Below, piece after piece: positions 1 to 64,000 of a stretch of DNA of 64,000 nt. This stretch comes from Forficula auricularia (taxonomy: Eukaryota; Arthropoda; Insecta; Dermaptera; Forficulidae), in NCBI GenBank assembly GCA_024734495.1, contig JALMQS010000132.1:2054789-2118788 (forward strand), written 5' to 3'. Position 1 is the stretch's first letter. Every line of letters begins with the position of its first letter. A model generated the notes under the pieces. That model was not told the DNA's origin and did not search any database. It worked only from the letters and a program-made list of their open reading frames with translations. The translations under genes and the position numbers were made by a program.

Positions 1-1433
1 GTAGACTTTTTCCATGTTTAAGATAGTTTAAGATAAGCTAATTTGAACAACGTATAATAGAAGAATAAAAACTTCTTAAATCTGCACGTGGAAGGTCAAA
101 ACGGGAAGCAAAAGTTTGTAACTAAGTTTCTTTTCAAATGGAATTCCCCCTGGAAAATCATTAAGATTTTATTTTAAATGAACGTTTTAATTTTTAGGAA
201 GTTAATTTTGTATCTGGGTTTCTTTTTATTCGAGAGATAGGGTTTTTATATTATTTACGAGATTTTTTTTTATTTCTCATTATATTCATGAAGATAAAAA
301 TTATGCAACCATTAATGTTAAAAATAATGGTGCCAATAAAATAAATAAATACAAATTCCTACAATATGCCTGAAGTCCAGATTATGGAATAGGATAATAA
401 AACAATAGAAAATGATATTTTCACTAGAAATTAATAATTGGCGATCAAATCATCCAAATAGAATGAGCGGCCATATTTTTGCAAATAGTTTTTAATTATT
501 GTTTACTTTAAACTAATTCTTAATTAGGATGTTTGATATTTTGTTCTTTATAACTTTATTGATTTTTTTTGGACTTTTTGATATTACTTAATAAATTGGG
601 CTTATATGATTTTACTTGAAGATTTCTATATATAATAATAGTACGTTAAATTTTTGTTTAGAAAATTAATAATTATCAAAATTTTCTAAAATAATTATTA
701 AGAAAAAAGTAATTTTAAAAAGTGAATGTTTTCTTTAAATAATAAATTAAGCTTAGGAAAGAAAAGAAAAGATACGAATCTTGAGAACTTTTATATTCAA
801 TTTATTAAATCTTCAATGGCTTTGAATATTCGCTCGTTATATGGATAAACATAATTTTATAACAACAAAAAAGGCGATTTTATCGAATTTTTAGCTCGTT
901 TTTTTTTTATAAACAAATTTATTAGGTGTTAATTAAATCACTTTAATGTTTGTTGGCAATAAAAAAATAAAAATTCCACAAGAGATAAATATCAAGGAAG
1001 TGTTCGAAGGCTCCTTGCTTTTATTCATTTAACTCAGAATTTAATTGAATGTTGGCAAACGTTGTTTCTTTATCTTAGGGGAAACATCTTGGAGTCTGGT
1101 TAACCCGTGTAAAACCAACACAAGCCTACTTCTTTACTTAAATGAAGCATAAGAGAAAATGTTTAAAAGACAGCCAGCTCTTTATCACCGAATCAAAGAG
1201 AGGATTTAGACATTTGATTTTGTTAAATGATTTGCTTAATTCGAAATTAAAAACCGATTCAATCAAATCTTAATTTATGAAAATGGAATTTTATTTTTTA
1301 TTCTTTTTTATTATTTGAAAATGGTAACGTTGTTTTTCCACTAGTGTGTAAAAATAAATATTTGATAACAAATTAATGAATATTTTTATTGTATATAAAA
1401 TAATACAATTCTTAAAGAACAATCACAAGTAGT
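1..1433. other. AT-rich DNA, no gene recognised
   Basis: Very AT-rich sequence with homopolymer A and T runs. No reading frame, splice-flanked exon or repeat family that I recognise. Likely intron or intergenic DNA. Confidence 0.5.
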
Positions 1434-1494
1434 TTTTTAATAATTACCTCTAAGGAAAGCGGTGCAGGTTTTAAGTGAAACATTTTTAATAATT
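1434..1494 (-). mobile_element. Family C solo 3' tail (37 bp) with 12-bp target duplication
   Basis: The 12-mer TTTTTAATAATT occurs at 1434-1445 and 1483-1494. Between them lie only 37 bases (1446-1482) that match the one-sided tail of the family C foldbacks (AAGGAAAGCGGTGCAGG then AAGTGAAACA on the plus strand). No arm is present. I read it as an extreme 5' truncation of a retroposed family C element in minus orientation: only the RNA 3' end was copied into the target. The identity of the tail is seen by comparison with copies at 5221, 8346, 18655 and 30062; the mechanism is inferred. Confidence 0.7.
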
Positions 1495-1539
1495 GAATAG
1501 TAAATATCTAAAAATTATATATAAAATATTCAAAGTTCG

Positions 1540-1631
1540 TTAAATAGAATTATAATATTTTATCCACGGTCCGAGACAATTTTTTTTCTTCAAATGTGGC
1601 CCTTATAAGGCAAAAGGTTGGACACCCCTCC
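1540..1631 (-). mobile_element. Terminal fragment of a hAT-type DNA transposon
   Basis: The minus strand reads GGGGTGTCCAACCTTTTG followed by a 'gggccacattt...agaa...attgtct' stretch. This is the familiar end of hAT elements (CAGGGGTGTCCAA...) found in many animals. Only one end is visible; no partner end or transposase is nearby. Recognition is from memory of the family end sequence. Confidence 0.5.
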
Positions 1632-2193
1632 TCTACTTTATACACAGGGGTATATTGTTATTAATAACAGTAATTTAATGACCCCATTATAAAAGTGATA
1701 TTACACAAAAAATGTAAACTATTTAATTAAAATAAATACACTTGGATCAATTAATTTTTTTTTCTAATTTAATTTTTCATGAACTTAAACAAAAATTAAT
1801 TTAAAAAATTAATCTCTCAAATTAAACATAGAGAGTTTGAGGGTGAGTATTTTAATGAATTGAAAGAAAATTTACTTTGCCTAAAAAATTGTTTTCATTG
1901 AACAATTAATTTTTGGAAAGAATGAAACCCTTTTTTTAAAAAGGGATTGTTTAATTCAATTATGAAAAAATCAACAATTCTATGCGAATAATTAAATAAA
2001 TTTGTTATATCTATATATATAATATTAATATAAAAGTCATGTATTTTATATATTAGCATTATCCCTGTCGTAATTAATTTTTTCATTGTACTCTTCTTTT
2101 TCAGCTTTAACTGTTTACGAGGTTAGAACGCGTTCGTCATATACTAACAGATATCTTTCGCAGATAGCGTGAGTTATCAGCTAAATTTAAGGT
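1632..2193. other. AT-rich DNA, no gene recognised
   Basis: No supported feature. The 63-codon minus-strand open frame at 1895-2086 is low-complexity (Ile/Asn/Tyr/Phe rich) and is expected by chance at this base composition. Confidence 0.5.
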
Positions 2194-2345
2194 AAAAATT
2201 GACTTAATGTGAAACCTACCAAGTATTTTTTATCCCATAATTTTAAAAAATGTTTCACCAAGTACCAACACCAAATTCCTTAAAAACTATTCTTAATGTG
2301 AAACCTACCAAGTATTTTTTATCCAATAATTTTAAAAATTGACTT
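2194..2345 (+). mobile_element. Family C element, direct-tandem form, with 12-bp target duplication
   Basis: AAAAATTGACTT is present at 2194-2205 and 2334-2345 (13 bases if the preceding T is counted). Between them, a piece beginning AATGTGAAACCTACCAAG is followed by the family C tail (ATGTTTCACC...ACCAACACC...CCTTAA) and then by a second copy of the same first piece. The two pieces are therefore in direct order, separated by a tail, rather than inverted as in most copies. This shows that the family can integrate as a tandem as well as a foldback. Confidence 0.65.
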
Positions 2346-4435
2346 GCATCATTTTTTATTATTATGCTAACTTACTTCTATTAAATTAACGAGAGATAAA
2401 CAAACCGCTCATTAACGTTTCATCAAGTTCTTCCTTAGTTTCTTCAGAATAATTATCTGCTTCTAACTCAAGTGAATAAATGAATTAAATTAAAATTTAC
2501 TGAGCCATTTAAGAGGGTTCTTGATTGTTTGTCATTTTTATAAGAAAATTCTAAAATCATTGATGTATTAAATATTTATTCCCGAAATTTGAAATTGATT
2601 ATCTGCTCCATTACCGAGAAATAAATTATTGAAAATTGTCATTTTAACATGGAAGTAAATGGGCTGAGCTTTTAAAAGGACCATAACTTCTATACAAATT
2701 ATACTATATTCAACACTTTTTTACAGATCAATAATACAACATTTATGAAACGAATGACACATTTTTCAATAGATTTGACAGTCTAGTTAATTAGTTATTA
2801 ATAAATGATAAAAAAATAAAAAGTTATTTGGAGCCAACAGAATATAACAAAAGCACTAGTGTAGAATTCCAACTCTATTTCATGAAATTGTTTTTGTGTT
2901 AAATAAATGTTTTTATAATGAGAAAAAATTCATCTCAATAATCTTTTTATTAGTATTATCTTAACAAAGATTTTTAATCGAAATTAACCTCATTATTAAC
3001 AATTTTTTCATTAAGCAGATATTGTCCCTCTGAAGAAATACAAAAGATTTTTTCGGAGATCAACCACATAGATAAGCTGTCCTGAACGCCCTTAAGTCCT
3101 AAATACCAAGAGCATATTTTATTAATCAATAAATAACTTTATTGTGTTTGTATCGTAGAAAGCACCTGAACATATAGATTCGTTAGTCACTCAAGAAATA
3201 GCATGGTTAGTTCTTATATGTTTATTGGACTCAAATAGTTATTGAATTGTTACAGTGGAAATGCTTGGATTCTAATAGAATTGATCAGAGAAATGTAAAA
3301 AAATAATTAAAGAGATTGCAACCATGTTTTCCTACTAAAAAAATGACTATAAACTTTCCTCCTTACAATACAGACACCATGTTTAGATATATCTACAAGT
3401 TTATGATATAAAAGATAAAAGATATCAGGCAAAGCAGTACTTCTTTAAGCTCTCACTCCTTGTTTTTTAAGAATACAAAAAACATTCGTTGGGATGAATT
3501 TTAATTAAATTTGAAAAGAATTTTGAATTATCCAGCTTATGATTCATTTCACTTGAAGAGGACTTCAATCTACAGGTTGCCCATCAATAAAATCTTTATA
3601 TTCTTGAAAAGGCCTCTCAAATAACTCTGAGCCATTTAAGTCAAGAAGAGAACCAAATAAAAGTGATTTAAAAACCATACTATATAATATGAAAATCATT
3701 TTTAAATATTAAATTATTAAAAATAGTATCAATAACCTATCCCCAATCCCCACCTTGATTGTATTTTTTTTGATATTTTGCTACACAATAAATGGTAAAC
3801 AATATTGATTTTTATTACTTCATTATGCATAATGAGAAAAATCTTACATTAATGACATTTGTTTTCCATGAGACTAATTTGCATATAATTTTCTATTTTA
3901 TTTAACTAAACTGTTATTAATGCAACTGGAAAAATACAATATTCAAACAAAGGAAAGTAAATTAAAATCCATTCACTGTCTGTTCTATATATAGAATTGA
4001 TTGTTTTGTTTCCCTACTTGCTCTGTACTACACGTTGTTATAGTTGCACTTATTTGCATAACATGTTTCCCAAACAGCACCTCATTATTAAAAGATCCCC
4101 AAAAATACATTTACAACATTTTGGTTCACCATTCAAAAGGGAATATATAAACAAAATTCAAGGGAATAAATACTATTAATCTACTTCTTCTGAACGTGTT
4201 ATTTTGATTTAATTATAGTGTTTTTTATGCCAGAGGTTGTGAATGGAAAAAGTATTAACGCCATTTCAAAGAATAAGGCAGGTAGTATAAGCATTGTTGA
4301 ATTGATGAAAAAGGATCACATTTTTGTTGCTTAATTAAAATTATTTAAGAAAAAATTAATAAATTGAATTCCAACACAAAGAATGTGTTATCTAATAGAT
4401 ATCCTACATGTAGTTTCTTAGAATAGTTTATGAAT
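2346..4435. other. AT-rich DNA, no gene recognised
   Basis: About 2.1 kb with no recognisable coding exon, RNA gene or repeat family. The open frame at 3997-4179 has no family signature and the composition of its surroundings. Confidence 0.45.
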
Positions 4436-4931
4436 TAAAGAGGTATATAAAGAGAAATAAAGAGGTTGACCTCTGCTTGATGCAAATAAACATACACACA
4501 TATATATCAAATATACATATGTATATATATTATTTATTTGTTTGAGACTATAGTTTCGAAGGCATGGCCTTCATCATCAGTCTTTTTTTAACTCTAAATA
4601 TTATTTTTCATGGAGTCAATATCCACTCGATACTGACCCCATAAAATAATATTTATAATTAAAAAAAGACTGATGATGAAGGCCAAGCCTTCAAAACTAT
4701 AGTCTCACACAAATAAATAATATGTATACATATGTATATTTGATATATATGTGTGTATGTTTATTTGCATCAAGCAGAGGACAACCTCTTTGTTTCTCTT
4801 TGTGAATCAACAACTCTGCTACTCTCGGCAAAATATATATAGCATAAAGCATTATAAAGCAGAGGACATGACATGATTCAACAACTCTGGTACTCTCGGA
4901 AAAATAAAAACTTTTCAATCAAAGAGGTATA
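4436..4931 (+). mobile_element. Family B foldback retroelement
   Basis: AAAGAGGTATA (11 bases; 11/12 as a 12-mer) flanks the element at 4437-4447 and 4921-4931. Two long inverted arms (CTCTGCTTGATGCAAATAAACAT and its complement) meet near 4600-4630. Only the right side has the one-sided tail, ending CTCTCGG..AAAAACTTTTCAAT, so sense is plus. The tail region is partly duplicated: two 'CAACAACTCTG.TACTCTCGG' blocks, near 4808 and 4880. Both arms carry a hammerhead-like core: intact on the minus strand at 4546-4580, and with GAA changed to AAA on the plus strand at 4670-4704. No coding capacity. Confidence 0.75.
4546..4580 (-). ncRNA. Hammerhead-like ribozyme core, family B
   Basis: Reading the minus strand from 4580: CTGATGA, one extra T, stem II GAAGGC/GCCTTC (6 perfect pairs, 3-base loop), GAA, stem III ACTATAGT (self-complementary, starting with A15.1 and ending with U16.1), then C as the cleavage-site base. 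All invariant hammerhead core bases are present; the extra base between A9 and stem II is not in the textbook core. Stem I is short (GA/TC next to the core). Such a short stem III would favour action as a dimer. Activity is inferred, not shown. Confidence 0.6.
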
Positions 4932-5220
4932 TTTATTTATTCATTTATAATTGAAAATTCTAGTCTTTATTTAAAATTTCGTGATTAGAAATTGTGATAC
5001 AGGTTATTTGAATGCCTCTACCATCGTACATTCAGAATGTTTCGTTTTAATTTATTATTTATGTTCGTAAATTCTAGATTTTAAATATTGTTTTGTATGT
5101 CCTATATATGACCTAATATAAGCTATAATTGTGTAAGCTAAATTATTTTGATTTTAAAGAGACTTATTTATCTTTTAATTTTGAAAAAAAAAAGAATGAA
5201 AGTGAAATACTTCTATAAAG

Positions 5221-5420
5221 TTTAGGGAAAGCGGTGTTGGTTTATAGTGAAACATATTAAACACAGGAATTATTTAACAGATTATAGTGGCGTTTCACAA
5301 AGTGGAAATAAAATTAAAAAAATTAAAAAATCTTTTAAATTATTTTGAGATTTTTTAATTTTTTTAATTTTATTTCCACTTTGTGAAATACCACTATAAT
5401 CCGTTAAATAATTCCTGTGT
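5221..5420 (-). mobile_element. Family C foldback retroelement
   Basis: The one-sided tail is at left (5221-5260: TTTAGGGAAAGCGGTGTTGG ... GTGAAACAT). It is followed by two inverted arms of about 70 bases that start ACACAGGAATTATTTAAC and end with its complement at 5420, meeting near 5340. The flanks (ACTTCTATAAAG at left, ACTTCGTTTAAAAG at right) resemble a decayed target duplication, but I do not count it. No ribozyme core lies within these arms, so the arms are 5'-truncated. Confidence 0.65.
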
Positions 5421-6665
5421 AATTACTTCGTTTAAAAGTGGCATGAATATTGTGAAAGAATAATATTTTCTTGATATATTCGGATAACCCTTTTTATGTA
5501 TGAGAAAGAGATGTTTAGCTATCTTAATTTTCTTTAAATTGTTATTATTATTATTTTCATTAATTTTTATTAAAAAATTTCTTATTAAAGAGTCGACAAA
5601 TAATTCTTTACAACATTTTCAAATAATTGTTTTTTTTTATTATTATTAATTTCGATGTTAGATTTAAGAAAGTTTTTATTAGAAAAATATTATCAATGAT
5701 TTAACATGCGCTATATTAAGTAGAAAACTATTTCAGGTTTGAAATCCCATTCAAAAAAACGGTGAGAGAGTATATTAAAATCTACGTAACATGGTCTTTT
5801 TCCCATTTTGACTCCAATTCCACTGCTCAATTACGTTTTTATTTTGGTTATGGGAGAAATTAAAATTTGAGTGGGTGTTTCTTTATAATGGAAATTTTTT
5901 TTGTACTTAAGCAGATTAAAAACAAACAAACAAAAAACTGAAATTATTTTTAAATAAATTAAATTAGACATTGTGGCTTATCTAGGCCATCTTACTCTAC
6001 TTCATTTCGATCACCATTCAATTTAGAATTAAAGAAAAATTAAAAATTTCAAATATTTGATCAAATGTATTTGAACTAATTATTCCATAATAGCTTAAAT
6101 TATAGTAGATATATTAAATAACCTAATTTTTTAGTGTGTCTACTTGTAGTTTATGCACTCTGACCTAATTAATGGAAAATTTGAACTCGTCATCCATATC
6201 ATGGCCATCATTCATCCATGCATTCATCGAACGACCTGAAGAGATATGAAATGGAAAGAGGATTTATTTTGCCTCCCCATGGCAACATTTCATCATTTAT
6301 TTTGCTTGTGGGGCAATGTACCATTTCACTCTCACTCTTCTTTTGCTGAGAACCTGTTTATTGTTTAGACATTAACCTTTAATAAAAAATAAAAAAAAAG
6401 GATGATTACTATTTTACTGAAATATTAACAACTTAACAAAATATATAAATTCAGTTTTATGTTTTTGTGGTCACTATTAATGTTGTTCCTGTTTAATGGC
6501 TTGATCCGCGTTTCCAACGCGCGGTACATATCAACAAGATATCTTTTCTAATTTTCAGACAATGTCGTCCAATATTGATCTATGAAGCTGATTCAAGATC
6601 TGACACTGCGTAAACCAGATAAATATTGGAAGCTACCGAAATGAAGACCTTAAGAATAATTACTA
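5421..6665. other. Intergenic or intronic DNA, no gene recognised
   Basis: AT-rich. 6170-6350 is less biased in composition (contains CCATCATTCATCCATGCATTC and CTCCCCATGGCAAC) and may be unique or regulatory DNA, but nothing specific can be assigned. A 6-bp hairpin CGCGTT/AACGCG lies at about 6508-6522. Confidence 0.4.
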
Positions 6666-6985
6666 TTTTTTTTTTATGAAATTGATGTGAGAAGGAGTTA
6701 CACCAAAAGGGTGTATCCCTTAGAGGCCTGGGTTGCCCCTCCATCGTGAAAAGAAGAAGAAGATGGGATTTTATGGGCTGGGTAGGAGTCGATGGTATCT
6801 TTGGATGTGGGTCTTAAACAGCTGAAAGTTATAAGTCTCAAGGAAGACGGTGGCTGGAAGCGAGTTCCAGTCTCTGGAGGTCATAGGGATAAAGAGTTGG
6901 CGAAAATTAGAAATCGGGATTTCCGAGAATGCTGCGATCTAAATGAAAAAATTAGGAGTAGTCATCCCTTTAGGGGGTGAAGGGA
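6666..6985 (-). mobile_element. 3' end of a LINE (non-LTR retrotransposon)
   Basis: On the minus strand an open frame of 55 codons (6938 to 6771, stop at 6773-6771) ends a typical LINE reverse-transcriptase ORF: FIPMTSRDWNSLPATVF, then a 'QLFKTHIQRYHRLL' tail. The RDWNSLP motif is typical of the C-terminus of jockey/CR1/L2-type ORF2 proteins. A 3' UTR of about 95 bases (with CACCCTTTTGGTGTAACTCC) and a short A tail (T run at 6666-6675 on plus) follow. Related fragments lie at 12223, 25700 and 47020, all on the minus strand. The element is heavily 5'-truncated. Confidence 0.65.
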
Positions 6986-8061
6986 TGTTCAAAAAAACAT
7001 TAAAATGCATTCTCATTGGAACTGAACCAAATAAATCCGAATTAGCTATTCAGAATTATTCAGAGATTGAGTTGGAGTTTAAGGTACTTGTTGAGGTTAA
7101 TAATGTTGGAATACGTGAAAGATAAAAACGAGAAGATAGTTCTAGTCTCTAGAAGTCATAGGAATAAACCAATTGGAGAAGAAATACAATTAAACAGAAA
7201 TTTTTACAAAACCTTTGGAGTGTGTCAATTTGAATTTATTTGAATTTCATTGTCCTGAATGTATAAAAAAGAGATAGATTCTAAAAATTGAGATGCTATG
7301 TTTGTACCACATCGATTATATTTTGAATATTTAGAATTTTAAAGAAACGAAGTTAAATGAATTAAAAGTTATTCGATAAACTTTTAGCTTTATATTTTAA
7401 GACCTTTTAAAAAATTAAAATACATAAATAAATATGTGTAGGTTAATGAACAACTATTCACATTTTCCAAGAATATAGAGAGCTTTTAATATCTTTCAAC
7501 TCGGAAGTAGAAACCGGATAAAAAAAGTTGATGTTCTTCGTTAAATGTAAAAAGCATGATTGAATGACGCAAATAGCTGAATCGATTTTTAATTCAATGA
7601 TTTAGATTTAATTTCAAAACTCTTAGTTCTTAAAGACTAATTATCTACCAATTACTTCTACTTTATTCTAAAAAAGGAGAATTTAAGGTGAGCTCTACTT
7701 AATCGGAATGAATCATCTTTAAATGATTTATATTGAATAAAAAAAAGGAACCAATTAATCTTTTTTAATGAATGAACGTTCAAAGAGTGGCATTTGCTTT
7801 ATATAAAGGCATTATAATCTGAAAAATTATAAGGAGATAAACATCCATTTTTTTAATTAAAAAATTAACAATTTTTGATTTCAAAAGACGACTTATTTTA
7901 AGTTTTATTATTATTATTTTTATTATATTTTTTTATTTTTGTTTCATAGTGTTGTGGAAAAAGGACCAATCTGATTTTTTCCAATAGGGCCAATCTGATT
8001 TTACCCGCTCAAGTTCACCAGTTAATTTGGGGGGGGGGGGGGGGGGAAAATATAAAACAAC
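6986..8061. other. AT-rich DNA with LINE scrap and an 18-base G run
   Basis: About 7130-7185 repeats the 'TTCTAGTCTCTAGAAGTCATAGGAATAAACC' segment of the LINE C-terminus, a second small relic. 8029-8046 is a run of 18 G. Otherwise AT-rich with no gene. Confidence 0.45.
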
Positions 8062-8358
8062 TTAAACATGAAATTAATAAAGTAAAGGGTGTGTAGTTTC
8101 ACAGTGAATGAAATAAAACTCAAAGAGGTTTATACAAACTCAATATATTTCGGATTATTAGTTCATCATAAGGAGTTTACAGTTTTAACCTGTAAACTCC
8201 TGATGATGGACTAATAATCCGAAATATATTGAGTTTGTATAAACCTCTTTGAGTTTTGTTTCATTCACTGTGAAACTACACACCCTTTACTTTATTAATT
8301 AATATCATGTTTCACCTAAAACCTACACCACTTTCCCTAATTAAAATTAAACATGAAA
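8062..8358 (+). mobile_element. Family C foldback retroelement with perfect 12-bp target duplication
   Basis: TTAAACATGAAA flanks at 8062-8073 and 8347-8358. Inverted arms of about 100 bases (AATAAAGTAAAGGGTGTGTAG... and complement) meet near 8190. The tail is at right only (ATGTTTCACCTAAAACC...CACTTTCCCTAA), so sense is plus. The right arm holds a hammerhead-like core at 8200-8230; the left-arm copy has lost a core G. A sister copy without the inverted arm is at 58622-58817. Confidence 0.8.
8200..8230 (+). ncRNA. Hammerhead-like ribozyme core, family C
   Basis: CTGATGA (8200-8206), extra T, stem II GGA/TCC with a 7-base loop, GAA (8221-8223), self-complementary stem III ATATAT, and U at the cleavage position (8230). 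Stem II differs from the GGG/CCC of the copies at 42475 and 62922 by a paired change, which keeps the helix. U is permitted but slow as H17 in known hammerheads. Confidence 0.5.
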
Positions 8359-8474
8359 ATGCAAAAGGTCCAAACTGTTTGGTGCTTGGGATCAAACTGC
8401 TTTTAAATGAATCCAAATATTTTTGAAACTTGTTCAAATTTATATTTCATTTATCTTTTCCCCTAGTATTAATA

Positions 8475-8506
8475 GCCCTTTAGCATAAGAGGCTATGCTA
8501 AAGGGC
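8475..8506. repeat. Perfect 13-bp hairpin
   Basis: GCCCTTTAGCATA (8475-8487), 6-base loop, exact complement (8494-8506). It stands alone in AT-rich DNA and is GC-richer than its flanks. Function unknown. It may be the centre of a very short foldback insertion. Confidence 0.5.
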
Positions 8507-8640
8507 CAAGTACAACACTCTTGAATTTTCATTTTCCTGCAATTAAACACATGATGAGTTAAAATTAAGGATATATAATAAATATTTAACTAATATTTGC
8601 CATTAACAGGTACATAAAAAATCTATAAATTTGCAAAAAA

Positions 8641-8915
8641 ATGAATTGAATATGCAATTTAAAAAAGGGCACATCCCGCATATTTTGACAAATAAACTTT
8701 TTCATATAAATGTAATCCAAAAGTTTCCCTGCACCTACTATGCTCGAAAAAGGCACAACTCTGGTATTAATTTTACTACCCCCAAAAAAATCAATAATAA
8801 ATTTTATACATTTTACACTACTTTAGAAAATAATTAGTTTTTTTTCATTCCATAAATTTTCAATTTTCAGACAAGTGCCCTTTTCGAAATTGCATATTCA
8901 ATTCTATTCGCAATT
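8641..8915. repeat. Foldback with ~35-base arms
   Basis: TGAATTGAATATGCAATTT...GGGCAC at about 8641-8672 is complementary to GTGCCC...AAATTGCATATTCAATTC at about 8874-8903, separated by about 200 bases of AT-rich DNA. The two open frames here (8631-8837 and 8875-9117) are by-products of these repeats and not credible genes. Confidence 0.45.
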
Positions 8916-10407
8916 TTCACTTTTAGTAACATTCTGGAAATTGCAAATTGGCCCTTTTTCGAAAACAGCATCTATATATTCTTATAAATTTATTTATAGC
9001 TACTTTTTCAATTATCTAATATTAAATTATTTTTATAAAATAAACTTTGAGAAATCTAATTTACAAATACCTATCAATTTAGTCAGAACAAACAAATTTT
9101 CTGGTCAAGTTTTTTGATTGGAGTTCTTCTCTTAACGTCAAGCCAATAAACATAAATTTCGTCTTGATAATGAATGTTGATGAGGTTTTATCGAATCTAT
9201 ACCCCTCTGCATTCTTACAGCTGAACTTTTAGTCGATCTTGATGGTCATGAATGGTCTTTAAATGAAAAAGATGCCTCGACATCGAGATTTTGTAACATA
9301 ACAAAATAACTTTCATAAAGGCAAACAAAAACATTCCATCTTAACGGCAAAAGAATGGGTACATGCTCCAGATATCTCTATCGAACAAATCGAATCAAAA
9401 CTCGTATATACAAATTACTAGGAAACCAATCTTTAAGTAGCGTACATTTCCTTTTCCCGTCGATCCTAGATACAAACTTTTCCCTTCGATTGACCCCAAA
9501 GGTCACGGTCATCATCAATATTTGATCGTAACTAGATCAAAAGTGCTCTTATGATCGATTTTCTATTTTAGAGAGAAGATTTTGCAATTTATTGCTAATA
9601 TCCCTCAATTTGAGGATAATTAACATTTAAAATGATACTTTATCATGGATAATCAGATATTTTTAGCATGAACTACTCGTTAAAATTTAAAATTTTATTC
9701 TTAAAATGGAAATTAAAATTGTAATGTGTGACTTTTACATTTGAGTTTTACCTAAATATGTAATTTCCAAGCGTATTGGACTTTGCACATAGACACTCGC
9801 TCCAGCCACCCACATCTTGCTGCTTAGGAAAATGTTAAGCTATGAATTCAAAAGAAGATTTGATACAGCAAAATCCTTTTAGTAGATCTGGCGATAAAGA
9901 GTACTAGATACACCTAAATGAGCCAATATATATTCTTCTCTTTGAAGCTTAATTCTTAAATCTTTTAGTTGCAAAATATCTGATTAACCAGCACCCGGCT
10001 GCTTGACTATTTATTTATAGAATTCATAATTAAATAACAACAAGAGACTGTCTCGGCCGAAAATAAAAAGCAACTTGCAACTAGCCAGGCCTCCATCGTT
10101 TCCATCGGGGCTGCGCTGTATATATTTACATGTCGGAGCATTTGAGTGAGCAATGGATGGCCTCAAGTCACGCATAGATTATGAATGCCTTCTTCTATAG
10201 TCGTGTACAGGGTGTTCCGTCAACCCAAATCGCTAGGGAAAAATGAAAAAACGAGCAAGCGGACCGAATAAATAGATGGCGGTTGCGTTATTTATACGAA
10301 AAAGGTTCGTCTTCACTAAATAAATTCATTAAAAAAAATGAAAAAAAGTTATAAGCTAATTTAATTATTTACTAAGGTAGTTAATGAATAATTCAGATAT
10401 TACTATC
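8916..10407. other. No gene recognised; two compositionally balanced blocks
   Basis: 9120-9560 and 10050-10300 are less AT-rich and non-repetitive; the second includes GGCCTCCATCG, GGGGCTGCGCTG and AGATGGCGGTTGCG. They could be conserved non-coding or regulatory DNA of the host gene; no coding signature was found. 10207 onward (GTACAGGGTGTTCCGTCAACC) resembles a DNA-transposon end. Confidence 0.35.
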
Positions 10408-10592
10408 ATTTAATTGAAATTAAATTGAAAGTTTCTTTTTGCTGAGAGTAGAAGAATTTTTATAAATTAAAGTAGACAATAAAAAAGTGTCTTCTGCTGG
10501 AAAAATCAATTTTTTAATTTATTTATAACGAGATATAGTTTCGAGGGCTTTCCCTCTACTCTCTTTTATTGTCTCCTTTAATTTAATTGAAA
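10408..10592 (-). mobile_element. Family A foldback retroelement with 12-bp target duplication
   Basis: ATTTAATTGAAA is at 10408-10419 and 10581-10592; the exact boundary is ambiguous by two bases because the tail itself starts AAATTGAAAG. The tail is at left (AAATTGAAAGTTTC...GCTGAGAGTAG), so sense is minus. Arms AGTAGACAATAAAAAAGTG and TCTTTTATTGTCTCC fold back. The centre is short and its hammerhead core is lost: only CGAGATATAGTTTCGAGGGC remains of the stem III/stem II region. Confidence 0.7.
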
Positions 10593-10600
10593 ATTTGAAA

Positions 10601-11126
10601 ACAAATTTTAGTTGAACAGTTTTTATTTTCGCGAGAGTAGCAGAGTTATTGATTCATAAAGAGAAACAAAGAGTTTGTTCTCTGCTTGAAGCAAATAAAC
10701 ATGCACACATATATATAAAAAATATAATATATATTACTTATTTGTCTGAGACTAAAGTTTCGAAGGCCTGGCCCCAATCATCAGTCTTATAATTATAAAT
10801 ATTATTTTTCATGGAGTCACGATCGCGTGGATATTGAAATGTTTTTGTTCTTCCTTAGCCGAAAGCCAGTTAGAATTAAAATTTAGGATATTGAAAATTT
10901 TAATTCTAACTGGCTTTCGGATAAAGAAGAATAAAAAATTTCAATATCCACGCGAAACTGACCCCATGAAAAATAATATTTATAATTAGATGAGATATAT
11001 TTATACTATAAAACGATAGTCTCAAACAAATAAATAATATACATATATGTATATTTTTGATATATATGTGGCATGTTTAATTGCATCAAGCAGAGGACAT
11101 CTTTGTTTCTCTTTACAAATTTTAGT
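10601..11126 (-). mobile_element. Family B foldback retroelement with perfect 12-bp target duplication
   Basis: ACAAATTTTAGT flanks at 10601-10612 and 11115-11126. The tail is at left (GAACAGTTTTTATTTTCGCGAGAGTAGCAG), so sense is minus. Inverted arms contain CTCTGCTTGA.GCAAATAAACATG and, towards the centre, a long GC-moderate palindrome (GAAAGCCAGTTAGAATTAAAA and complement, about 10860-10920). The ribozyme region at 10749-10785 (minus) keeps CTGATGA and GAAAC, but stem II is disrupted. It lies directly beside the family A copy ending at 10592. Confidence 0.75.
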
Positions 11127-11157
11127 GATTTAAAATAAAAAATTAGGCACGGAAATT

Positions 11158-11430
11158 AATTAAAGTATAGACAAATTGATTTTTTAAACTGAAAGTTTCA
11201 ATTATTTTGATAAGCAATTTGAACCGCGAAAGTTAAATAATATGATAAATACCATATATATGAATCTATATATATTTATACTATATATAAACAATTTCCT
11301 ATGTTAATTCTACATTAAGAAAATTATTTTATTATTTTTGAAAAGGAAAAATAAATAGAGCATCCGACGGGTTTCGAACCCGTGTCTCTCTCCTTTACGC
11401 GAAGAGCGGCTTAACGTCAATTAAAGTATA
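11158..11430 (-). mobile_element. Family F (tRNA-like) retroelement with perfect 12-bp target duplication
   Basis: AATTAAAGTATA flanks at 11158-11169 and 11419-11430. The tail is at left (about 11170-11215), so sense is minus. The single arm matches the left arm of the family F foldback at 59128-59541. On minus, near 11360-11415, it carries a T-arm-like ACGGG/CCCGT hairpin with TTCGAAA loop (B-box GGTTCGAAACC) preceded by GCTCTTCGCGTAAAGGAGAG. The element breaks off within the tRNA-like part, so the inverted arm is missing. Confidence 0.65.
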
Positions 11431-11989
11431 ATTCAATTTTAGTTTATTATTGATATATTTAAATGAATAGTCTACAGATATATTAAACTGAAACAAAATG
11501 TATCAAAAATAATTTTAATAGGTTTTAAGGATGTGTGTTTTATACAATTTAACAAAATATGATATTGTTATTCGAAAACTTCACCCGTGAATAATTTTTT
11601 TTTCAAGATTCCATCGAAAAGTTCACTTCTTGAAAATTTTAAAGTCTAAGAAACTTGAAAATAATATTAATAAATGAAATTGTATATGTCTATAAAAAGA
11701 TTTTTCAAAAATTTCTCTGTGTGTGTTGGGTATGTTATCTCATTTTCGACTAGAATGTTAAATCTGTAAAATAAAGATTAGATACATAGTTAACTAACTA
11801 CAGATTTTGACTAATTTGGAAACTTATATTAATTGAAGTTTTTCTTTTGCTGAGAGTATCAGATTTGTTGATTCACAAATAGAAACAAACAGGCTGTCCT
11901 CTGCTTGATACAAATTAACACACACATATATATATCGAAATGATATATCTGTATATATATATATATATATATATTATTTACTTGTTTAA

Positions 11990-12024
11990 GACTACAGTTT
12001 CGAAGACTTGGTCTTCATCATCAG
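11990..12024 (-). ncRNA. Hammerhead-like ribozyme core, family B
   Basis: From 12024 on minus: CTGATGA, extra T, stem II GAAGAC/GTCTTC (perfect, 3-base loop), GAA, ACTGTAGT, C. Compared with the copy at 4546-4580, stem II has changed GGC/GCC to GAC/GTC on both sides, a compensated change. Stem III is no longer perfectly self-complementary. Confidence 0.55.
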
Positions 12025-12222
12025 TCTTTTTTAATTTAAGAGTTCTAACTGGCTCCCAGCTAAGAAAAGATAAAAAAAAATTAAATATTCATACGGTATT
12101 GACTCCATGAAATACAATATTTATAATTAAAAAAGACTAATGATGAAGACCAAGTCTTCGAAACTATAGTCTCAAACAAATAAATAATGTATATATATAT
12201 ATACAGATATATCATTTCGATA

Positions 12223-12466
12223 TTTTTTTTTTTTTAATGCAATCGAATGCAAGAAGGGGTGCACCAGTAAAGATGCAACTCCTGTGGATCTCGAAAGACC
12301 CTTGCATTACCGAAGAGAAGGGAAAGTTGATTAAGTGAGAGGATGTAGACGTAGGTGTCTATGTACCCCGGTTTTGAAGGTTTGAAGATTATAGGTGCTG
12401 GGAAAGATGGAGGCTGGGAGAGAGTTCCACTTCCTTGAACTCATGGGCATATATGTATTGGCGAAT
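12223..12466 (-). mobile_element. LINE 3' end inserted in family B element
   Basis: Begins on plus with 13 T (12223-12235), the A tail of a minus-strand insertion, followed by the same 3' UTR and C-terminal segment as at 6666-6985 (GGGGTGCACCAGTAAAGATGC ... GGCTGGGAGAGAGTTCCA). The interrupted arm of the host element resumes at about 12467 (GATATATATGTGTG), so this insertion is younger than the family B copy. Confidence 0.6.
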
Positions 12467-12541
12467 GATATATATGTGTGTTTGTTTATTTGCATCAAGC
12501 AGAGGACAGCCTCTTTGTTTCTCTTCGTGAAAGTTATATTA

Positions 12542-13560
12542 CTATATTTAGAAATTTATTTTTTCAGATTACTAATATTCTAGTTTTGGTAAGTTTACAA
12601 AAAATGACGAAACGATTTTGATAAAAAAGAGTTCCAACGTCTACAAAAATGCAAATTGTTATAAATGGAGTAAATTTTGCCCCCTGAGATATTAATTATT
12701 ATTTATATCGAAAAAACAACTTTTTTACGATTTTATTATATAAAGCTTTTTGTATGCCATAAATCGTTCGAAAAGCATTTTCTACTCAATGAGAAATCGT
12801 ATCTTGCTCAGAACTATATTTTTTTGATATTATTTATTAAATATTTCAAGTGATCATATAAATAAATAAATGATATCAATTAATTATAAGAAAAAAAGAA
12901 ATAATATATAATATTACTGATAGATTAAATGGAGAAATAAGAGAGAATATTAAAAGAGGGTGAATAAATAGTTAACTATATTGTGTTATAAAAAATCAAT
13001 TTTATAACTTTTAATCAAAGTGAAAAAATAATATAGTCTAAAAGCTTGGACTTTTAAATGTAATGGCTAATTTGAAAATGATGTTAAAATAAAAATTAGA
13101 GAATAAATTAATGAAAAGCATTTCAATGAAGCCGCTCATGGCTCTTCTGGGTTCTTACCTAACTGCGTACACCCTAAGACCGGCCCTGGTAGGAGATTAA
13201 AAGCAATATTATCATTGTCATTTGAAATTTTGTTAACATTATGAACGAGAAACATATCGTTACGACCCTAATAACGCTTCAATAAATGCTGCTAATTAAC
13301 AATATTATTTTAATTGCTCAGATGACTATAATGCTAATGAATTTAAAATCACTAATAAACAGAATAGTAACGATAAGTATCCATAAATATATAAATTATT
13401 TGAGAACGTTTTTTTCCTTAGAACTTGTTTGTACAGGAACTTTGCTTGCCTGCCATGTAGACAACCATTAAGGCAGCTCAACATTCTTGATGACACCTTT
13501 TATATAGTTTTCGATAATCTATATAGTCCCTATATAGTTACTATATAGTTTGAAACATTG
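12542..13560. other. AT-rich DNA; one solo hAT-like end
   Basis: No gene. At about 13155-13192 the minus strand reads AGGGCCGGTCTTAGGGTG, resembling the CAGGGCCGG.CTTAGGG end of hAT elements; no partner end was found. 13498-13560 has several TATATAGT units. The 61-codon frame at 13286-13471 has no family signature. Confidence 0.4.
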
Positions 13561-13564
13561 TGCT

Positions 13565-13755
13565 ATTAGGGTGGCTTCATTCGTTGTGCACGTTCTGAAC
13601 ATATTCCGAGATTTTTGTGTTGTCAAGATTAAAAAAAAAAAAATCACCTAAACATAAAAAATTCAAGTTGTTTTTTAAATGATTTTGCAAGATTTTATTT
13701 TTGTCCACACAAAAATCCCTGACATATTCGGGTACTACAAACGGAACTATTTTCA
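13565..13755. mobile_element. Short inverted-repeat DNA element (MITE-like)
   Basis: The left side 'TTCGTTGTGCACGTTCTGAACATATTCC' then GAGATTTTTGTGTTGTC is matched, with changes, by the complement of the right side (CCACACAAAAATCCCTGACATATTCGGGTAC). About 50-base terminal inverted repeats and no coding. Target duplication not clear. Confidence 0.45.
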
Positions 13756-14099
13756 ATTATTATTATATTTTTTACAATTTTTTAATAATAAAAAAAATGT
13801 CAAATATTCACTATATAATTTTCTGTTGTTCTAATCTTAGGTATTTGTCATGTTAATCCACAATCAAATATAAATCATTATTTGATTCTATAAATATAAT
13901 CGATGTTAGCTCTTATTCTCCTTATTCGTTCATTGTATGTATATCTCGAAAAGCTTGAATGAATTTCAAGAATTACATACAATAGAACAATGAATGTATT
14001 GAGAATAAAAAACAAATCACTAATTTTTTTTATAATAACTTAATAAATGTCAATATAAATCATCAGAAAATAAAAAGTACTAATAATAATGAATTGAGG

Positions 14100-14345
14100 G
14101 AATGTTTTCGAAGGTGTATTTCCCTATCGATTCTTCCTCTGTTGCGCCACCGCCCCCGCCCTCAGCCATTTCTTTCTGTTCTTCTTCTGCATTTTAATAC
14201 CTAAGACACGAACTCACTTGTTACGGGCCCGTGCATTGCATTGAACGTTTGCCGATTTGAGAACCGGTCGTCCGAATGCAGACTCCCTTCCACCTTCTCC
14301 AGCAGTTTGCCTTCCCTTACCCAAGCCCAAATACACGCCGTGTGG
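14100..14345. other. GC-richer block, possible exon or regulatory DNA
   Basis: Markedly GC-richer than its surroundings (GTTGCGCCACCGCCCCCGCC, TTACGGGCCCGTGC, ACACGCCGTGTGG). On the minus strand a frame stays open for about 41 codons up to a good splice donor, AACAA|GTGAGTTCG (intron side near 14214-14219). Alternatively it is a promoter or a 5' non-coding exon. No protein family recognised. Confidence 0.25.
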
Positions 14346-14978
14346 TCTTTACGTGAGTTTGGACAAATTTGTAACTCTCTTTATAAATATATATGGATGT
14401 CTGTGTACCTTCAGTAACGTGTAGATGTAGATGTGTTTGTGAATAAATTTCTCATTCAATCCTTTACGCTCTAAGTTCAGATGATAGTCCGTAGTATGTG
14501 TTTGTGATGTGTGTTTGTTTGTGTATGTCTGTGTGTTCAAGATACACTATGCGTCAAAAGTTGAGAATTTGATCCATTTGGCCATTTGAATAACATGCAA
14601 GCTGAATGTTGAATAGTTAACGAAAGATTGAAAATGATTCTCTATTCATTTGAAATAAAGGTATTCATTAAAATCAGTTAACTAATTAAAGGGCAAACGA
14701 AGAAAGAAGAAATTATGCTTTTTCAAAAACCAACTAATAATGCCAGTGAATTTAGCATTCATCATGATTGAATGTAGAGGTACCTCATAAAAACAAAGCA
14801 TCTTTGAATTCTACAAAACAATACTGATAAGTCTTCAAAGGTTTAACCACGAACAGTGTGCGATGAAAACGTGCGCCCTAAAAAGTTCATCTTTGCTTAC
14901 ATATTATAATCTATATTTATACTAAAATAATGCTTGAAGACGGGGTTTTTACAGAATCAATTATTTTACTTTTCAATT

Positions 14979-15230
14979 AAATTGAAAGTTTCTTTTGCCG
15001 AGAGTAGATGAATTTTTATAACTTAAAGTAAACAATAAAACAGTTTGTCTTCTGCTGGAATAATAAATTTTTAATTTATTTATAATTTCCACTTCCACAA
15101 ATCAATTCCTGTAAATAAATTGTAATAGACTGATGAAGAGGGCAAAGCACTCGAAACTATAGTCTCGTTATAAATAAATGAAAAATTTATTATTCCAGCA
15201 GAAGACACACTCGTTTATTGTCTCCTTTAA
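14979..15230 (-). mobile_element. Family A foldback retroelement
   Basis: Tail at left (AAATTGAAAGTTTC..TTGCCGAGAGTAG), inverted arms (AAACAATAAAAC.GTTTGTCTTCTGCTGGAAT and complement), centre near 15100. The flanks TACTTTTCAATT and TATTTTCATTTC look like a target duplication with an indel. The right arm carries a hammerhead-like core at 15130-15164; the left arm has lost the matching segment, so the palindrome is incomplete. Confidence 0.65.
15130..15164 (+). ncRNA. Hammerhead-like ribozyme core, family A
   Basis: CTGATGA (15130-15136), extra A, stem II GAGGGC/GCACTC (one mismatch, 3-base loop), GAA (15153-15155), self-complementary stem III ACTATAGT (15156-15163), C at 15164 as cleavage base. 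Next to the core, GA before CTGATGA pairs with TC after the cleavage site, with further weak pairing beyond. Confidence 0.5.
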
Positions 15231-15310
15231 TTTTTATTTTCATTTCTACTTAAGATGCCGATGTTTCAGCATTATTTCACGACATCTTTAGAACCGTTGT
15301 TTTAGTTTGC

Positions 15311-15678
15311 ATTAAAAAAACTAAATAGAAAGTTTCTTTTTGTCGAGAGAAGCAGAATTTTTATAAATTCAAGGAGACAATAAAAGAGTGTGTGTTCTGC
15401 TGGAATTATAAATTTTTAATTTATTTATAACGAGACTATAGTTTCGAGATCTTTTCCCTCTTCATCAGTCTATTACAATTGATTCACAGGAATTAATGTA
15501 TGTATGGTTCCATATGTAAATCTCACATATCATACATACATTAATTCCTATGAATCAAGAGTAATAGACTGATGAAGAGGGCAAACCTCTCGAAACTATA
15601 GTCTCGTTATAAATAAATTAAAAATTTATAATTCTTGGAGAAGACACTCTTTTACTGTCTCCTTCAATTAAAAAAAAT
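15311..15678 (-). mobile_element. Family A foldback retroelement with 12-bp target duplication
   Basis: ATTAAAAAAACT (15311-15322) and ATTAAAAAAAAT (15667-15678) match 11/12. The tail is at left (AAATAGAAAGTTTC.TTTTGTCGAGAG), so sense is minus. Arms of about 150 bases meet at a short spacer near 15500 flanked by GTATGTATG / CATACATAC. Hammerhead-like cores lie in both arms: minus at about 15432-15470 with a weakened stem II, plus at 15569-15603. Confidence 0.75.
15569..15603 (+). ncRNA. Hammerhead-like ribozyme core, family A
   Basis: CTGATGA (15569-15575), extra A, stem II GAGGGC/CCTCTC (one wobble, one mismatch), GAA (15592-15594), ACTATAGT (15595-15602), C at 15603. Confidence 0.5.
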
Positions 15679-16396
15679 ATTAAATAATAACAATTCCATA
15701 ATTAATTTATAATATAATTATAGTTAATATCATGATAATATGTAAAAATACATATTCTAAGGCAGAAAAAAAGGAAGAAAATACAAATTATAATAATATT
15801 AATTCTAAAATTGTTTTGTTTTAGATTTTTTTTTAATTCCCAACTAAGTTACAGCCCTGAAAAGTACCTCCAAAAAGGGCCGAGACATTAACGTATAAAA
15901 TTGTAGAAAAGAAAAAAATTAACTTTCATCGTGGAAACCCTATTTTAAAAACTTTGTATAAAATACAAGTACTAGTTAATTTATTAGCTGGTATGTAATT
16001 TGTATACCGTATAATAAATAATCTTCCTAAGTTTGTTAAGCATAAGTAATGAATAGGTGAGTTTGGGTAAGGTTAGAGTGTGTTTTATTATATTTAGATC
16101 CATCAAGTTTATAATATCGTTAAATAGATATCCGTATTAATAGTTTGTACACAGCTCTTAAAATATGTATGTGAATGAAAATAAGGATTAATTTTAATGC
16201 TTAGCAGGCAGACTAAGGATAAATAAACTATAGATTAAATATTACTCAATTTGTTAAGTTCTTTAAGAAGAAAGAGAGATCATAAAATAAATTTATTTAT
16301 TAATTTAACTAAGAGATTATTTTTATTAATAATTGACCAAATACGACTAAACATTTTTGTAAATAAATTTAAAATATTAATCACGTTTTCGTTACC
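15679..16396. other. AT-rich DNA, no gene recognised
   Basis: No supported feature. The minus frame at 16280-16477 overlaps the ribozyme-like locus at 16397 and is not credible as a gene. Confidence 0.45.
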
Positions 16397-16429
16397 CTCA
16401 AGAAGGAGAGAGTAAATCTCCGAAACGTC
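16397..16429 (+). ncRNA. Hammerhead-like ribozyme core in a separate family, one core change
   Basis: CTCAAGA (G5 changed to C), extra A, stem II GGAGA/TCTCC (perfect, 7-base loop), GAA (16422-16424), stem III ACGT, C at 16429. Stem I pairs ACC (16394-16396) with GGT (16430-16432). No inverted arm is visible here: it looks like a single sense copy, followed by GAATAAATGTAAAATAG. The layout CTNAAGAAGG..CCGAAACGTCG resembles terminal repeats of Penelope-like elements as I remember them (not checked). Confidence 0.45.
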
Positions 16430-16591
16430 GGTTATCGAATAAATGTAAAATAGTAGTCTTATTTTTTTTACAACCACCTTGGACTGCCTTCATCAACATC
16501 CAATTGTATATTAATCAAGTTTTTATTTTGGCTAATTTTATAAATGGTGTAATTAGAAAATTTAAGTAGTACTTATCAATGATATTATTTG

Positions 16592-16831
16592 TTAATAAGT
16601 AGTTGAAGGGAAATAAGGCCAATAGCTTAAGCAAATAATTTTTATTTTTAACAACTATGTGATGACTGGCCTTATGTGTTTGATGAGAATGAATATTAAT
16701 AAAATGACAAATATGTAAAGAAGTTAATTTGGTTGAGCCCTGAGGAAGTCAACAACGTTGACGAAACGTTGGCAAAAATAAAAATTATTTGCATAAGCTA
16801 TTGTCCTTATTTCCCTACAACTACTTATTAA
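16592..16831 (+). mobile_element. Foldback element with a hammerhead-like core (family I)
   Basis: TTAATAAGTAGTTG.AGGG and further bases through AATTTTTATTTTT (16592-16662) are nearly complementary to 16777-16831. The centre contains an unpaired sense segment with the ribozyme-like core at 16740-16770. No 12-base duplication or tail was found, so the boundaries are those of the arms only. Confidence 0.55.
16740..16770 (+). ncRNA. Hammerhead-like ribozyme core, family I
   Basis: CTGAGGA (16740-16746), extra A, stem II GTCAAC/GTTGAC (6 perfect pairs, 3-base loop AAC), GAA (16763-16765), stem III ACGT, U at 16770. Stem I GCC (16737-16739) pairs with GGC (16771-16773). Of all copies here, this one has the clearest three stems around a complete set of core bases. 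Confidence 0.6.
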
Positions 16832-18642
16832 TTTAATCGATGGACATAAATAATTAAAATATTATTTGTCTGATATTCAAGATCTCAAGAGTTAGATCTA
16901 ATGAAAATGTATTTTTATTTTGAAATGCATCGAATGATTGGCATGATGTTTTGAATTAATTTTTTATAATAAAATTAAGAAATGTTTTTAAATAAGTAGG
17001 AAACATTAATTTAAGTAGATGGCAAAGTCGGAATTATAAACACAAATAAATAAATTATATAAGTATCAAGATTAAAATTTCATTTAATCGTATATATTTT
17101 ACTATGCTTGATTAGAATTACTAGACAAAGCAATCGTATCTTAAAAGAGAATTTCTTTTAATACACCTATTTAGTTAAAGTATAATATAGGCATTATAAT
17201 AGATTTAATTGTATATAGGGAGAGGTTGGAAAACAAGTTGTAATTTATCGTAAACAAGCTCCGACCTGTTTGCTTGAATTGAAAGAAATCGTTCAATTCA
17301 ATAGTTCTAGGATTTCACTTTTAACTATTAAGTGCTTGTGCAATAACTAGTACTCTTTATTGCAAGGTCCAAAGTTCACTCCCCACCATGACCCTATATA
17401 TAATAATTTAGATCAATCAAAAGTAAATAAGCTAGCTTTGAGTTATTATTTTTTCAGCTTTCAAATTTGTTTTCTTCAACTAATATAAAATCTTTTTTAT
17501 TTCCATTACCCAACAAAGGGAATTGGTGATTCTATTAGTAGAGATAAAAAACTTATTTTCTTAAATATATTGTAGTTAAGATATTTACAGATCTTACGTT
17601 TCAAGGTCCAACATGTATTTTAGAAAATGTCTGCATATGTATGTATGTATGTAAACAAAATTAGTCAGTTGAACTAATGTTGAATTTAAAGGTCTGGAAT
17701 AATTCATAAGAAAGTACGATTGACTTTTAATTTTTTTTTTAGAGTATTCTATGCCTTTTGTAATATTTTCCAAATTTCTCAAAAAGGATTTTAATGATTT
17801 TTATAAAAAAAAATGAGTAAACAGAAGCTTCCAAATAGCTTCTATTAATAATTTTCATATAAATGTTAATTTTCGAAATTTTATTTATTTATTTATTTGG
17901 AAAAATTGTGGTTTTTAACAAGTGTCGAATTTCCTTTACAGAAATGCACATTGGATGATTTTTGCGTCTTATTTGTTTACCATTGGTCTCGTCGTGAGGC
18001 GATTATTATTAAGTATAAATATATATAATATAATAATTTTTCTTACACAAGTAAGAAATGATTTTTCGTTTAAAATACATTCTGCAATAAAAATTCGCCC
18101 CTCGTTAGAGACCACATTTTTTTATTTTGGAATAAAAAAATGAAAACTGCCTTAATTAAAAACAAATAAAATCCTATGTATGAATATTTATAATTTTTAC
18201 TGGTAATACATGAAACGGAATATTATATTATTTACCACTCAATGGTGAGTAGATCAAAATTTAATGTAATCCGAAATGACGCAATCCTAGTTAATAGTTT
18301 TAACGTCCCCATAAATATGTGAATCTTTCATATTTTTGGAATTTAACGTGACCAATAGAAAATTAAAATAAACAAGTGTAAATAAAATTGAGGTTGGGAA
18401 TAAATTTTCATTGCATTTATATTATAATTATAAAGGTGATAAAAAGAGCAAATCATTTGGTTGAAAACAAAGATATTCAATAAAAATGAATGCATTTATC
18501 TCTTTAAACGAAATCAAGAATTTTTTGAAGAAGAAATACTCCAGAGAGCAAAAATGTGTTTGTTTAATTGATTTTATTTAATGCAAATAAATGTCATGAC
18601 AATACCTTAAAAAAAAGGAAAGGACAGAAACGTTTTTACCTT
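16832..18642. other. AT-rich DNA, no gene recognised
   Basis: No supported gene or repeat. The open frames at 17594-17782 and 17922-18143 have no recognisable domain. 17220-17400 has a more balanced composition but no motif. Confidence 0.45.
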
Positions 18643-18757
18643 ATGCTGGAGAATAATTGGTAGAGATTGTGGTGTTGGTGCAAGGTGAAACATCTTTAAT
18701 AAAGATAAGAGTAAATAAATATAATATTTATTTACTCTTATCTTTATGCTGGAGAAT
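18643..18757 (-). mobile_element. Minimal family C foldback (91 bp) with perfect 12-bp target duplication
   Basis: ATGCTGGAGAAT flanks at 18643-18654 and 18746-18757 (14 bases match if the preceding TT is counted). Between them is the family C tail (GGTAGAGATTGTGGTGTTGG..AAGGTGAAACATC) and a tiny inverted pair, AAAGATAAGAGTAAATAAATAT and its complement. It shows the essential parts of a copy: tail plus any 5' remnant. Confidence 0.75.
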
Positions 18758-19344
18758 TAATAAAGTCACTAAAAGTCGAATCTAATTACTGGTTTCTCAA
18801 TTGGAGTTCTCTCTTCTCAGAACAAAATTTTATTTAAAACTGAAGCAAAGTTTGAGCTTGTAGAAGGAAAAATAAATTTAAACCTAGATTTGCTTTAAGG
18901 GCCCGGGTTGAGAATCAAGATGTTTTTCATTTAACGAAAATGAATATGAATATGATTTGAATTTTCTGAGACATTAGTAGTTAATATGCCATCGGTAATA
19001 TAGAAAATAAAAGAATGATTAAGTTAGTCCAAAAAGTTTATAATTCAAATGAATAATCTAAGAATAGCGAACGTTTCTTTATAAAATTTGACATCAATCT
19101 TTCTCTTTATTCGATCCTATAAAGATCGAAAAATTTATAAAGATATTTATATCATAGATTTTTTAAAGAGTAGGTACCTATTAATTCTTAGTCATAGATA
19201 GTTTTTGTCTACTCCAATCATAATAAATTATAATGTACTAAGATTCTTAAAATCAAAAAATTTAAAGCAAAAATGTGAGTGTCTTTTTTTAAGAAAAAAA
19301 GATGCAATTTATTTGGAAAATCAACTTACTGCCTGAGCAATTTA
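18758..19344. other. AT-rich DNA, no gene recognised
   Basis: No supported feature. Confidence 0.4.
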
Positions 19345-19595
19345 TATTAAAAAAAAACACAATTCTATGGTCACAATATCTAAAATTTTAGTTGAAAATA
19401 TTTTTATATTGCATGTCAGAGGGCTTGATCCCCTCGGGAGTTGAACCCGAGAGTTTTGATAGGGTTAGCCTAACTGCCCGCCAAGAAGGTTACTGCTCGG
19501 GTTTAACTCTCGAGGGGATGAAACCCTTTAACCTGTAATATAAAAATATTTTCTACTAAAATCTTAGATATTGTGACCATGGAATTGTGTTTTTA
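19345..19595 (-). mobile_element. Foldback element with tRNA-like centre (family D-related)
   Basis: Arms of about 100 bases: ACACAATTCTATGGTCACAA...AAAATATTTTTATATT.CATGTCAGAGGG and complement. The centre on minus includes a T arm, TCGGG/CCCGA with 7-base loop (19434-19450, B-box-like GGTTCAACTCC), preceded by GGGCAGTTAGGC, an A-box-like stretch. It shares ATGTCAGAGGG with family D. No tail or target duplication could be fixed. Confidence 0.5.
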
Positions 19596-19609
19596 AAAAT
19601 CTGAATTTA

Positions 19610-19850
19610 AAAAATATAAATTAATAGGTAGGTTTCACAAAAAAAAATATTGCTTATGAGGAAGACTCTATATATATTTCGGGCTACAAGCCCATTTTCA
19701 GAAGTTTACATAGATAACTTGCTCATAACTCATAATAATATCATAAGAAATAATTCTTTTATTTGTAAAACCTAAATAGTAATTTATATATTTTAAATTT
19801 AAATTTTATTAAATATATTTCACCTAGAACCTACACCATTCAGGGACCTG
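19610..19850 (+). mobile_element. Family C foldback, decayed
   Basis: Left arm contains AATAGGTAGGTTTCACAAA. The right arm is a decayed complement (TTTGTAAAACCTAAATAG). The tail is at right (ATTTCACCTAGAACCTACACCATTCAGGG). A ribozyme-like relic lies on minus (19701 to about 19670): CTGAAAA, stem II GGGCT/AGCCC, GAA, ATATAT; the core G8 is lost. Confidence 0.55.
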
Positions 19851-20640
19851 AACAAAATTACTAAGATCCTTATTCATTCCTTATAATTCAATATTTTAAA
19901 ATGAATTATTTTCTTTTAGTATGATTTATATTAAAAACAAACAAACAGTTCTGTAATAATTTCCATAATCATATAATATTTATATTAATATTATATATTG
20001 TTTAAATCCTTGACTATACATATTTGTATATAGTCAAACGATTATATATAAACATAAACAATCATTTAAAATCCCTCATGTTCAACACTTTTCCAAATTA
20101 AATCCCTGGCTTATCCCATTATTAGTATAATTTATCTTTGACTTGCGTTTTTTACAAATTCATTTTGAATCTATGATTTATATTTCCCCTCCAAAATTAT
20201 ATTTTCCCCAGGAAATAAATGTATAAACTTTTTGGTTGATTTAAGAGAATGATGTTTTTAGACACTCGAAAAAATAAAAATTATTGATGTTCACTTTCTC
20301 ATCAAGTTAGTCAACTCTTTTCAATAAACAATAAATTTAATGACATTCGTAAATAATAGAATATATGAATGATGACATTAATAGAAGTCCATTTCGAAAA
20401 TCCTCATTTTTTTCATCTATTCGATTATCTATATATCCGAGGTGATTGTTAAAGTCCTAACTTTATCATCATAACTTGTTTTGTTAAAATGAGGACGTTT
20501 AGTTTAGCTCCCTGGCCCTTCACCTTTAGCAATCTATCTTACTATAATATTTATGTTGGTGTCAGCTTACGAAGAACCCATGTCGATCCTAGATGTTCAA
20601 CTTTGGTATAAAATTGACTGGAGAAGGGAATGAAATTGAA
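19851..20640. other. AT-rich DNA, no gene recognised
   Basis: No supported feature. A short stretch at 20500-20530 (GCTCCCTGGCCCTTCACC) is GC-richer. Confidence 0.4.
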
Positions 20641-20645
20641 ACGAG

Positions 20646-20930
20646 ATGAGGGCCCATTGCAATAAGATTTCTGCGTGGTCTAGAGAGGATTTAGTGGAGC
20701 GGAAGAACCTGCTGAAGCAAGCAGGCCCTGAAGAAGGTGCGGCTGACGTGACGGGAGCGTCTTGCGTGCCGACCTTAGGGCTCAAATCACAGTCCATAAA
20801 TTGTACGCTTAAATGGAATTTAATTATGTGGACTCTATTACAAGTGAATAGCCAGACTTTTGATAAATTATCCTCTTGTATAGGAGTGGCAATTTATATA
20901 GTCAGGGAAAAACAATTTCAACTGTCATAA
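20646..20930 (+). other. Unidentified open frame in a GC-rich patch
   Basis: 94 codons from ATG, with an in-frame stop just upstream. The first half (20646-20790) is far GC-richer than the window and lacks AT-driven codon bias (KISAWSREDLVERKNLLKQA, then a Gly/Ala/Pro-rich part). The second half is ordinary AT-rich sequence, so if this is coding, the exon probably ends near 20790-20810. The minus strand is also open here. No family recognised; a decayed transposon is equally possible. Confidence 0.2.
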
Positions 20931-21220
20931 TGCACGGTGGGATATTGATAATGAAAATTACCACACTTTTCATTTGCTAAACAGACGTAATTTGAAAGTC
21001 GATTGATTTCATAAGTCTAGACTCATATATAAAAATAAATGAAAATTACTTGCTATTTTTTTAACCTATAACAAAAGAACAATATTAAGATATTCGTTTC
21101 CAAAAACTTCAATTTCAATATATTAAAAGTACTTTCTCGGTGTAAATATAAATTATAATAGTAGTAATGGATTATTAAACACTATTTCTGATTAAATAAC
21201 TTTAACGGAACGCCCTTTCA
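20931..21220. other. AT-rich DNA, no gene recognised
   Basis: No supported feature. Confidence 0.4.
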
Positions 21221-21535
21221 AACGTTTATTTAATTGAAAAGTTTTTATTTTGCCGAGAGTAGCAGAGCTGTTGATTCATAAAGAGAAACAAGGTGGTTGT
21301 CCTCAGCTTGATGCAAATAAACATACACACTTATATATCAATGTACATATATTTTTTTTTATTAGTTTGAGACTATTGTTTCGAAGGCTTGGCCTTCATC
21401 ATCAGTATTTTTAATTATAAATATTATTTTGGGATCAGTATCACTTGGATATTGAAAATTGCTTTGCTCTTACTCAGCCGAAAGTCAGTTAGTTAGAATT
21501 AAAAACCTTGTTTCTCTTTATAAAACTTTTATTTA
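21221..21535 (-). mobile_element. Family B foldback retroelement with 12-bp target duplication
   Basis: AACGTTTATTTA (21221-21232) and AACTTTTATTTA (21524-21535) match 11/12. The tail is at left (ATTGAAAAGTTTTTATTTTGCCGAGAGTAGCAG), so sense is minus. The right arm is internally deleted and keeps only CCTTGTTTCTCTTTAT. Hammerhead-like core at 21371-21405 on minus. Confidence 0.7.
21371..21405 (-). ncRNA. Hammerhead-like ribozyme core, family B
   Basis: From 21405 on minus: CTGATGA, extra T, stem II GAAGGC/GCCTTC (perfect), GAA, ACAATAGT (one base off self-complementarity), C. Confidence 0.5.
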
Positions 21536-21603
21536 AATAATGTTTCTGAATATCTTTATTTTTTCTATTTCGGGTTCTATAAATTAACAGAAACGATTTT
21601 AAC

Positions 21604-21724
21604 ATCTCTCTAATAAATAAATGATATATATTCACTTATATAAGTTTATTTGCATCAAGCAGAGGTTAACTTAGGAATCAACAACTCTGGAACTCTCAGC
21701 AAACTAAATGTTTTCCACTTTAGT
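21604..21724 (+). mobile_element. Family B fragment, single arm plus tail
   Basis: ATAAATAAATGATATATATT through TTTATTTGCATCAAGCAGAGG to the tail (ATCAACAACTCTGGAACTCTCAGCAAA). Flanks AAACGATTTTAA and TAACGATGTTAG look like a decayed target duplication. A sense-only, 5'-truncated copy. Confidence 0.5.
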
Positions 21725-21774
21725 AACGATGTTAGTTTTGATCACAATTCTTCATTCAATTATATATGGGAACC

Positions 21775-22005
21775 ATGGACACCGGCAGCGGGGTGCAAGG
21801 GGGTCCACTTGCACCCCCTGTCATGAAAAAGAATACACAGAAAAATATTAAGAAATAATTTTTTATTAAGTCACTGTTTAAATAAATATCCCTACCTATA
21901 ATTATAAGGATGCACTATTATAAATTATATTTTATTAGTTAATAGTATAGTGTGTAGATGCAGATTCAGCCCCCCCCCCCCTGAAAATAATCCTACCGGG
22001 GCCCA
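21775..22005. mobile_element. GC-rich inverted-repeat element (MITE-like)
   Basis: Left CATGGACACCGGCAGCGGGG and right (complement) CATCATGGGCCCCGGTAGGA are related ends. Internal strings GCAAGGGGGTCCACTTGCACC and a 12-C run. No coding; target duplication unclear. Confidence 0.35.
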
Positions 22006-24425
22006 TGATGGAAAAAAAGAATATTTTTTGTCTCTCCATCGTCTAGGTTGCAAATTTATGTAGTCCGACATTCCGTACATTTGTCCTCAGAAATATCCTT
22101 TTATATTCTAAGTTAAAGGAGCAAAATAATCGAATTTCGAAATAAACGCCATTCCAGCTTAAGAAATTCTAGGCTTAATTTTTTTATGACTTCTTCCATC
22201 CCACGTTATTTTACTCTCCACATAGAAAAATTCCTCAAATTTTGCTAAGTTTTTCTCGGTTATCTTTATATTACTAATTACATAAAATTGTGTTTATTAA
22301 AAATTATAATAAACAAGTTGAAAAGTTTTTTTGATTAAGATAACATAAAAAATTGGATCAGATTAAAGAAACCGGATCGATAATCAATTGATCTCTTATA
22401 AAATTGACGTTTGGCAGGACGCTTATTAAGTGAAGAAAAATCGATGAAGAGGCGTTGTTTTAAGTCCTTTACATAAGAAATAAATATAATATAATGAGAT
22501 AAATATATTGTTAGACTGAGGCATTGGGTGTAGAACACCCAGTGATCAATCATTTATGAATTCAAGCCAAATCATAAATTGTTTAAAAAAAATTCTTAGA
22601 AATAAATATACAATCAATAGCAATTATATTGCAAGAAAACTATAATTAAGAGGATTCAAGTACTTTTTATTAGCGACTTTGAAATCTTCAAGATCAAGTG
22701 AATAATTTTAGTATTGTCTTATTAAATATCAGATAAAAAGAAAATTAATTATACGGTCTATTTTATATTGATGAAGGATATTTCAGAACTATTTCCAGAC
22801 ATATTATTTAACGTTCATTAATTTAAAGAGAATTCATAAAAATTTAATACAGCTTTATAAATAGTACATAGATCGAAGTTTCTTTAATAGAAAAACCAAA
22901 TATTTTCTATCTATAATCCAGACGATAGAATAATAAAATCCCTTATATAATTTTAATTTTATAGAGAATATATGTGGTATGAATAAATATCAATAAAATT
23001 TATAGCTGAAATCAATAACACCAAGCTTTCAATTCAATATAATAAATATTTTAGGTAGGTAGGTACATACCTATAATCATTAAATAACCCTTTTGAAAAC
23101 TTAATTCTATTTTCAAATAAATATTTATAAAATTAAAATAATATTATTAGTAAAAATAAATATTATCTTAATATTTGATATTTTGATATAATATTTGAAT
23201 TCATAGTTTTATTAATCTTTATTGCCGTTGCTATTAAATTTTTTTTTATTCAAATGCTCTACTCTGATTTTTTATTAACATTTGTAATCATTTTTAGATT
23301 TTTAAAGCTCTTATCATATGGTAATATAGATATGTGATTTCTGTTTAGAAAGTAGTATAAATGAAATAAAATTTTTAATAAATACGCGCTAAGAAGATAA
23401 GCATGATTGACAAATAATTAACACATAAATTCATTTAAATATAAAATTGAAAAAATCTAGTGATTGAAGAAAAAAATATGATAAATTTGATAAAAGAGCC
23501 ATTAGGGCCGTATTATAATGCACATAAATAGTTAACGGGTGTCAATTTGTTTGCCTATCTGACAGGCGTTTCCATATTTCCATAAATATCGCTGACATAA
23601 AACATGCTCAAAGCTTACCTACCTTAGTAGAAATATAAATTGCTGTGACTGGACAATATGTACTGGCTGCTGAAATAACCTATAATCTAATCGGGCGCCC
23701 TGGCCATTGTATTGTATCTTTTAGCAGAGGTCAATTCCGTGCTAGAAGATGCAATTTAAGGGGAAATGGTCAAGTTCAACCCGAATGAACTATACTGATA
23801 AATAATTTATTTACTATACACATACGATAATGGAATATTATATGATATTCTAGAAAAAAATACTACGAAACCTTTTAAAAAGAAAACAATTTTATTTTTT
23901 TATTATTTAATTAATAACACCAAAGGATCAAAATTTTGTATGATAACAACTTCAGGAATAAAATAATATTATATGAAATTTATAATTTATACAGATTTTA
24001 AATAGAACTTAATGGTTGTATGCCTATTCTTTCTTGAAACAAAGGTGAAGCATGCAGCCTACTTAAAAATTTCAAAATTTATAAGAATATAGTGATATTT
24101 TTATAGTTACCATATTTCAATGAATTAAGAAAAAACACATTTTATTAAAATAAAATAATCAACAAGAATTATTAAATTTTTTGAAAAGTAAAAAAAAAGA
24201 TTATTTTAAAATTATTAAAAAATTTATTTTAATAAAATAGATTAAATAACTATTAAAAATATTAATTTCCTTTTGTAGAAATGGAAGCTCCATCCTTCAC
24301 TTTTGTTTAATAAAAAAATTAAATAAAACTATCCAGATCTATTTATAATTTTTTTTCAAAGTTTAAAATTAATAAGTGTGAAAATGAAAAAAAATTAAAT
24401 GACGTATTTGTGGCGAGGGGTGATC
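22006..24425. other. AT-rich DNA, no gene recognised
   Basis: About 2.4 kb without a supported gene. A compact hairpin (CATTGGGTGT, 3-base loop, ACACCCAGTG; one mismatch) is at 22522-22544. 23520-23800 is more balanced in base composition. The 72-codon frame at 22335-22553 spans the hairpin and is not credible. Confidence 0.4.
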
Positions 24426-24451
24426 AGCGATTGGAAGTAGGTGTACACCTC

Positions 24452-24540
24452 ATTGGAAGTATTTTGGAAGTACTTGGAAATATTTGGAATTACTTGGAAA
24501 TATTTGGAAGTACTTGGAAATATTTGGAAGTACAAGTGGA
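24452..24540. repeat. Short tandem repeat, 10-base unit
   Basis: About eight to nine units of TTTGGAAGTA/CTTGGAAATA arranged as a 20-base higher-order repeat. The array is flanked by two GGAAGTAGGTGTACA blocks at about 24432 and 24538. The 60-codon frame across it is a product of the repeat. Confidence 0.6.
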
Positions 24541-24654
24541 AGTAGGTGTACAGCATATTAGGTCGCGGTTGACCCCTCGATTTGTCGTATAATTATTGGA
24601 CGAAAAGTTTATTTTTAAATTTAATATAATGTTCTTCCAAAACTGAAGTGACTA

Positions 24655-24795
24655 TGTAGAATTTAAATTTTATAATTTAGGGGGTTTTTTAGTCACATGG
24701 TAAATTAATCAAATAAATAATAATAATCGATAACAATTATTGTATTTATTTATTATATATGTAACTAAAAACCCCTTTAAATTATAAAATTTATT
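24655..24795. repeat. Foldback with ~40-base arms
   Basis: AATTTAAATTTTATAATTTA then GGGGGTTTTTTAGTCAC is complementary to GTAACTAAAAACCCC then TTTAAATTATAAAATTTAT, with an AT-rich spacer of about 60 bases. No tail or target duplication identified. Confidence 0.5.
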
Positions 24796-25183
24796 ATAAT
24801 CCCAGATAACACACCCGCTCTAGAAGATGTCCTATTCAGGTCTTATTGTCTTTAAAATGTCTTTAAGACGTCTAGAACATCTCCAAATATCTAGAAAATA
24901 TCTTCTAGGTCTAGACCAGCTGTGCTAATGTGAATTTATAAAAAAATAATAAAAATACATATTATATTCCATTTCGTATTTGAACTAAATTATTTTTTCA
25001 TTTAGAAACGTGGGCTAAAAATATATCTGCAATAAACACAAAAAGATTGTCCGTTGGTCAATACAAGGGAGAAAAATCGCCTTTTTTTAATATCCTGCCA
25101 GTGGATATTAACTGATGCTGAACAGGGCGATTGAGTATTGACATGGGGGTGAGTTTGTCGATGTCGGGGGTTGTTCAACTCAC

Positions 25184-25300
25184 CAGTGCCGGGGCAGTCG
25201 TGCTCGTCAGTGCCGTCGCTGCAGTCGCGCTCGCCGTCACACCGCTGGCTCAGCGCAATGCACCGCTGGTTGTCGCAGGCGAATTCAGTCGACGTGCATT
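25184..25300 (-). CDS. LDL-receptor class A domain exon of an unidentified gene
   Basis: This is one complete internal exon of 117 bases (39 codons). It encodes an LDLa module: six cysteines in LDLa order (C..FACDNQRC...[17 protein letters not shown]) and the acidic Ca2+-binding [11 protein letters not shown] block typical of LDLa repeats, which fold around calcium and bind ligands extracellularly. Splice signals flank it: acceptor TTTGTTTTTTAG just before 25300 and donor GTGAGT from 25183 downward. Both boundaries are phase 1, the usual arrangement for shuffled LDLa exons. The exon is GC-rich in an AT-rich setting, a sign of selection. The parent could be an LDL-receptor relative, a perlecan-like proteoglycan or an LDLa-bearing protease; one module cannot decide. 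The longer open frame 25002-25322 includes intron at both ends. No other exon of this gene was found in the window. Confidence 0.85.
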
Positions 25301-25699
25301 CTAAAAAACAAACAGGGAACAATGAGGTTTGTTGAGCGACAATATTCGGGATATATTAAAAAACTTTGGTCTTAAAAGATTTTTCGAAATGGTCACCAAT
25401 TCCTTAAATATTTAATTATAATTTTCCCTCATTTTGTTACTCGACGCTTGGATAATAAAACAAAAGATTTTAAATTTTTATTACCAAATAAAATAAAACA
25501 GATAAAAATTTTCTAAACTTTTTTTTTCTTTAATTCGGTTGATTTGTCAAATGAAATTTTTAATTATAAAAAAAAGGTTTAATTAAAATTCAACCAAATT
25601 TCTGATATTATATTTCTGAAACTTGATTTTTATTTTCTTTCTTTTTATTCATGATCATTTTCTCTTATGTCTTAATGAATGATAAATGAGAACATACTA
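25301..25699. other. Intron of the LDLa gene, no feature
   Basis: AT-rich sequence upstream (in gene sense) of the LDLa exon; pyrimidine tract and AG at 25301-25312. Nothing else seen. Confidence 0.5.
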
Positions 25700-25985
25700 T
25701 ATTATGATGAATTATGGTCGTGGACTTAGCCAGAAAGCTCAGTAGTCCGGACGCCTCCCAAAATATTCTAGCTTATACTATACATAGACTATACAAGAAT
25801 AAATTGCACCAAAAAGGTACAACCTCTGTGTCCGTGGTTGATCCTTGCATCGTGAAAATACGAAGAGATTTAGGAATTGGGTCGTTGTCGAAGGTATCTC
25901 TGGATGCGGGTCTTGAAAGGCTGAAGGTTTATATGTCAGGGGAAGAGAGTTCCAGTCTCTAGAAGTCTTGGGGACAAACGAGCTG
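25700..25985 (-). mobile_element. 3' end of a LINE, same family as at 6666
   Basis: On minus the sequence reads SFVPKTSRDWNSLP, the LINE C-terminal motif, then shifts frame because of a small deletion and runs on as a former 'RIQRYL' segment. A 3' UTR follows (ACGGACACAGAGGTTGTACC, TTTTTGGTGCAATTTATTC). The plus-strand 82-codon frame 25714-25962 is the antisense shadow of this relic. Confidence 0.65.
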
Positions 25986-26709
25986 GCGAATGGGTTTGAT
26001 CGGTTAGTATCTAATTAGTAGGGTATTGGATCTTGAAAAATCGTGTGTTTCGCACAAATAATATAAATATACAAAAATTATTTTTTATATTATTTTTATT
26101 AAATGTTTATATTAATACCTACTATGATATTATTTAAAAGTAAATTTTATTTCAAACTCCGCCTACCGCCTTCCCAAAAATTCTGAATACTTGGCTAAAT
26201 CAAAGCTATTCATATGGAATTTAGGTATAAAGAATCTTTTTAGAAATTTCGACAGAGCAAGAGTCCTCCAATTAGAAAAATACCAAATTAGGTACTTTGG
26301 TATAATTATATTAATAGTATAAAGTTTTTAATATAAAAAAACATAGCTAAATGCGTTAGCTGCAGGCTCCTGTTGTGTCATCTCACACTTGAAAAGATGA
26401 GTGATCGAATGGTCATGTAGGTATTTATGTCTGCGTATATTTGTTAGTGTTCTAATTAATAACTACATGTAGGTATAATAGTGCATAATGCTGATGAGGT
26501 TTATTTCAAAAAGTTTAAAAATAAGACTAATTGATCGAATAGCTTATAATCAGAACTATTTTGACAATTTCTGTCTGTACTGGCAATGTAAATATATGGT
26601 CGTAACCATAGTATCGGATGTAATAAAAATCTAAATCACAATTGATGTAGCTGCCAGTTTCTTCATTATAGCCGCCTCATTCACTTCCAATGTAACGAAT
26701 TAGTAATAG
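25986..26709. other. No gene recognised
   Basis: AT-rich; mixed composition at 26340-26460. No supported feature. Confidence 0.4.
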
Positions 26710-26911
26710 TAGCGGAACATTGGCGTAGATAGGGACTTTTCAGCTAGGGGGGCAGCCGGCCATCTGATTAGCCACCACAAGGTTTCAATTTCGGTAACTG
26801 ATTCTTCGTAATAATGGAGTTTTGACATTTCTAGGAGGGGGAATAAGTTTTGTAAGGGACATTGCCTCTCTTGCCCCCCCCCCCCCCCCTAACTACGCCC
26901 ATGTAGCGGAA
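26710..26911. mobile_element. hAT-type MITE with perfect 8-bp target duplication
   Basis: TAGCGGAA is at 26710-26717 and 26904-26911. The element (26718-26903, 186 bases) has imperfect terminal inverted repeats: CATTGGCGTAGATAGGG at left, complement of CTAACTACGCCCATG at right. A 16-base C run precedes the right end. The 8-base duplication and the CA..TG ends fit the hAT superfamily. No transposase. Confidence 0.65.
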
Positions 26912-28399
26912 TCGGAATGGCTGTAGTAAGTCAAATGGTTAGACTGTCACGGGCCAATGTAGAAATAAATACGTGTTTCTTAACTTCCAAATTCTATTGC
27001 CGTTGGCATCAATCAGGTAGTGAATAATATGTTTACTATTGAAATACAATAGATATGCATATGATAAACTGGGAGGGAGAATGTTCTTGGTTGATTGGTC
27101 ATAAATAATTAGTTATTTTACTTGTCAATGTTTGGGTTTAATTTAATTATTCCCCAAGGAGGGAGTATATAAATAATTGAAAATATTTTGTTCTGCCGAG
27201 AGTATCAGAGTTGTTGATACATAAAGATAAATCAATCAGGTTGTCCTCTGCTTAACAATGGATAATCTTTACCAAAAACTAAAAAAATACAGTGAATTAA
27301 ATTAATATTTATTTATTTATTTTAATTATTATTTTTTAAATATTTGATTTCATATTAATGAAATTTTAAGGATTATTAATGAAGTTATGAAGAATTATCA
27401 GAAATCGTTTTATATGTATTAGCCCCTGTTTATTCTAAGAATAAAATATTTTTTAAATCCTTTTTTTGCACGTTTCATGTCTATTTTAATTTAATTTAGA
27501 ATTTAAATTTGACTGTCTACATTTCATTTGAATTTATTCATACAGAAACTTGCTAAGATTCATTAACTTGTTTAATGTACAATTCAACAAAAAAATAATA
27601 GAACCTCACCAGAGAGAACGTGTTAGGTATAAATTAAATTAAAATTTCAAAAACAGAACAATGAATTGGGAATCACTTTTCCTCTAATAAAATATTTATT
27701 CAGGTTAATAAATCCAATTCAAAAACCTAAGCTTAATTGTATCTAGTCATTAACATTTATTACTCTTCGTTCTAACTTAATCGAAAATCGCATTTTAGGC
27801 TGTGGCTTGACTAATGTTAGCTGGCCCCCTTTGTTTGCCATCACAGGGGTTGGGGGTTTGTTATTTAGCCACTGATTTTAGGAATTTAAAAATAACTTGC
27901 AGAATGTTGGTAACACAAATTAATAAGAGAAAATGTCCAAGTGACTAAATATATACGGTTGACAGTAAACATAATTTTAATTAATAGATATTATTGATTA
28001 TTACATAAAATATCCAGTTGTAATTTTCTTATTAAAAAACTAAATACATGTATGATCATAGACCAAATTTGGATTATGTGATACAAATAGTGAATGACAA
28101 ATATAATTAAAAATTAATTAACATTGGCGGAATTCAAATAAAAGCAAGCCTGCCATGTGTAAGTCGGGCTCGCATAGTAAGAATTTCAAACCTGATATCT
28201 TTCAAAATATTTGAGATATAAAATCCGTTGTTATTTGTTCTTAATAAGGAGAAAATGAAAAACAGTAGACTTTTCTGTTCAGTGGTTTCAAATTTCGAAA
28301 ATTGGTCAAAAATGAATATATAAATATTATACTACAACGTCATTTTAAAGTGAATAATAGTAATAAAAAAAAGCCTAATTCTATTTAATTAGATTCACA
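26912..28399. other. No gene recognised; one family B tail relic
   Basis: AT-rich. 27175-27255 (minus) is a family B tail plus start of an arm (TTCTGCCGAGAGTATCAGAG, then GGTTGTCCTCTGCTT). The rest shows no gene or known repeat. Confidence 0.4.
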
Positions 28400-28800
28400 G
28401 GAATACTTCACAGGTCATGATAAAAAATACTTTTTATTTTGGACACCCCCGAAAATTCGACCTCACCCCAAAATAAATATTTGATTAAAAATTTAATACA
28501 GTTTTTCATTTCGAGGGAAATAAATACATAACTAAGTACTCGTATATCAAATTTCAATAATTTTTAAAGAGTTAGATGTCTGTTCAAGGTGAAAAATTTA
28601 TAATAATAAAAAGTAAGTAAAATTTCAAGGTAGGTTTCACAAAAATTAAATCATATATTTGTTTTATTTTTTGTGATACCTACCATGAAATTTTACTTAC
28701 TTTTTATTGTAAATTTCAAGTTTGTCTTTGTCTGTTTACGGGCTACAAAACTTTGACAAACGAACAGACATTGTAGTGACACTAATATAGGATGGAGTAG
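28400..28800 (+). repeat. Interspersed repeat G (…CAGACATTGTAG…), interrupted
   Basis: Shares an ordered set of blocks with copies at about 46690-46977, 49700-50183 and 56480-57028: a 'CCTCACCCC' block, ATTT..GGGAAA.TAAATACAT, TTTACGGGCTAC, a CAGACA-rich stretch and ATTGTAG.GACACTAATA. In the other copies it ends near GGAACCCTAAAA-like sequence. Similar ends occur in many insect repeats as I remember them. A family C copy (28558-28710) splits this one. Confidence 0.45.
28549..28719 (-). mobile_element. Family C foldback inserted in repeat G
   Basis: Tail at left (TTAAAGAGTTAGATGTCTGTTC.AGGTGAAAAATTT), then arms AATAATAAAAAGTAAGTAAAA and complement, with the family string AGGTAGGTTTCACAAAA. 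AAATTTCAA repeats at 28549-28557 and 28711-28719; as a 12-mer only 9 positions match, so the target duplication is partly eroded. Confidence 0.6.
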
Positions 28801-30049
28801 TTGACTTAATACTTGGAGGCCCCAGAGGCAATTCAATTTTGAGGCCCGCCTCAAAAATTTATTTAATCTTTTCTGTACCAGTTACAGTGTGCATTCTAAC
28901 GTTTTTACTATTGCACACGCTCTAGATTTGGTGTTACGGTTTGGTTGCCTAATTATTTCATACACATTTTAACTAATGCTTAAATGAGAAAATGGCATAA
29001 CTACCATCTCTTCCGAATCCAACATTAATACACGAAAACAACAAATCGCCAAATCAAAGCAACAAAAGGGTTGCATACATAATACTATATTTTATTTGTG
29101 ACCTTCTCTACTTAACTTGCTTGCAAGATGCAACATTTAAGAGGTAGTAATCATTTTAGATTATATAATTGAAATTCTTCTCTATATTTTCCCTTTTTAT
29201 TCACCATTACTAATAGATGTGGATGTTTTTATAAAACAAACAACATACTTATCAGCCTGTTTATTAAACATTAAAAATACATTGGAATATAAAATAACAT
29301 CATGTTTGTTTTATATGAATTTTTTCACCACTTTAATTTTTCAATTTATGTTTTTTCCAATGAAATAAAAGTAAAATTCGCGATCGGGAAAACGTCCCGA
29401 TTGTTAAGCACTTAAGAAATATAAAAATTAAACAACTAAATAGGAACCTTTCTCGCTTTAATTTTACCAAATTTATCAATTAAAGATTCGTAAAATATTA
29501 TCCGAACTGAACTGTTTAAGAACTAAAACGCATTTACCGTTAAATGTGAACAAGCTGAGTAGTGATTTGAAAGGCTTAAAAGATTACTTTGCTTGCTTAT
29601 TGGTTCCCAATTAGTTGCGAATAGTTTTGAACTTCCTGCATGAACAAGTCTAATATCGGTTCTTGAGAAATATCGTCACAGAGTTCTTTACTTGTGGAAT
29701 TACCTCTAATAGAAAAAAAGTGAAAATATTTAGTTTAAGCATTAATGATAATATGTATTCTACTTCAAATTCACTTAGTTTGCATAAATATTTCATAAAA
29801 TATGTAGCGATATTCGCATAAGAAAATACTAGCCTCTCATATTAAATTATAACATTATTCAGTAACGCTAATAGAAGTGAATTCAAATATTAAAGATCTT
29901 TCTTTCTTTTCTTTTTTTGAAGCCTGAGACTCTAGGCCTCTCTGATTTAAGAGTTCACGGGCGTGTAACTGGTGCGCTTGTCCGAAAATACCTCACTAAT
30001 AGAATCTCGTTTTAGTTATTAACAGAAATATTAATAATAGAAAACAAAC
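28801..30049. other. No gene recognised
   Basis: AT-rich with no supported exon. 29360-29400 contains TCGCGATCGGGAAAACGTCCC. No repeat family assigned. Confidence 0.4.
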
Positions 30050-30237
30050 GTATCTGAATTAATAACTTATAAGGAGTTAGGTGTTGGTTCTAGGTGAAAC
30101 ATTTTAATATAATAATAAAATGATGATGGGCTCACCCCCGAAATATATCGAATTCAAAACTCAATTTTGTTTTATTTCTTTTTTTTTGTGAAACCTACCT
30201 CGCATCTTGCTCAAGTTTTATTATTGTATCTGAATTA
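30050..30237 (-). mobile_element. Family C retroelement with perfect 12-bp target duplication
   Basis: GTATCTGAATTA flanks at 30050-30061 and 30226-30237. The tail is at left (AAGGAGTTAGGTGTTGGTTC.AGGTGAAACATTT), followed by a short inverted stretch (AATAATAAAA / TTTTATTATT) and a truncated arm. That arm starts inside the ribozyme-like core: TGATGA, extra T, GGG/CCC, GAA, ATATAT, C at 30121-30149, with the first C missing. Confidence 0.75.
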
Positions 30238-30603
30238 TACTGAGCAATTTTGAAAAATACAAAGGAGCTATGGATACATTTATCCGAGAAAACCAACATT
30301 TCTGTGAAAAAGACCAAGTTCGATTAATAAACAATTTTTCCGAAAAAAGTAGTGAGATTTAATGTATTGTCAAGTTAGCTTCACAAATAGTAATTGAACC
30401 GTGAAAATAGGGCTTTAAATTAAACTAATGCTTTGCATTTTATAATACATACTATATATCGATCTAGATTTATGAATTCCAAATTTTTAATTTATATTAT
30501 TTCGCTAAAACGTGGCTGTTACATATTATGTTATTTGGCTAAATTAATTAAATTACTGGCAATACTTAAAATGTGCAACAGCCAATTTTTGCGAAAATAA
30601 TTT

Positions 30604-30902
30604 GAATTAAAAGTGCTAGAAAATCATAAGATGGTGTCTTATCTATTAAATCCGATGGAATGGAATATTTTTAATTATATGTCAGAGGGGTTCGAATCCC
30701 GCAGGTGGGCCAGATGGCCCGGATTGCTGTTACTGCCACTGGGGTTCGAATTCCGAGTGGGTGAAAAATAACCCCTCTGACATATAATTAAAAATATTCC
30801 ATTCCATCGGATTTAATAGATATGACACCATCTTATGATTTTCTAGTAAATTTGAATCTATTACCATCGGCAAATTGAAATCCTTCATATGAATTAAAAA
30901 TG
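30604..30902 (+). mobile_element. Family D (tRNA-like) foldback with 12-bp target duplication
   Basis: GAATTAAAAGTG (30604-30615) and GAATTAAAAATG (30891-30902) match 11/12. Inverted arms CTAGAAAATCATAAGATGG.GTC...CCATTCCATCGGATT of about 90 bases; tail at right only (TTTGAATCTATTACCATCGGCAAATT...CCTTCAT), so sense is plus. The centre carries GGGGTTCGAATCCC, a GGGCCAGATGGCCCGG hairpin and GGGGTTCGAATTCC, that is, two pol III B-box-like / T-loop sequences. The 60-codon minus frame here is a by-product. Confidence 0.75.
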
Positions 30903-32344
30903 TATAATCCATAAATCTAGATTGATATCTAAAATGGAAAGCATGCGTTTTAATTGTAAGAAGTATTTTCTAGGGGCAATAACTACTGCTGAAGTTAACA
31001 ATGCAAACGAAATTCACCTTTTTTAATATAAATGTTTTTGTGGGATGATATAAGCATTCTAAGCTCATTTAAGTTAAGGGTATTTAAGATATTATATTAG
31101 GAGGCAGTGACTAGATTTTCATTCTGCCTTTTCGAATAGGCATACATAGTTTCATAAAAGTGTAAAATGGCAGATCTTCTAAAATGATTTAAAATTATCT
31201 ACATTTTGTGATGCTTCTGCCACCCTTTGCGAATGAACTATCGTTCAGCCCTTCAAACAAAAGAGTCCTTGAAAGTACTCGAGATTTTATATGAGTGAGC
31301 GAGTGACGAAATATTCCATTTTTTGCTAGTTCTAACTTGGAAGATAGTATGAGGAGTAGATATTAGATATATGAAACGGATCAATGACTGTATTCAAAGG
31401 CCAGTTATATTATAATGAAATTATAAAATTATTAAATATTAACCAATAACATTAAACAGAATTTAAAAATACACAAATTTTCAGTATTTTAAATTTATCA
31501 CTAAGCAGCCTAAATCAGTTTTTTTCTCATTTTCAAAATATGATACCATCGATGGTAGGGCTTGTTGCAAGCGAAGGTTCATTTAAAAAACCCAACCTTA
31601 TTTGTCATTTATCCACTATGGCAATGCAATCCATCTTTGCAAATGACAGCAATCATTTTTAAAATAAATATGAAGTCTTAATAAAGATATATACCCAAGG
31701 CATTTCATTCTGACACAACTCGTTATATCTGACATAACAATGAAACCAAAAATTTATATTATTAATGAAAAAACATACATAAATACAAATATTATTATAT
31801 TATTATACATATATTCTTTTAAATCTTTAAAAACACATTAACCCAAATAGAGTATTTTTGACCTTAAAGAATTATTGGTTTCGATCAAAAATTTAAGGAA
31901 GGTCAGGTCACATTTATAATTCTCCTTGATAAGAACAAAAACAGAGATAATTGATTAGAAACCTTAATGTATTTCTTTCGTTTCGTATCCAATTTCATTT
32001 TTAATATCAAGAAATAAAGTAATTTTGATAAAATTGATTATGAATGTTTGATTAAAGACGAATACATTTTTTATATAATATTAAAATTTATCCAGGATTG
32101 AGTTAGGATAGTTTAAGTACATCTCAAATAATTTAATAATAAACTAAACTCACTATTTTTTGTTTAAAAAATTAATTAAGGACTTGAATTTAAGATTTTT
32201 GTCATAGCTAATTAAAAATTAGCCGACCTGCACATTAACTGCTAAAATTTTTATATCTTGTCAATGAGGAGAGAATGAGGCAATTTGTGAAATTTGTTTT
32301 CATAATTTTAGGTAGGTCATTATTAAATACCTCACAGGCAGATA
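30903..32344. other. No gene recognised
   Basis: AT-rich. 31080-31330 and 31530-31660 are more balanced in composition, without coding signature. Confidence 0.4.
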
Positions 32345-32846
32345 CAGGGTGTGGCATAAAGATCTCCCACATTTTGAAGAGGTATAAAAAATTAAAAAAT
32401 TAAACTAGAAAAACTGAATATATTTTTGAAAAGAACATACATTTTTTTTTAATGTGTTTTAAACATTATATCAGACAAAAGGGGGGTCAAAAATGTAAAT
32501 TCTAGCCTTTTCGACCAAACTCAAACAAATTTTATTATATACATAGGTTGGTCGAAAGGGCTAGAATTTTCATTTTTGAACCCCCCCCCAATTTTGGGTG
32601 ATTAGTTTTTGCAATTTTAGCCTTCTGGGGGTGCACAGAATATGTATACAAAATTTGGTTGAGTTTGGTCCAAAGGGTTAGAATTTTCATTTTTAACCCC
32701 CCCCTTATCTGATATAATGTTTAAAACACATTAAAAAAAATTATTTTATGTTCTTTTCAAAAATATATTCAGTTTTTTTCAAGTTAAATCTTTTCACTTT
32801 TTTATACCTCTTCAAAATATGAGAGACCTTTATGCCCCACACTCTA
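32345..32846. mobile_element. Palindromic DNA-transposon relic (MITE)
   Basis: Ends CAGGGTGTGGCATAAAG (32345) and complement CTTTATGCCCCACACTC extend into arms of about 200 bases (GAAGAGGTATAAAA...GTTTTAAACATTATATCAGA... and complement). Internal CCCCCCC/GGGGGG blocks flank direct repeats TTCTAGCC.TTTCGACCAAACTC. TA lies next to both ends, compatible with a Tc1/mariner-type target, but this is weak. Confidence 0.5.
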
Positions 32847-33212
32847 CATAAATCATCTAAAAATAACCCCCTCACATCTTCATTTTTAATAAAGATATTT
32901 TTTTTTAAATTAAGCCTAATTCTTCTAGAGATCTTGACAGAGATATCTACGAAAAATATTTTGCAATCAGCATTGAATTTAAAGAATTAAGGGATGCTAA
33001 ATTTCTTCTTCGAACCAATGATATTTTTATCTATTTCACAAAACAATATTCCAATGCTGGTTTATTCACATCATGTATAAAGGACCTCCGGAATTTTCTT
33101 CTAAAAGATGAGAGAAGGAGACATTGATTTGGCAAAGAGCAAAAAGCTATTTAAATAAACATGAATAAAGAAGTCCAGACAAAGTTGGAGAAAAAATTAC
33201 ATACTTAAATAA

Positions 33213-33614
33213 TATCTGACTAGAATTCGTTACGATGGCTTCCATGAAACTTTTGGGTGGCCAGAGCGGAAGTTCTTCTCGGACCCGAAACTTAAACTCG
33301 CAAGTCCAATTCGAACTCAAAATGAAAATCTGTGGGAGGATCTGCAAACTGCAAGAGTTAGTCGATTGAGTTTGTCAACTGATGTATGTGTGGAGGTGTG
33401 CATGCGTGTTTCTCGAGGTGTGCCTGCCAACAGGGGCCACTTGTTTCCTTCTCATTGCAACGAAAACGCTTTACGAATATTCAATGAAGGGAGAAGAGGC
33501 AACTGGCAAAAATTGGACCTTCAAACATACGAAGAAATTTCTAACGAAATTTGGCAACTTTATTGGAGATTAGTAAGCCAATTGCATTTTGAATTAGCTT
33601 TTTCATTAAACTAA
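33213..33614 (+). other. Long open frame, possible unrecognised exon
   Basis: The frame is open from the stop at 33210-33212 to a stop at 33612-33614, about 133 codons, unusually long for this composition, and 33220-33520 is GC-richer than its flanks. The predicted segment is mixed and hydrophilic (GFHETFGWPERKFFSDPKLK near the start, WQKLDLQTYEEISNEIWQLY near the end). AG precedes at 33222-33223 (CTGACTAG|AATTCG), a possible but weak acceptor. No family recognised. A second frame is also open for 63 codons, so chance or a conserved non-coding element is possible. Confidence 0.25.
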
Positions 33615-35254
33615 TCTATATTCAGAGCAAGTCCAAAACATTTAAAGAAGAAAAATTACAAGCTTGAATGAGGATCATATAATAATATGCGTATTTAAAA
33701 AAAATCTCGCTTATCAAGTATGATCATCACAACTTTTGGTCTTCTCCTTGAGCCGTAAATATTTAAGAATGTTGAACGAACAAAGAAAAAAATCATAAGA
33801 AATACAAGACTCGGAACGTTCTTTTTTTTTATACCTATAAGAAATGCCCTTAAACTACCACTGAGAAAATTATGTTTTCTGTATTTATTTGACCGCAAGT
33901 TCTAAAGCCAGAGAGCCCAAAAATCTAATCAATCCCTTACATTAAAAAAAGAAACATTTTGGCACAAGAATGAAATTTCTAACACTTTACTTTCTTGAGA
34001 TTTCCTGCGTTTTGGAATCCAGAAAGACACACAGTCAGGAAAAAGTCATGGTTGAAAATGATTTTTCTCTAAGTTAACAATATTTTTAAGCACAATGAAC
34101 AATAAATTATTTTTATTTTTATTTTTTTTTTTTTTTGCGTAAATTCAATATTTGCCTGGAGAAGCCTACCTCCCGAATAAATGTTTTTTAATATATTTAA
34201 AAAGTTTTTTTTACATGTTAACATTAATTACATGTACCTTTTATATAAAAAATTAAAAAATAAATTTAAAATATACTTGTATTATAAAACATACCGCCAT
34301 CTTTAAGTACACAAACAAAAACGTTCTCTGTAATGTTTTTTAAGGAAAAACAATTTGACCCTAACACCTAAATTCAAAAATTTATTTAATGTTTCATAAA
34401 TCATGTATTCGTTTCATTATAAAGTTGCAGTCTGAAAATATTGACAATTCAAAGACTAGTTAAAGAAACAAAAGTGACCATATTTTGTTATTTATTAGAA
34501 GTTATTCCTAATATGTATTTAGTATATAGTATATACTTATAATTGTTTCCGCTAAGTTAGGAAACAAAAAAACATCGATCTCTGTCACCCAGAAATTAAC
34601 AAACCAACTTAACATTTTAACAATCACTTTGAAAAAAACTCATGCGGGAAATAAAATGTAAAATTAAATATTAAGTACTATTATTTTTGATCAATTTCGA
34701 AGTGTGATTAAATTACTCCTTTTTGGTATTGTATTTTATGAATATGTTCACAAATTTTTTAATTAACCGAGTTTTAAAGATTTAATTTTTTATTTTTAAG
34801 TTGATATAGAAAATTGACTTTTTTTGTCTTCTTAGCACAGTTTGAATACTTTTAAGCGTGTCTTGAAAGTTTCAAGCACAACAATTTAGACAAGAAAAAA
34901 CTTTTTTCAATATATGTTCTATAACTTATGCAGAGGTATGTTTATAATTCATGGCTAGATATAGTCTATATTGCTCATTACCAATTCATCTGTTTAATTT
35001 TAAATGGAATCTTCAATTAGCTATCTAATTAGAGAAACTAAGATAAGAGGAATACTAAAGGAAAGCGAATTATCCAGAGACGTGACTAACAGAAATAAGT
35101 TAGATAGAAAGACTGCTAATAGTACTTCTTTTATTTTATCAGTCAATAAACAGTCACGTTCCTTCTTTTTTCTATTTTCCATACAAAACACCGTGAAAAA
35201 CATTAATCGGATTCAATTGAAAGTAATAATAGAGGAAAATATATATTTATTAAA
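33615..35254. other. AT-rich DNA, no gene recognised
   Basis: No supported gene. The overlapping plus and minus frames at 35004-35267 and 35021-35203 are AT-driven and antisense to each other. Confidence 0.45.
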
Positions 35255-35658
35255 ACATTTTGCTTGAAGGAGACAATAAAAGAGTGTGTCTTCTGCTGGA
35301 ATTATAAATTTTATTTATTTATAACGAGACTATAGTTTCGAGGGCTTTGACCCTCTTCATCAGTCTATTACAATGTATTCACAGGAATGAATCCATAAAT
35401 TAATTCCTGTGAATACATTGTAATAGACTGGACGAAGAGGGCAACCCTCGAAACTATAGTCTCTGAATGCAGTGAATTAATTCCTGTGAATACATTGTAA
35501 TAGACTGAAGAAGAGGCAGAGCCCTCGAAACTATAGTCTCGTTATAAATAAATAAAATTTATAATTCCAGCAGAAGACGCTACACTCTTTTATTGTCTCC
35601 TTCAATATATAAAAATTCTGCTACTCTCGGCAAAAACTTTCAATTTAACATTTTGCTT
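35255..35658 (+). mobile_element. Family A foldback, three-copy core, perfect 12-bp target duplication
   Basis: AACATTTTGCTT flanks at 35255-35266 and 35647-35658. The tail is at right (CTGCTACTCTCGGCAAAAAC then TTTCAATTT), so sense is plus. The left arm (TGAAGGAGACAATAAAAGAG...) mirrors the right. The centre holds three ribozyme-like segments: minus at 35328-35363 (intact), plus at about 35427-35463 (core disrupted, CTGGACGA), and plus at 35505-35538. The element therefore has one inverted and two direct copies, the mixed tandem/inverted order known for Penelope-like elements. Confidence 0.8.
35328..35363 (-). ncRNA. Hammerhead-like ribozyme core, family A
   Basis: From 35363 on minus: CTGATGA, extra A, stem II GAGGG/CCCTC (5 pairs, 6-base loop), GAA, ACTATAGT, C (35328). 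The plus-strand copy at 35505-35538 reads CTGAAGA (N7=A, allowed) with a one-base-shorter stem II. Confidence 0.55.
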
Positions 35659-35861
35659 GTTAAAACTAAATTTATATCTATCGAGTATTAAAATCATAAC
35701 ATCGAAGAATAGGGGTAAAATTAGAAATAAAATTTGGTGGTTTAATGTAAAAATAAATAATAATTTGGAATTTGATTATATATTTTTTCTCATTTCTTTA
35801 AATATTTAAGACCTGTCCAGAAAGAAGCCGTTATTAATATATGTTTATAAAAAGAATATAG

Positions 35862-36505
35862 GTATATATTAGGGTGGTCCTTATTTTGGATATTTTCGAA
35901 TTTTTACGCTAACATGGGCTCATATGGTTCGAAATAAATAAAAAAAAAAATATTCCCCAAGTTTCAAGTCTCTATCTCAATTATAACCTATTTCTCATCT
36001 AAATAACTTGTAAGTTTTTGGCATTAAAATATAAATTTTTCATTCCGACCAAAGTAATGGTTCAAAAATTTGAAACTCTGTAAACGTTATCCTTATAATA
36101 GTAGCTATCCCTCAGAATTTTTACAGATTTTTAGCTATTATAATTTTGGAGTCTATAACTTAGTAACACTAAGAAATAGTAGTATTTTATCTAGCTGTAA
36201 CTCCAAAATTAAAATAGCTAAAAATCTGTAATAATTCTGATGGATTGCTACTATTATAAGAGTAAAGTCTACAGAGTTTCAAATTTTTTAAACCATTACT
36301 TTGGCCGAAATAAAAAATTGAACTTTCAATGCCAAAAACTCTATGTTATTTAGATAGAAACTGATATCGCTGGGGGCACAGGTTATAATTGAGATAGCGA
36401 CTTGAAACTTGGGGGATATTTTTTTTTATTTATTTCGAACCATATGAGCCCTTGTCAGAGTAAAAATTCGAAAATACCCAAAATAAGGATCACCCTAGTA
36501 TATAT
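35862..36505. mobile_element. Palindromic hAT-like MITE with 8-bp target duplication
   Basis: GTATATAT is at 35862-35869 and 36498-36505. The element (35870-36497, 628 bases) is a near-complete palindrome starting TAGGGTGGTCCTTATTTTGG and ending with its complement; the centre is near 36175. No coding. The frames at 36402-36768 run out of its right arm and are not genes. Confidence 0.6.
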
Positions 36506-37091
36506 TTTTAGTTGCGTATGGATCACGCAAAACCTCCTCAGTGATACCATCTTCTCCAGACATTTTATCTATGCTCTTATGTTTCAGATGTGCCCATGAA
36601 TTCCTTCCCGTGATAGTGGGTTTTGGACAGTTGAGAAGGTCATTGAATCTAGCCTGGCTAGAAGATATTGTTTTAAGAAGTATAGGTATACATATAATTC
36701 AAAAAGGTACTAAAATACTTGCATATTTTCCAGGGAGAAATTTAAGCTATAAAAAGAAAAGATATTGAAAACAAATCACACTTGCCAAATCTTTAGGGCG
36801 AACTCAAAATTGAATCTACAAATCAAAGTACAGAATATATAAACAATAGTCAAGTAAAATTTTAAAAATCAATTTGTATTTCTATTTTTTATTTGTCTTC
36901 TTCCTCAATAATTTGAAAAAATAAATACTTTAGCTGAAAGAGCGTGAGAGAGAGAATGTTTAGTCCCACTGCCTTAAAATGAAAAAAATGATGAAAAGCT
37001 GTTTTAGTTTCAAAAAATGCTAATAGAGACTTCAAGAAGCATCACAGACATAATCACTTTAGAATATCAAAAAAACAAAAAATGATTTTCA

Positions 37092-37123
<32 letters not shown>

Positions 37124-38939
37124 AACCAGTGTATTTCAGAATTTCATAGAGAATGTTTTGTATGAATGATATAGTTTAATCAAAGGCCAACTAGACAGAA
37201 ACTTGCTAGTATTTTTCCCGAAGTTATTTTCAAATTAATTGAATGTATCTATATGCAAATTTTCTGGAAAATATAAACTACAGTTAAAATTTATTTAAAA
37301 TGAATCATCAAAATGATGAGTAGGGTTCTATTCTAGTTTGATGAAATAAGTTTTATTCTCTCTCTCTCTACTATACTCGCCTAGGAAACGAGGATAAATA
37401 AACCAAAATAAATTAACTAGTAATTTTGTAAAATATGATATTTTATCAGATGTAGAGAATGTTTGGAAAGCATCTTAAAATTCGATGCCTTGTTATCCTA
37501 TTAAATCCTAATTTAAGATATATTGTTTTAGCAGCAATTATTGCATTTTTTTGAATCCCGGTACGCTCCGTAAAATAAGATTTAAATTTTATTATTTTCA
37601 TTATTGAGAAAAAAATTATAGGAATATTAAACTTACATAAATGAAAAAAATAAGATCCCAGGAGCATATAATCCCGCAAATTTTCCTACATAAATCGCCA
37701 AACTTGCCTGACACTTGCATCAGATTAATTACATGTTAGATATCTAAGGAATTGAATATTTTATATGGATAAGGAAACGTTCATATCTCACAAAATAATG
37801 GAGATTTTTTTTTGAGCAAAATTTGTATTCACAAAATTAAAATTAAAACCTGACTCACACTAGTACGGCTTATTTATATTTATTACTAGCTACGAAACTC
37901 GCCTTCCGCAGGCTTCTTTCTAGCCCCCTGAGTCCGTCCACATGCCTTGAATCCCACTCAATTACACCAACCCTATAAATGTCCTTTAGACTCTCTCCTC
38001 CTCCCCCCTCGCAACTCTGATCAACCTCCGAACCCTATCAGCCTGTGAGGAGGATTAATTCTTCTTCTATTGATATAATGATGTACTTTCTAATGGGTGG
38101 AGGTTGACAAATTTTAATCCTCCACCCAGGTTCGTAGGTTTCGGAGGGTGACCAGAATTAGAGGAAGAGAATAGAGTCCAGAGGACATGTATAGGATTGG
38201 CGGAGTGAATGATGATCGGAGGTGGGTCTAGGGGGGGATAGGGTCAGTAGTGGATGGGGATTAGAGAAGGCTAGCAAGAAACCTGTCTCGCAGATAGATA
38301 AATTTACTATCAAATCAAAAATATAAAGATATTTCGGAAGGGGGTTTGGGGGAGGGCAGCCACCCTCTATGGATTCCAGTTTGCTTGTAGGTCCTATTTT
38401 AACTTGGTGTAAAACCTTCATGCAAGCATATCGTTAAGGAAAATAAAATAAATATTTGTGATCTTTTTTGCCTAAATTTTTAGCTAAATGATGGGAATTC
38501 ACAAGTATTTGATCGTAATTGCTGTTGTTTTTGATTCGGCTATGATCCATAATTTCAAATCCCAAACCGAAAATATACTAAATATTTAACCATTTCTATA
38601 AAATTACTATAAATTGTAGTCTAATGAATGGTAACTAATGATTTGTTGAAAACCAATGGTCATAAAGCACATAATGCATGTTTAAACTTTCATATTGACT
38701 TGTTCATATCGAGAAAACAAGAATAGCTTAAACAAGGAGAAAACATCAGTTTGTGGAAACGTACATTTACATTTATTTAAATAGACCTCCTTCCACAGCT
38801 CATAAACAGTGCGTCGTTTAATATTTTTTTATTAGTATTATTTACATGAGAAATAAAAATATACCGAGCACCGGAATGTGAATGCCTGTAATAGGAGACG
38901 CCTTTTTCATGAATTTTATATGCAATCGTTAAAAACAAA
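36506..38939. other. No gene recognised; TG microsatellite
   Basis: (GT)n of 26 bases at 37092-37117 and a CT run near 37359. 37900-38420 is GC-richer with purine/pyrimidine asymmetry (CCCTATCAGCC, GGGGGGATAGGG) and local inverted repetition around 38000-38170 (CTCCTCCCCCC / GGAGGATTAA). The 87-codon minus frame 38158-38421 lies in this biased stretch. The minus frame 37446-37679 has no recognised domain. Confidence 0.35.
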
Positions 38940-39350
38940 TTCTCATTCATTTCACAAACTCATAAACACCATGATCATACCGAATGGCGGCCAAGGTCCT
39001 ATAATTTATCGGGATTTATTTTAATATGACATAATGAAGGGTCTCGATCATTTCCAAGAAGTGTCTGTCTCCTATGATTAAAAAATCATTTTAATAACAA
39101 TTTGCGGGTGACGGCATCGGTCTGGCATGAACAGAGACACTCGATTGGAACAAATATGAAAGAAACGGATATTCCGCTTGAATGGGATTCATTTAATTAA
39201 TGGCTCGGGAGATCAAATGGCAAACCGTTTTTATTTCTAAACCAGATTAATGCGAGCCGTTAAGTCAACGAACAAGTGTCAAAGGCAATTAACAACGGTC
39301 CCCATTTTTCTCTCCCGGGTATTACGCAGAAAAAAGAAAGCAAATCTTCT
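38940..39350. other. Balanced-composition block, possible conserved non-coding DNA
   Basis: Non-repetitive with a composition unlike the flanks (ACCGAATGGCGGCCAAGGTC, GCGGGTGACGGCATCGGTCTG, CGTTAAGTCAACGAAC). Stops in all frames, so not coding. Such blocks in an AT-rich intron are often enhancers; this is inference only. Confidence 0.3.
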
Positions 39351-39699
39351 GACATGATCCAATTTGTAAACAAGTCAAATTTGGCAAGAATTAATCAAAA
39401 TCACATGCAAATAGTACGATGGGGTTGTATAACAAAAGAAAATTGAATTTGTGTTAATTCAGGAGAAATTTCAAAATTTTATAATTCCTTTCTGTCAAGG
39501 TTGCAAAATCTATAATTAAAAATTTAATTAATTCTTTTGGATTAGGTATGTAAAATTCAACGTGATATTTCACCTCAGGTTTCTAGAAGAGTTTCTAAGG
39601 GTGTCAGATGGTCCAAGATTCTACAAAGAATATAATAAACATTGATTCTTATTCTACTTGAAAAAATATGAGTTCAAGTTGCAGATAGAAATAGATTAA
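39351..39699. other. No feature recognised
   Basis: AT-rich DNA without gene or known repeat. Confidence 0.4.
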
Positions 39700-39945
39700 A
39701 AAAATAGAAATCTTTTATAAAAACAATCCAGAATAAGTTTATTTAAAAAACTAAACGTTTCGAGAGATTTCTCTCTTTTTCAATGGATCAAATTTGCAAA
39801 AAAAGAAAAAATGTTGCTTTCTAAATTTTAGAGAAAGCAACTTTTTTTTGCAAATTTGAACCATTGAAAAAGGGAGAAATTCTCCCAAAACGTTTGGTTT
39901 TTGAAAGAAACGTCTTCTGGATTGTTTTTATAAAAGATTTGTATT
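39700..39945. mobile_element. Foldback with decayed hammerhead-like core (family H)
   Basis: ATCTTTTATAAAAACAATCCAGA...AAACGTTT and further bases are complementary to the right half, ending TCTGGATTGTTTTTATAAAAG. Both arms carry TTGAAAA, extra A, a stem, (G/A)AA and ACGTTT: stem GAGAG/CTCTC on minus in the left arm, GGGAG/CTCCC on plus in the right arm. The first core C and G8 are lost, so I call this a relic only. Confidence 0.4.
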
Positions 39946-40039
39946 TTTTAATTTATATAAACAATCAATATTTTTTTTCTTTTCTAGATAGAAATAAATT
40001 TTAAATTTTCTAAGAAAATCACACCAGGAGGTCAACTAT

Positions 40040-40400
40040 TAGATCCGAGATGAAATTAATATTTTTAATTATATGGAAGAAAGATTGTTTTTATTGAAGC
40101 CGAGTGCCGAAATTGTCAATCCGGGCCAATTTGCTAGCCCGTAAGGTAAATAAATCTGACAAATATAAACGCTCTAAATATTTCACTCAAAGATTTAATA
40201 CTTAATTTAAAAAAATTTCGCAGTGAGGTGATTCTAAAATTAAACACATAGCCATACCATATACATATAATAGTATAAATTTAGAATAACCTGAATGCGT
40301 AATTTTACAAATGAAGATGAAATATTTAGGGCGTTTACATATGTCAGAGGTGTTCACCACACAGGGTAGCGAATTGTTCCGGATTGCTAATTTTTCCTAT
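40040..40400. mobile_element. Family D relic, inverted copies
   Basis: TTTAGAAT..CCTGAATGCG.AATTTTACAAAT...TTTACATATGTCAGAG (40275-40355) matches the sense body of family D at 46390-46470. 40165-40255 is the complementary copy. CCGAGTGCCGAAATTG.CAATCCGGGCC (40097-40130) is the mutated tRNA-like centre. No intact ends. Confidence 0.5.
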
Positions 40401-41714
40401 ATCTAAAAGTTTTTAATATAGGGCTGTTTGAAAATTCAATATTTATCAAATGATATTAAAATCTCTAAAAGTTCATAAACCCTAATTTTCAAAGTAATTT
40501 TTCGTCTTCATTAAGTTAAATTGGTAAGTAATTTTTAAATATCTGATTAGTTGAGATATAGTATACGGGTATCATACTTGTATACGATAAAATATTTTAA
40601 TGAAGAAACTAATCCGTTATTCCGGCATAAATTGAATTTTCCATTTTCGCATTCAAACTTTTTTATGACACTACGTTCTCTTTAAAGTATCATGAGCTCT
40701 GTGACTTTCGGAAAATTTTAATTTTAGATATAGAAATCAAGAAAAAAAAATTTCGAAGAAGATTACAAGAGGTTTTCATCTCTTAACACTCTTGTGATTT
40801 TCTTAGAAAAATTATTTTACTTGGTTTATATATCTAAAAGTGAGTGCGTCTTTGGGGGTGGGGGAAGGTTGAAAATTGTTTCAAAATTAGTATTAAGTGG
40901 TAAAAATAAAAACGGTCAAGTTACTAACTTCATCAAAAGGCAATGAAAACATCTTTTAATTCTTTAGAATGAAATAAAATATAATGTATAAGGGGGTTAT
41001 TTTTCATGAAAATGGGGGGGACGAGTCAGGAAGCTAGGGAGAAATGGGCACCTCTGTCTTTCGGCAATTTGAACTCTCATATAAAATAAATTTCCTTATC
41101 GAAATTCATAAATCTAAGACTCAATGTTTTATTAAATCTTTTTTATTATGAGAGAATGTGTTAAGTAGTCTTTCACAAATGCAAAAATTCAAAAAGTCTT
41201 TGAAACTTGAAATATAAATCATTAAAAGCATAATAGACATACTGTTAAAATTTGAAGACGATTTACCACACCAAACATGAAATAATTGCAATTAAAAATG
41301 ACATTTTTAACATAGGGTAGATAGGAAAAGGGTGGGGAAATTATCATTATTTTATTTTTTTTCATTGAAGAACTTTCACCATCTTGTTGAAAAACTGATA
41401 TTTGTTAGAATAATATATTCGGAGTAACTTAAAAAAAATTGAAATTATTTACCACGTAGTGTTGATAAAAAACAAAAAAAAACATATTTGAGCGATTATT
41501 TTTAGTGGAGGGGATATAAGCACAATGGCTTGGAAACGATCCGGCTAGTATGTGTGTATCCATATAGAGATTTTGTACTGTGAGGACAGCCACGTTAAAA
41601 AAACATAACCTAAAATTTTAGTTCCGTTCATATTATAGAGTGGTTACGAGGATAAAACTTTTTGTGTGGATTTTCGCGAAAGAACCCCTTAAGTTATTGG
41701 CGAAAGATATTTAA
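40401..41714. other. No gene recognised
   Basis: AT-rich; a G-rich patch at 40850-40870. No supported gene or family. Confidence 0.4.
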
Positions 41715-41946
41715 ATAAAGTAAGAAAATTTAAAAATTTTAAAATATAAAATTATAGATAGGTTTAACAAAAATAAAAGCAAGATGCTTGTTATAGTAGC
41801 ATGACTCTATATAAACCTACAGTAGGTGGCCAAATTGCTGGGAACAGTACACTTTTTTTTCGAATTTTCAAGAATTTTGTGAGCAAATAAATTGTTTTTA
41901 ATATTTTTTTTTAATTTATTTTTGTTGTTCTTATCATTATTATTCG

Positions 41947-42213
41947 CCTGATTCGAACCCCTTAGAATACCTCTGGGAGTTCATGAAACTAGAGATCTCC
42001 AAAGAAATCATCACCACCAAGGGGCTATTGATAGATACCCTTATCAGAGTGTGGCATCACAGGCCCAATCTCCAAAACAAAGCAAAATTATGCATACAAA
42101 TTTTGGCCCGACGCCTGAAAGCCGGTATCGCAGCAAAGAATGGGCATTACAATATATTAATATTTTACTTAATTATTAATATTAATATTTTTATAAAAAA
42201 TAAATATTTATGA
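41947..42213 (+). pseudogene. Tc1-like transposase, C-terminal remnant
   Basis: The frame from 41947 begins PDSNPLEYLWEFMK, the Tc1 motif around the third catalytic residue of the DD34E triad (E of NPLE). It runs through a helical C-terminal region and ends near RRLKAGIAAKNGHYN, as Tc1 proteins do. The N-terminal DNA-binding part and the first two catalytic aspartates are missing. The Met codon at 41983 is internal, not a real start. Non-functional. Confidence 0.7.
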
Positions 42214-42338
42214 ATAAGTAATTATGTGATTTTATATTTAAAAAAAAGTATTCTAATGAACAAAAATAGATTCGAGACCCAAAATCATTTATTTTTTCAT
42301 TAAATTCATTTACCGTAAACTTGAAAATTTCTAATTTC

Positions 42339-42731
42339 TCTAATAATTTGTTAAAGATATAAGTAAATAAATATTTTATGAGATATTAATTTACTATGAG
42401 TTAGGTTTTCTAGATCACTTGTTTCACGTTAAAAATTAAAAAAATAAATAAAAGAGGTAATTTTATCAATATACTATATATTTCGGGCTATCAACCCATC
42501 TTCAGGAATCACAGAAAATAACTAATTCAACTTTTTGAATATTAGAGTATAAATGTGTTTAGTGAACATTTACCTCTTTTATTTTTTTAATTTTTAACGT
42601 GAAACAAGTGACCTAGAAAACCTAACTCATAGTAAATTAATATCTCATAAAATATTTATTTACTTTTATCTTTATTAAAGATGTTTCCCCTCGCACCAAC
42701 ACCACAATCTCTATTAATTCCTAATAATTTG
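42339..42731 (+). mobile_element. Family C foldback inserted in the Tc1-like element
   Basis: TCTAATAATTTG (42339-42350) and CCTAATAATTTG (42720-42731) match 11/12. Arms of about 120 bases (GATATTAATTTACTATGAG.TTAGGTTTTCTAGA... and complement). The tail is at right (ATGTTTCCCCTCGCACC.ACACCACAATCTC), so sense is plus. The right target duplication lies inside the inverted repeat of the Tc1-like element, which fixes the order of insertion. Hammerhead-like core on minus at 42475-42505. Confidence 0.75.
42475..42505 (-). ncRNA. Hammerhead-like ribozyme core, family C
   Basis: From 42505 on minus: CTGAAGA (N7=A), extra T, stem II GGG/CCC with 7-base loop, GAA, ATATAT, A as cleavage base. Confidence 0.5.
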
Positions 42732-42905
42732 GCCACCCATATATTTCGGGGTACGAGCCCATCTTCAGAAGTTCATAGAGAGAGTAGGACTTGTACTCCG
42801 AAATATACCAAAGAGTCATGCTAACAAGCATCTCGTCTTTTATTTTGTGAAACTTAAAATGAATTTTATATTTTAAAATTTTTTAAATTTTCTTTATTTT
42901 ATTAA

Positions 42906-43657
42906 ATCATATAGATCAGGATGTTTCTTCTCATCCATTGATATTTAAAACTCATTGTTTTAGTTTAACTGGACTCTTGATCTGATAACTAATATATATG
43001 CAAAATTTTTACATATTTTTTTATTAAATTATGAATAATAATAATTAATCAATAATCATTAACATTTTGGTTTGCAGATTTAATAGCTACAATATTTTAA
43101 ATGAATAATTTGGTAAATTATATAATTTCAAATCAATGGAAAATATATTATAGAGATAGTAATAGGTATTGATTAATATAAACGAGATTTTGGCCTACTT
43201 TGGCTTTCGGGCCTAGCTTATGACATTAGGGACTTTTTCTCTGGGTGTTTTGTTTAGGGCTTTGAGCTTAGCTCTGCCTTAAGCTTGGGCTGCACCTGGT
43301 GATCTTATAACCTTTCTTTCCTTTCTATTCCATTTCCTTTGCTTAAGGATAAATCACCAACCCCTGGCTAACGAGAAAAACAAGCTGGCCAGGAGTGCTT
43401 TTCGAAATCTTGCTTTTTTTAAGAAAATGGGCTGAACGCAAAGGCACATTGTAGAGTAATATACTTAATTACTATGACATGCCATTTATCAAGAATCTTC
43501 TTTTGTTTGCCAGAATAAAAAGTTTTTGTTTTGTTTTTGCACTAGGGATACACAAATGATAGATGCCCTGGGCTCTGGTAATGTACTAGTTCATATTTTG
43601 TTAATAAAAGTTTAAAAAGTAAAAGGTAATTTTAAGTAAAAAAATAATTTTTTGATT
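42906..43657. other. No gene recognised; one balanced block
   Basis: 43190-43470 is GC-richer and non-repetitive (GGCCTACTTTGGCTTTCGGG, GGCTGCACCTGGTGATC, CCCCTGGCTAACG). A 27-codon stretch is open near its right side but no family is recognised. It could be a LINE 3' UTR or host non-coding DNA. Confidence 0.3.
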
Positions 43658-44192
43658 CACTGGTCGACATAAATTTCTAACCGCAAACGTAGCAATGAAT
43701 TTCAGTCGAGTTTTATAGGCTGATTATCATGCAATTTTACAACAGGTCAGAGTTTTGAGATATTATCAGTCAAAAAAGGCCATTTTGATCTATTTTCTAG
43801 TCCCATTAGCTAAATTAGAACTCGAGTTATATTTAAAAAACTAAGACCATATGTTTTTATCTGTTTTTTATCCTTTATAATGACTTAGTTTTAGTTTTTT
43901 AGTTATAACTCGAGATCTAATTGAGCTAAAAACAAGTGGTAATTTGAAAATCAAAGAGGAAGCTGTTTTCTATTAAGTCAACAAAATATTTCGATTTAAA
44001 ATATTGTTGTTTAATATCTAACAGGACTTGAAAATAGGTCAAAATGGCCTTTTTCGTCGTTTGACCAATATCTCAAAACTCTGACCTGTTGTAAAAAAAA
44101 TCAGGAAATTGCATGATAATCAGCCTATAAATCTCTACTGTAATTCTTAGGTTTACTGTTACAAATTTTTGTTTAATATTTGTCGATCAGTG
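43658..44192. mobile_element. Palindromic DNA transposon relic, ends CACTGGTCGACA
   Basis: The left end CACTGGTCGACATAAATTTC and right end complement CACTGATCGACAAATATT lead into arms of about 240 bases (GCTGATTATCATGCAATTT...GGTCAGAGTTTTGAGATAT...) that meet near 43880-43930. A related pair of ends bounds 62057-63256. CAC...GTG ends occur in several cut-and-paste superfamilies; I cannot choose one. Confidence 0.55.
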
Positions 44193-45965
44193 TTATAATA
44201 TATTTTTTATGATAAAAAAATAAATATCTGAAGTTAATTAAAAACGATAATAAAATTTGACAAAACACATATTAAGGTTCCTTGAATTCAATAAAAGCAT
44301 TTCGAATAATAAGCCTGGCTCTCTGGAGATTATAATACGAAAATAGTGGACATTAAGAGGTCATTACTTTTTATTATAACTCAAGAGACGTTTTCCGCTA
44401 CCATAGAAGCGCCTACTGTATATGCAACCTGACACACTAGAAACCTTCATGGCTTTCCGGCCTCCGGAAAGTAAATATTTTTAAAAATTAAAAAAAAAAA
44501 AGATTTTAGTCGGTTCTAAGATAACTGCTATCCTAAAAAAATATCAATTGCCTCCTGGAAACATTTTCGAAATACATTTTTATTTCAAAAGAATAAGCGC
44601 CCGATACTGAGAAAAAATAGTCAGACTCTTAGCGGTTTCTGGATAAAAACAATAAAAAAAAAAAAAACATTTTCGAGTTATTGTTTTTTTTAATTTATTT
44701 TTATTTAGGCCTAAGCGAAGCAACCAGTCGATCAAATTTGCTCTTTTTTGCTTCTGAGTTACCGAGTGCGAATAGCAATTACAATTTCAGAACCAGAAAT
44801 TCCTATTCGTTGCTTTTCTCTCTACCTGCAAGACATTCAGATTTTTAATTTAAAATTCTGAATGATAACAGCGAGTGTTTCTTGATCGGAATAAATATTA
44901 TTATTTGTTATGAAATAATAAATAGTTAAATACCTCGGATTACAAGGGTTCCGCGCTTAATATATGTATATAGACTTACCATAATATTTTTTTCGCAAAC
45001 CGCAACAATTTCGAGAGCTTATTCGAAATAAAAAAATGAGTAACTTCATATGATTTTACAAAGAGAGAATTATATTCAGCAAAGTATTTACGATTCAAAA
45101 ATTTAGTCTTTTTTGTGAAGTGAAGAAAAACAATTAAATAGTAGCATGCACTCAGGTTAAAAATAAATTACTCTCCTCCCTAGTATTAAATCACGCATAA
45201 AAATAAATATTTGCTCATTGTGCTTTAAATGTCTAAAACGCGTAGAAAAATATTTTTCAACTATGATTTTTTTCTCTTCGTGGGTCTGAATTCCGATACC
45301 CACGATAAATAACCCCAGCCCATGGAACGTCAAAAAGTTCGTTTGTATCAATACTTAGTCTTGATTAGAATTTGGAATTCTTCGTTCAAAAGGCAGAAAA
45401 TATTATTTTTTGAGTTATTCTATTGAGATTTTAAGAGGATGTTATAGTATGTTATGTTATAGTATAGCCATAAATGAATAATTTATATTTAAGTTTACTA
45501 ATAATAATTGCTAGTGCAGCTCTAGTGTACCGAGTGTTGAAAAAGTTTTCACTTTTTTTATTATTTAATGTGCAGGTGAGCGATTCTTTTATTAGAATCT
45601 GATCGATGAAAATAACTAGAAAGAGCGCGTATCTCTCTTTCTTTAAAGCTAAGGTGTATTGAAAGAATGTGAAATACAAGTTTAGACCTGTTTCAGACTA
45701 TTAGAGATTAATTTTTTAATTTCTATTATTCTAGGGATGGCCTTTTGCACTCGGATCAAAACGATACGCGTTATATATAGAGGGAATATTCAATTGGACT
45801 TTTTTATTTGTCGTTGAAAAGAAAGAATTGGCTGGATTTGTGGAATTTTTTCCATAACCTTAGGCTAAGCCATTTCTAAGCGCCGGCATGTTAGTACAAA
45901 AATCGCCTAAGTAAACGGATAATTTGGAGGTCCTGTACATCGTCATTTTAAATCGAAAAACAATT
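44193..45965. other. No gene recognised
   Basis: AT-rich with scattered mixed-composition stretches (44290-44460, 44700-44830). A CGTGGGT / ACCCACG hairpin lies at about 45279-45305. 45930-45965 begins like repeat G (GGAGGTCCTGTACATCG). The frames at 45157-45351 and 45452-45679 show no domain. Confidence 0.4.
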
Positions 45966-46681
45966 TAAATAAATTAACTAGAAAATCATAAGATGATGTC
46001 ATCTATTATATCCGATGGAATGGAATATTTTTATTTTTAATTATATGTCAGAGGGGTTGTTTACGCGTTTGCATATGTCAGAGAGGTTCGTATCCCGCAG
46101 GTGAGCCAGGTGGCCCGGATTGCTGTTACTGGCACTCGGGTTCGATTCCCGAGGGGTGAAAACAACCCCTCTGACATATAATTAAAAATATTCCATTCCA
46201 TCGAGATATAACAGATGACATCATCTTATGATTTTCTAGTAAATTTGAATCTATTACCATCGGCAAATTAATATCTTTCATATTAAATTAGGAAAAGTCA
46301 TTCCAATGCCCTTCGAATTTTGAATTTCTTCAAAATTCGAAACACTCAACCACCTTTATTTAAATTATATGGCATGGCTATATGTTTAAATTTAGAATCA
46401 CTATATCGCGAAATTTTACAAATTAAGATAACAATCTTTGAGTAAAATATTTTACGCGTTTGCATATGTCAGAGAGGTTCGTATCCGCAGGTGAGCCAGG
46501 TGGCCCGGATTGCTGTTACTGGCACTCGGGTTCGATTCCCGAGGGTGAAAAACAACCCCTCTGACATATAATTAAAAATATTCCATTCCATCGGATATAA
46601 TAGATGACATCATCTTATGATTTTCTAGTAAATTTGAATCTATTACCATCGGCAAATTAATATCTTTCATAAATAAATTAA
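45966..46681 (+). mobile_element. Compound family D element, perfect 12-bp target duplication
   Basis: TAAATAAATTAA flanks the whole unit at 45966-45977 and 46670-46681. Order: an inverted arm (45978-46060), a sense tRNA-like centre, sense arm and tail (to about 46280), then a second, longer sense copy (46281-46669) with its own centre, arm and tail. The copies are thus one inverted fragment followed by two in direct tandem. An 11-bp perfect hairpin (46314-46339) followed by AAAC lies in the long copy. The 119-codon minus frame at 46572-46931 is a chimera across this element and repeat G. Confidence 0.75.
46098..46156 (+). other. tRNA-like segment of family D
   Basis: T arm TCGGG/CCCGA with 7-base loop TTCGATT (46136-46152), containing a perfect pol III B box GGTTCGATTCC (46139-46149). 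About 30 bases upstream is an A-box-like GAGCCAGGTGG (46103-46113). No acceptor stem pairs, so this is not a functional tRNA; an internal pol III promoter is plausible. The same segment recurs at about 46490-46545. Confidence 0.5.
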
Positions 46682-46689
46682 ACCTAATT

Positions 46690-46977
46690 CTACTTAAAGA
46701 AGTCTTTATAGGGAAATTTCTAACTCTATAATAAAAAAAATATTTATTTTTTATCTCGTATAAAAATCGAAGCTCCTCAAAACAACCATTCGATTTAATG
46801 ATTTGTAGGAAAATGAATTTATGTATATATAGTTCTATATTTCTTTTTTGTATCTTATTATTTAGTTTACGAGCTGAAATTGACTGACAAAGACAGACAT
46901 ATAAACAGACAGATAAACATCGCACTGACACTAAAAGGGTCCCAAATTAATTTTTAAACGGAACCCTAAAAAATCAA
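46690..46977 (+). repeat. Interspersed repeat G, 3' part
   Basis: Blocks TTATTTAGTTTACGAGCT, CAGACAGATAAACATCGC, GACACTAAAAGGGTCCC and terminal CGGAACCCTAAAAA match the other G copies in order. No coding capacity. Confidence 0.45.
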
Positions 46978-47019
46978 ATCAACAATTTAAAGAATTTTTT
47001 TGTAATGATATTGATACAA

Positions 47020-47215
47020 GAAGAAGTTTAATCAAAAATGTGCATCTTCTGTAGTCCGGGATGGACTCTTGAATCGTGAAAAGAAGCAATTTCAGCGATT
47101 GGATGGGGGATCAAGGTATATTTGAATGCGGGATGAAGTTTTTATGTAGCTAGAAAGACAGCCGGGGAAGTGAGTTCTCGGACCTTTAGAAGTCATACGG
47201 ATAAACGAATTGGTG
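47020..47215 (-). mobile_element. 3' end of a LINE, same family as at 6666
   Basis: Plus strand reads ATGGACTCTTGAATCGTGAA ... GCATTTG-like and GGAAGTGAGTTCTCGGACC.TTAGAAGTCAT, aligning block for block with 6700-6890 and 25840-25980. The reading frame is destroyed. Confidence 0.5.
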
Positions 47216-47233
47216 ATTCTAAAGCATATATAT

Positions 47234-48008
47234 TTATGTTGCAGTAAAAACACATTTTTAGTAGGAACGGGTTCGTACTAGTTAAAACGGGTTTCACTGA
47301 ATACCTTTGTGGTAACTATAATTTACTGATGTTTGTTGAGTTTGGTCTAAGGATCTAGAAGCTTCATTTTTGACCTTTCCAAAAAAATTTTTAAATGAAA
47401 ATGTCAAAAATTATATCTTCATTAGAAGCGAAATTGTAGAGGATGTAATTTTTGACATTTTCGTTTAAAAATTTTTAAAAAAAAAACACCCACAATGAGA
47501 CAGAAGTGTCAAAAATGAAGATTCTAGATCTTTGGTTTAAACTCAACCAACAGCAGTAAATTCTAGTCCCAACAAAGTTACCTATTCAGTGAAACGCGTT
47601 TTAACTAGTACCTAAAAATGTATCCCCGAAGGAAAGGCCAAATCTAACTATTTTTCAATGCATTGTACGGGGACAAGTTCCTCCAAACAGGCTGTAATAC
47701 CGCCATTTTCTTTTAGTTTTAAGTCCGTAACTTTTACTACTAAGAATTCTTTTCACATTGAATAACGGGGTATTTAATCCCTTTTTTATCAACGGTTCCA
47801 ATTTTTGACATTTTCGTTTAAAAATTTTTGAAAAAAAAAACACCCAAAATGAGACAGAAGGTCAAAAATGAAGATTCTAGATCTTTGGTCCAAACTCAAC
47901 CATCATCAGTGAATTCTAGTTCCCACAAAGGTACCTATTCAGTGAAACGCGTTTTAACTAGTACCTAAGAACCCGTTCTTAATAAAAAACGGGTTTTACT
48001 GCAACATA
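47234..48008. mobile_element. Palindromic element with internal direct duplication
   Basis: TTGCAGTAAAA...CGGGTTCGTACTAGTTAAAACGG at left and its complement at the right end (ACGGGTTTTACTGCAA). Within it, the segment TTTTTGACATTTTCGTTTAA...AACTAGTACCTA occurs twice in direct order (about 47450-47615 and 47800-47970), separated by about 180 bases of other DNA. Probably two nested or tandem copies of one inverted-repeat transposon. Confidence 0.45.
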
Positions 48009-49699
48009 ATAATATATACGGATACGCCATTTGTACGGAAAAAAACAGTGATAATTTTTGAAGAGTTAACTTTACCAAGGAAAAACTAAATTTTTTCAAG
48101 TAAACTTTGTAGTAGAGTACATGATATTAGAAATACAATTAAACAAGATTATTCGAATCCGTTCGCTGGAGTAGGTATAACTGGGTTCCGAGGTAAATCA
48201 CAATTGGACTCGACTATTAATTAAGAGGATATTATATTGTAGTCTACTCGTAAGTATAGTGTATTTTTAACATTTATATATTATTTAACAAAAGTGTTTT
48301 CATTTGACAAATAACTATTTACACACTAGCTAAATGGAAATAAAACTATTCATGAAAGTTACTTTAAAAACAACTCTGATATAGAGCGTAAATTTTTTAC
48401 CTAAAGAAAAATAACCCTAGACTTCCCTTCGTTTTTATCTCAAGTCTAAATGATGAACACTCTGAATTAAAAATACCCCTTAGGGGATTAATTTAAATTT
48501 TATTCTCCGTCCATCGTAACACAATAATACACTGACCATTGAATAAAATTGCAAGTATTTGCATAATAAAGAGCCGAATGATCTAAGCCTGTTTACGAAT
48601 GTCCATACCCCGGGGTTTCCTCCTGACTGTCCCCTGTTCCCTTGACAGAGTCTAAAGTGACCGGTAGTCTTAATAAGGTGGAAGGTCAATTGAGCGTTAA
48701 GAAAGTTAAAATAAAAATCTCTTTCAAAGAGTGACTGATAGATTAATCAAGGAAATATCCCTAAACCAGCCCCAGGTGGATATCCGATGCCGATCAGGGC
48801 CTTCGAAGTTTCACTTAATATGAAATATCGAATTCGATCTCCCGCTGTTCCAGAGTCGAGACTTTTACAGAGCGATTGTCATTCTTTAAATATACATTGG
48901 ATTAAAGTCCTGAAATTAATCGGAAATTCGATTCTGATTAGCTCTTTTGATCCCTTGGGCTCTTTGGAGAAACGAATCCGCCGTTCACTTTTTTATTGAT
49001 ATGTATTAGAGTAAAACGAAATTCAGTAAATAATCCGCCCCAAATTCTCATTTACTAGAAAAACTTGATTTCTCACTAATCCGTATCCTTTGCGGTTAAA
49101 TTTTAAATAAATCCAGGAAATTCATCAACTAGTTTATTGCTATATGACTTTATCGTTATCGTTCATCGTCGGATAATAAGTTTTAATTTTAACGGTCATC
49201 CAGAATAGTATAATTACAAAATGTATTAAAAAATTTTCATGATCATGTATTCAAAATAAATTATTAAAGCAAACTATATCACTCAGGAGTCTATGTAGAC
49301 TTAATACATCATGGAAAGTTTAATCTTAATTCATTAAAAAACTGTTTTTACAGTGAAAATCTTCATAATGAACCATACAAACTTTTCATTTTGTTATGTT
49401 TAGATATATAAATTTTGTTGCTCACTCCCAAGACAATTTACTCAATTTCTGGCCACGCTCATGTCTATATCTAAGATAGGTCTATCAGTTTTTTTGTTTC
49501 TAATCAAACAATTAAAATAATAAATCCACTGTTTTGGAGTTCATTTTACATTTTTATTTTTATTTATTTTCTGCGTTAAACCAGTTTTCAGATTCATTTT
49601 AGCCCATTTTGATTGATTAAGGGTTTCAAATTTTTTAAATTTCGTGTGCTTTTTGAAGAAACCTATCATACTTAACTAATGACTAGTTTCGAATCGCAT
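48009..49699. other. No gene recognised; 48570-49000 balanced block
   Basis: 48570-49000 has a composition closer to coding or conserved DNA (CCCCGGGGTTTCCTCCTGAC, CCAGCCCCAGGTGGATATCC) with short open frames on both strands (48480-48689 minus, 48787-48999 plus), but no recognised domain or clear splice sites. Confidence 0.35.
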
Positions 49700-50183
49700 A
49701 CCAAGATTTCCTTCCATATCTTATAACATCCAAATTAGTTAAGATATCAAATTTGTTCTTATTTGTAGTTGATAAGGAAAGAATGAAGGAATTTCAAACG
49801 ACGACTGGTACAAAAAACCGACAGGTACAAAAATAATTTAAAAGTGGCAAATTTGGGGCTCCAGCACATCGTCAATTTAAAACAGAAATTAAAAAAAAAT
49901 CAAGTAATTATATTTCTAGTTATTAATATCTTTAGAGGGCACCTTACACCCCATGAAAAAAAATAGTATTTCTTATTTATCCCACGAAAAATTTGATCCT
50001 TCCCAAAATAATTATTCGATTCAAGTTTTAATGCGATTTTTTATTTCTAAGAAAATTAATACATTTAAAATGTGAATTTTAAGCTATTTAACTTACTAAC
50101 TACAATAGTCTGACAGAAGAACAGACAGACAGACTGTCATTCCAGTAAGCCGTACCGTTTTACTTTAAAACGCAACTCTAAAA
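49700..50183 (+). repeat. Interspersed repeat G
   Basis: Contains GGGGCTCCAGCACATCGTCA, GACAGAAGAACAGACAGACAG, CCGTACCGTTTTACTTTAAAACGCAACTCTAAAAT. Same order as the copy at 56480-57028. Confidence 0.45.
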
Positions 50184-50218
50184 TGTTGTCTGTGAATATT
50201 GAGGTTTTATAATTCTTT

Positions 50219-50923
50219 TTGATTGAAGGATGTTGGATAGGCGTTGCTAGGCAGTATATTTATATAGAAACAGTATATTTAGAAAGCAGTAGAAATTCTA
50301 GTGACATAAATGATCTCGAATCGAATATTCAAGTTGTAAAAAGAAAAATTCCTGAGAATAAAAATTATAAAGAATTGAAATGTTTTTCATGTGGAGGCAC
50401 AAATCATTTGAGAACCAATTGTTATTTTAAAAATAGTAATTGTTTTAAATGTGGGTTAAAGGGGCATATAGGCAGAATTTGTAAGGCTTCAGTGAAAGTT
50501 AAAAATACCGAGGAGACTAGTGATAGCGAACAGAAAAGTAATTGCATATCAGATATACTATGTAACGTTAATAGTATCACAGATTCTAAAATTATTCAAG
50601 TTAATGTTGAATTAGAAGGATATAACGTTTTGATGGAAGTAGATACTGGTTCTGGAGTAACAATAATAAACAAAAAGACTTGGGAAAGAATAGGGAAGCC
50701 CCTACTGCAACCATGTAAATTGCAATTAAAGAGTTATTCAGGTCATGGAATTAAAGTAAAGGGTCAAAGTATGGTGAATGTCAAATGTTTCGGAAATGAA
50801 GCTAGTTTAAAATTATTCGTATCAGATGAATCAGGAAATAATCTATTGGGTAGAGACTGGCTTTTTGGTTTGAATCTCACATCACTAAGTATTGATTTTT
50901 TTGAAGAAATTAGATACAAATAA
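50219..50923 (+). pseudogene. Gypsy gag C-terminus and protease
   Basis: The first dozen or so codons are flank and LTR remnant, so the ATG at 50219 is not the native start. Two CCHC zinc knuckles (C-X2-C-X4-H-X4-C at residues 55-68 and 75-88) mark the nucleocapsid end of gag, which binds RNA. An aspartic protease follows with DTGS at residues 142-145 and the LLGRDWL motif near residue 212. The frame ends at the start of the linker to RT; the RT frame is +1 relative to it. The capsid part of gag is deleted. Confidence 0.85.
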
Positions 50924-51911
50924 AGAGGGTAAAAATTCGGGGTGTTGCAACTCAATTTTACTAAATAAGGATTTGATTAAAACAAAATATTTTAGTATTT
51001 TTCAAGAAGGCCTTGGAACTTGTACTAAAGTAAAGGCGCATCTTTATTTGAAGCCTGGGGTAAAACCTAAATTTTGTAAGGCTCGTGAAGTATCTTTTGC
51101 GAACAAAGAGGCAGTCAGAAATGAAATTGAGCGCTTAGTAGCTATGGGAGTAATAGAAAAAGTCGATCATACTGACTGGGCAGCACCAATAGTTATTGTT
51201 CCTAAGCCAGGGGGTGCGGTTCGAATTTGTGGAGATTTTAGTACAGGACTAAATGACTCATTAGATACTCACAAGTATCCTTTACCCACGGCAGAAGAAT
51301 TATTTGCTTCATTAAATGGGGGACAAAAATTTTCAAAAATAGATCTATCTGATGCTTATTTGCAAGTAGAGTTAGATGAAGGAAGTAAATCTTTGGTGGT
51401 AATAAATACCCATAAAGGGTTGTACAAATATAACAGATTACCGTTCGGGATAGCTTCAGCCCCTAGTATATTTCAAAATATAATGGATCAGATGCTAGGT
51501 GGTTGTGAAGGGGCTATGTCTTATTTAGATGATATAATAGTTACTGGCAGAAATGATGAAGAACACCAAAGAAATTTAGCTAAAGTGTTAGATAAGATAC
51601 AGGAATATGGGTTCCGATTAAATTTTTTAAAGTGTTCGTTTTTTAAGAATTCGGTGGAGTATTTAGGGTTCAATATAGATAGTCAAGGGATTCGTCCATC
51701 TCCAAATAAAATTAAAGCTGTGGTAGACATGCCAGAACCGAAGAATATAAACGAATTACGTTCATTTTTGGGTATGATAAATCATTATACTAAGTTTATA
51801 CCTCACCTATCAAGTAATTGTGAACCTCTATACAATTTATTAAGGAAAGATCAGAAATGGGGGTGGGAAAAAGAAAGTAAATCATGTTTTGCAAATTTAA
51901 AAAGAAATTGA
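50892..51911 (+). pseudogene. Gypsy reverse transcriptase
   Basis: A full Ty3/gypsy RT domain. VPKPGG near residue 104, first catalytic Asp in FSKIDLSDAYLQ (D151), LPFGIASAP at about 183-191, YLDD at 211-214 with both catalytic Asp, then the thumb/connection (LRSFLGMINHY). All three catalytic Asp are kept. The frame ends at 51911 because an A run at 51899-51903 appears one base short; RNase H continues in another frame. Confidence 0.9.
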
Positions 51912-52165
51912 CTTCATCGTTAGTTTTAACTCATTATGACCCCTCATTACCTCTTATATTAGCTGCAGATGCATCAAATATAGGTATAGGAGCAGTTTTA
52001 TTTCATCGGTTCCCAGATGGTACAGAGAAAGTGATTTGCTATGCCTCCAAAACTCTTTCACATGCAGAAAAACGTTATGCTCAAATAGAGCGAGAGGCTC
52101 TTGCTTTAATTTTGGCGTTAAAAAGTTTTATAAATATTTATGGGGAAGAGAATTCATACTGTTAA
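51884..52165 (+). pseudogene. Gypsy RNase H, first part
   Basis: Starts in the overlap with RT. Contains LILAADASNIGIGAVL with the first catalytic Asp (D29) and the YAQIEREALA helix with the catalytic Glu. The frame is lost after ALALILALK at an A run (52120-52124), again apparently one base short; the next part is in the third frame. Confidence 0.85.
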
Positions 52166-53226
52166 CCGATCATAAGCCGTTAACGACAATTTTCGGCAAA
52201 AAGAAAGGAATTTCTTCATTAACAGCTAGTAGATTACAACGATGGGCACTTATATTAATGGGATATAATTACAAGATTGAATATATAAAATCAAATGAAA
52301 TGCAAGCAGATGCTCTTTCCCGTCTTCCTAACAATGTAAATGACTTAGACAATGATTTTGCTTGTCACCAAATTATTAATATACTATATGAGGATTTTCA
52401 TGAAAAGTTACCGATTAAAGCAAAAGATATTGAACGAGAAACTCGTAATGACCCTAAATTATCTCAAATAAAAAAATTTGTATTGGATGGTTGGCCTGAA
52501 AGAATTAATGATGAGAAATTAAGACCTTATTTTAAAATAAAAACAGATCTCACTATTTATAATGGTTGTATTATGCGAGGATTTCGAACAGTTATACCTG
52601 AAATATTTCATACTAAATTATTAAATTATCTACATGAGACACATAATGGCATGGTAAGAATGAAATCATTGGCTAGACAGTATTTTTGGTGGTCTAATTT
52701 GGATATGGATATTGAAAAGTTAGTCCGGAATTGTGAAAATTGTTCGTTAATAAGCAATAATCGAGTGAGGAATTTCAAGGAAGGAGATGAGGTGATAGTT
52801 AGAGATTTTAGGAGGGTAAGAAGGTCAGATTGGACTAAGGGAATTTTAGAAAAGAAAATAGGAAACAGAATATGGATTGTAAAAATTAGTGGAGAAAATT
52901 GGCGCAGACATGAAGATCAAATAAAACGGGGTTTCCAGAAAGATCCCGATGAAGAACCATTAAAAGATCCCGATGAAGAACCATTAAAAGATCCCGATGA
53001 AGAACCATTAATCATTCCCCCAATAATTCCACCTGTGGCTAATAATGGCAACAATACTGAAACACCCACTATTCGACACCAGATTCCAAATACAGCGTCT
53101 CCACCGTTAGAACCTTCGCCAGCGAATCAACGAACCGTTTCTGATCCATCGCAAAATTCAACGACCTCAGGCACAAGACCTAAAAGAACATGCAAAGCGC
53201 CTCAACGCCTTATAGAAGAAATTTAG
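52036..53226 (+). pseudogene. Gypsy RNase H end and integrase lacking its catalytic core
   Basis: The first ~28 residues are out-of-frame shadow; true homology starts near residue 29. The RNase H remainder includes LLTDHKPL and ADALSRLP. The integrase zinc-binding HHCC domain follows (H200, H203, C233, C236; about residues 165-242). At about residue 243 it jumps straight to the chromodomain-like/C-terminal region (FKEGDEVIVRDF). The whole DDE catalytic core, normally about 150-200 residues, is missing, and the join keeps the frame. A tail with three KDPDEEPL repeats and Pro/Thr/Ser-rich sequence ends just before the polypurine tract. Confidence 0.85.
52939..53010 (+). repeat. Three exact 24-base tandem units in gypsy pol
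   Basis: Units 52939-52962, 52963-52986, 52987-53010 are identical and encode KDPDEEPL each. In-frame coding minisatellite near the C-terminus of integrase; the identity implies recent expansion. Confidence 0.9.
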
Positions 53227-53234
53227 AGGGAAGG

Positions 53235-53392
53235 TGTTGGATAGGCGTTGCTAGGCAACGCTGGTTATTGTTTACTGTTGATTGTTGTTGTTTGTTTTGT
53301 TTTCTAATTCTTATGTGATATTTGATTGAATAAAGATTATTCGTTACCCAATTGAGTAGTGTGAATATTTTACTATAATGACGGACACAACA
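53235..53392 (+). repeat. Gypsy 3' LTR (158 bp)
   Basis: TGTTGGATAGGCG at the start, GGACACAACA at the end; 5-base inverted ends TGTTG/CAACA. Preceded by a polypurine tract (AGAGGGAAGG, 53225-53234). AATAAAG near 53329 is a possible poly(A) signal. An unusually short LTR. Confidence 0.85.
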
Positions 53393-53568
53393 AAGGAGAT
53401 AATAAAAGAGTGTGTCTTCTGCTGAAGAAATAAATTTTAAATTTATTTATAACAATCGTTAACAAAATTTATTTCCCCAACAGAAGACACACTCTTTTAT
53501 TACTCCTTCAATTTATAAAAAATCTGCTACTCTCGGCAAAAATAAACTTTCAATTTAATTCCTTTTGA

Positions 53569-53799
53569 CTTGTGATCATAATGAAATAGATATTGCACAT
53601 AATCTGATTGGATTGAAAATTTCCTCGAATTCAAATATCAAGAATTTGTAAGAATTCTAGGTAACTTATGGGTTTTCATCGAATATTATATTCTATTTAT
53701 GGCTGTCAGTTGATGTTATATTTGTTTGGTAATAAAGTTTTATTATATTTCACAAATTCGAAATTGGTGTAAATTATTTTACTCTTTAAAACGTTACAA
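53569..53799. other. No feature recognised
   Basis: AT-rich DNA between the family A element and the LINE. Confidence 0.4.
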
Positions 53800-54772
53800 T
53801 TGGCAAATTTAAAAGTGAGATATGCATATTAGTTATATAGTCAATAAGGCTTATAGGAAATTGGGTATGTTTGGTAGAATTTTGAAGGGTACATCTAGAG
53901 AAGTTAAGTCAAAAGTTTATTTAACTTATGTAAGACCTAATTTAGAGTATTGTTCTGTTGTTTGGGACAAACGATTAGAGAGAAAAATTGATATGGTACA
54001 AAGGAGGGTGGCTAGATTTGTTTTGGATAAATTTGATAGGTTTAGTAGTGTCACTTCATTGATTAATGAATTAGGATGGTCTAGCTTATTGGAGAGAAGA
54101 GAATGGGCTAAATTGAAATTGATTTTTAAAGCGTATAAGGGTTTTGAAAGTTGGGAGGAAATAACTAATAGATTTCAGGAACCAAATTATTTAGGTAGAG
54201 CTGATCATAGAAAAAAGATTCGTAAGCCAAGATTCTTGAAAAATATCGGTTTACATTAATTTGTAGGATCTGGCATTGATTTTTGGAACAGTCTTACTGT
54301 TACTACTTGGGATTATAGTCCTCTGTCCCCTATGATTAAATCAATTATAAATTTTGTCAAGTCCTAATGTCCTAGAATTGTGCAAAATTTTATTTAGTTC
54401 TCACAAGCAGAGATTACCTGAGGTAGAGAGAGGTCATACCATCCTTGTTAAGGTTTTGACCAGGTTTCCTTACAACTTATGACAAATGTCAGGATTGCTA
54501 ATGCGTCGTTTCCTTCTGGTATCGGGTTTTTGCGCGGAATTATTTAAATTACGTTTTGTCTTTTGATGGAAATCTATGATCATGTTATTTGTAAATGAAC
54601 ATACATTTATATCTTTTTTTTTCTTTTTCTTATTTGTTAATTGTTAATTTCTTTTAATTGATTTGTTTATTAATTTCTGTAGTTAATTTGTATTGATGTT
54701 TTGTTGACCTAGCCACCGAGGACTTGTGCCTCTAAGCAGGTCGAGTAATAATAAAGATTTATTTATTAGTTG
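53800..54772 (+). mobile_element. 5'-truncated LINE (CR1/L2/jockey-like)
   Basis: C-terminal part of ORF2 (53822-54367) followed by about 400 bases of 3' UTR. The UTR ends in a GAGGACTTGTGCCTC hairpin region and the simple-repeat tail AATAATAAAGATTTATTTATT. Truncation lies just upstream of 53816, where an in-frame stop occurs. Distinct from the four LINE 3' ends on minus. Confidence 0.75.
53822..54367 (+). pseudogene. LINE ORF2 C-terminal region with one nonsense codon
   Basis: The segment reads HISYIVNKAYRKLGMFGRIL, VRPNLEYCSVVWD, VQRRVARFVL, SVTSLINELGWSSLLERREW: the standard region after the RT domain of jockey/CR1/L2-type LINEs. The frame meets a TAA at 54257-54259. It then continues in the same frame as GSGIDFWNSLTVTTW... 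to a second stop at 54365-54367, so a single nonsense mutation separates the two parts. The catalytic RT motif is upstream and missing. Confidence 0.8.
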
Positions 54773-55677
54773 GCCCTGTATTTAGTATCATTAATTACTA
54801 AAGCATAATTGACTCCGAGTTAATTAAATTAAATTATATAAAATGAAATTTTACTTTTTGAGAAAACCTTTTAAACAGTAATTATAAAAGTAATCTATGA
54901 ATTTTATGTAGATTTTATTTAAATGAGATTTTTTTAAATGATTGATTTAGTGCTTAAGAAATTTATTGATATCTGATCATAGTAATTAATGGATATTTAT
55001 TTTTATTTATATGAAAAATGAAATATATTCTTTAATTTTAAATAAAATTTAAATATAAATGATTATTTTTTTATTTTCATGTACATATATTAAATAGAGG
55101 GCAGCGTGATCCAAAATGGAGAAAATTTATTGCCTAATAGAAATTTCTTCTAATCTTGGTTGATTTGACTTTAAATTAATTAATTATTTAAAGTTATTCC
55201 CATGTACTTTCCTCTTTTAATTTATGATAAAAAAATTTTTTTAATGGATGTCGCAGCGCGTTAGCATGTCTCCTTCGCTTTGATTTATATTTGTTGTCAT
55301 AAATGCTAGCTCATTTGAATTTCAGAATGTTATAAATTTAATCGATAATGATAAAATAAATAAATAAATAAAAAATAAAAAAGAAATAAACAATTATATG
55401 ATATATTATTAACTATTATGAGCTTAGGTATTACAATAGTTGTAGAATATTTGAATCCTACAACGAAAAACGCCATTATATGATTAGTGTTTTTACCTTA
55501 AATTTTTAAAATTAATTAATATAAATAGGAGGGCATTTATTAATTATTATTTCAAAGGAATAATAGCCAGTATAATATATTATTTATATGATATAAAGCC
55601 AACGGTGTTGATATATTTTATATAAAACTATCAAACTTTTGTGTGATGTAGCGGGATTAGTTCAAAAATTAGTGACC
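54773..55677. other. AT-rich DNA, no gene recognised
   Basis: No supported gene. 55240-55320 has mixed composition (GATGTCGCAGCGCGTTAGC). Confidence 0.4.
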
Positions 55678-56219
55678 GTCTAAGACAGCGCTTCTTAAAC
55701 TTTTTTCATTCGCGACCCCATTTTAACCGAAAAGATTTTTGCGACACCATTTTATAGTTATAGATATATGGTAAAAATATACTAGCAAATCTAAAATAAA
55801 TTTATCATAAAGCAAATCTTTATAAACAATAATATATATTAATAATTTTACTATTTATTAAAGCTACATAATTACAATTATTAAATCTAAATAGTAATGA
55901 AATGGATCTGTTCTTGTTTCTTATTAAATAAAGAATCAAACAGGAGTTCATCATCTTCAACATTTTTCAAATTTGATCTGGGTTTCGATTAAATAAAACG
56001 ATTGTTCACTTAAATGAAATTATATAATACAAAATGGCAATTTTACAATTATTGGAAAATAAATTTCAGAAATACCTCGAATTCACTAAACTTCAATTTT
56101 TGGCCGCTGTCCATTATAATCTTATCGTTGATCATTCTTTCATTGTTATTGTTACCCGATGTTTTGCGACCCCAAAATTCAGTTACGCGACCTATAGTTT
56201 AAGAAGAACTGGTCTAAGA
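55678..56219. mobile_element. hAT-type MITE with perfect 8-bp target duplication
   Basis: GTCTAAGA is at 55678-55685 and 56212-56219. The element (55686-56211, 526 bases) starts CAGCGCTTCTTAAAC...CGCGACCCCATTTTAACC and ends with a related complement (GCGACCCCAAAATTCAG...AGAAGAACTG). CAG.G.TTCT.AAAC ends with 8-base duplications are typical of hAT elements. The frames at 56014-56267 lie in its right half and are not genes. Confidence 0.75.
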
Positions 56220-56479
56220 CAATATGTGAGGTTAGCATATTTACAAGTTACAGGCCTCCAAATCTGAGTAGGTACTGTTTCTTGTATCGGATCGGATCTT
56301 GTTGGAATTTATTAGGAAGGTCTCTGAGAGGAAATTCTAGAAGTTAATCTCGTAAAAACCCATTAACTTATAACTATACAACATAGGTTCTCGGCTTCGA
56401 TGAGGGTTAACTTTGTCTTAGTGTCAAAATAACCTTTAGATTTATTCTACTTTTAGTTCTAACTTTAACAGGTACAAAA

Positions 56480-57028
56480 ATCACATAAAAATATCTAGTT
56501 TGGAGATCCCTCACATCGTCATTTAAAATCAAAACGAATTTTAAAAAAATGTATTCTTTTTTTTTAATTGGCCTTCGGTAACTAAAGCCAGTTTTAGACC
56601 TGAGTCTTAGTTGGGCGTTAGTGTGTATGTGTGTGTGTGTAGAAATGTGTGTAAATTGGTGTATGGATCAGATTTTAGTCGGTTAAATATTTGCAGGGAT
56701 CCGGACTTGATCCAAAGGCATGCTCTCCAACCACTCGGCCAATCTGAGCCCTTATACTTATCTTATTCTACGTAAAAAAATCTGTATAAGAATATGTTAC
56801 ACTATGATTTTTTTTGACCCAACATAAAATTCTCCGCACCCTCTGAACCTCCCAAAAAATTCATTCGATTTAAATTTTGATTTACGGGAAAATGAATACA
56901 TTTAACTTCTATATTTCAAATTTTTATCCCATTTAGTTTACGAGCTACATTGCTCTGACAGACAGACAGACGGACATTGTAGCGATACTAATAGGGTTCC
57001 GTTTTACATTTCAAACGCAACCCTAAAA
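56480..57028 (+). repeat. Interspersed repeat G
   Basis: The most complete copy: GGAGATCCCTCACATCGTCA near 56501, a CCGCACCC block, TTTAGTTTACGAGCTAC, GACAGACAGACAGACGGACA, and terminal GGGTTCCGTTTTAC...CGCAACCCTAAAAT. A TG/GT-rich stretch at 56621-56650. No coding capacity. Confidence 0.5.
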
Positions 57029-57121
57029 TAAAATTATTTAATTTAATTAAAGCAAAAAATAAGTATCTCTTTTTGAAAATAAGATGGTATTTTTTCAAAA
57101 ATACAAATCGCGGTAACAACC

Positions 57122-57222
57122 GAATTTAGGTTTTTAAGGTCTTAAATTACGATCCCTCTGATAATGCAATATAAAAATACTCTACTAATATCAAAGAATT
57201 TAAGACCTTAAAAACTAAATTC
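57122..57222. repeat. Foldback with 27-base arms
   Basis: GAATTTAGGTTTTTAAGGTC.. at 57122-57148 is complementary to 57196-57222. The centre CCCTCTGATAATGCAATATAAA is reminiscent of the family D arm, so this may be a minimal D relative. Confidence 0.45.
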
Positions 57223-58000
57223 ATTTTATGAAAAATTATTTAAATTAAAAATTTTATTCGAAGGAATATTTGTGAATTTTAAATACATTTTGTGGTTCTA
57301 TATTTCTAATTAAGTAAATCTTAAATTTGTGGATTTTTTGAGTATGGATTAGCATAATAAATAAAAATAAATAAATAAATAGTAAAAAGGATTACTATGT
57401 TAGGATTTCACTTCCAGTAAATTCAAAGGAAGAGACTTAGATATTTGATTAGACTACTTGTTCAATTGACATAGTCAAGTGCATATTTACATCGATTGCC
57501 ATTGCAAATCATTCATAGCACTTGGGAATGAAGACTTGAGTGACTTGGCTAAGATGAAATCGATTTGGCAATGAAGTATTCACCCGTTCATGAAGTATAT
57601 ATATATATATATAGGTATATATAATGTCTCCGATACTGTTCGCTAACTCATGATTAATTAAATTAACCTTTGGACTACTACTGTACTGTATTCCATCCCT
57701 TAAGACCCACCTCTTCCCTCTCGAACCAATGACATTAAAGTTTGTCGACTTGGGAGCAAATTTATGGAGAGGTGACCAGTGGTGACCGAAACTGTATAGT
57801 TATCAATTAAATAATACAAATAGTTATTAAAATTATTGTTTTATTATATTTGTGACAAAACCAACCCTTCAATTTAACGAAAAATTAAAAAATAAATCAA
57901 ATCAAATACAGGCTGACTACTATTCATAGATGGATGTGTGATATATAATAATTTATATATACATATATATATACCATATCACTTTCTTAATAAAAAAATA
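57223..58000. other. No gene recognised
   Basis: AT-rich; (AT)n microsatellite at about 57596-57613. 57640-57790 has mixed composition without coding signature. Confidence 0.4.
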
Positions 58001-58297
58001 TTAAAGGAGACAATAAAAGAGCGTGTCTTCTGCTAGAAATATAAATTTTTTAAATTTATTTTTAATAAGTCTATCGTTTTGAGGGCTTTGCCCTCTTCAT
58101 CAGTCTATTACAATTGATTCACAGGAATTGATGTGGGAAAGTGAGTTTTACACGTGTAAAACTTCCATGACTTTTAAGGAGATAGGTGTTGGTTTAAATT
58201 TTTTAATAATAAAAAATTAATTAAAATTACGAGTCGGGTTTCACATAATTTTTTTATATGAAACCCAACTCGTAATTTTATTTATTTTTTTATTATC
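58001..58297. mobile_element. Family A arm with a family C foldback beside or inside it
   Basis: 58001-58140 is one family A arm (AAAGGAGACAATAAAAGAG ... GAGGGCTTTGCCCTC.TTCATCAG), holding a minus ribozyme-like relic: CTGATGA, A, perfect GAGGGC/GCCCTC, but GAA changed to AAA. 58170-58297 is a short family C foldback with tail at left (ACTTTTAAGGAGATAGGTGTTGG) and arms AAAATTACGAGT.GGGTTTCA. No clear target duplication for either. Confidence 0.5.
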
Positions 58298-58335
58298 CCA
58301 CAATTCCATTATCTCTCAACAAGAACATAGTCACT

Positions 58336-58540
58336 ATAGTCTAGATATTGAAGGAGACAATAAAAGAGTGTGTCTTCTGCTGGAATTATAAATTTTATTT
58401 ATTTATAACGAGACTATAGTCTCGTTATAAATAAATAAAATTTATAATTCCAGCAGAAGACACACTCTTTTATTGTCTCCTTCAATATATAAAAATTCTG
58501 CTACTCTCGGCACAAAAACTTTCAATTTTGAGTCTAGATA
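58336..58540 (+). mobile_element. Family A snap-back element
   Basis: AGTCTAGATA repeats at 58338-58347 and 58531-58540 (10 exact; 10-11 of 12). The element (58348-58528) is a perfect palindrome (GAAGGAGACAATAAAAGAG... and complement) plus the one-sided tail at right. The arms meet exactly at GAGACTATAGTCTC, i.e. at the self-complementary stem III and cleavage site of the family A ribozyme; the core itself is absent. Confidence 0.75.
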
Positions 58541-58621
58541 GCTTGAGTTTCAAATCCCAAAGCTTTGCGACATACCGTAGACGAGATACTATATGAACGA
58601 TTCAAATATTTATTTTGCGAC

Positions 58622-58817
58622 ACTCCTAATTTAACTAATAAGTTTTAACCTGTAAACTACTGATGATGGACTAATATTCCGAAATATATTGAGTTTGTAT
58701 AAACCCCTTTGAGTTTTATTTCATTCACTGTGAAATTACACACCCTTTACTTTATTAATTAATATCATGTTTCACCTAAAACCTACACCACTTTCTCTAA
58801 GTAAAACTCCTAATTTA
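58622..58817 (+). mobile_element. Family C sense-only copy with perfect 12-bp target duplication
   Basis: ACTCCTAATTTA flanks at 58622-58633 and 58806-58817. The 172-base insert starts shortly before the ribozyme-like core, runs through the body (GAGTTTGTATAAACCCC, TTCATTCACTGTGAAATTACAC) and ends in the family C tail (ATGTTTCACCTAAAACC...CACTTTCTCTAAG). There is no inverted arm: a simple 5'-truncated copy. Confidence 0.8.
58660..58690 (+). ncRNA. Hammerhead-like ribozyme core, family C
   Basis: CTGATGA (58660-58666), extra T, GGA/TCC stem II with 7-base loop, GAA (58681-58683), ATATAT, U at 58690. Nearly the same as the core at 8200-8230. Confidence 0.5.
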
Positions 58818-59127
58818 CACCCTCTTCCTTTATTTCAATTGGATTAAAATTTATAAACGACTAACAACTTATGACACTTGTTAATTAGACCAATTTTAAA
58901 AAGTGGAATCTGCCTTTAAGGCTTCACAGGCTTAGAGTACCTACTTACGGAGCCCTCCATAAATTACGTCTCACGAATTTAAATATTTTTAGACGCCCCT
59001 CCCCTGTGTCACATTCTGTCACATTTTCATTGAGCTCCCCCTATATTGTGACGTCACACTATCACCTTTATACCCTATAATTTTCAGGTTGGATAATAAC
59101 CTGAAATCTAAAAAAATATGTTTGAAC

Positions 59128-59541
59128 ATTTTTGATTTGAGGCAACTTGAGCCGCAAAAGTTAGATAATGTAATCAATAATTTCTTATGTTAATCTACAT
59201 ATTTAGAAAATTATTTTATTATTTTTTGAAAAGGGAATATGAATTGAGTACCCGAAGGTATTTGAACCCGTGTCTCTCTTCTTTAGCCGAAGAGGGCCTT
59301 ACCTGGCAGGATCATCCGCGGCCTAGTTGGTAAAGGCGCTCTTCGGCTAAAGGAGAGAGACACAGGTTCGAATCCCGCCAGGTGCTCAATTCATTTTTCC
59401 TTTTCAAAAAATAATAAAATAATTTTCTAAATATGTAGAATTAACATAAGAAATTATTGATTACATTATTTAACTTTCGCGGCTCAAATTGCTTTAATAA
59501 AAAATTAAAACTAACGTTTAAAAAGTTAATTTTTGATTTGA
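59128..59541 (+). mobile_element. Family F (tRNA-like) foldback with 13-bp direct repeat
   Basis: ATTTTTGATTTGA is at 59128-59140 and 59529-59541 (13 bases; 12 if one is shared with the tail). Arms of about 150 bases (GCAACTTGAGCCGC.AAAGTTA... and complement GCGGCTCAAATTGC). The tail is at right only (about 59491-59528, TTAATAAAAAATTAAAACTAACG). Same layout as families A-D. The centre is tRNA-like. Confidence 0.75.
59312..59390 (+). other. tRNA-like segment of family F
   Basis: A box GGCCTAGTTGG (59320-59330) and B box GGTTCGAATCC (59365-59375) at tRNA-like spacing, with a CTCTTCGGCTAAAGGAGAG arm between. Acceptor stem and U33 are not tRNA-like, so this is a tRNA-derived or tRNA-mimicking promoter rather than a gene. 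The left arm repeats it on minus at about 59250-59300. Confidence 0.55.
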
Positions 59542-59640
59542 ATTTTGTAACATCACAATTTTTAAGATCCCTGGGCCCAACTGTCACATTTTGTCACAAA
59601 TCTGAGGTGCCCCCTTGTGTGACGTAATTTATGGACTGCC

Positions 59641-61545
59641 ATAACTTTTGAGAGACGATATACTCAAGTTTCTTCTACGATTGACTCTTCTGTATTTAAG
59701 AGTTACAACAAATAAAAATTTATTTTTCTTTTTATTTACATAAAATTTTTATTTTGCTTCTATCTTCTTAAATTACAGATATTTTATTTCTCTTCTTGAA
59801 ATCAAATTTTATTATTATAATTCAATTTGTAAAATGTGGAGCATCTAATTCTAGCTACAATAAAGTCGTTTATTTAAATGGTATTTACATTTGTAAACTT
59901 AAAAGAATAATTGAATGACATGCTTTATATACGCGTCGAACGCCACGCCAGTCAGCCACTTCAAAAAATAAAAGCTTTTCAGAAAATCAACCTCTCTGAC
60001 AAATATTATTTAACAAACGTCTTCTTTTGTTTTACTAATAGTATTTATTGATAATACAACTCGGAAGTCAAATATAAAATTTCAACTAATCAATACATGT
60101 GTCACTTTCATGAAAAAGAAGATTAGGTAACTACATTATAATATTAAGACAAAGTGAATGAATCAATCTTTCTTTTTTATTTTGAAATGGTTACATTACG
60201 AAATATTGTACTGTGTGTACTTTAATTTCAATAGGAATCAAGTGATTTCATTCATATTAAATGTCTATATTCATTTAATTGTTTATTTGCACTAATTTTA
60301 TGTGGTAAGATGTTTTTGAATAAAAAAACCCCGGCGCATATTCAGGAATTATGATGGGGTTGCAGTTCTCTTAAAAATGTTTTACTATACCTATATTTTT
60401 TCAATTTGATAGCTAAATTTGTTGTTCTTTTAAACTATTCAAACTGCCCTTTCCTTGCATCCCATCAGAATTTTTTGTTAAGGGGGAGAGGGGTTCTGAC
60501 CCTCTATATTCCCTATAACTGAAATCAGGGCCGCAGAGAGCTTATATGGGCCCTGGGTTTCGATTTTTTCGAGACCCTCTCTTATTATTATCTTTAAGTC
60601 TTTTTTGTAGACCAAAAATCCATGGTTTCGTTCATTTTTACTTTATCCAATGCGAAGCATGGGCAAAGTATTGTAATCGGTCTCGCTGCAACCGCGACTT
60701 CAAGGGCCCTCAGGTAAAGACTACGGAACGCATGGTCTCAATTAAAGTCACAAATTGTAGTATTCAATTAGGTTGAATTTTAGCACGTGACGGTTTTGCC
60801 AAAAATTACATGGGTCTCGTCGAGAGGCCGAAAAGTGTGATTTTTTCAGGAAGTACGTGCGGATGTATGTATGTATGTTATCGTTTATTTCGGCCACGAT
60901 TTTTTCCACACCGTTGCACCAATTGAAATGAAATTGAAAACCTACCATTAGTTTAACAAAATGAAGCGCTGATTAGTTTTTGGTACATATCGATTTACAA
61001 ACATTAGTACTTTTTTTAGTTTTTTCTAAATATCTTGAAAATGACTTCACTAATTTTGATGAAATTTAATATCCTAATTAAGTACCTTGGGGACCACTAA
61101 AAAGGTTAAATAAAGTTTTTAGTAAAAGTATATTTTAAAGTACTTTAATGTAGAATGGTTATTCCTCCGAGTATTAGATAAGAATCGATCACTATTTTTT
61201 AATGGACTGTAAATAGCAAGTGATATCTGAATTAATAATAAAGGAGTAAACATATTATGATTTAAAATGACTTTGGATAAAGTTTAGCAACGATCCGTTG
61301 CAGTTTATTTTTTTTATCAAAGTACTTTCAGCCGTTTTTGAGATTTTTCGAAAAAAAGAATAAAAAAAAAAAACAACAACAATGTTTCCATGGACGATGA
61401 CAACACTTGACCATAACCCTCTATGGTAAATTAATTACTAAATTATCAAGAACATAAAAAATTTTCGCTTTTTTTCTTTTTGATTTTATTAAAAACTGTA
61501 TTTAATAGATACTATCAATTTTTCAGAGGAAAAGGAACAATAATG
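59641..61545. other. No gene recognised
   Basis: AT-rich. 60528-60590 (TCAGGGCCGCAGAGAGC, GGGCCCTGGGTTTC) resembles hAT-type ends. 60800-60960 has a TGTATGTATGT run followed by 'CGGCCACGATTTTTTCCACACCG', a probable repeat. The small frames at 60546-60776 and 60748-60948 are not credible. Confidence 0.35.
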
Positions 61546-62051
61546 AGTGTTATATTAAATCATCAATTGCGATGTTTCGCTGTTTTATTACAGCTTCCTC
61601 AGGCTCTTTGATAAATTTTTTTCTAAACACTTTATCAGTTCATTTACGCTTTGTCATTCAGTTATTGAAAACAATTTATTCATACAACACCAATATTTAT
61701 TTATGAGAAGCCAGAGAAGCTTTACAAACTCATGCACTCTCTCAAATGGTAAAAAAATAAAAACTGTCAATACATTATAAATTTTATAATATGTTGACAG
61801 TTTTTTTAATCATTTGAGACAGTTTTTTTTTCGTATCATTTAAGAATGTGCATTGAGTTTGTAAAGTTTCTGTGGCTTTTCTAAATAAATATTGGTGATG
61901 TATGAATAAAGTGTGTTCAAATTTTTATATGTATAACTGAATGCCAAAGCTTAAATGAACTGACAAAGTGTTTAGAAAAAAATTTATCAAGAGCCTGAGG
62001 AAGCTGTAATAAAACAGAAAAACGTCGCAATTGATGATTTAATATAACACT
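61546..62051. mobile_element. Palindromic element with hammerhead-like cores (family J)
   Basis: AGTGTTATATTAAATCATCAATTGC at left and its complement at right lead into arms of about 240 bases meeting near 61790 (ACTGTCAA / TTGACAGT). Ribozyme-like cores: minus 61571-61602 (intact), plus 61995-62026 (two core changes). No tail or 12-base duplication was found, so it may be a fixed older form. Confidence 0.6.
61571..61602 (-). ncRNA. Hammerhead-like ribozyme core, family J
   Basis: From 61602 on minus: CTGAGGA, extra A, stem II GCTGT/ACAGC (perfect, 6-base loop), GAA, ACAT, C. Stem I GC/GC. The plus copy at 61995-62026 has ACGT as stem III but ACAGA and AAA in place of ACAGC and GAA. Confidence 0.55.
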
Positions 62052-62407
62052 TTTTACACAGGTCGACAAAAAAACTTTTACTTTCATTTTTTCTAGGTTT
62101 CTGTTTTAATGCATAAATTCTGATGCTAGACATCGAAAAACACCAAAATATCCATTCTTAGCTTTTATTAAAGTTTCCTTTTGTCTGTTTCACGTCGATA
62201 AGTAATTTTTAAAGATTTTAATTGATTTTACAAGAACCAGTCCCATAAACTTCATATGCTACATGCTCACCTGGATCAATTTAAAGATATAACTTTTAAG
62301 GAGTTCTTTGTTGGTTCTAGGTGAAACATTTTAATATAATAATAAAACTTGAGTAAGATACGAGGTAGGTTTCACAAAAAAAATAAAACAAATTGAGTTT
62401 TGAATTC

Positions 62408-62437
62408 GATATATTTCGAGGGTTAGCCCATCATCAG
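62408..62437 (-). ncRNA. Hammerhead-like ribozyme core, family C
   Basis: From 62437 on minus: CTGATGA, extra T, stem II GGG/CTC (one wobble), GAA, ATATAT, C (62408). This is the sense-strand copy of the element. Confidence 0.5.
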
Positions 62438-62921
62438 GAGTCTAAGAAAACTGATTATATATTGGAAAAATAGTTTTACAAGTAACAATTTAAATTTTTT
62501 TTAAATGTATGTGTTGAGAGGAAAGTAGGAGAAGAGAAATATGTTCTAAGAATTAATATTTTCTATTGAGATTTGAACGGGCTGAGAGGAAGATATACCT
62601 GCTATTATAATAACGAATGGGAAAGTACCTGAGAGGGTACAACTGAAAGGTACATAAGAGAGTACAATTACCCTAGTATATTCAATGTGCGAACATGTAC
62701 CTTTCCAGTTGTACCTTCTCAGGTACTTTCCCATTCGTTATTATAATAGCAGGTATAGCTGCCTTTCAGCCCGTTCAAATCTCAATAGAAAATATTAATT
62801 CTTAGAACAACTTCTCCTCTTCCCCCTACTTTCCCCTCACCACATACATTTAAAAATTTTTTTTTTTAAATTGTTACTTGTAAAACTATTTTTCCAATAT
62901 ATAATCAGTTTTCTTAGACTC

Positions 62922-62951
62922 CTGATGATGGGCTAACCCCCGAAATATATC
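62922..62951 (+). ncRNA. Hammerhead-like ribozyme core, family C
   Basis: CTGATGA (62922-62928), extra T, GGG/CCC stem II, GAA (62942-62944), ATATAT, C at 62951. Confidence 0.55.
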
Positions 62952-63256
62952 GAATTCAAAACTCAATTTTGTTTTATTTCTTTTTTGTGAAACCTACCTC
63001 GTATCTTACTCAAGTTTTATTATTAAATTTAAAGATAATATGGGTGTCTACTCAGAGGTGCAAGGAGAGCGTTTTCACCAAGATGTGATTTGAACGACGT
63101 TCCCAAGGGCAGTACAACGAGAATATGAAAGGAGATTATATTTGGGGTTTAATACGAGAAAGTCCATACAAACATAAGAAAATCACTAAAAATATTCATT
63201 TTTGAAATTGATTTTTTTATTATTTTACATTTGTGTGCTATTACTGTCGACCGGTG

Positions 63257-63419
63257 TTATTGTTCTTTTTTCTATGAAAAATTGATATATCTAATATTTA
63301 TTATGGAGCTGCATAACAAAATTGTATTTAATATTTATTATTTAATTATTGTTTGTAAGCGTGTGTGTCGTTAAGCGTCTTGAGACAAAACCCATAAGGA
63401 TGTAGGAAGCGAGTAATCC
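63257..63419. other. No feature recognised
   Basis: AT-rich DNA with a short GTGTGTG stretch. Confidence 0.35.
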
Positions 63420-63750
63420 CTAAGGAATGAAGTGAAGATGTTCCAAGGGAAGGAAGGCTTTGGAGGTTAGGTGTGAGGTTGAGAGGCCCGTCATCGGCTT
63501 CGTTTGAAAGTCAAGGTCCGCCCTCGAGTGCGGCCAGCGGCAGCTTTCCTCTGCCAGACGCACACGCGTCCGCCCTAAATAGCCACGGAGACGCCATGGC
63601 TATAAATGTCACCCTAATTCCCGAGCAGAGTCGCCGACAAGTAAAAATATCCTGGAGGCGACGCGGCGGGCGGCTCTCTTCAGTGGAGTACTCGCGATCA
63701 GCCTCCCTGTCCCATGTCCCTGCACTGCTTCATTAACAAAAACAGTCCGT
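63420..63750. other. CpG- and GC-rich block, candidate promoter or exon
   Basis: The GC-richest, most CpG-dense part of the window (ACGCACACGCGTCCGCC-like, GGAGGCGACGCGGCGGGCGG). A plus frame of 87 codons (63473-63736) is open but has no recognised domain. TATAAA lies at 63601-63606 and a TTCAGT initiator-like string at 63679-63684, too far apart to be one core promoter. Could be a 5' exon, CpG-rich promoter or a transposon fragment; undecided. Confidence 0.3.
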
Positions 63751-63819
63751 AAAACCAGAGGAAGGGAGAAAATTTCTAGTTTAACCGAATTATTTATCAG
63801 AGACCTTCAGGTATCTGAT

Positions 63820-64000
63820 TATACAGGGTGAGTCACAGGAAAGGGATGTTTTTCAAGAAAACACATTTCTGCGGATTTTTCAAAATAAAATATTTCACTT
63901 TCATAGGAACAATCACTAAACTATGCCATTATTGAATGCTTATGAGGAAAAAATTATGTTTGACAAATGATGGCCATTTTCAAGAACACAAATTCGAAGG
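63820..64000 (+). mobile_element. Probable transposon end running off the window
   Basis: TACAGGGTGAGTCACAGGAA begins at 63822; ACAGGGTG starts are common among insect DNA-transposon ends (compare 10204 and 32343 here). Sequence to the window edge shows no frame. Confidence 0.3.

Follow-up and report, generated by a model that had tools for sequence, protein, structure and literature searches.

Minimal type I hammerheads of Penelope-like elements (PLEs) have reportedly been described by Cervera and de la Pena in 2014 and by Luense, Weinberg and Breaker in 2017. These hammerheads, which are without helix III and lie in the pseudo-LTRs (pLTRs), are thought to act as dimers or with the aid of protein, according to PMC7761336, PMC6155905 and PMC11167929. 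In the Poseidon element PAc of Anolis carolinensis, the account in PMC11167929 places the hammerhead at the junction of pLTR and ORF, and describes two start sites for the reverse transcriptase (RT), extension of both target strands and AT-rich targets. The window analyzed here is a stretch of 64,000 nucleotides from Forficula auricularia, in which short elements of several families are very probably pLTR fragments of PLEs, with a shared core that would be the minimal type I hammerhead ribozyme of these elements. Judged from the sequence, the motif would be a ribozyme of the known PLE kind and not a new one, and its cleavage is predicted.

The motifs resemble the published PLE hammerheads in their type I layout, their location in pLTRs, the reduced or absent helix III and the likely dimeric action. 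They differ by an additional base that follows A9 and precedes stem II, found in 16 of 16 copies. This is within precedent, given that in the known hammerhead alignments, according to PMC10085705, insertions at this point do not exceed one or two nucleotides. The EN-containing Penelope of Adineta vaga, as described in PMC3846280, shares the inverted pLTRs, junction palindromes, short target-site duplications (TSDs), solo pLTRs and an optional tail on one of the two inverted pLTRs. Its tails are 31 bp long, whereas those found here measure 44-48 nt (28 in H1); the TSDs found here are 10-14 bp, often about 12 bp, in AT-rich DNA, compared with the 8-10 bp reported for rotifer PLEs; and, in contrast to the Adineta element, the copies in the window are short and without recognized coding sequence. 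The likeness to Poseidon PAc extends to a hammerhead near the ORF start, a tail bounded by the two RT start sites, cutting as well as extension of both AT-rich target strands, and an RT start about 85-92 nt past the cut site, as calculated from the numbers in PMC11167929. According to the same account, however, the PAc ORF starts at hammerhead stem II and no difference in start site between the strands was observed, whereas here the likely ORF start of the C-F group falls within the tail and every inverted insertion pairs a long end with a short one.

Both strands were scanned with a descriptor consisting of CTGANGA, 0-1 nt, a stem II of at least 3 bp, GAA, an A...U stem III and an H17 other than G. 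Sixteen loci in the window fit it, against a mean of 0.65 and a maximum of 3 in 100 order-2 Markov shuffles. All 12 loci at which the earlier note had seen a hammerhead-like core are among them, and four are additional (15468-, 35505+, 42768-, 62437-). The loci of that note stand; its positions for the six on the minus strand mark the cleavage side and not C3, which lies at 4580, 12024, 21405, 35363, 42505 and 61602. A stricter scan, in which stem III had to be loopless and self-complementary over 4, 6 or 8 nt, found the exact core at 14 loci, each with a single inserted base, and at none in 60 shuffles, while the same pattern without the inserted base gave 0 loci (shuffle mean 0.02). At these 14 loci the conserved core C3 U4 G5 A6 N7 G8 A9 / G12 A13 A14 A15.1 / U16.1 H17 is present. 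The loci 21371- and 61571- are lost because their stem III words (ACAATAGT and ACAT) are imperfect palindromes. Five copies carry one core mismatch (4670+, 12137+, 16397+, 19701-, 30120+; shuffle mean 0.47), and further-decayed copies were detected by homology only. The elements and motifs are collected in Table 1.

Table 1. Positions of the elements and hammerhead motifs in the window, with their duplications and ends.
Feature	Position	Strand	TSD	Ends	Remarks
A1, inverted pLTR pair (arms)	4449..4920		AAAGAGGTATAT at 4437-4448 and 4921-4932	left short, right long	right tail partly duplicated
A1 left-arm hammerhead core	4546..4580	-			degenerate partner (GAA to AAA) at 4670+
C1, near-perfect palindrome	8074..8346		TTAAACATGAAA	left short, right long	
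C1 hammerhead	8200..8230	+			stem I of 9 bp; degenerate mirror copy from 8172 on - strand
A2, palindrome	10613..11114		ACAAATTTTAGT	left long, right short	hammerheads decayed
A3 left-arm hammerhead	11990..12024	-			partner with one mismatch at 12137+
B1 hammerhead	15130..15164	+			in descriptor and palindromic scans
B2, inverted pair	15324..15666		13 bp, 1 mismatch	left long, right short	
B2 hammerheads	15468; 15569	-; +			
I1, degenerate hammerhead (CTCAAGA)	16397..16429	+			ACGT class; one-mismatch scan
H1, inverted arms	16593..16858		ATATTATTTGT	left short, right long	
H1 hammerhead	16740-16770	+			
E-type mini inverted element	18655..18743		TTATGCTGGAGAAT	left long, right short	without hammerhead
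A4, single-arm copy	21234..21522	-	14 bp, 1 mismatch		hammerhead 21371-21405 -
D2, collapsed inverted pair	30062..30225		GTATCTGAATTA	left long, right short	
D2 degenerate hammerhead	30120	+			
B3, inverted pair	35267..35646		AACATTTTGCTTG	left short, right long	
B3 hammerheads	35363; 35505	-; +			degenerate one at 35428+ inside 77-bp tandem duplication
E1, inverted pair	42351..42720		CTAATAATTTG	left short, right long	hammerhead 42475-42505 -
F1 hammerhead	42738..42768	-			stem III read as ATAT
B4, palindrome	58348..58530		AGTCTAGATA	left short, right long	centre is the hammerhead's stem III word (GACTATAGTC)
C2, single-arm copy	58634..58805	+	ACTCCTAATTTA		hammerhead 58660-58690 +
G1, inverted repeat	61546..62051				hammerhead 61571-61602 -, stem III damaged
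D1, inverted pair	62290..63025		AATTTAAAGATA	left long, right short	
D1 hammerheads	62408-62437; 62922-62951	-; +			

The Rfam hammerhead models gave no match over the whole window, either at gathering score or at E up to 10, and none at E up to 10 for two loci scanned singly. Many Rfam microRNA-precursor matches were obtained in the window, none of which reached its curated score; they are due to the long inverted repeats. DNA-pattern scans of viral contigs returned 0, 20 and 3 stretches, with no relatives found, and a scan of prokaryote contigs returned at least 117, with no relatives among the matches listed. Stem II reached 4 bp or more in only 3 of the 140 viral and prokaryote matches (140 loci), which indicates that these are chance matches.

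The claim that the stems vary between families while the core stays is borne out by compensatory changes in stem II and by a stem III palindrome that differs. For ten representatives chosen by hand, pairs 2-4 of stem II were paired in 28 of 30 cells, against a control mean of 14.8 and a maximum of 25 in 20,000 shuffles; A3 differs from A1, for instance, by a change from G-C to A-T in which both sides were replaced. The stem III palindrome is ACTATAGT, ATATAT or ACGT, depending on the family. The combination of a conserved core, a covarying stem II and a family-specific stem III palindrome is what would be expected of a hammerhead.

Stem I varies from 0 to 9 contiguous pairs across the loci. 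Stem III is a loopless palindrome compatible with a dimer, and the absence of a loop argues for dimeric or protein-assisted action. Under a nearest-neighbor model applied to 15 loci (F1 excluded), the hammerhead was never the lowest-energy fold, whether as monomer or as dimer. The dimer form was lower in energy than one monomer form at 14 of the 15 and lower than two monomer forms at 13 (the exceptions being G1L and H1), with other folds lower at all 15. In five palindromic elements the opposite arm is predicted to bury the ribozyme motif. In the A and B copies, a pairing of AGACT with AGTCT noted by eye would form an alternative fold competing with the hammerhead.

Inverted repeats contain 13 of the 16 hammerhead loci (the exceptions being 21405-, 42768- and 58660+), and the elements are mostly head-to-head inverted pLTRs with palindromic junctions. 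A word of at least 11 bp is shared by the two flanks in 8 of 18 elements, compared with 3.1% of 3,000 random placements, and four further TSDs came from wider flanks or additional sites. No acceptable TSD emerged at five of seven additional sites, at the outer copy of B4 or for A3, B1, F1, F2 and G1. At B1, a 13-bp repeat (14984, 15328) was rejected because it is itself tail sequence, and a 10-bp word common to 27142 and 27321 was likewise not accepted as a TSD. All 11 inverted insertions with an accepted TSD combine a long end with a short one, including H1, for which both end sites are known from one copy; the long end exceeds the short one by about 45 nt. This regular pairing of ends is the less expected finding. 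The window holds the inverted pLTRs, palindromic junctions, one-end tail extension and short TSDs in AT-rich DNA that are features of PLEs. The repeat families had been described as unrelated-looking; they appear to be related in kind, as pLTR fragments of PLEs, for which minimal hammerheads of this sort have been published.

In 10 arm pairs, both states occurred in other copies at 9 of the differing sites, while at 76 sites one state was private to one arm. These counts show no sign of two sources, and the idea that the arms of a palindrome were copied from separate RNAs was set aside. The comparison is a weak one: families C and D are represented by just one or two other copies, and the two arms are mutually nearest in only four of the 10 pairs (A1, A3, C1, D1). 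B4 ties, and in the remaining five (A2, B1, B2, B3, B5) one arm or both resemble a different copy more closely. As to whether hammerhead cutting sets the inner ends of the arms, the left arms of B1 and B5 stop 2-3 nt past the cut site, but most arms read through it, the cases being few.

Traces of coding sequence were found in the tails. The consensus start M-F-H-L-x-P-T-P-x-S-L is seen in 11 C-F tails, nine of which have an ATG start; these tails were selected for their similarity to a single pattern, with up to 5 mismatches allowed, so that a shared consensus is favored among them. Their codon-pair differences are 122:190 (synonymous:nonsynonymous) in the MFHL frame, and 54:258 and 37:271 in the other frames. 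At 4968..5141 on the minus strand lies the relic of a GIY-YIG endonuclease, decayed and interrupted by stops. Its stretch 4968-5108, which is outside the A1 duplication, matches PF01541 with 20.6 bits (E 5.5e-4), under the Pfam cut-off of 22.6, and its homologue P0139 shows 71% identity with 40% of the query covered. The possibility that an uninterrupted ORF runs from the tail at 5255- to this relic was considered and set aside, as likeness to the other tails stops near 5222; the adjacency of the two is probably accidental. RT and GIY-YIG models found no match in 90 of the 99 ORFs of at least 62 aa in the window; the other nine comprise eight in or beside a gypsy element and one at 11919-12107, and a further 220 ORFs, of 45-61 aa, lie outside the scanned set. 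Two YxDD-like matches occur, at 460- and 32863-. As the window is without a full-length element, the PLE reverse transcriptase cannot be judged on pLTR fragments. CR1-like proteins are also present in the window, as is the gypsy element.

The elements might instead be DNA transposons of the foldback or MITE type, bounded by terminal inverted repeats, in which a transposase would have mobilized the core as a structural palindrome common to all of them. Such an origin would agree with the long inverted arms and their small centers, the outer ends conserved within each family, and the 52 inverted-repeat pairs of at least 40 nt in the window, many at places where no hammerhead was detected; one ORF matches the DDE_3 transposase domain weakly (E 0.0039). 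The ends, however, are unequal by a fixed extension in the 11 inverted elements mentioned above, duplications also flank the single-arm copies A4 and C2, and a GIY-YIG relic is present, which makes this origin very unlikely. Metazoan non-LTR retrozymes, which spread via circular RNA as tandem repeats with type I hammerheads, share with the present elements the type I layout, the non-coding character and the short units, and tandem arrangement is represented by the 77-bp hammerhead duplication at 35398-35540 and a head-to-tail element at 2206-2332. Nonetheless, the 150-450-bp tandem arrays reported for retrozymes in PMC7229834 were not found in the window, and the copies are mainly inverted, with a PLE tail and PLE-type ends, so that a retrozyme origin appears very improbable.

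The core may instead have been kept as a protein-binding hairpin, a recognition signal for the PLE RT/endonuclease and not a ribozyme, with cleavage absent or incidental. The fact that the hammerhead is not the minimum-energy fold is in line with this, as is the report in PMC11167929 that hammerhead mutants of the Anolis PLE still insert in vitro and that the RNA is cleaved only with protein. On the other side, the excess over shuffles consists of the catalytic letters, which the scans demanded and the shuffles almost never supplied, and the same report states that in the Anolis PLE C3G or G8C alone abolishes cleavage while both together restore part of it. A purely binding role is, on this evidence, rather unlikely, and pLTR fragments with the PLE hammerhead ribozyme are the preferred explanation.

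For such PLE copies, the loopless palindrome of stem III means that the three-stem hammerhead would form most easily from two copies paired through stem III as a dimer; alternatively, the PLE protein may assist its formation. New copies would arise by target-primed reverse transcription, with the endonuclease cutting the two strands of AT-rich DNA about 12 bp apart and both 3' ends priming cDNA, one at the outer start site and the other about 45 nt further in. The two cDNAs would then join head to head, in many cases where a few of their bases are complementary, to give a short palindromic insertion with an outward-facing hammerhead on each arm. Dimeric cleavage and this priming scheme are what we infer, together with the idea that in palindromic copies the opposite arm silences the ribozyme. 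A bolder proposal, which we regard as doubtful, is that a dimeric PLE enzyme reads one uncut RNA twice, from starts about 45 nt apart, with each target strand priming one read. One long and one short end would then result from the inability of two polymerases to share one start site; hammerhead cutting would end the process, and palindrome-born copies would silence their own ribozyme because their arms pair with each other.

The analysis identifies ribozyme motifs invisible to Rfam as probable PLE debris, for which the one-base insertion and the loopless palindromic stem III provide a simple descriptor. It also offers several ready-made families for testing the published PLE ribozyme, the role of which in PLEs is described as unknown in PMC7761336. 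The pairing of long and short ends constitutes a genomic footprint that may serve to test PLE insertion, which has only begun to be studied in vitro.

It was claimed in the earlier note that one hammerhead-ribozyme-like core recurs at many loci of the window (G+C 29%) while the stems around it vary by family, and both parts of this claim are borne out. A descriptor of the core (C3 U4 G5 A6 N7 G8 A9, G12 A13 A14, A15.1-U16.1, H17) matches 16 loci on both strands; in 100 shuffles it averages 0.65 matches and never exceeds 3. When a loopless palindromic stem III is required, exact loci that carry one inserted base number 14, versus 0 in 60 shuffles, and the same scan of the window gave no locus lacking that base. 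The base, A or T, stands between A9 and stem II at 16 of 16 descriptor loci, which is within the limits of published hammerheads (PMC10085705, in the part available). The stem III word is ACTATAGT in families A and B, altered in some copies, ATATAT in families C to F, and ACGT in families G, H and I. Stem II pairs 10.2, 10.3 and 10.4 each take four standard types across families, and in ten representatives of our choosing 28 of 30 cells are paired, versus a mean of 14.8 with partners dealt anew; within family A, a two-sided change turns GAAGGC/GCCTTC into GAAGAC/GTCTTC. The Rfam hammerhead models matched neither the window nor two loci tried singly. The motif can very probably be counted among the hammerheads of Penelope-like retroelements (PLEs), a kind that is already known.

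By our reading of the self-comparison, which yields 52 inverted-repeat pairs in all, 13 of the 16 loci sit within inverted repeats, whose usual length is about 160-740 bp, and in two-arm elements the hammerheads point outward. A shared flank word of at least 11 bp occurs in 8 of 18 elements of a systematic set versus 3.1% of 3,000 random placements, one of the eight (B0) being doubtful because its word resembles the tail itself. The flank comparison gave no accepted duplication for A3, B1, F1, F2, G1, the outer B4 copy and 5 of 7 further sites.

Hammerhead-bearing elements (letters denote repeat families) and other features, in window positions
Feature	Position	Flanking direct repeat	Remark
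A1	4449-4920	12 bp	found only with wider flanks
A2	10613-11114	12 bp	
A4	21234-21522	14 bp, one mismatch	single arm
B2	15324-15666	13 bp, one mismatch	
B3	35267-35646	13 bp	
B4	58348-58530	10 bp	
C1	8074-8346	12 bp	
C2	58634-58805	12 bp	single arm
D1	62290-63025	12 bp	
D2	30062-30225	12 bp	found only with wider flanks
E1	42351-42720	11 bp	
H1	16593-16858	11 bp	
Mini element	18655-18743	14 bp	
Head-to-tail element	2206-2332	13 bp	two units of C-F type; first with long end, second with short
E1 insertion adjoining F1	42340-42768		F1 hammerhead side stops at or beside its own predicted cut site
B1, left arm	15015-15085		
B5, left arm	53392-53453		
Tandem hammerhead units	35398-35540		77-bp duplication, head to tail; damaged core in first
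Inverted repeats, no hammerhead found (examples)	59194-59439, 30604-30858, 32443-32740, 45971-46635		
Relic	4968-5141		weak GIY-YIG match
Gypsy-type LTR element	50213-53223		with reverse transcriptase (RT)
24-bp unit, three times	52939-53011		near 3' part of gypsy element
RT, C-terminal part	53819-54256		one ORF

In every inverted element with an accepted duplication, an inner site marks one end and an outer site the other. For A2, B2, B3, B4, C1, D1 and E1 the excess length of the outer end is 44-48 nt (our count on the sequences), and for H1 it is 28 nt. A long end is paired with a short one in 11 of 11 elements (A1, A2, B2, B3, B4, C1, D1, D2, E1, H1 and the mini element), a chance of 1 in 2,048 if ends were random with equal odds, for a set assembled after the fact; B0, left out of the 11, shows the pairing too. 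The single-arm A4 and C2, both with a duplication, have the long end. From the predicted cut site, after H17, it is 88-137 nt to long ends and 61-97 nt to short ends, except for 124 nt in E1. Across separate insertions, short ends agree to within about 3 nt on a family-specific site (B2, B3 and B4; A1 and A2). Our partial survey of the literature joining hammerheads and Penelope with inverted, palindromic or foldback structure, or on solo pseudo-LTRs (pLTRs), found no statement of strict long/short pairing beyond the phrase "one of the inverted pLTRs" (PMC3846280).

The anatomy of the window agrees with each PLE feature described in the available parts of two papers: inverted pLTRs, one of them with a 31-bp tail, junction palindromes and target-site duplications of 8-10 bp (PMC3846280), and a hammerhead-carrying PLE that prefers AT-rich DNA, cleaves both strands and extends each, and begins reverse transcription at two adjacent sites bounding the tail (PMC11167929). 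Eleven C-F tails, selected for their resemblance to one pattern, yield the consensus start M-F-H-L-x-P-T-P-x-S-L, with ATG first in 9 of 11 and several differing at one or more residues. In this frame synonymous and nonsynonymous changes number 122:190, versus 54:258 and 37:271 in the other two, and change is highest, modestly, at third codon positions (0.334 vs 0.255 and 0.205), as would be expected for an ORF start. No comparably clear start was seen in the 13 hits to A and B tails. The sole database relative of the relic, given only 16.3 bits by Pfam, reads like what we take to be a PLE endonuclease. No PLE-type RT was found among the 90 ORFs scanned, out of 99 of 62 aa or more, so the case for PLE membership depends chiefly on structure rather than on a coding gene.

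The RT of the gypsy-type element has relatives of 44-62% identity among the 120 matches listed, the named ones mostly invertebrate. The other RT ORF, presumably CR1-like, has 18 relatives, 16 of them at 72-94% identity and 17 in ENA contigs. Given these two, the window looks like invertebrate DNA. One of the 90 ORFs carries an LDL-receptor class A domain (E 8.9e-11) and is likely a host exon.

Were the repeats DNA transposons, equal ends would be expected, whereas those observed are one long and one short; a single ORF of the 90 matches the DDE_3 transposase domain, weakly (E 0.0039). For the palindromes, self-priming on an antisense template has been proposed (PMC3846280, in the part available). 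We infer that self-priming should produce equal ends except where synthesis broke off early. Separate insertions of a family nevertheless have their short ends at nearly one site, which two-sided priming from two start sites explains better than self-priming does. Both arms may have been copied from a single RNA: arm differences are mostly private (76 versus 9 otherwise), although the two arms are nearest to each other in only 4 of 10 pairs. The junction of B4 lies at the stem III word, which means that its cDNAs had run beyond the cut site before they met in this palindrome. For the left arms of B1 and B5 the end lies just downstream (2-3 nt) of the predicted cut site, a position suggestive of a cleaved RNA template; in most other arms the cut site is read through.

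A hammerhead whose stem III is a loopless palindrome cannot form well as a monomer. By a simple energy model, dimers are lower than two monomer forms at 13 of 15 loci, and alternative folds are more stable than the dimer at all 15. The available parts of PMC7761336 and PMC6155905 present PLE hammerheads as minimal variants without helix III, maybe acting as dimers, and call their role unknown. The tandem units in the table are a natural arrangement relevant to the dimer idea. In predicted folds of the palindromic A1, B2, B3, C1 and D1, almost all of the motif (29-34 bases of 30-36) is paired with the opposite arm; the folds predicted for A4, C2, D2, E1 and H1 leave it free of such pairing. Given that palindromic copies would bury the motif in this way, any activity would rather be expected of single-arm stretches or of full-length PLE transcripts. 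It is the regularity of the long and short ends that deserves follow-up.
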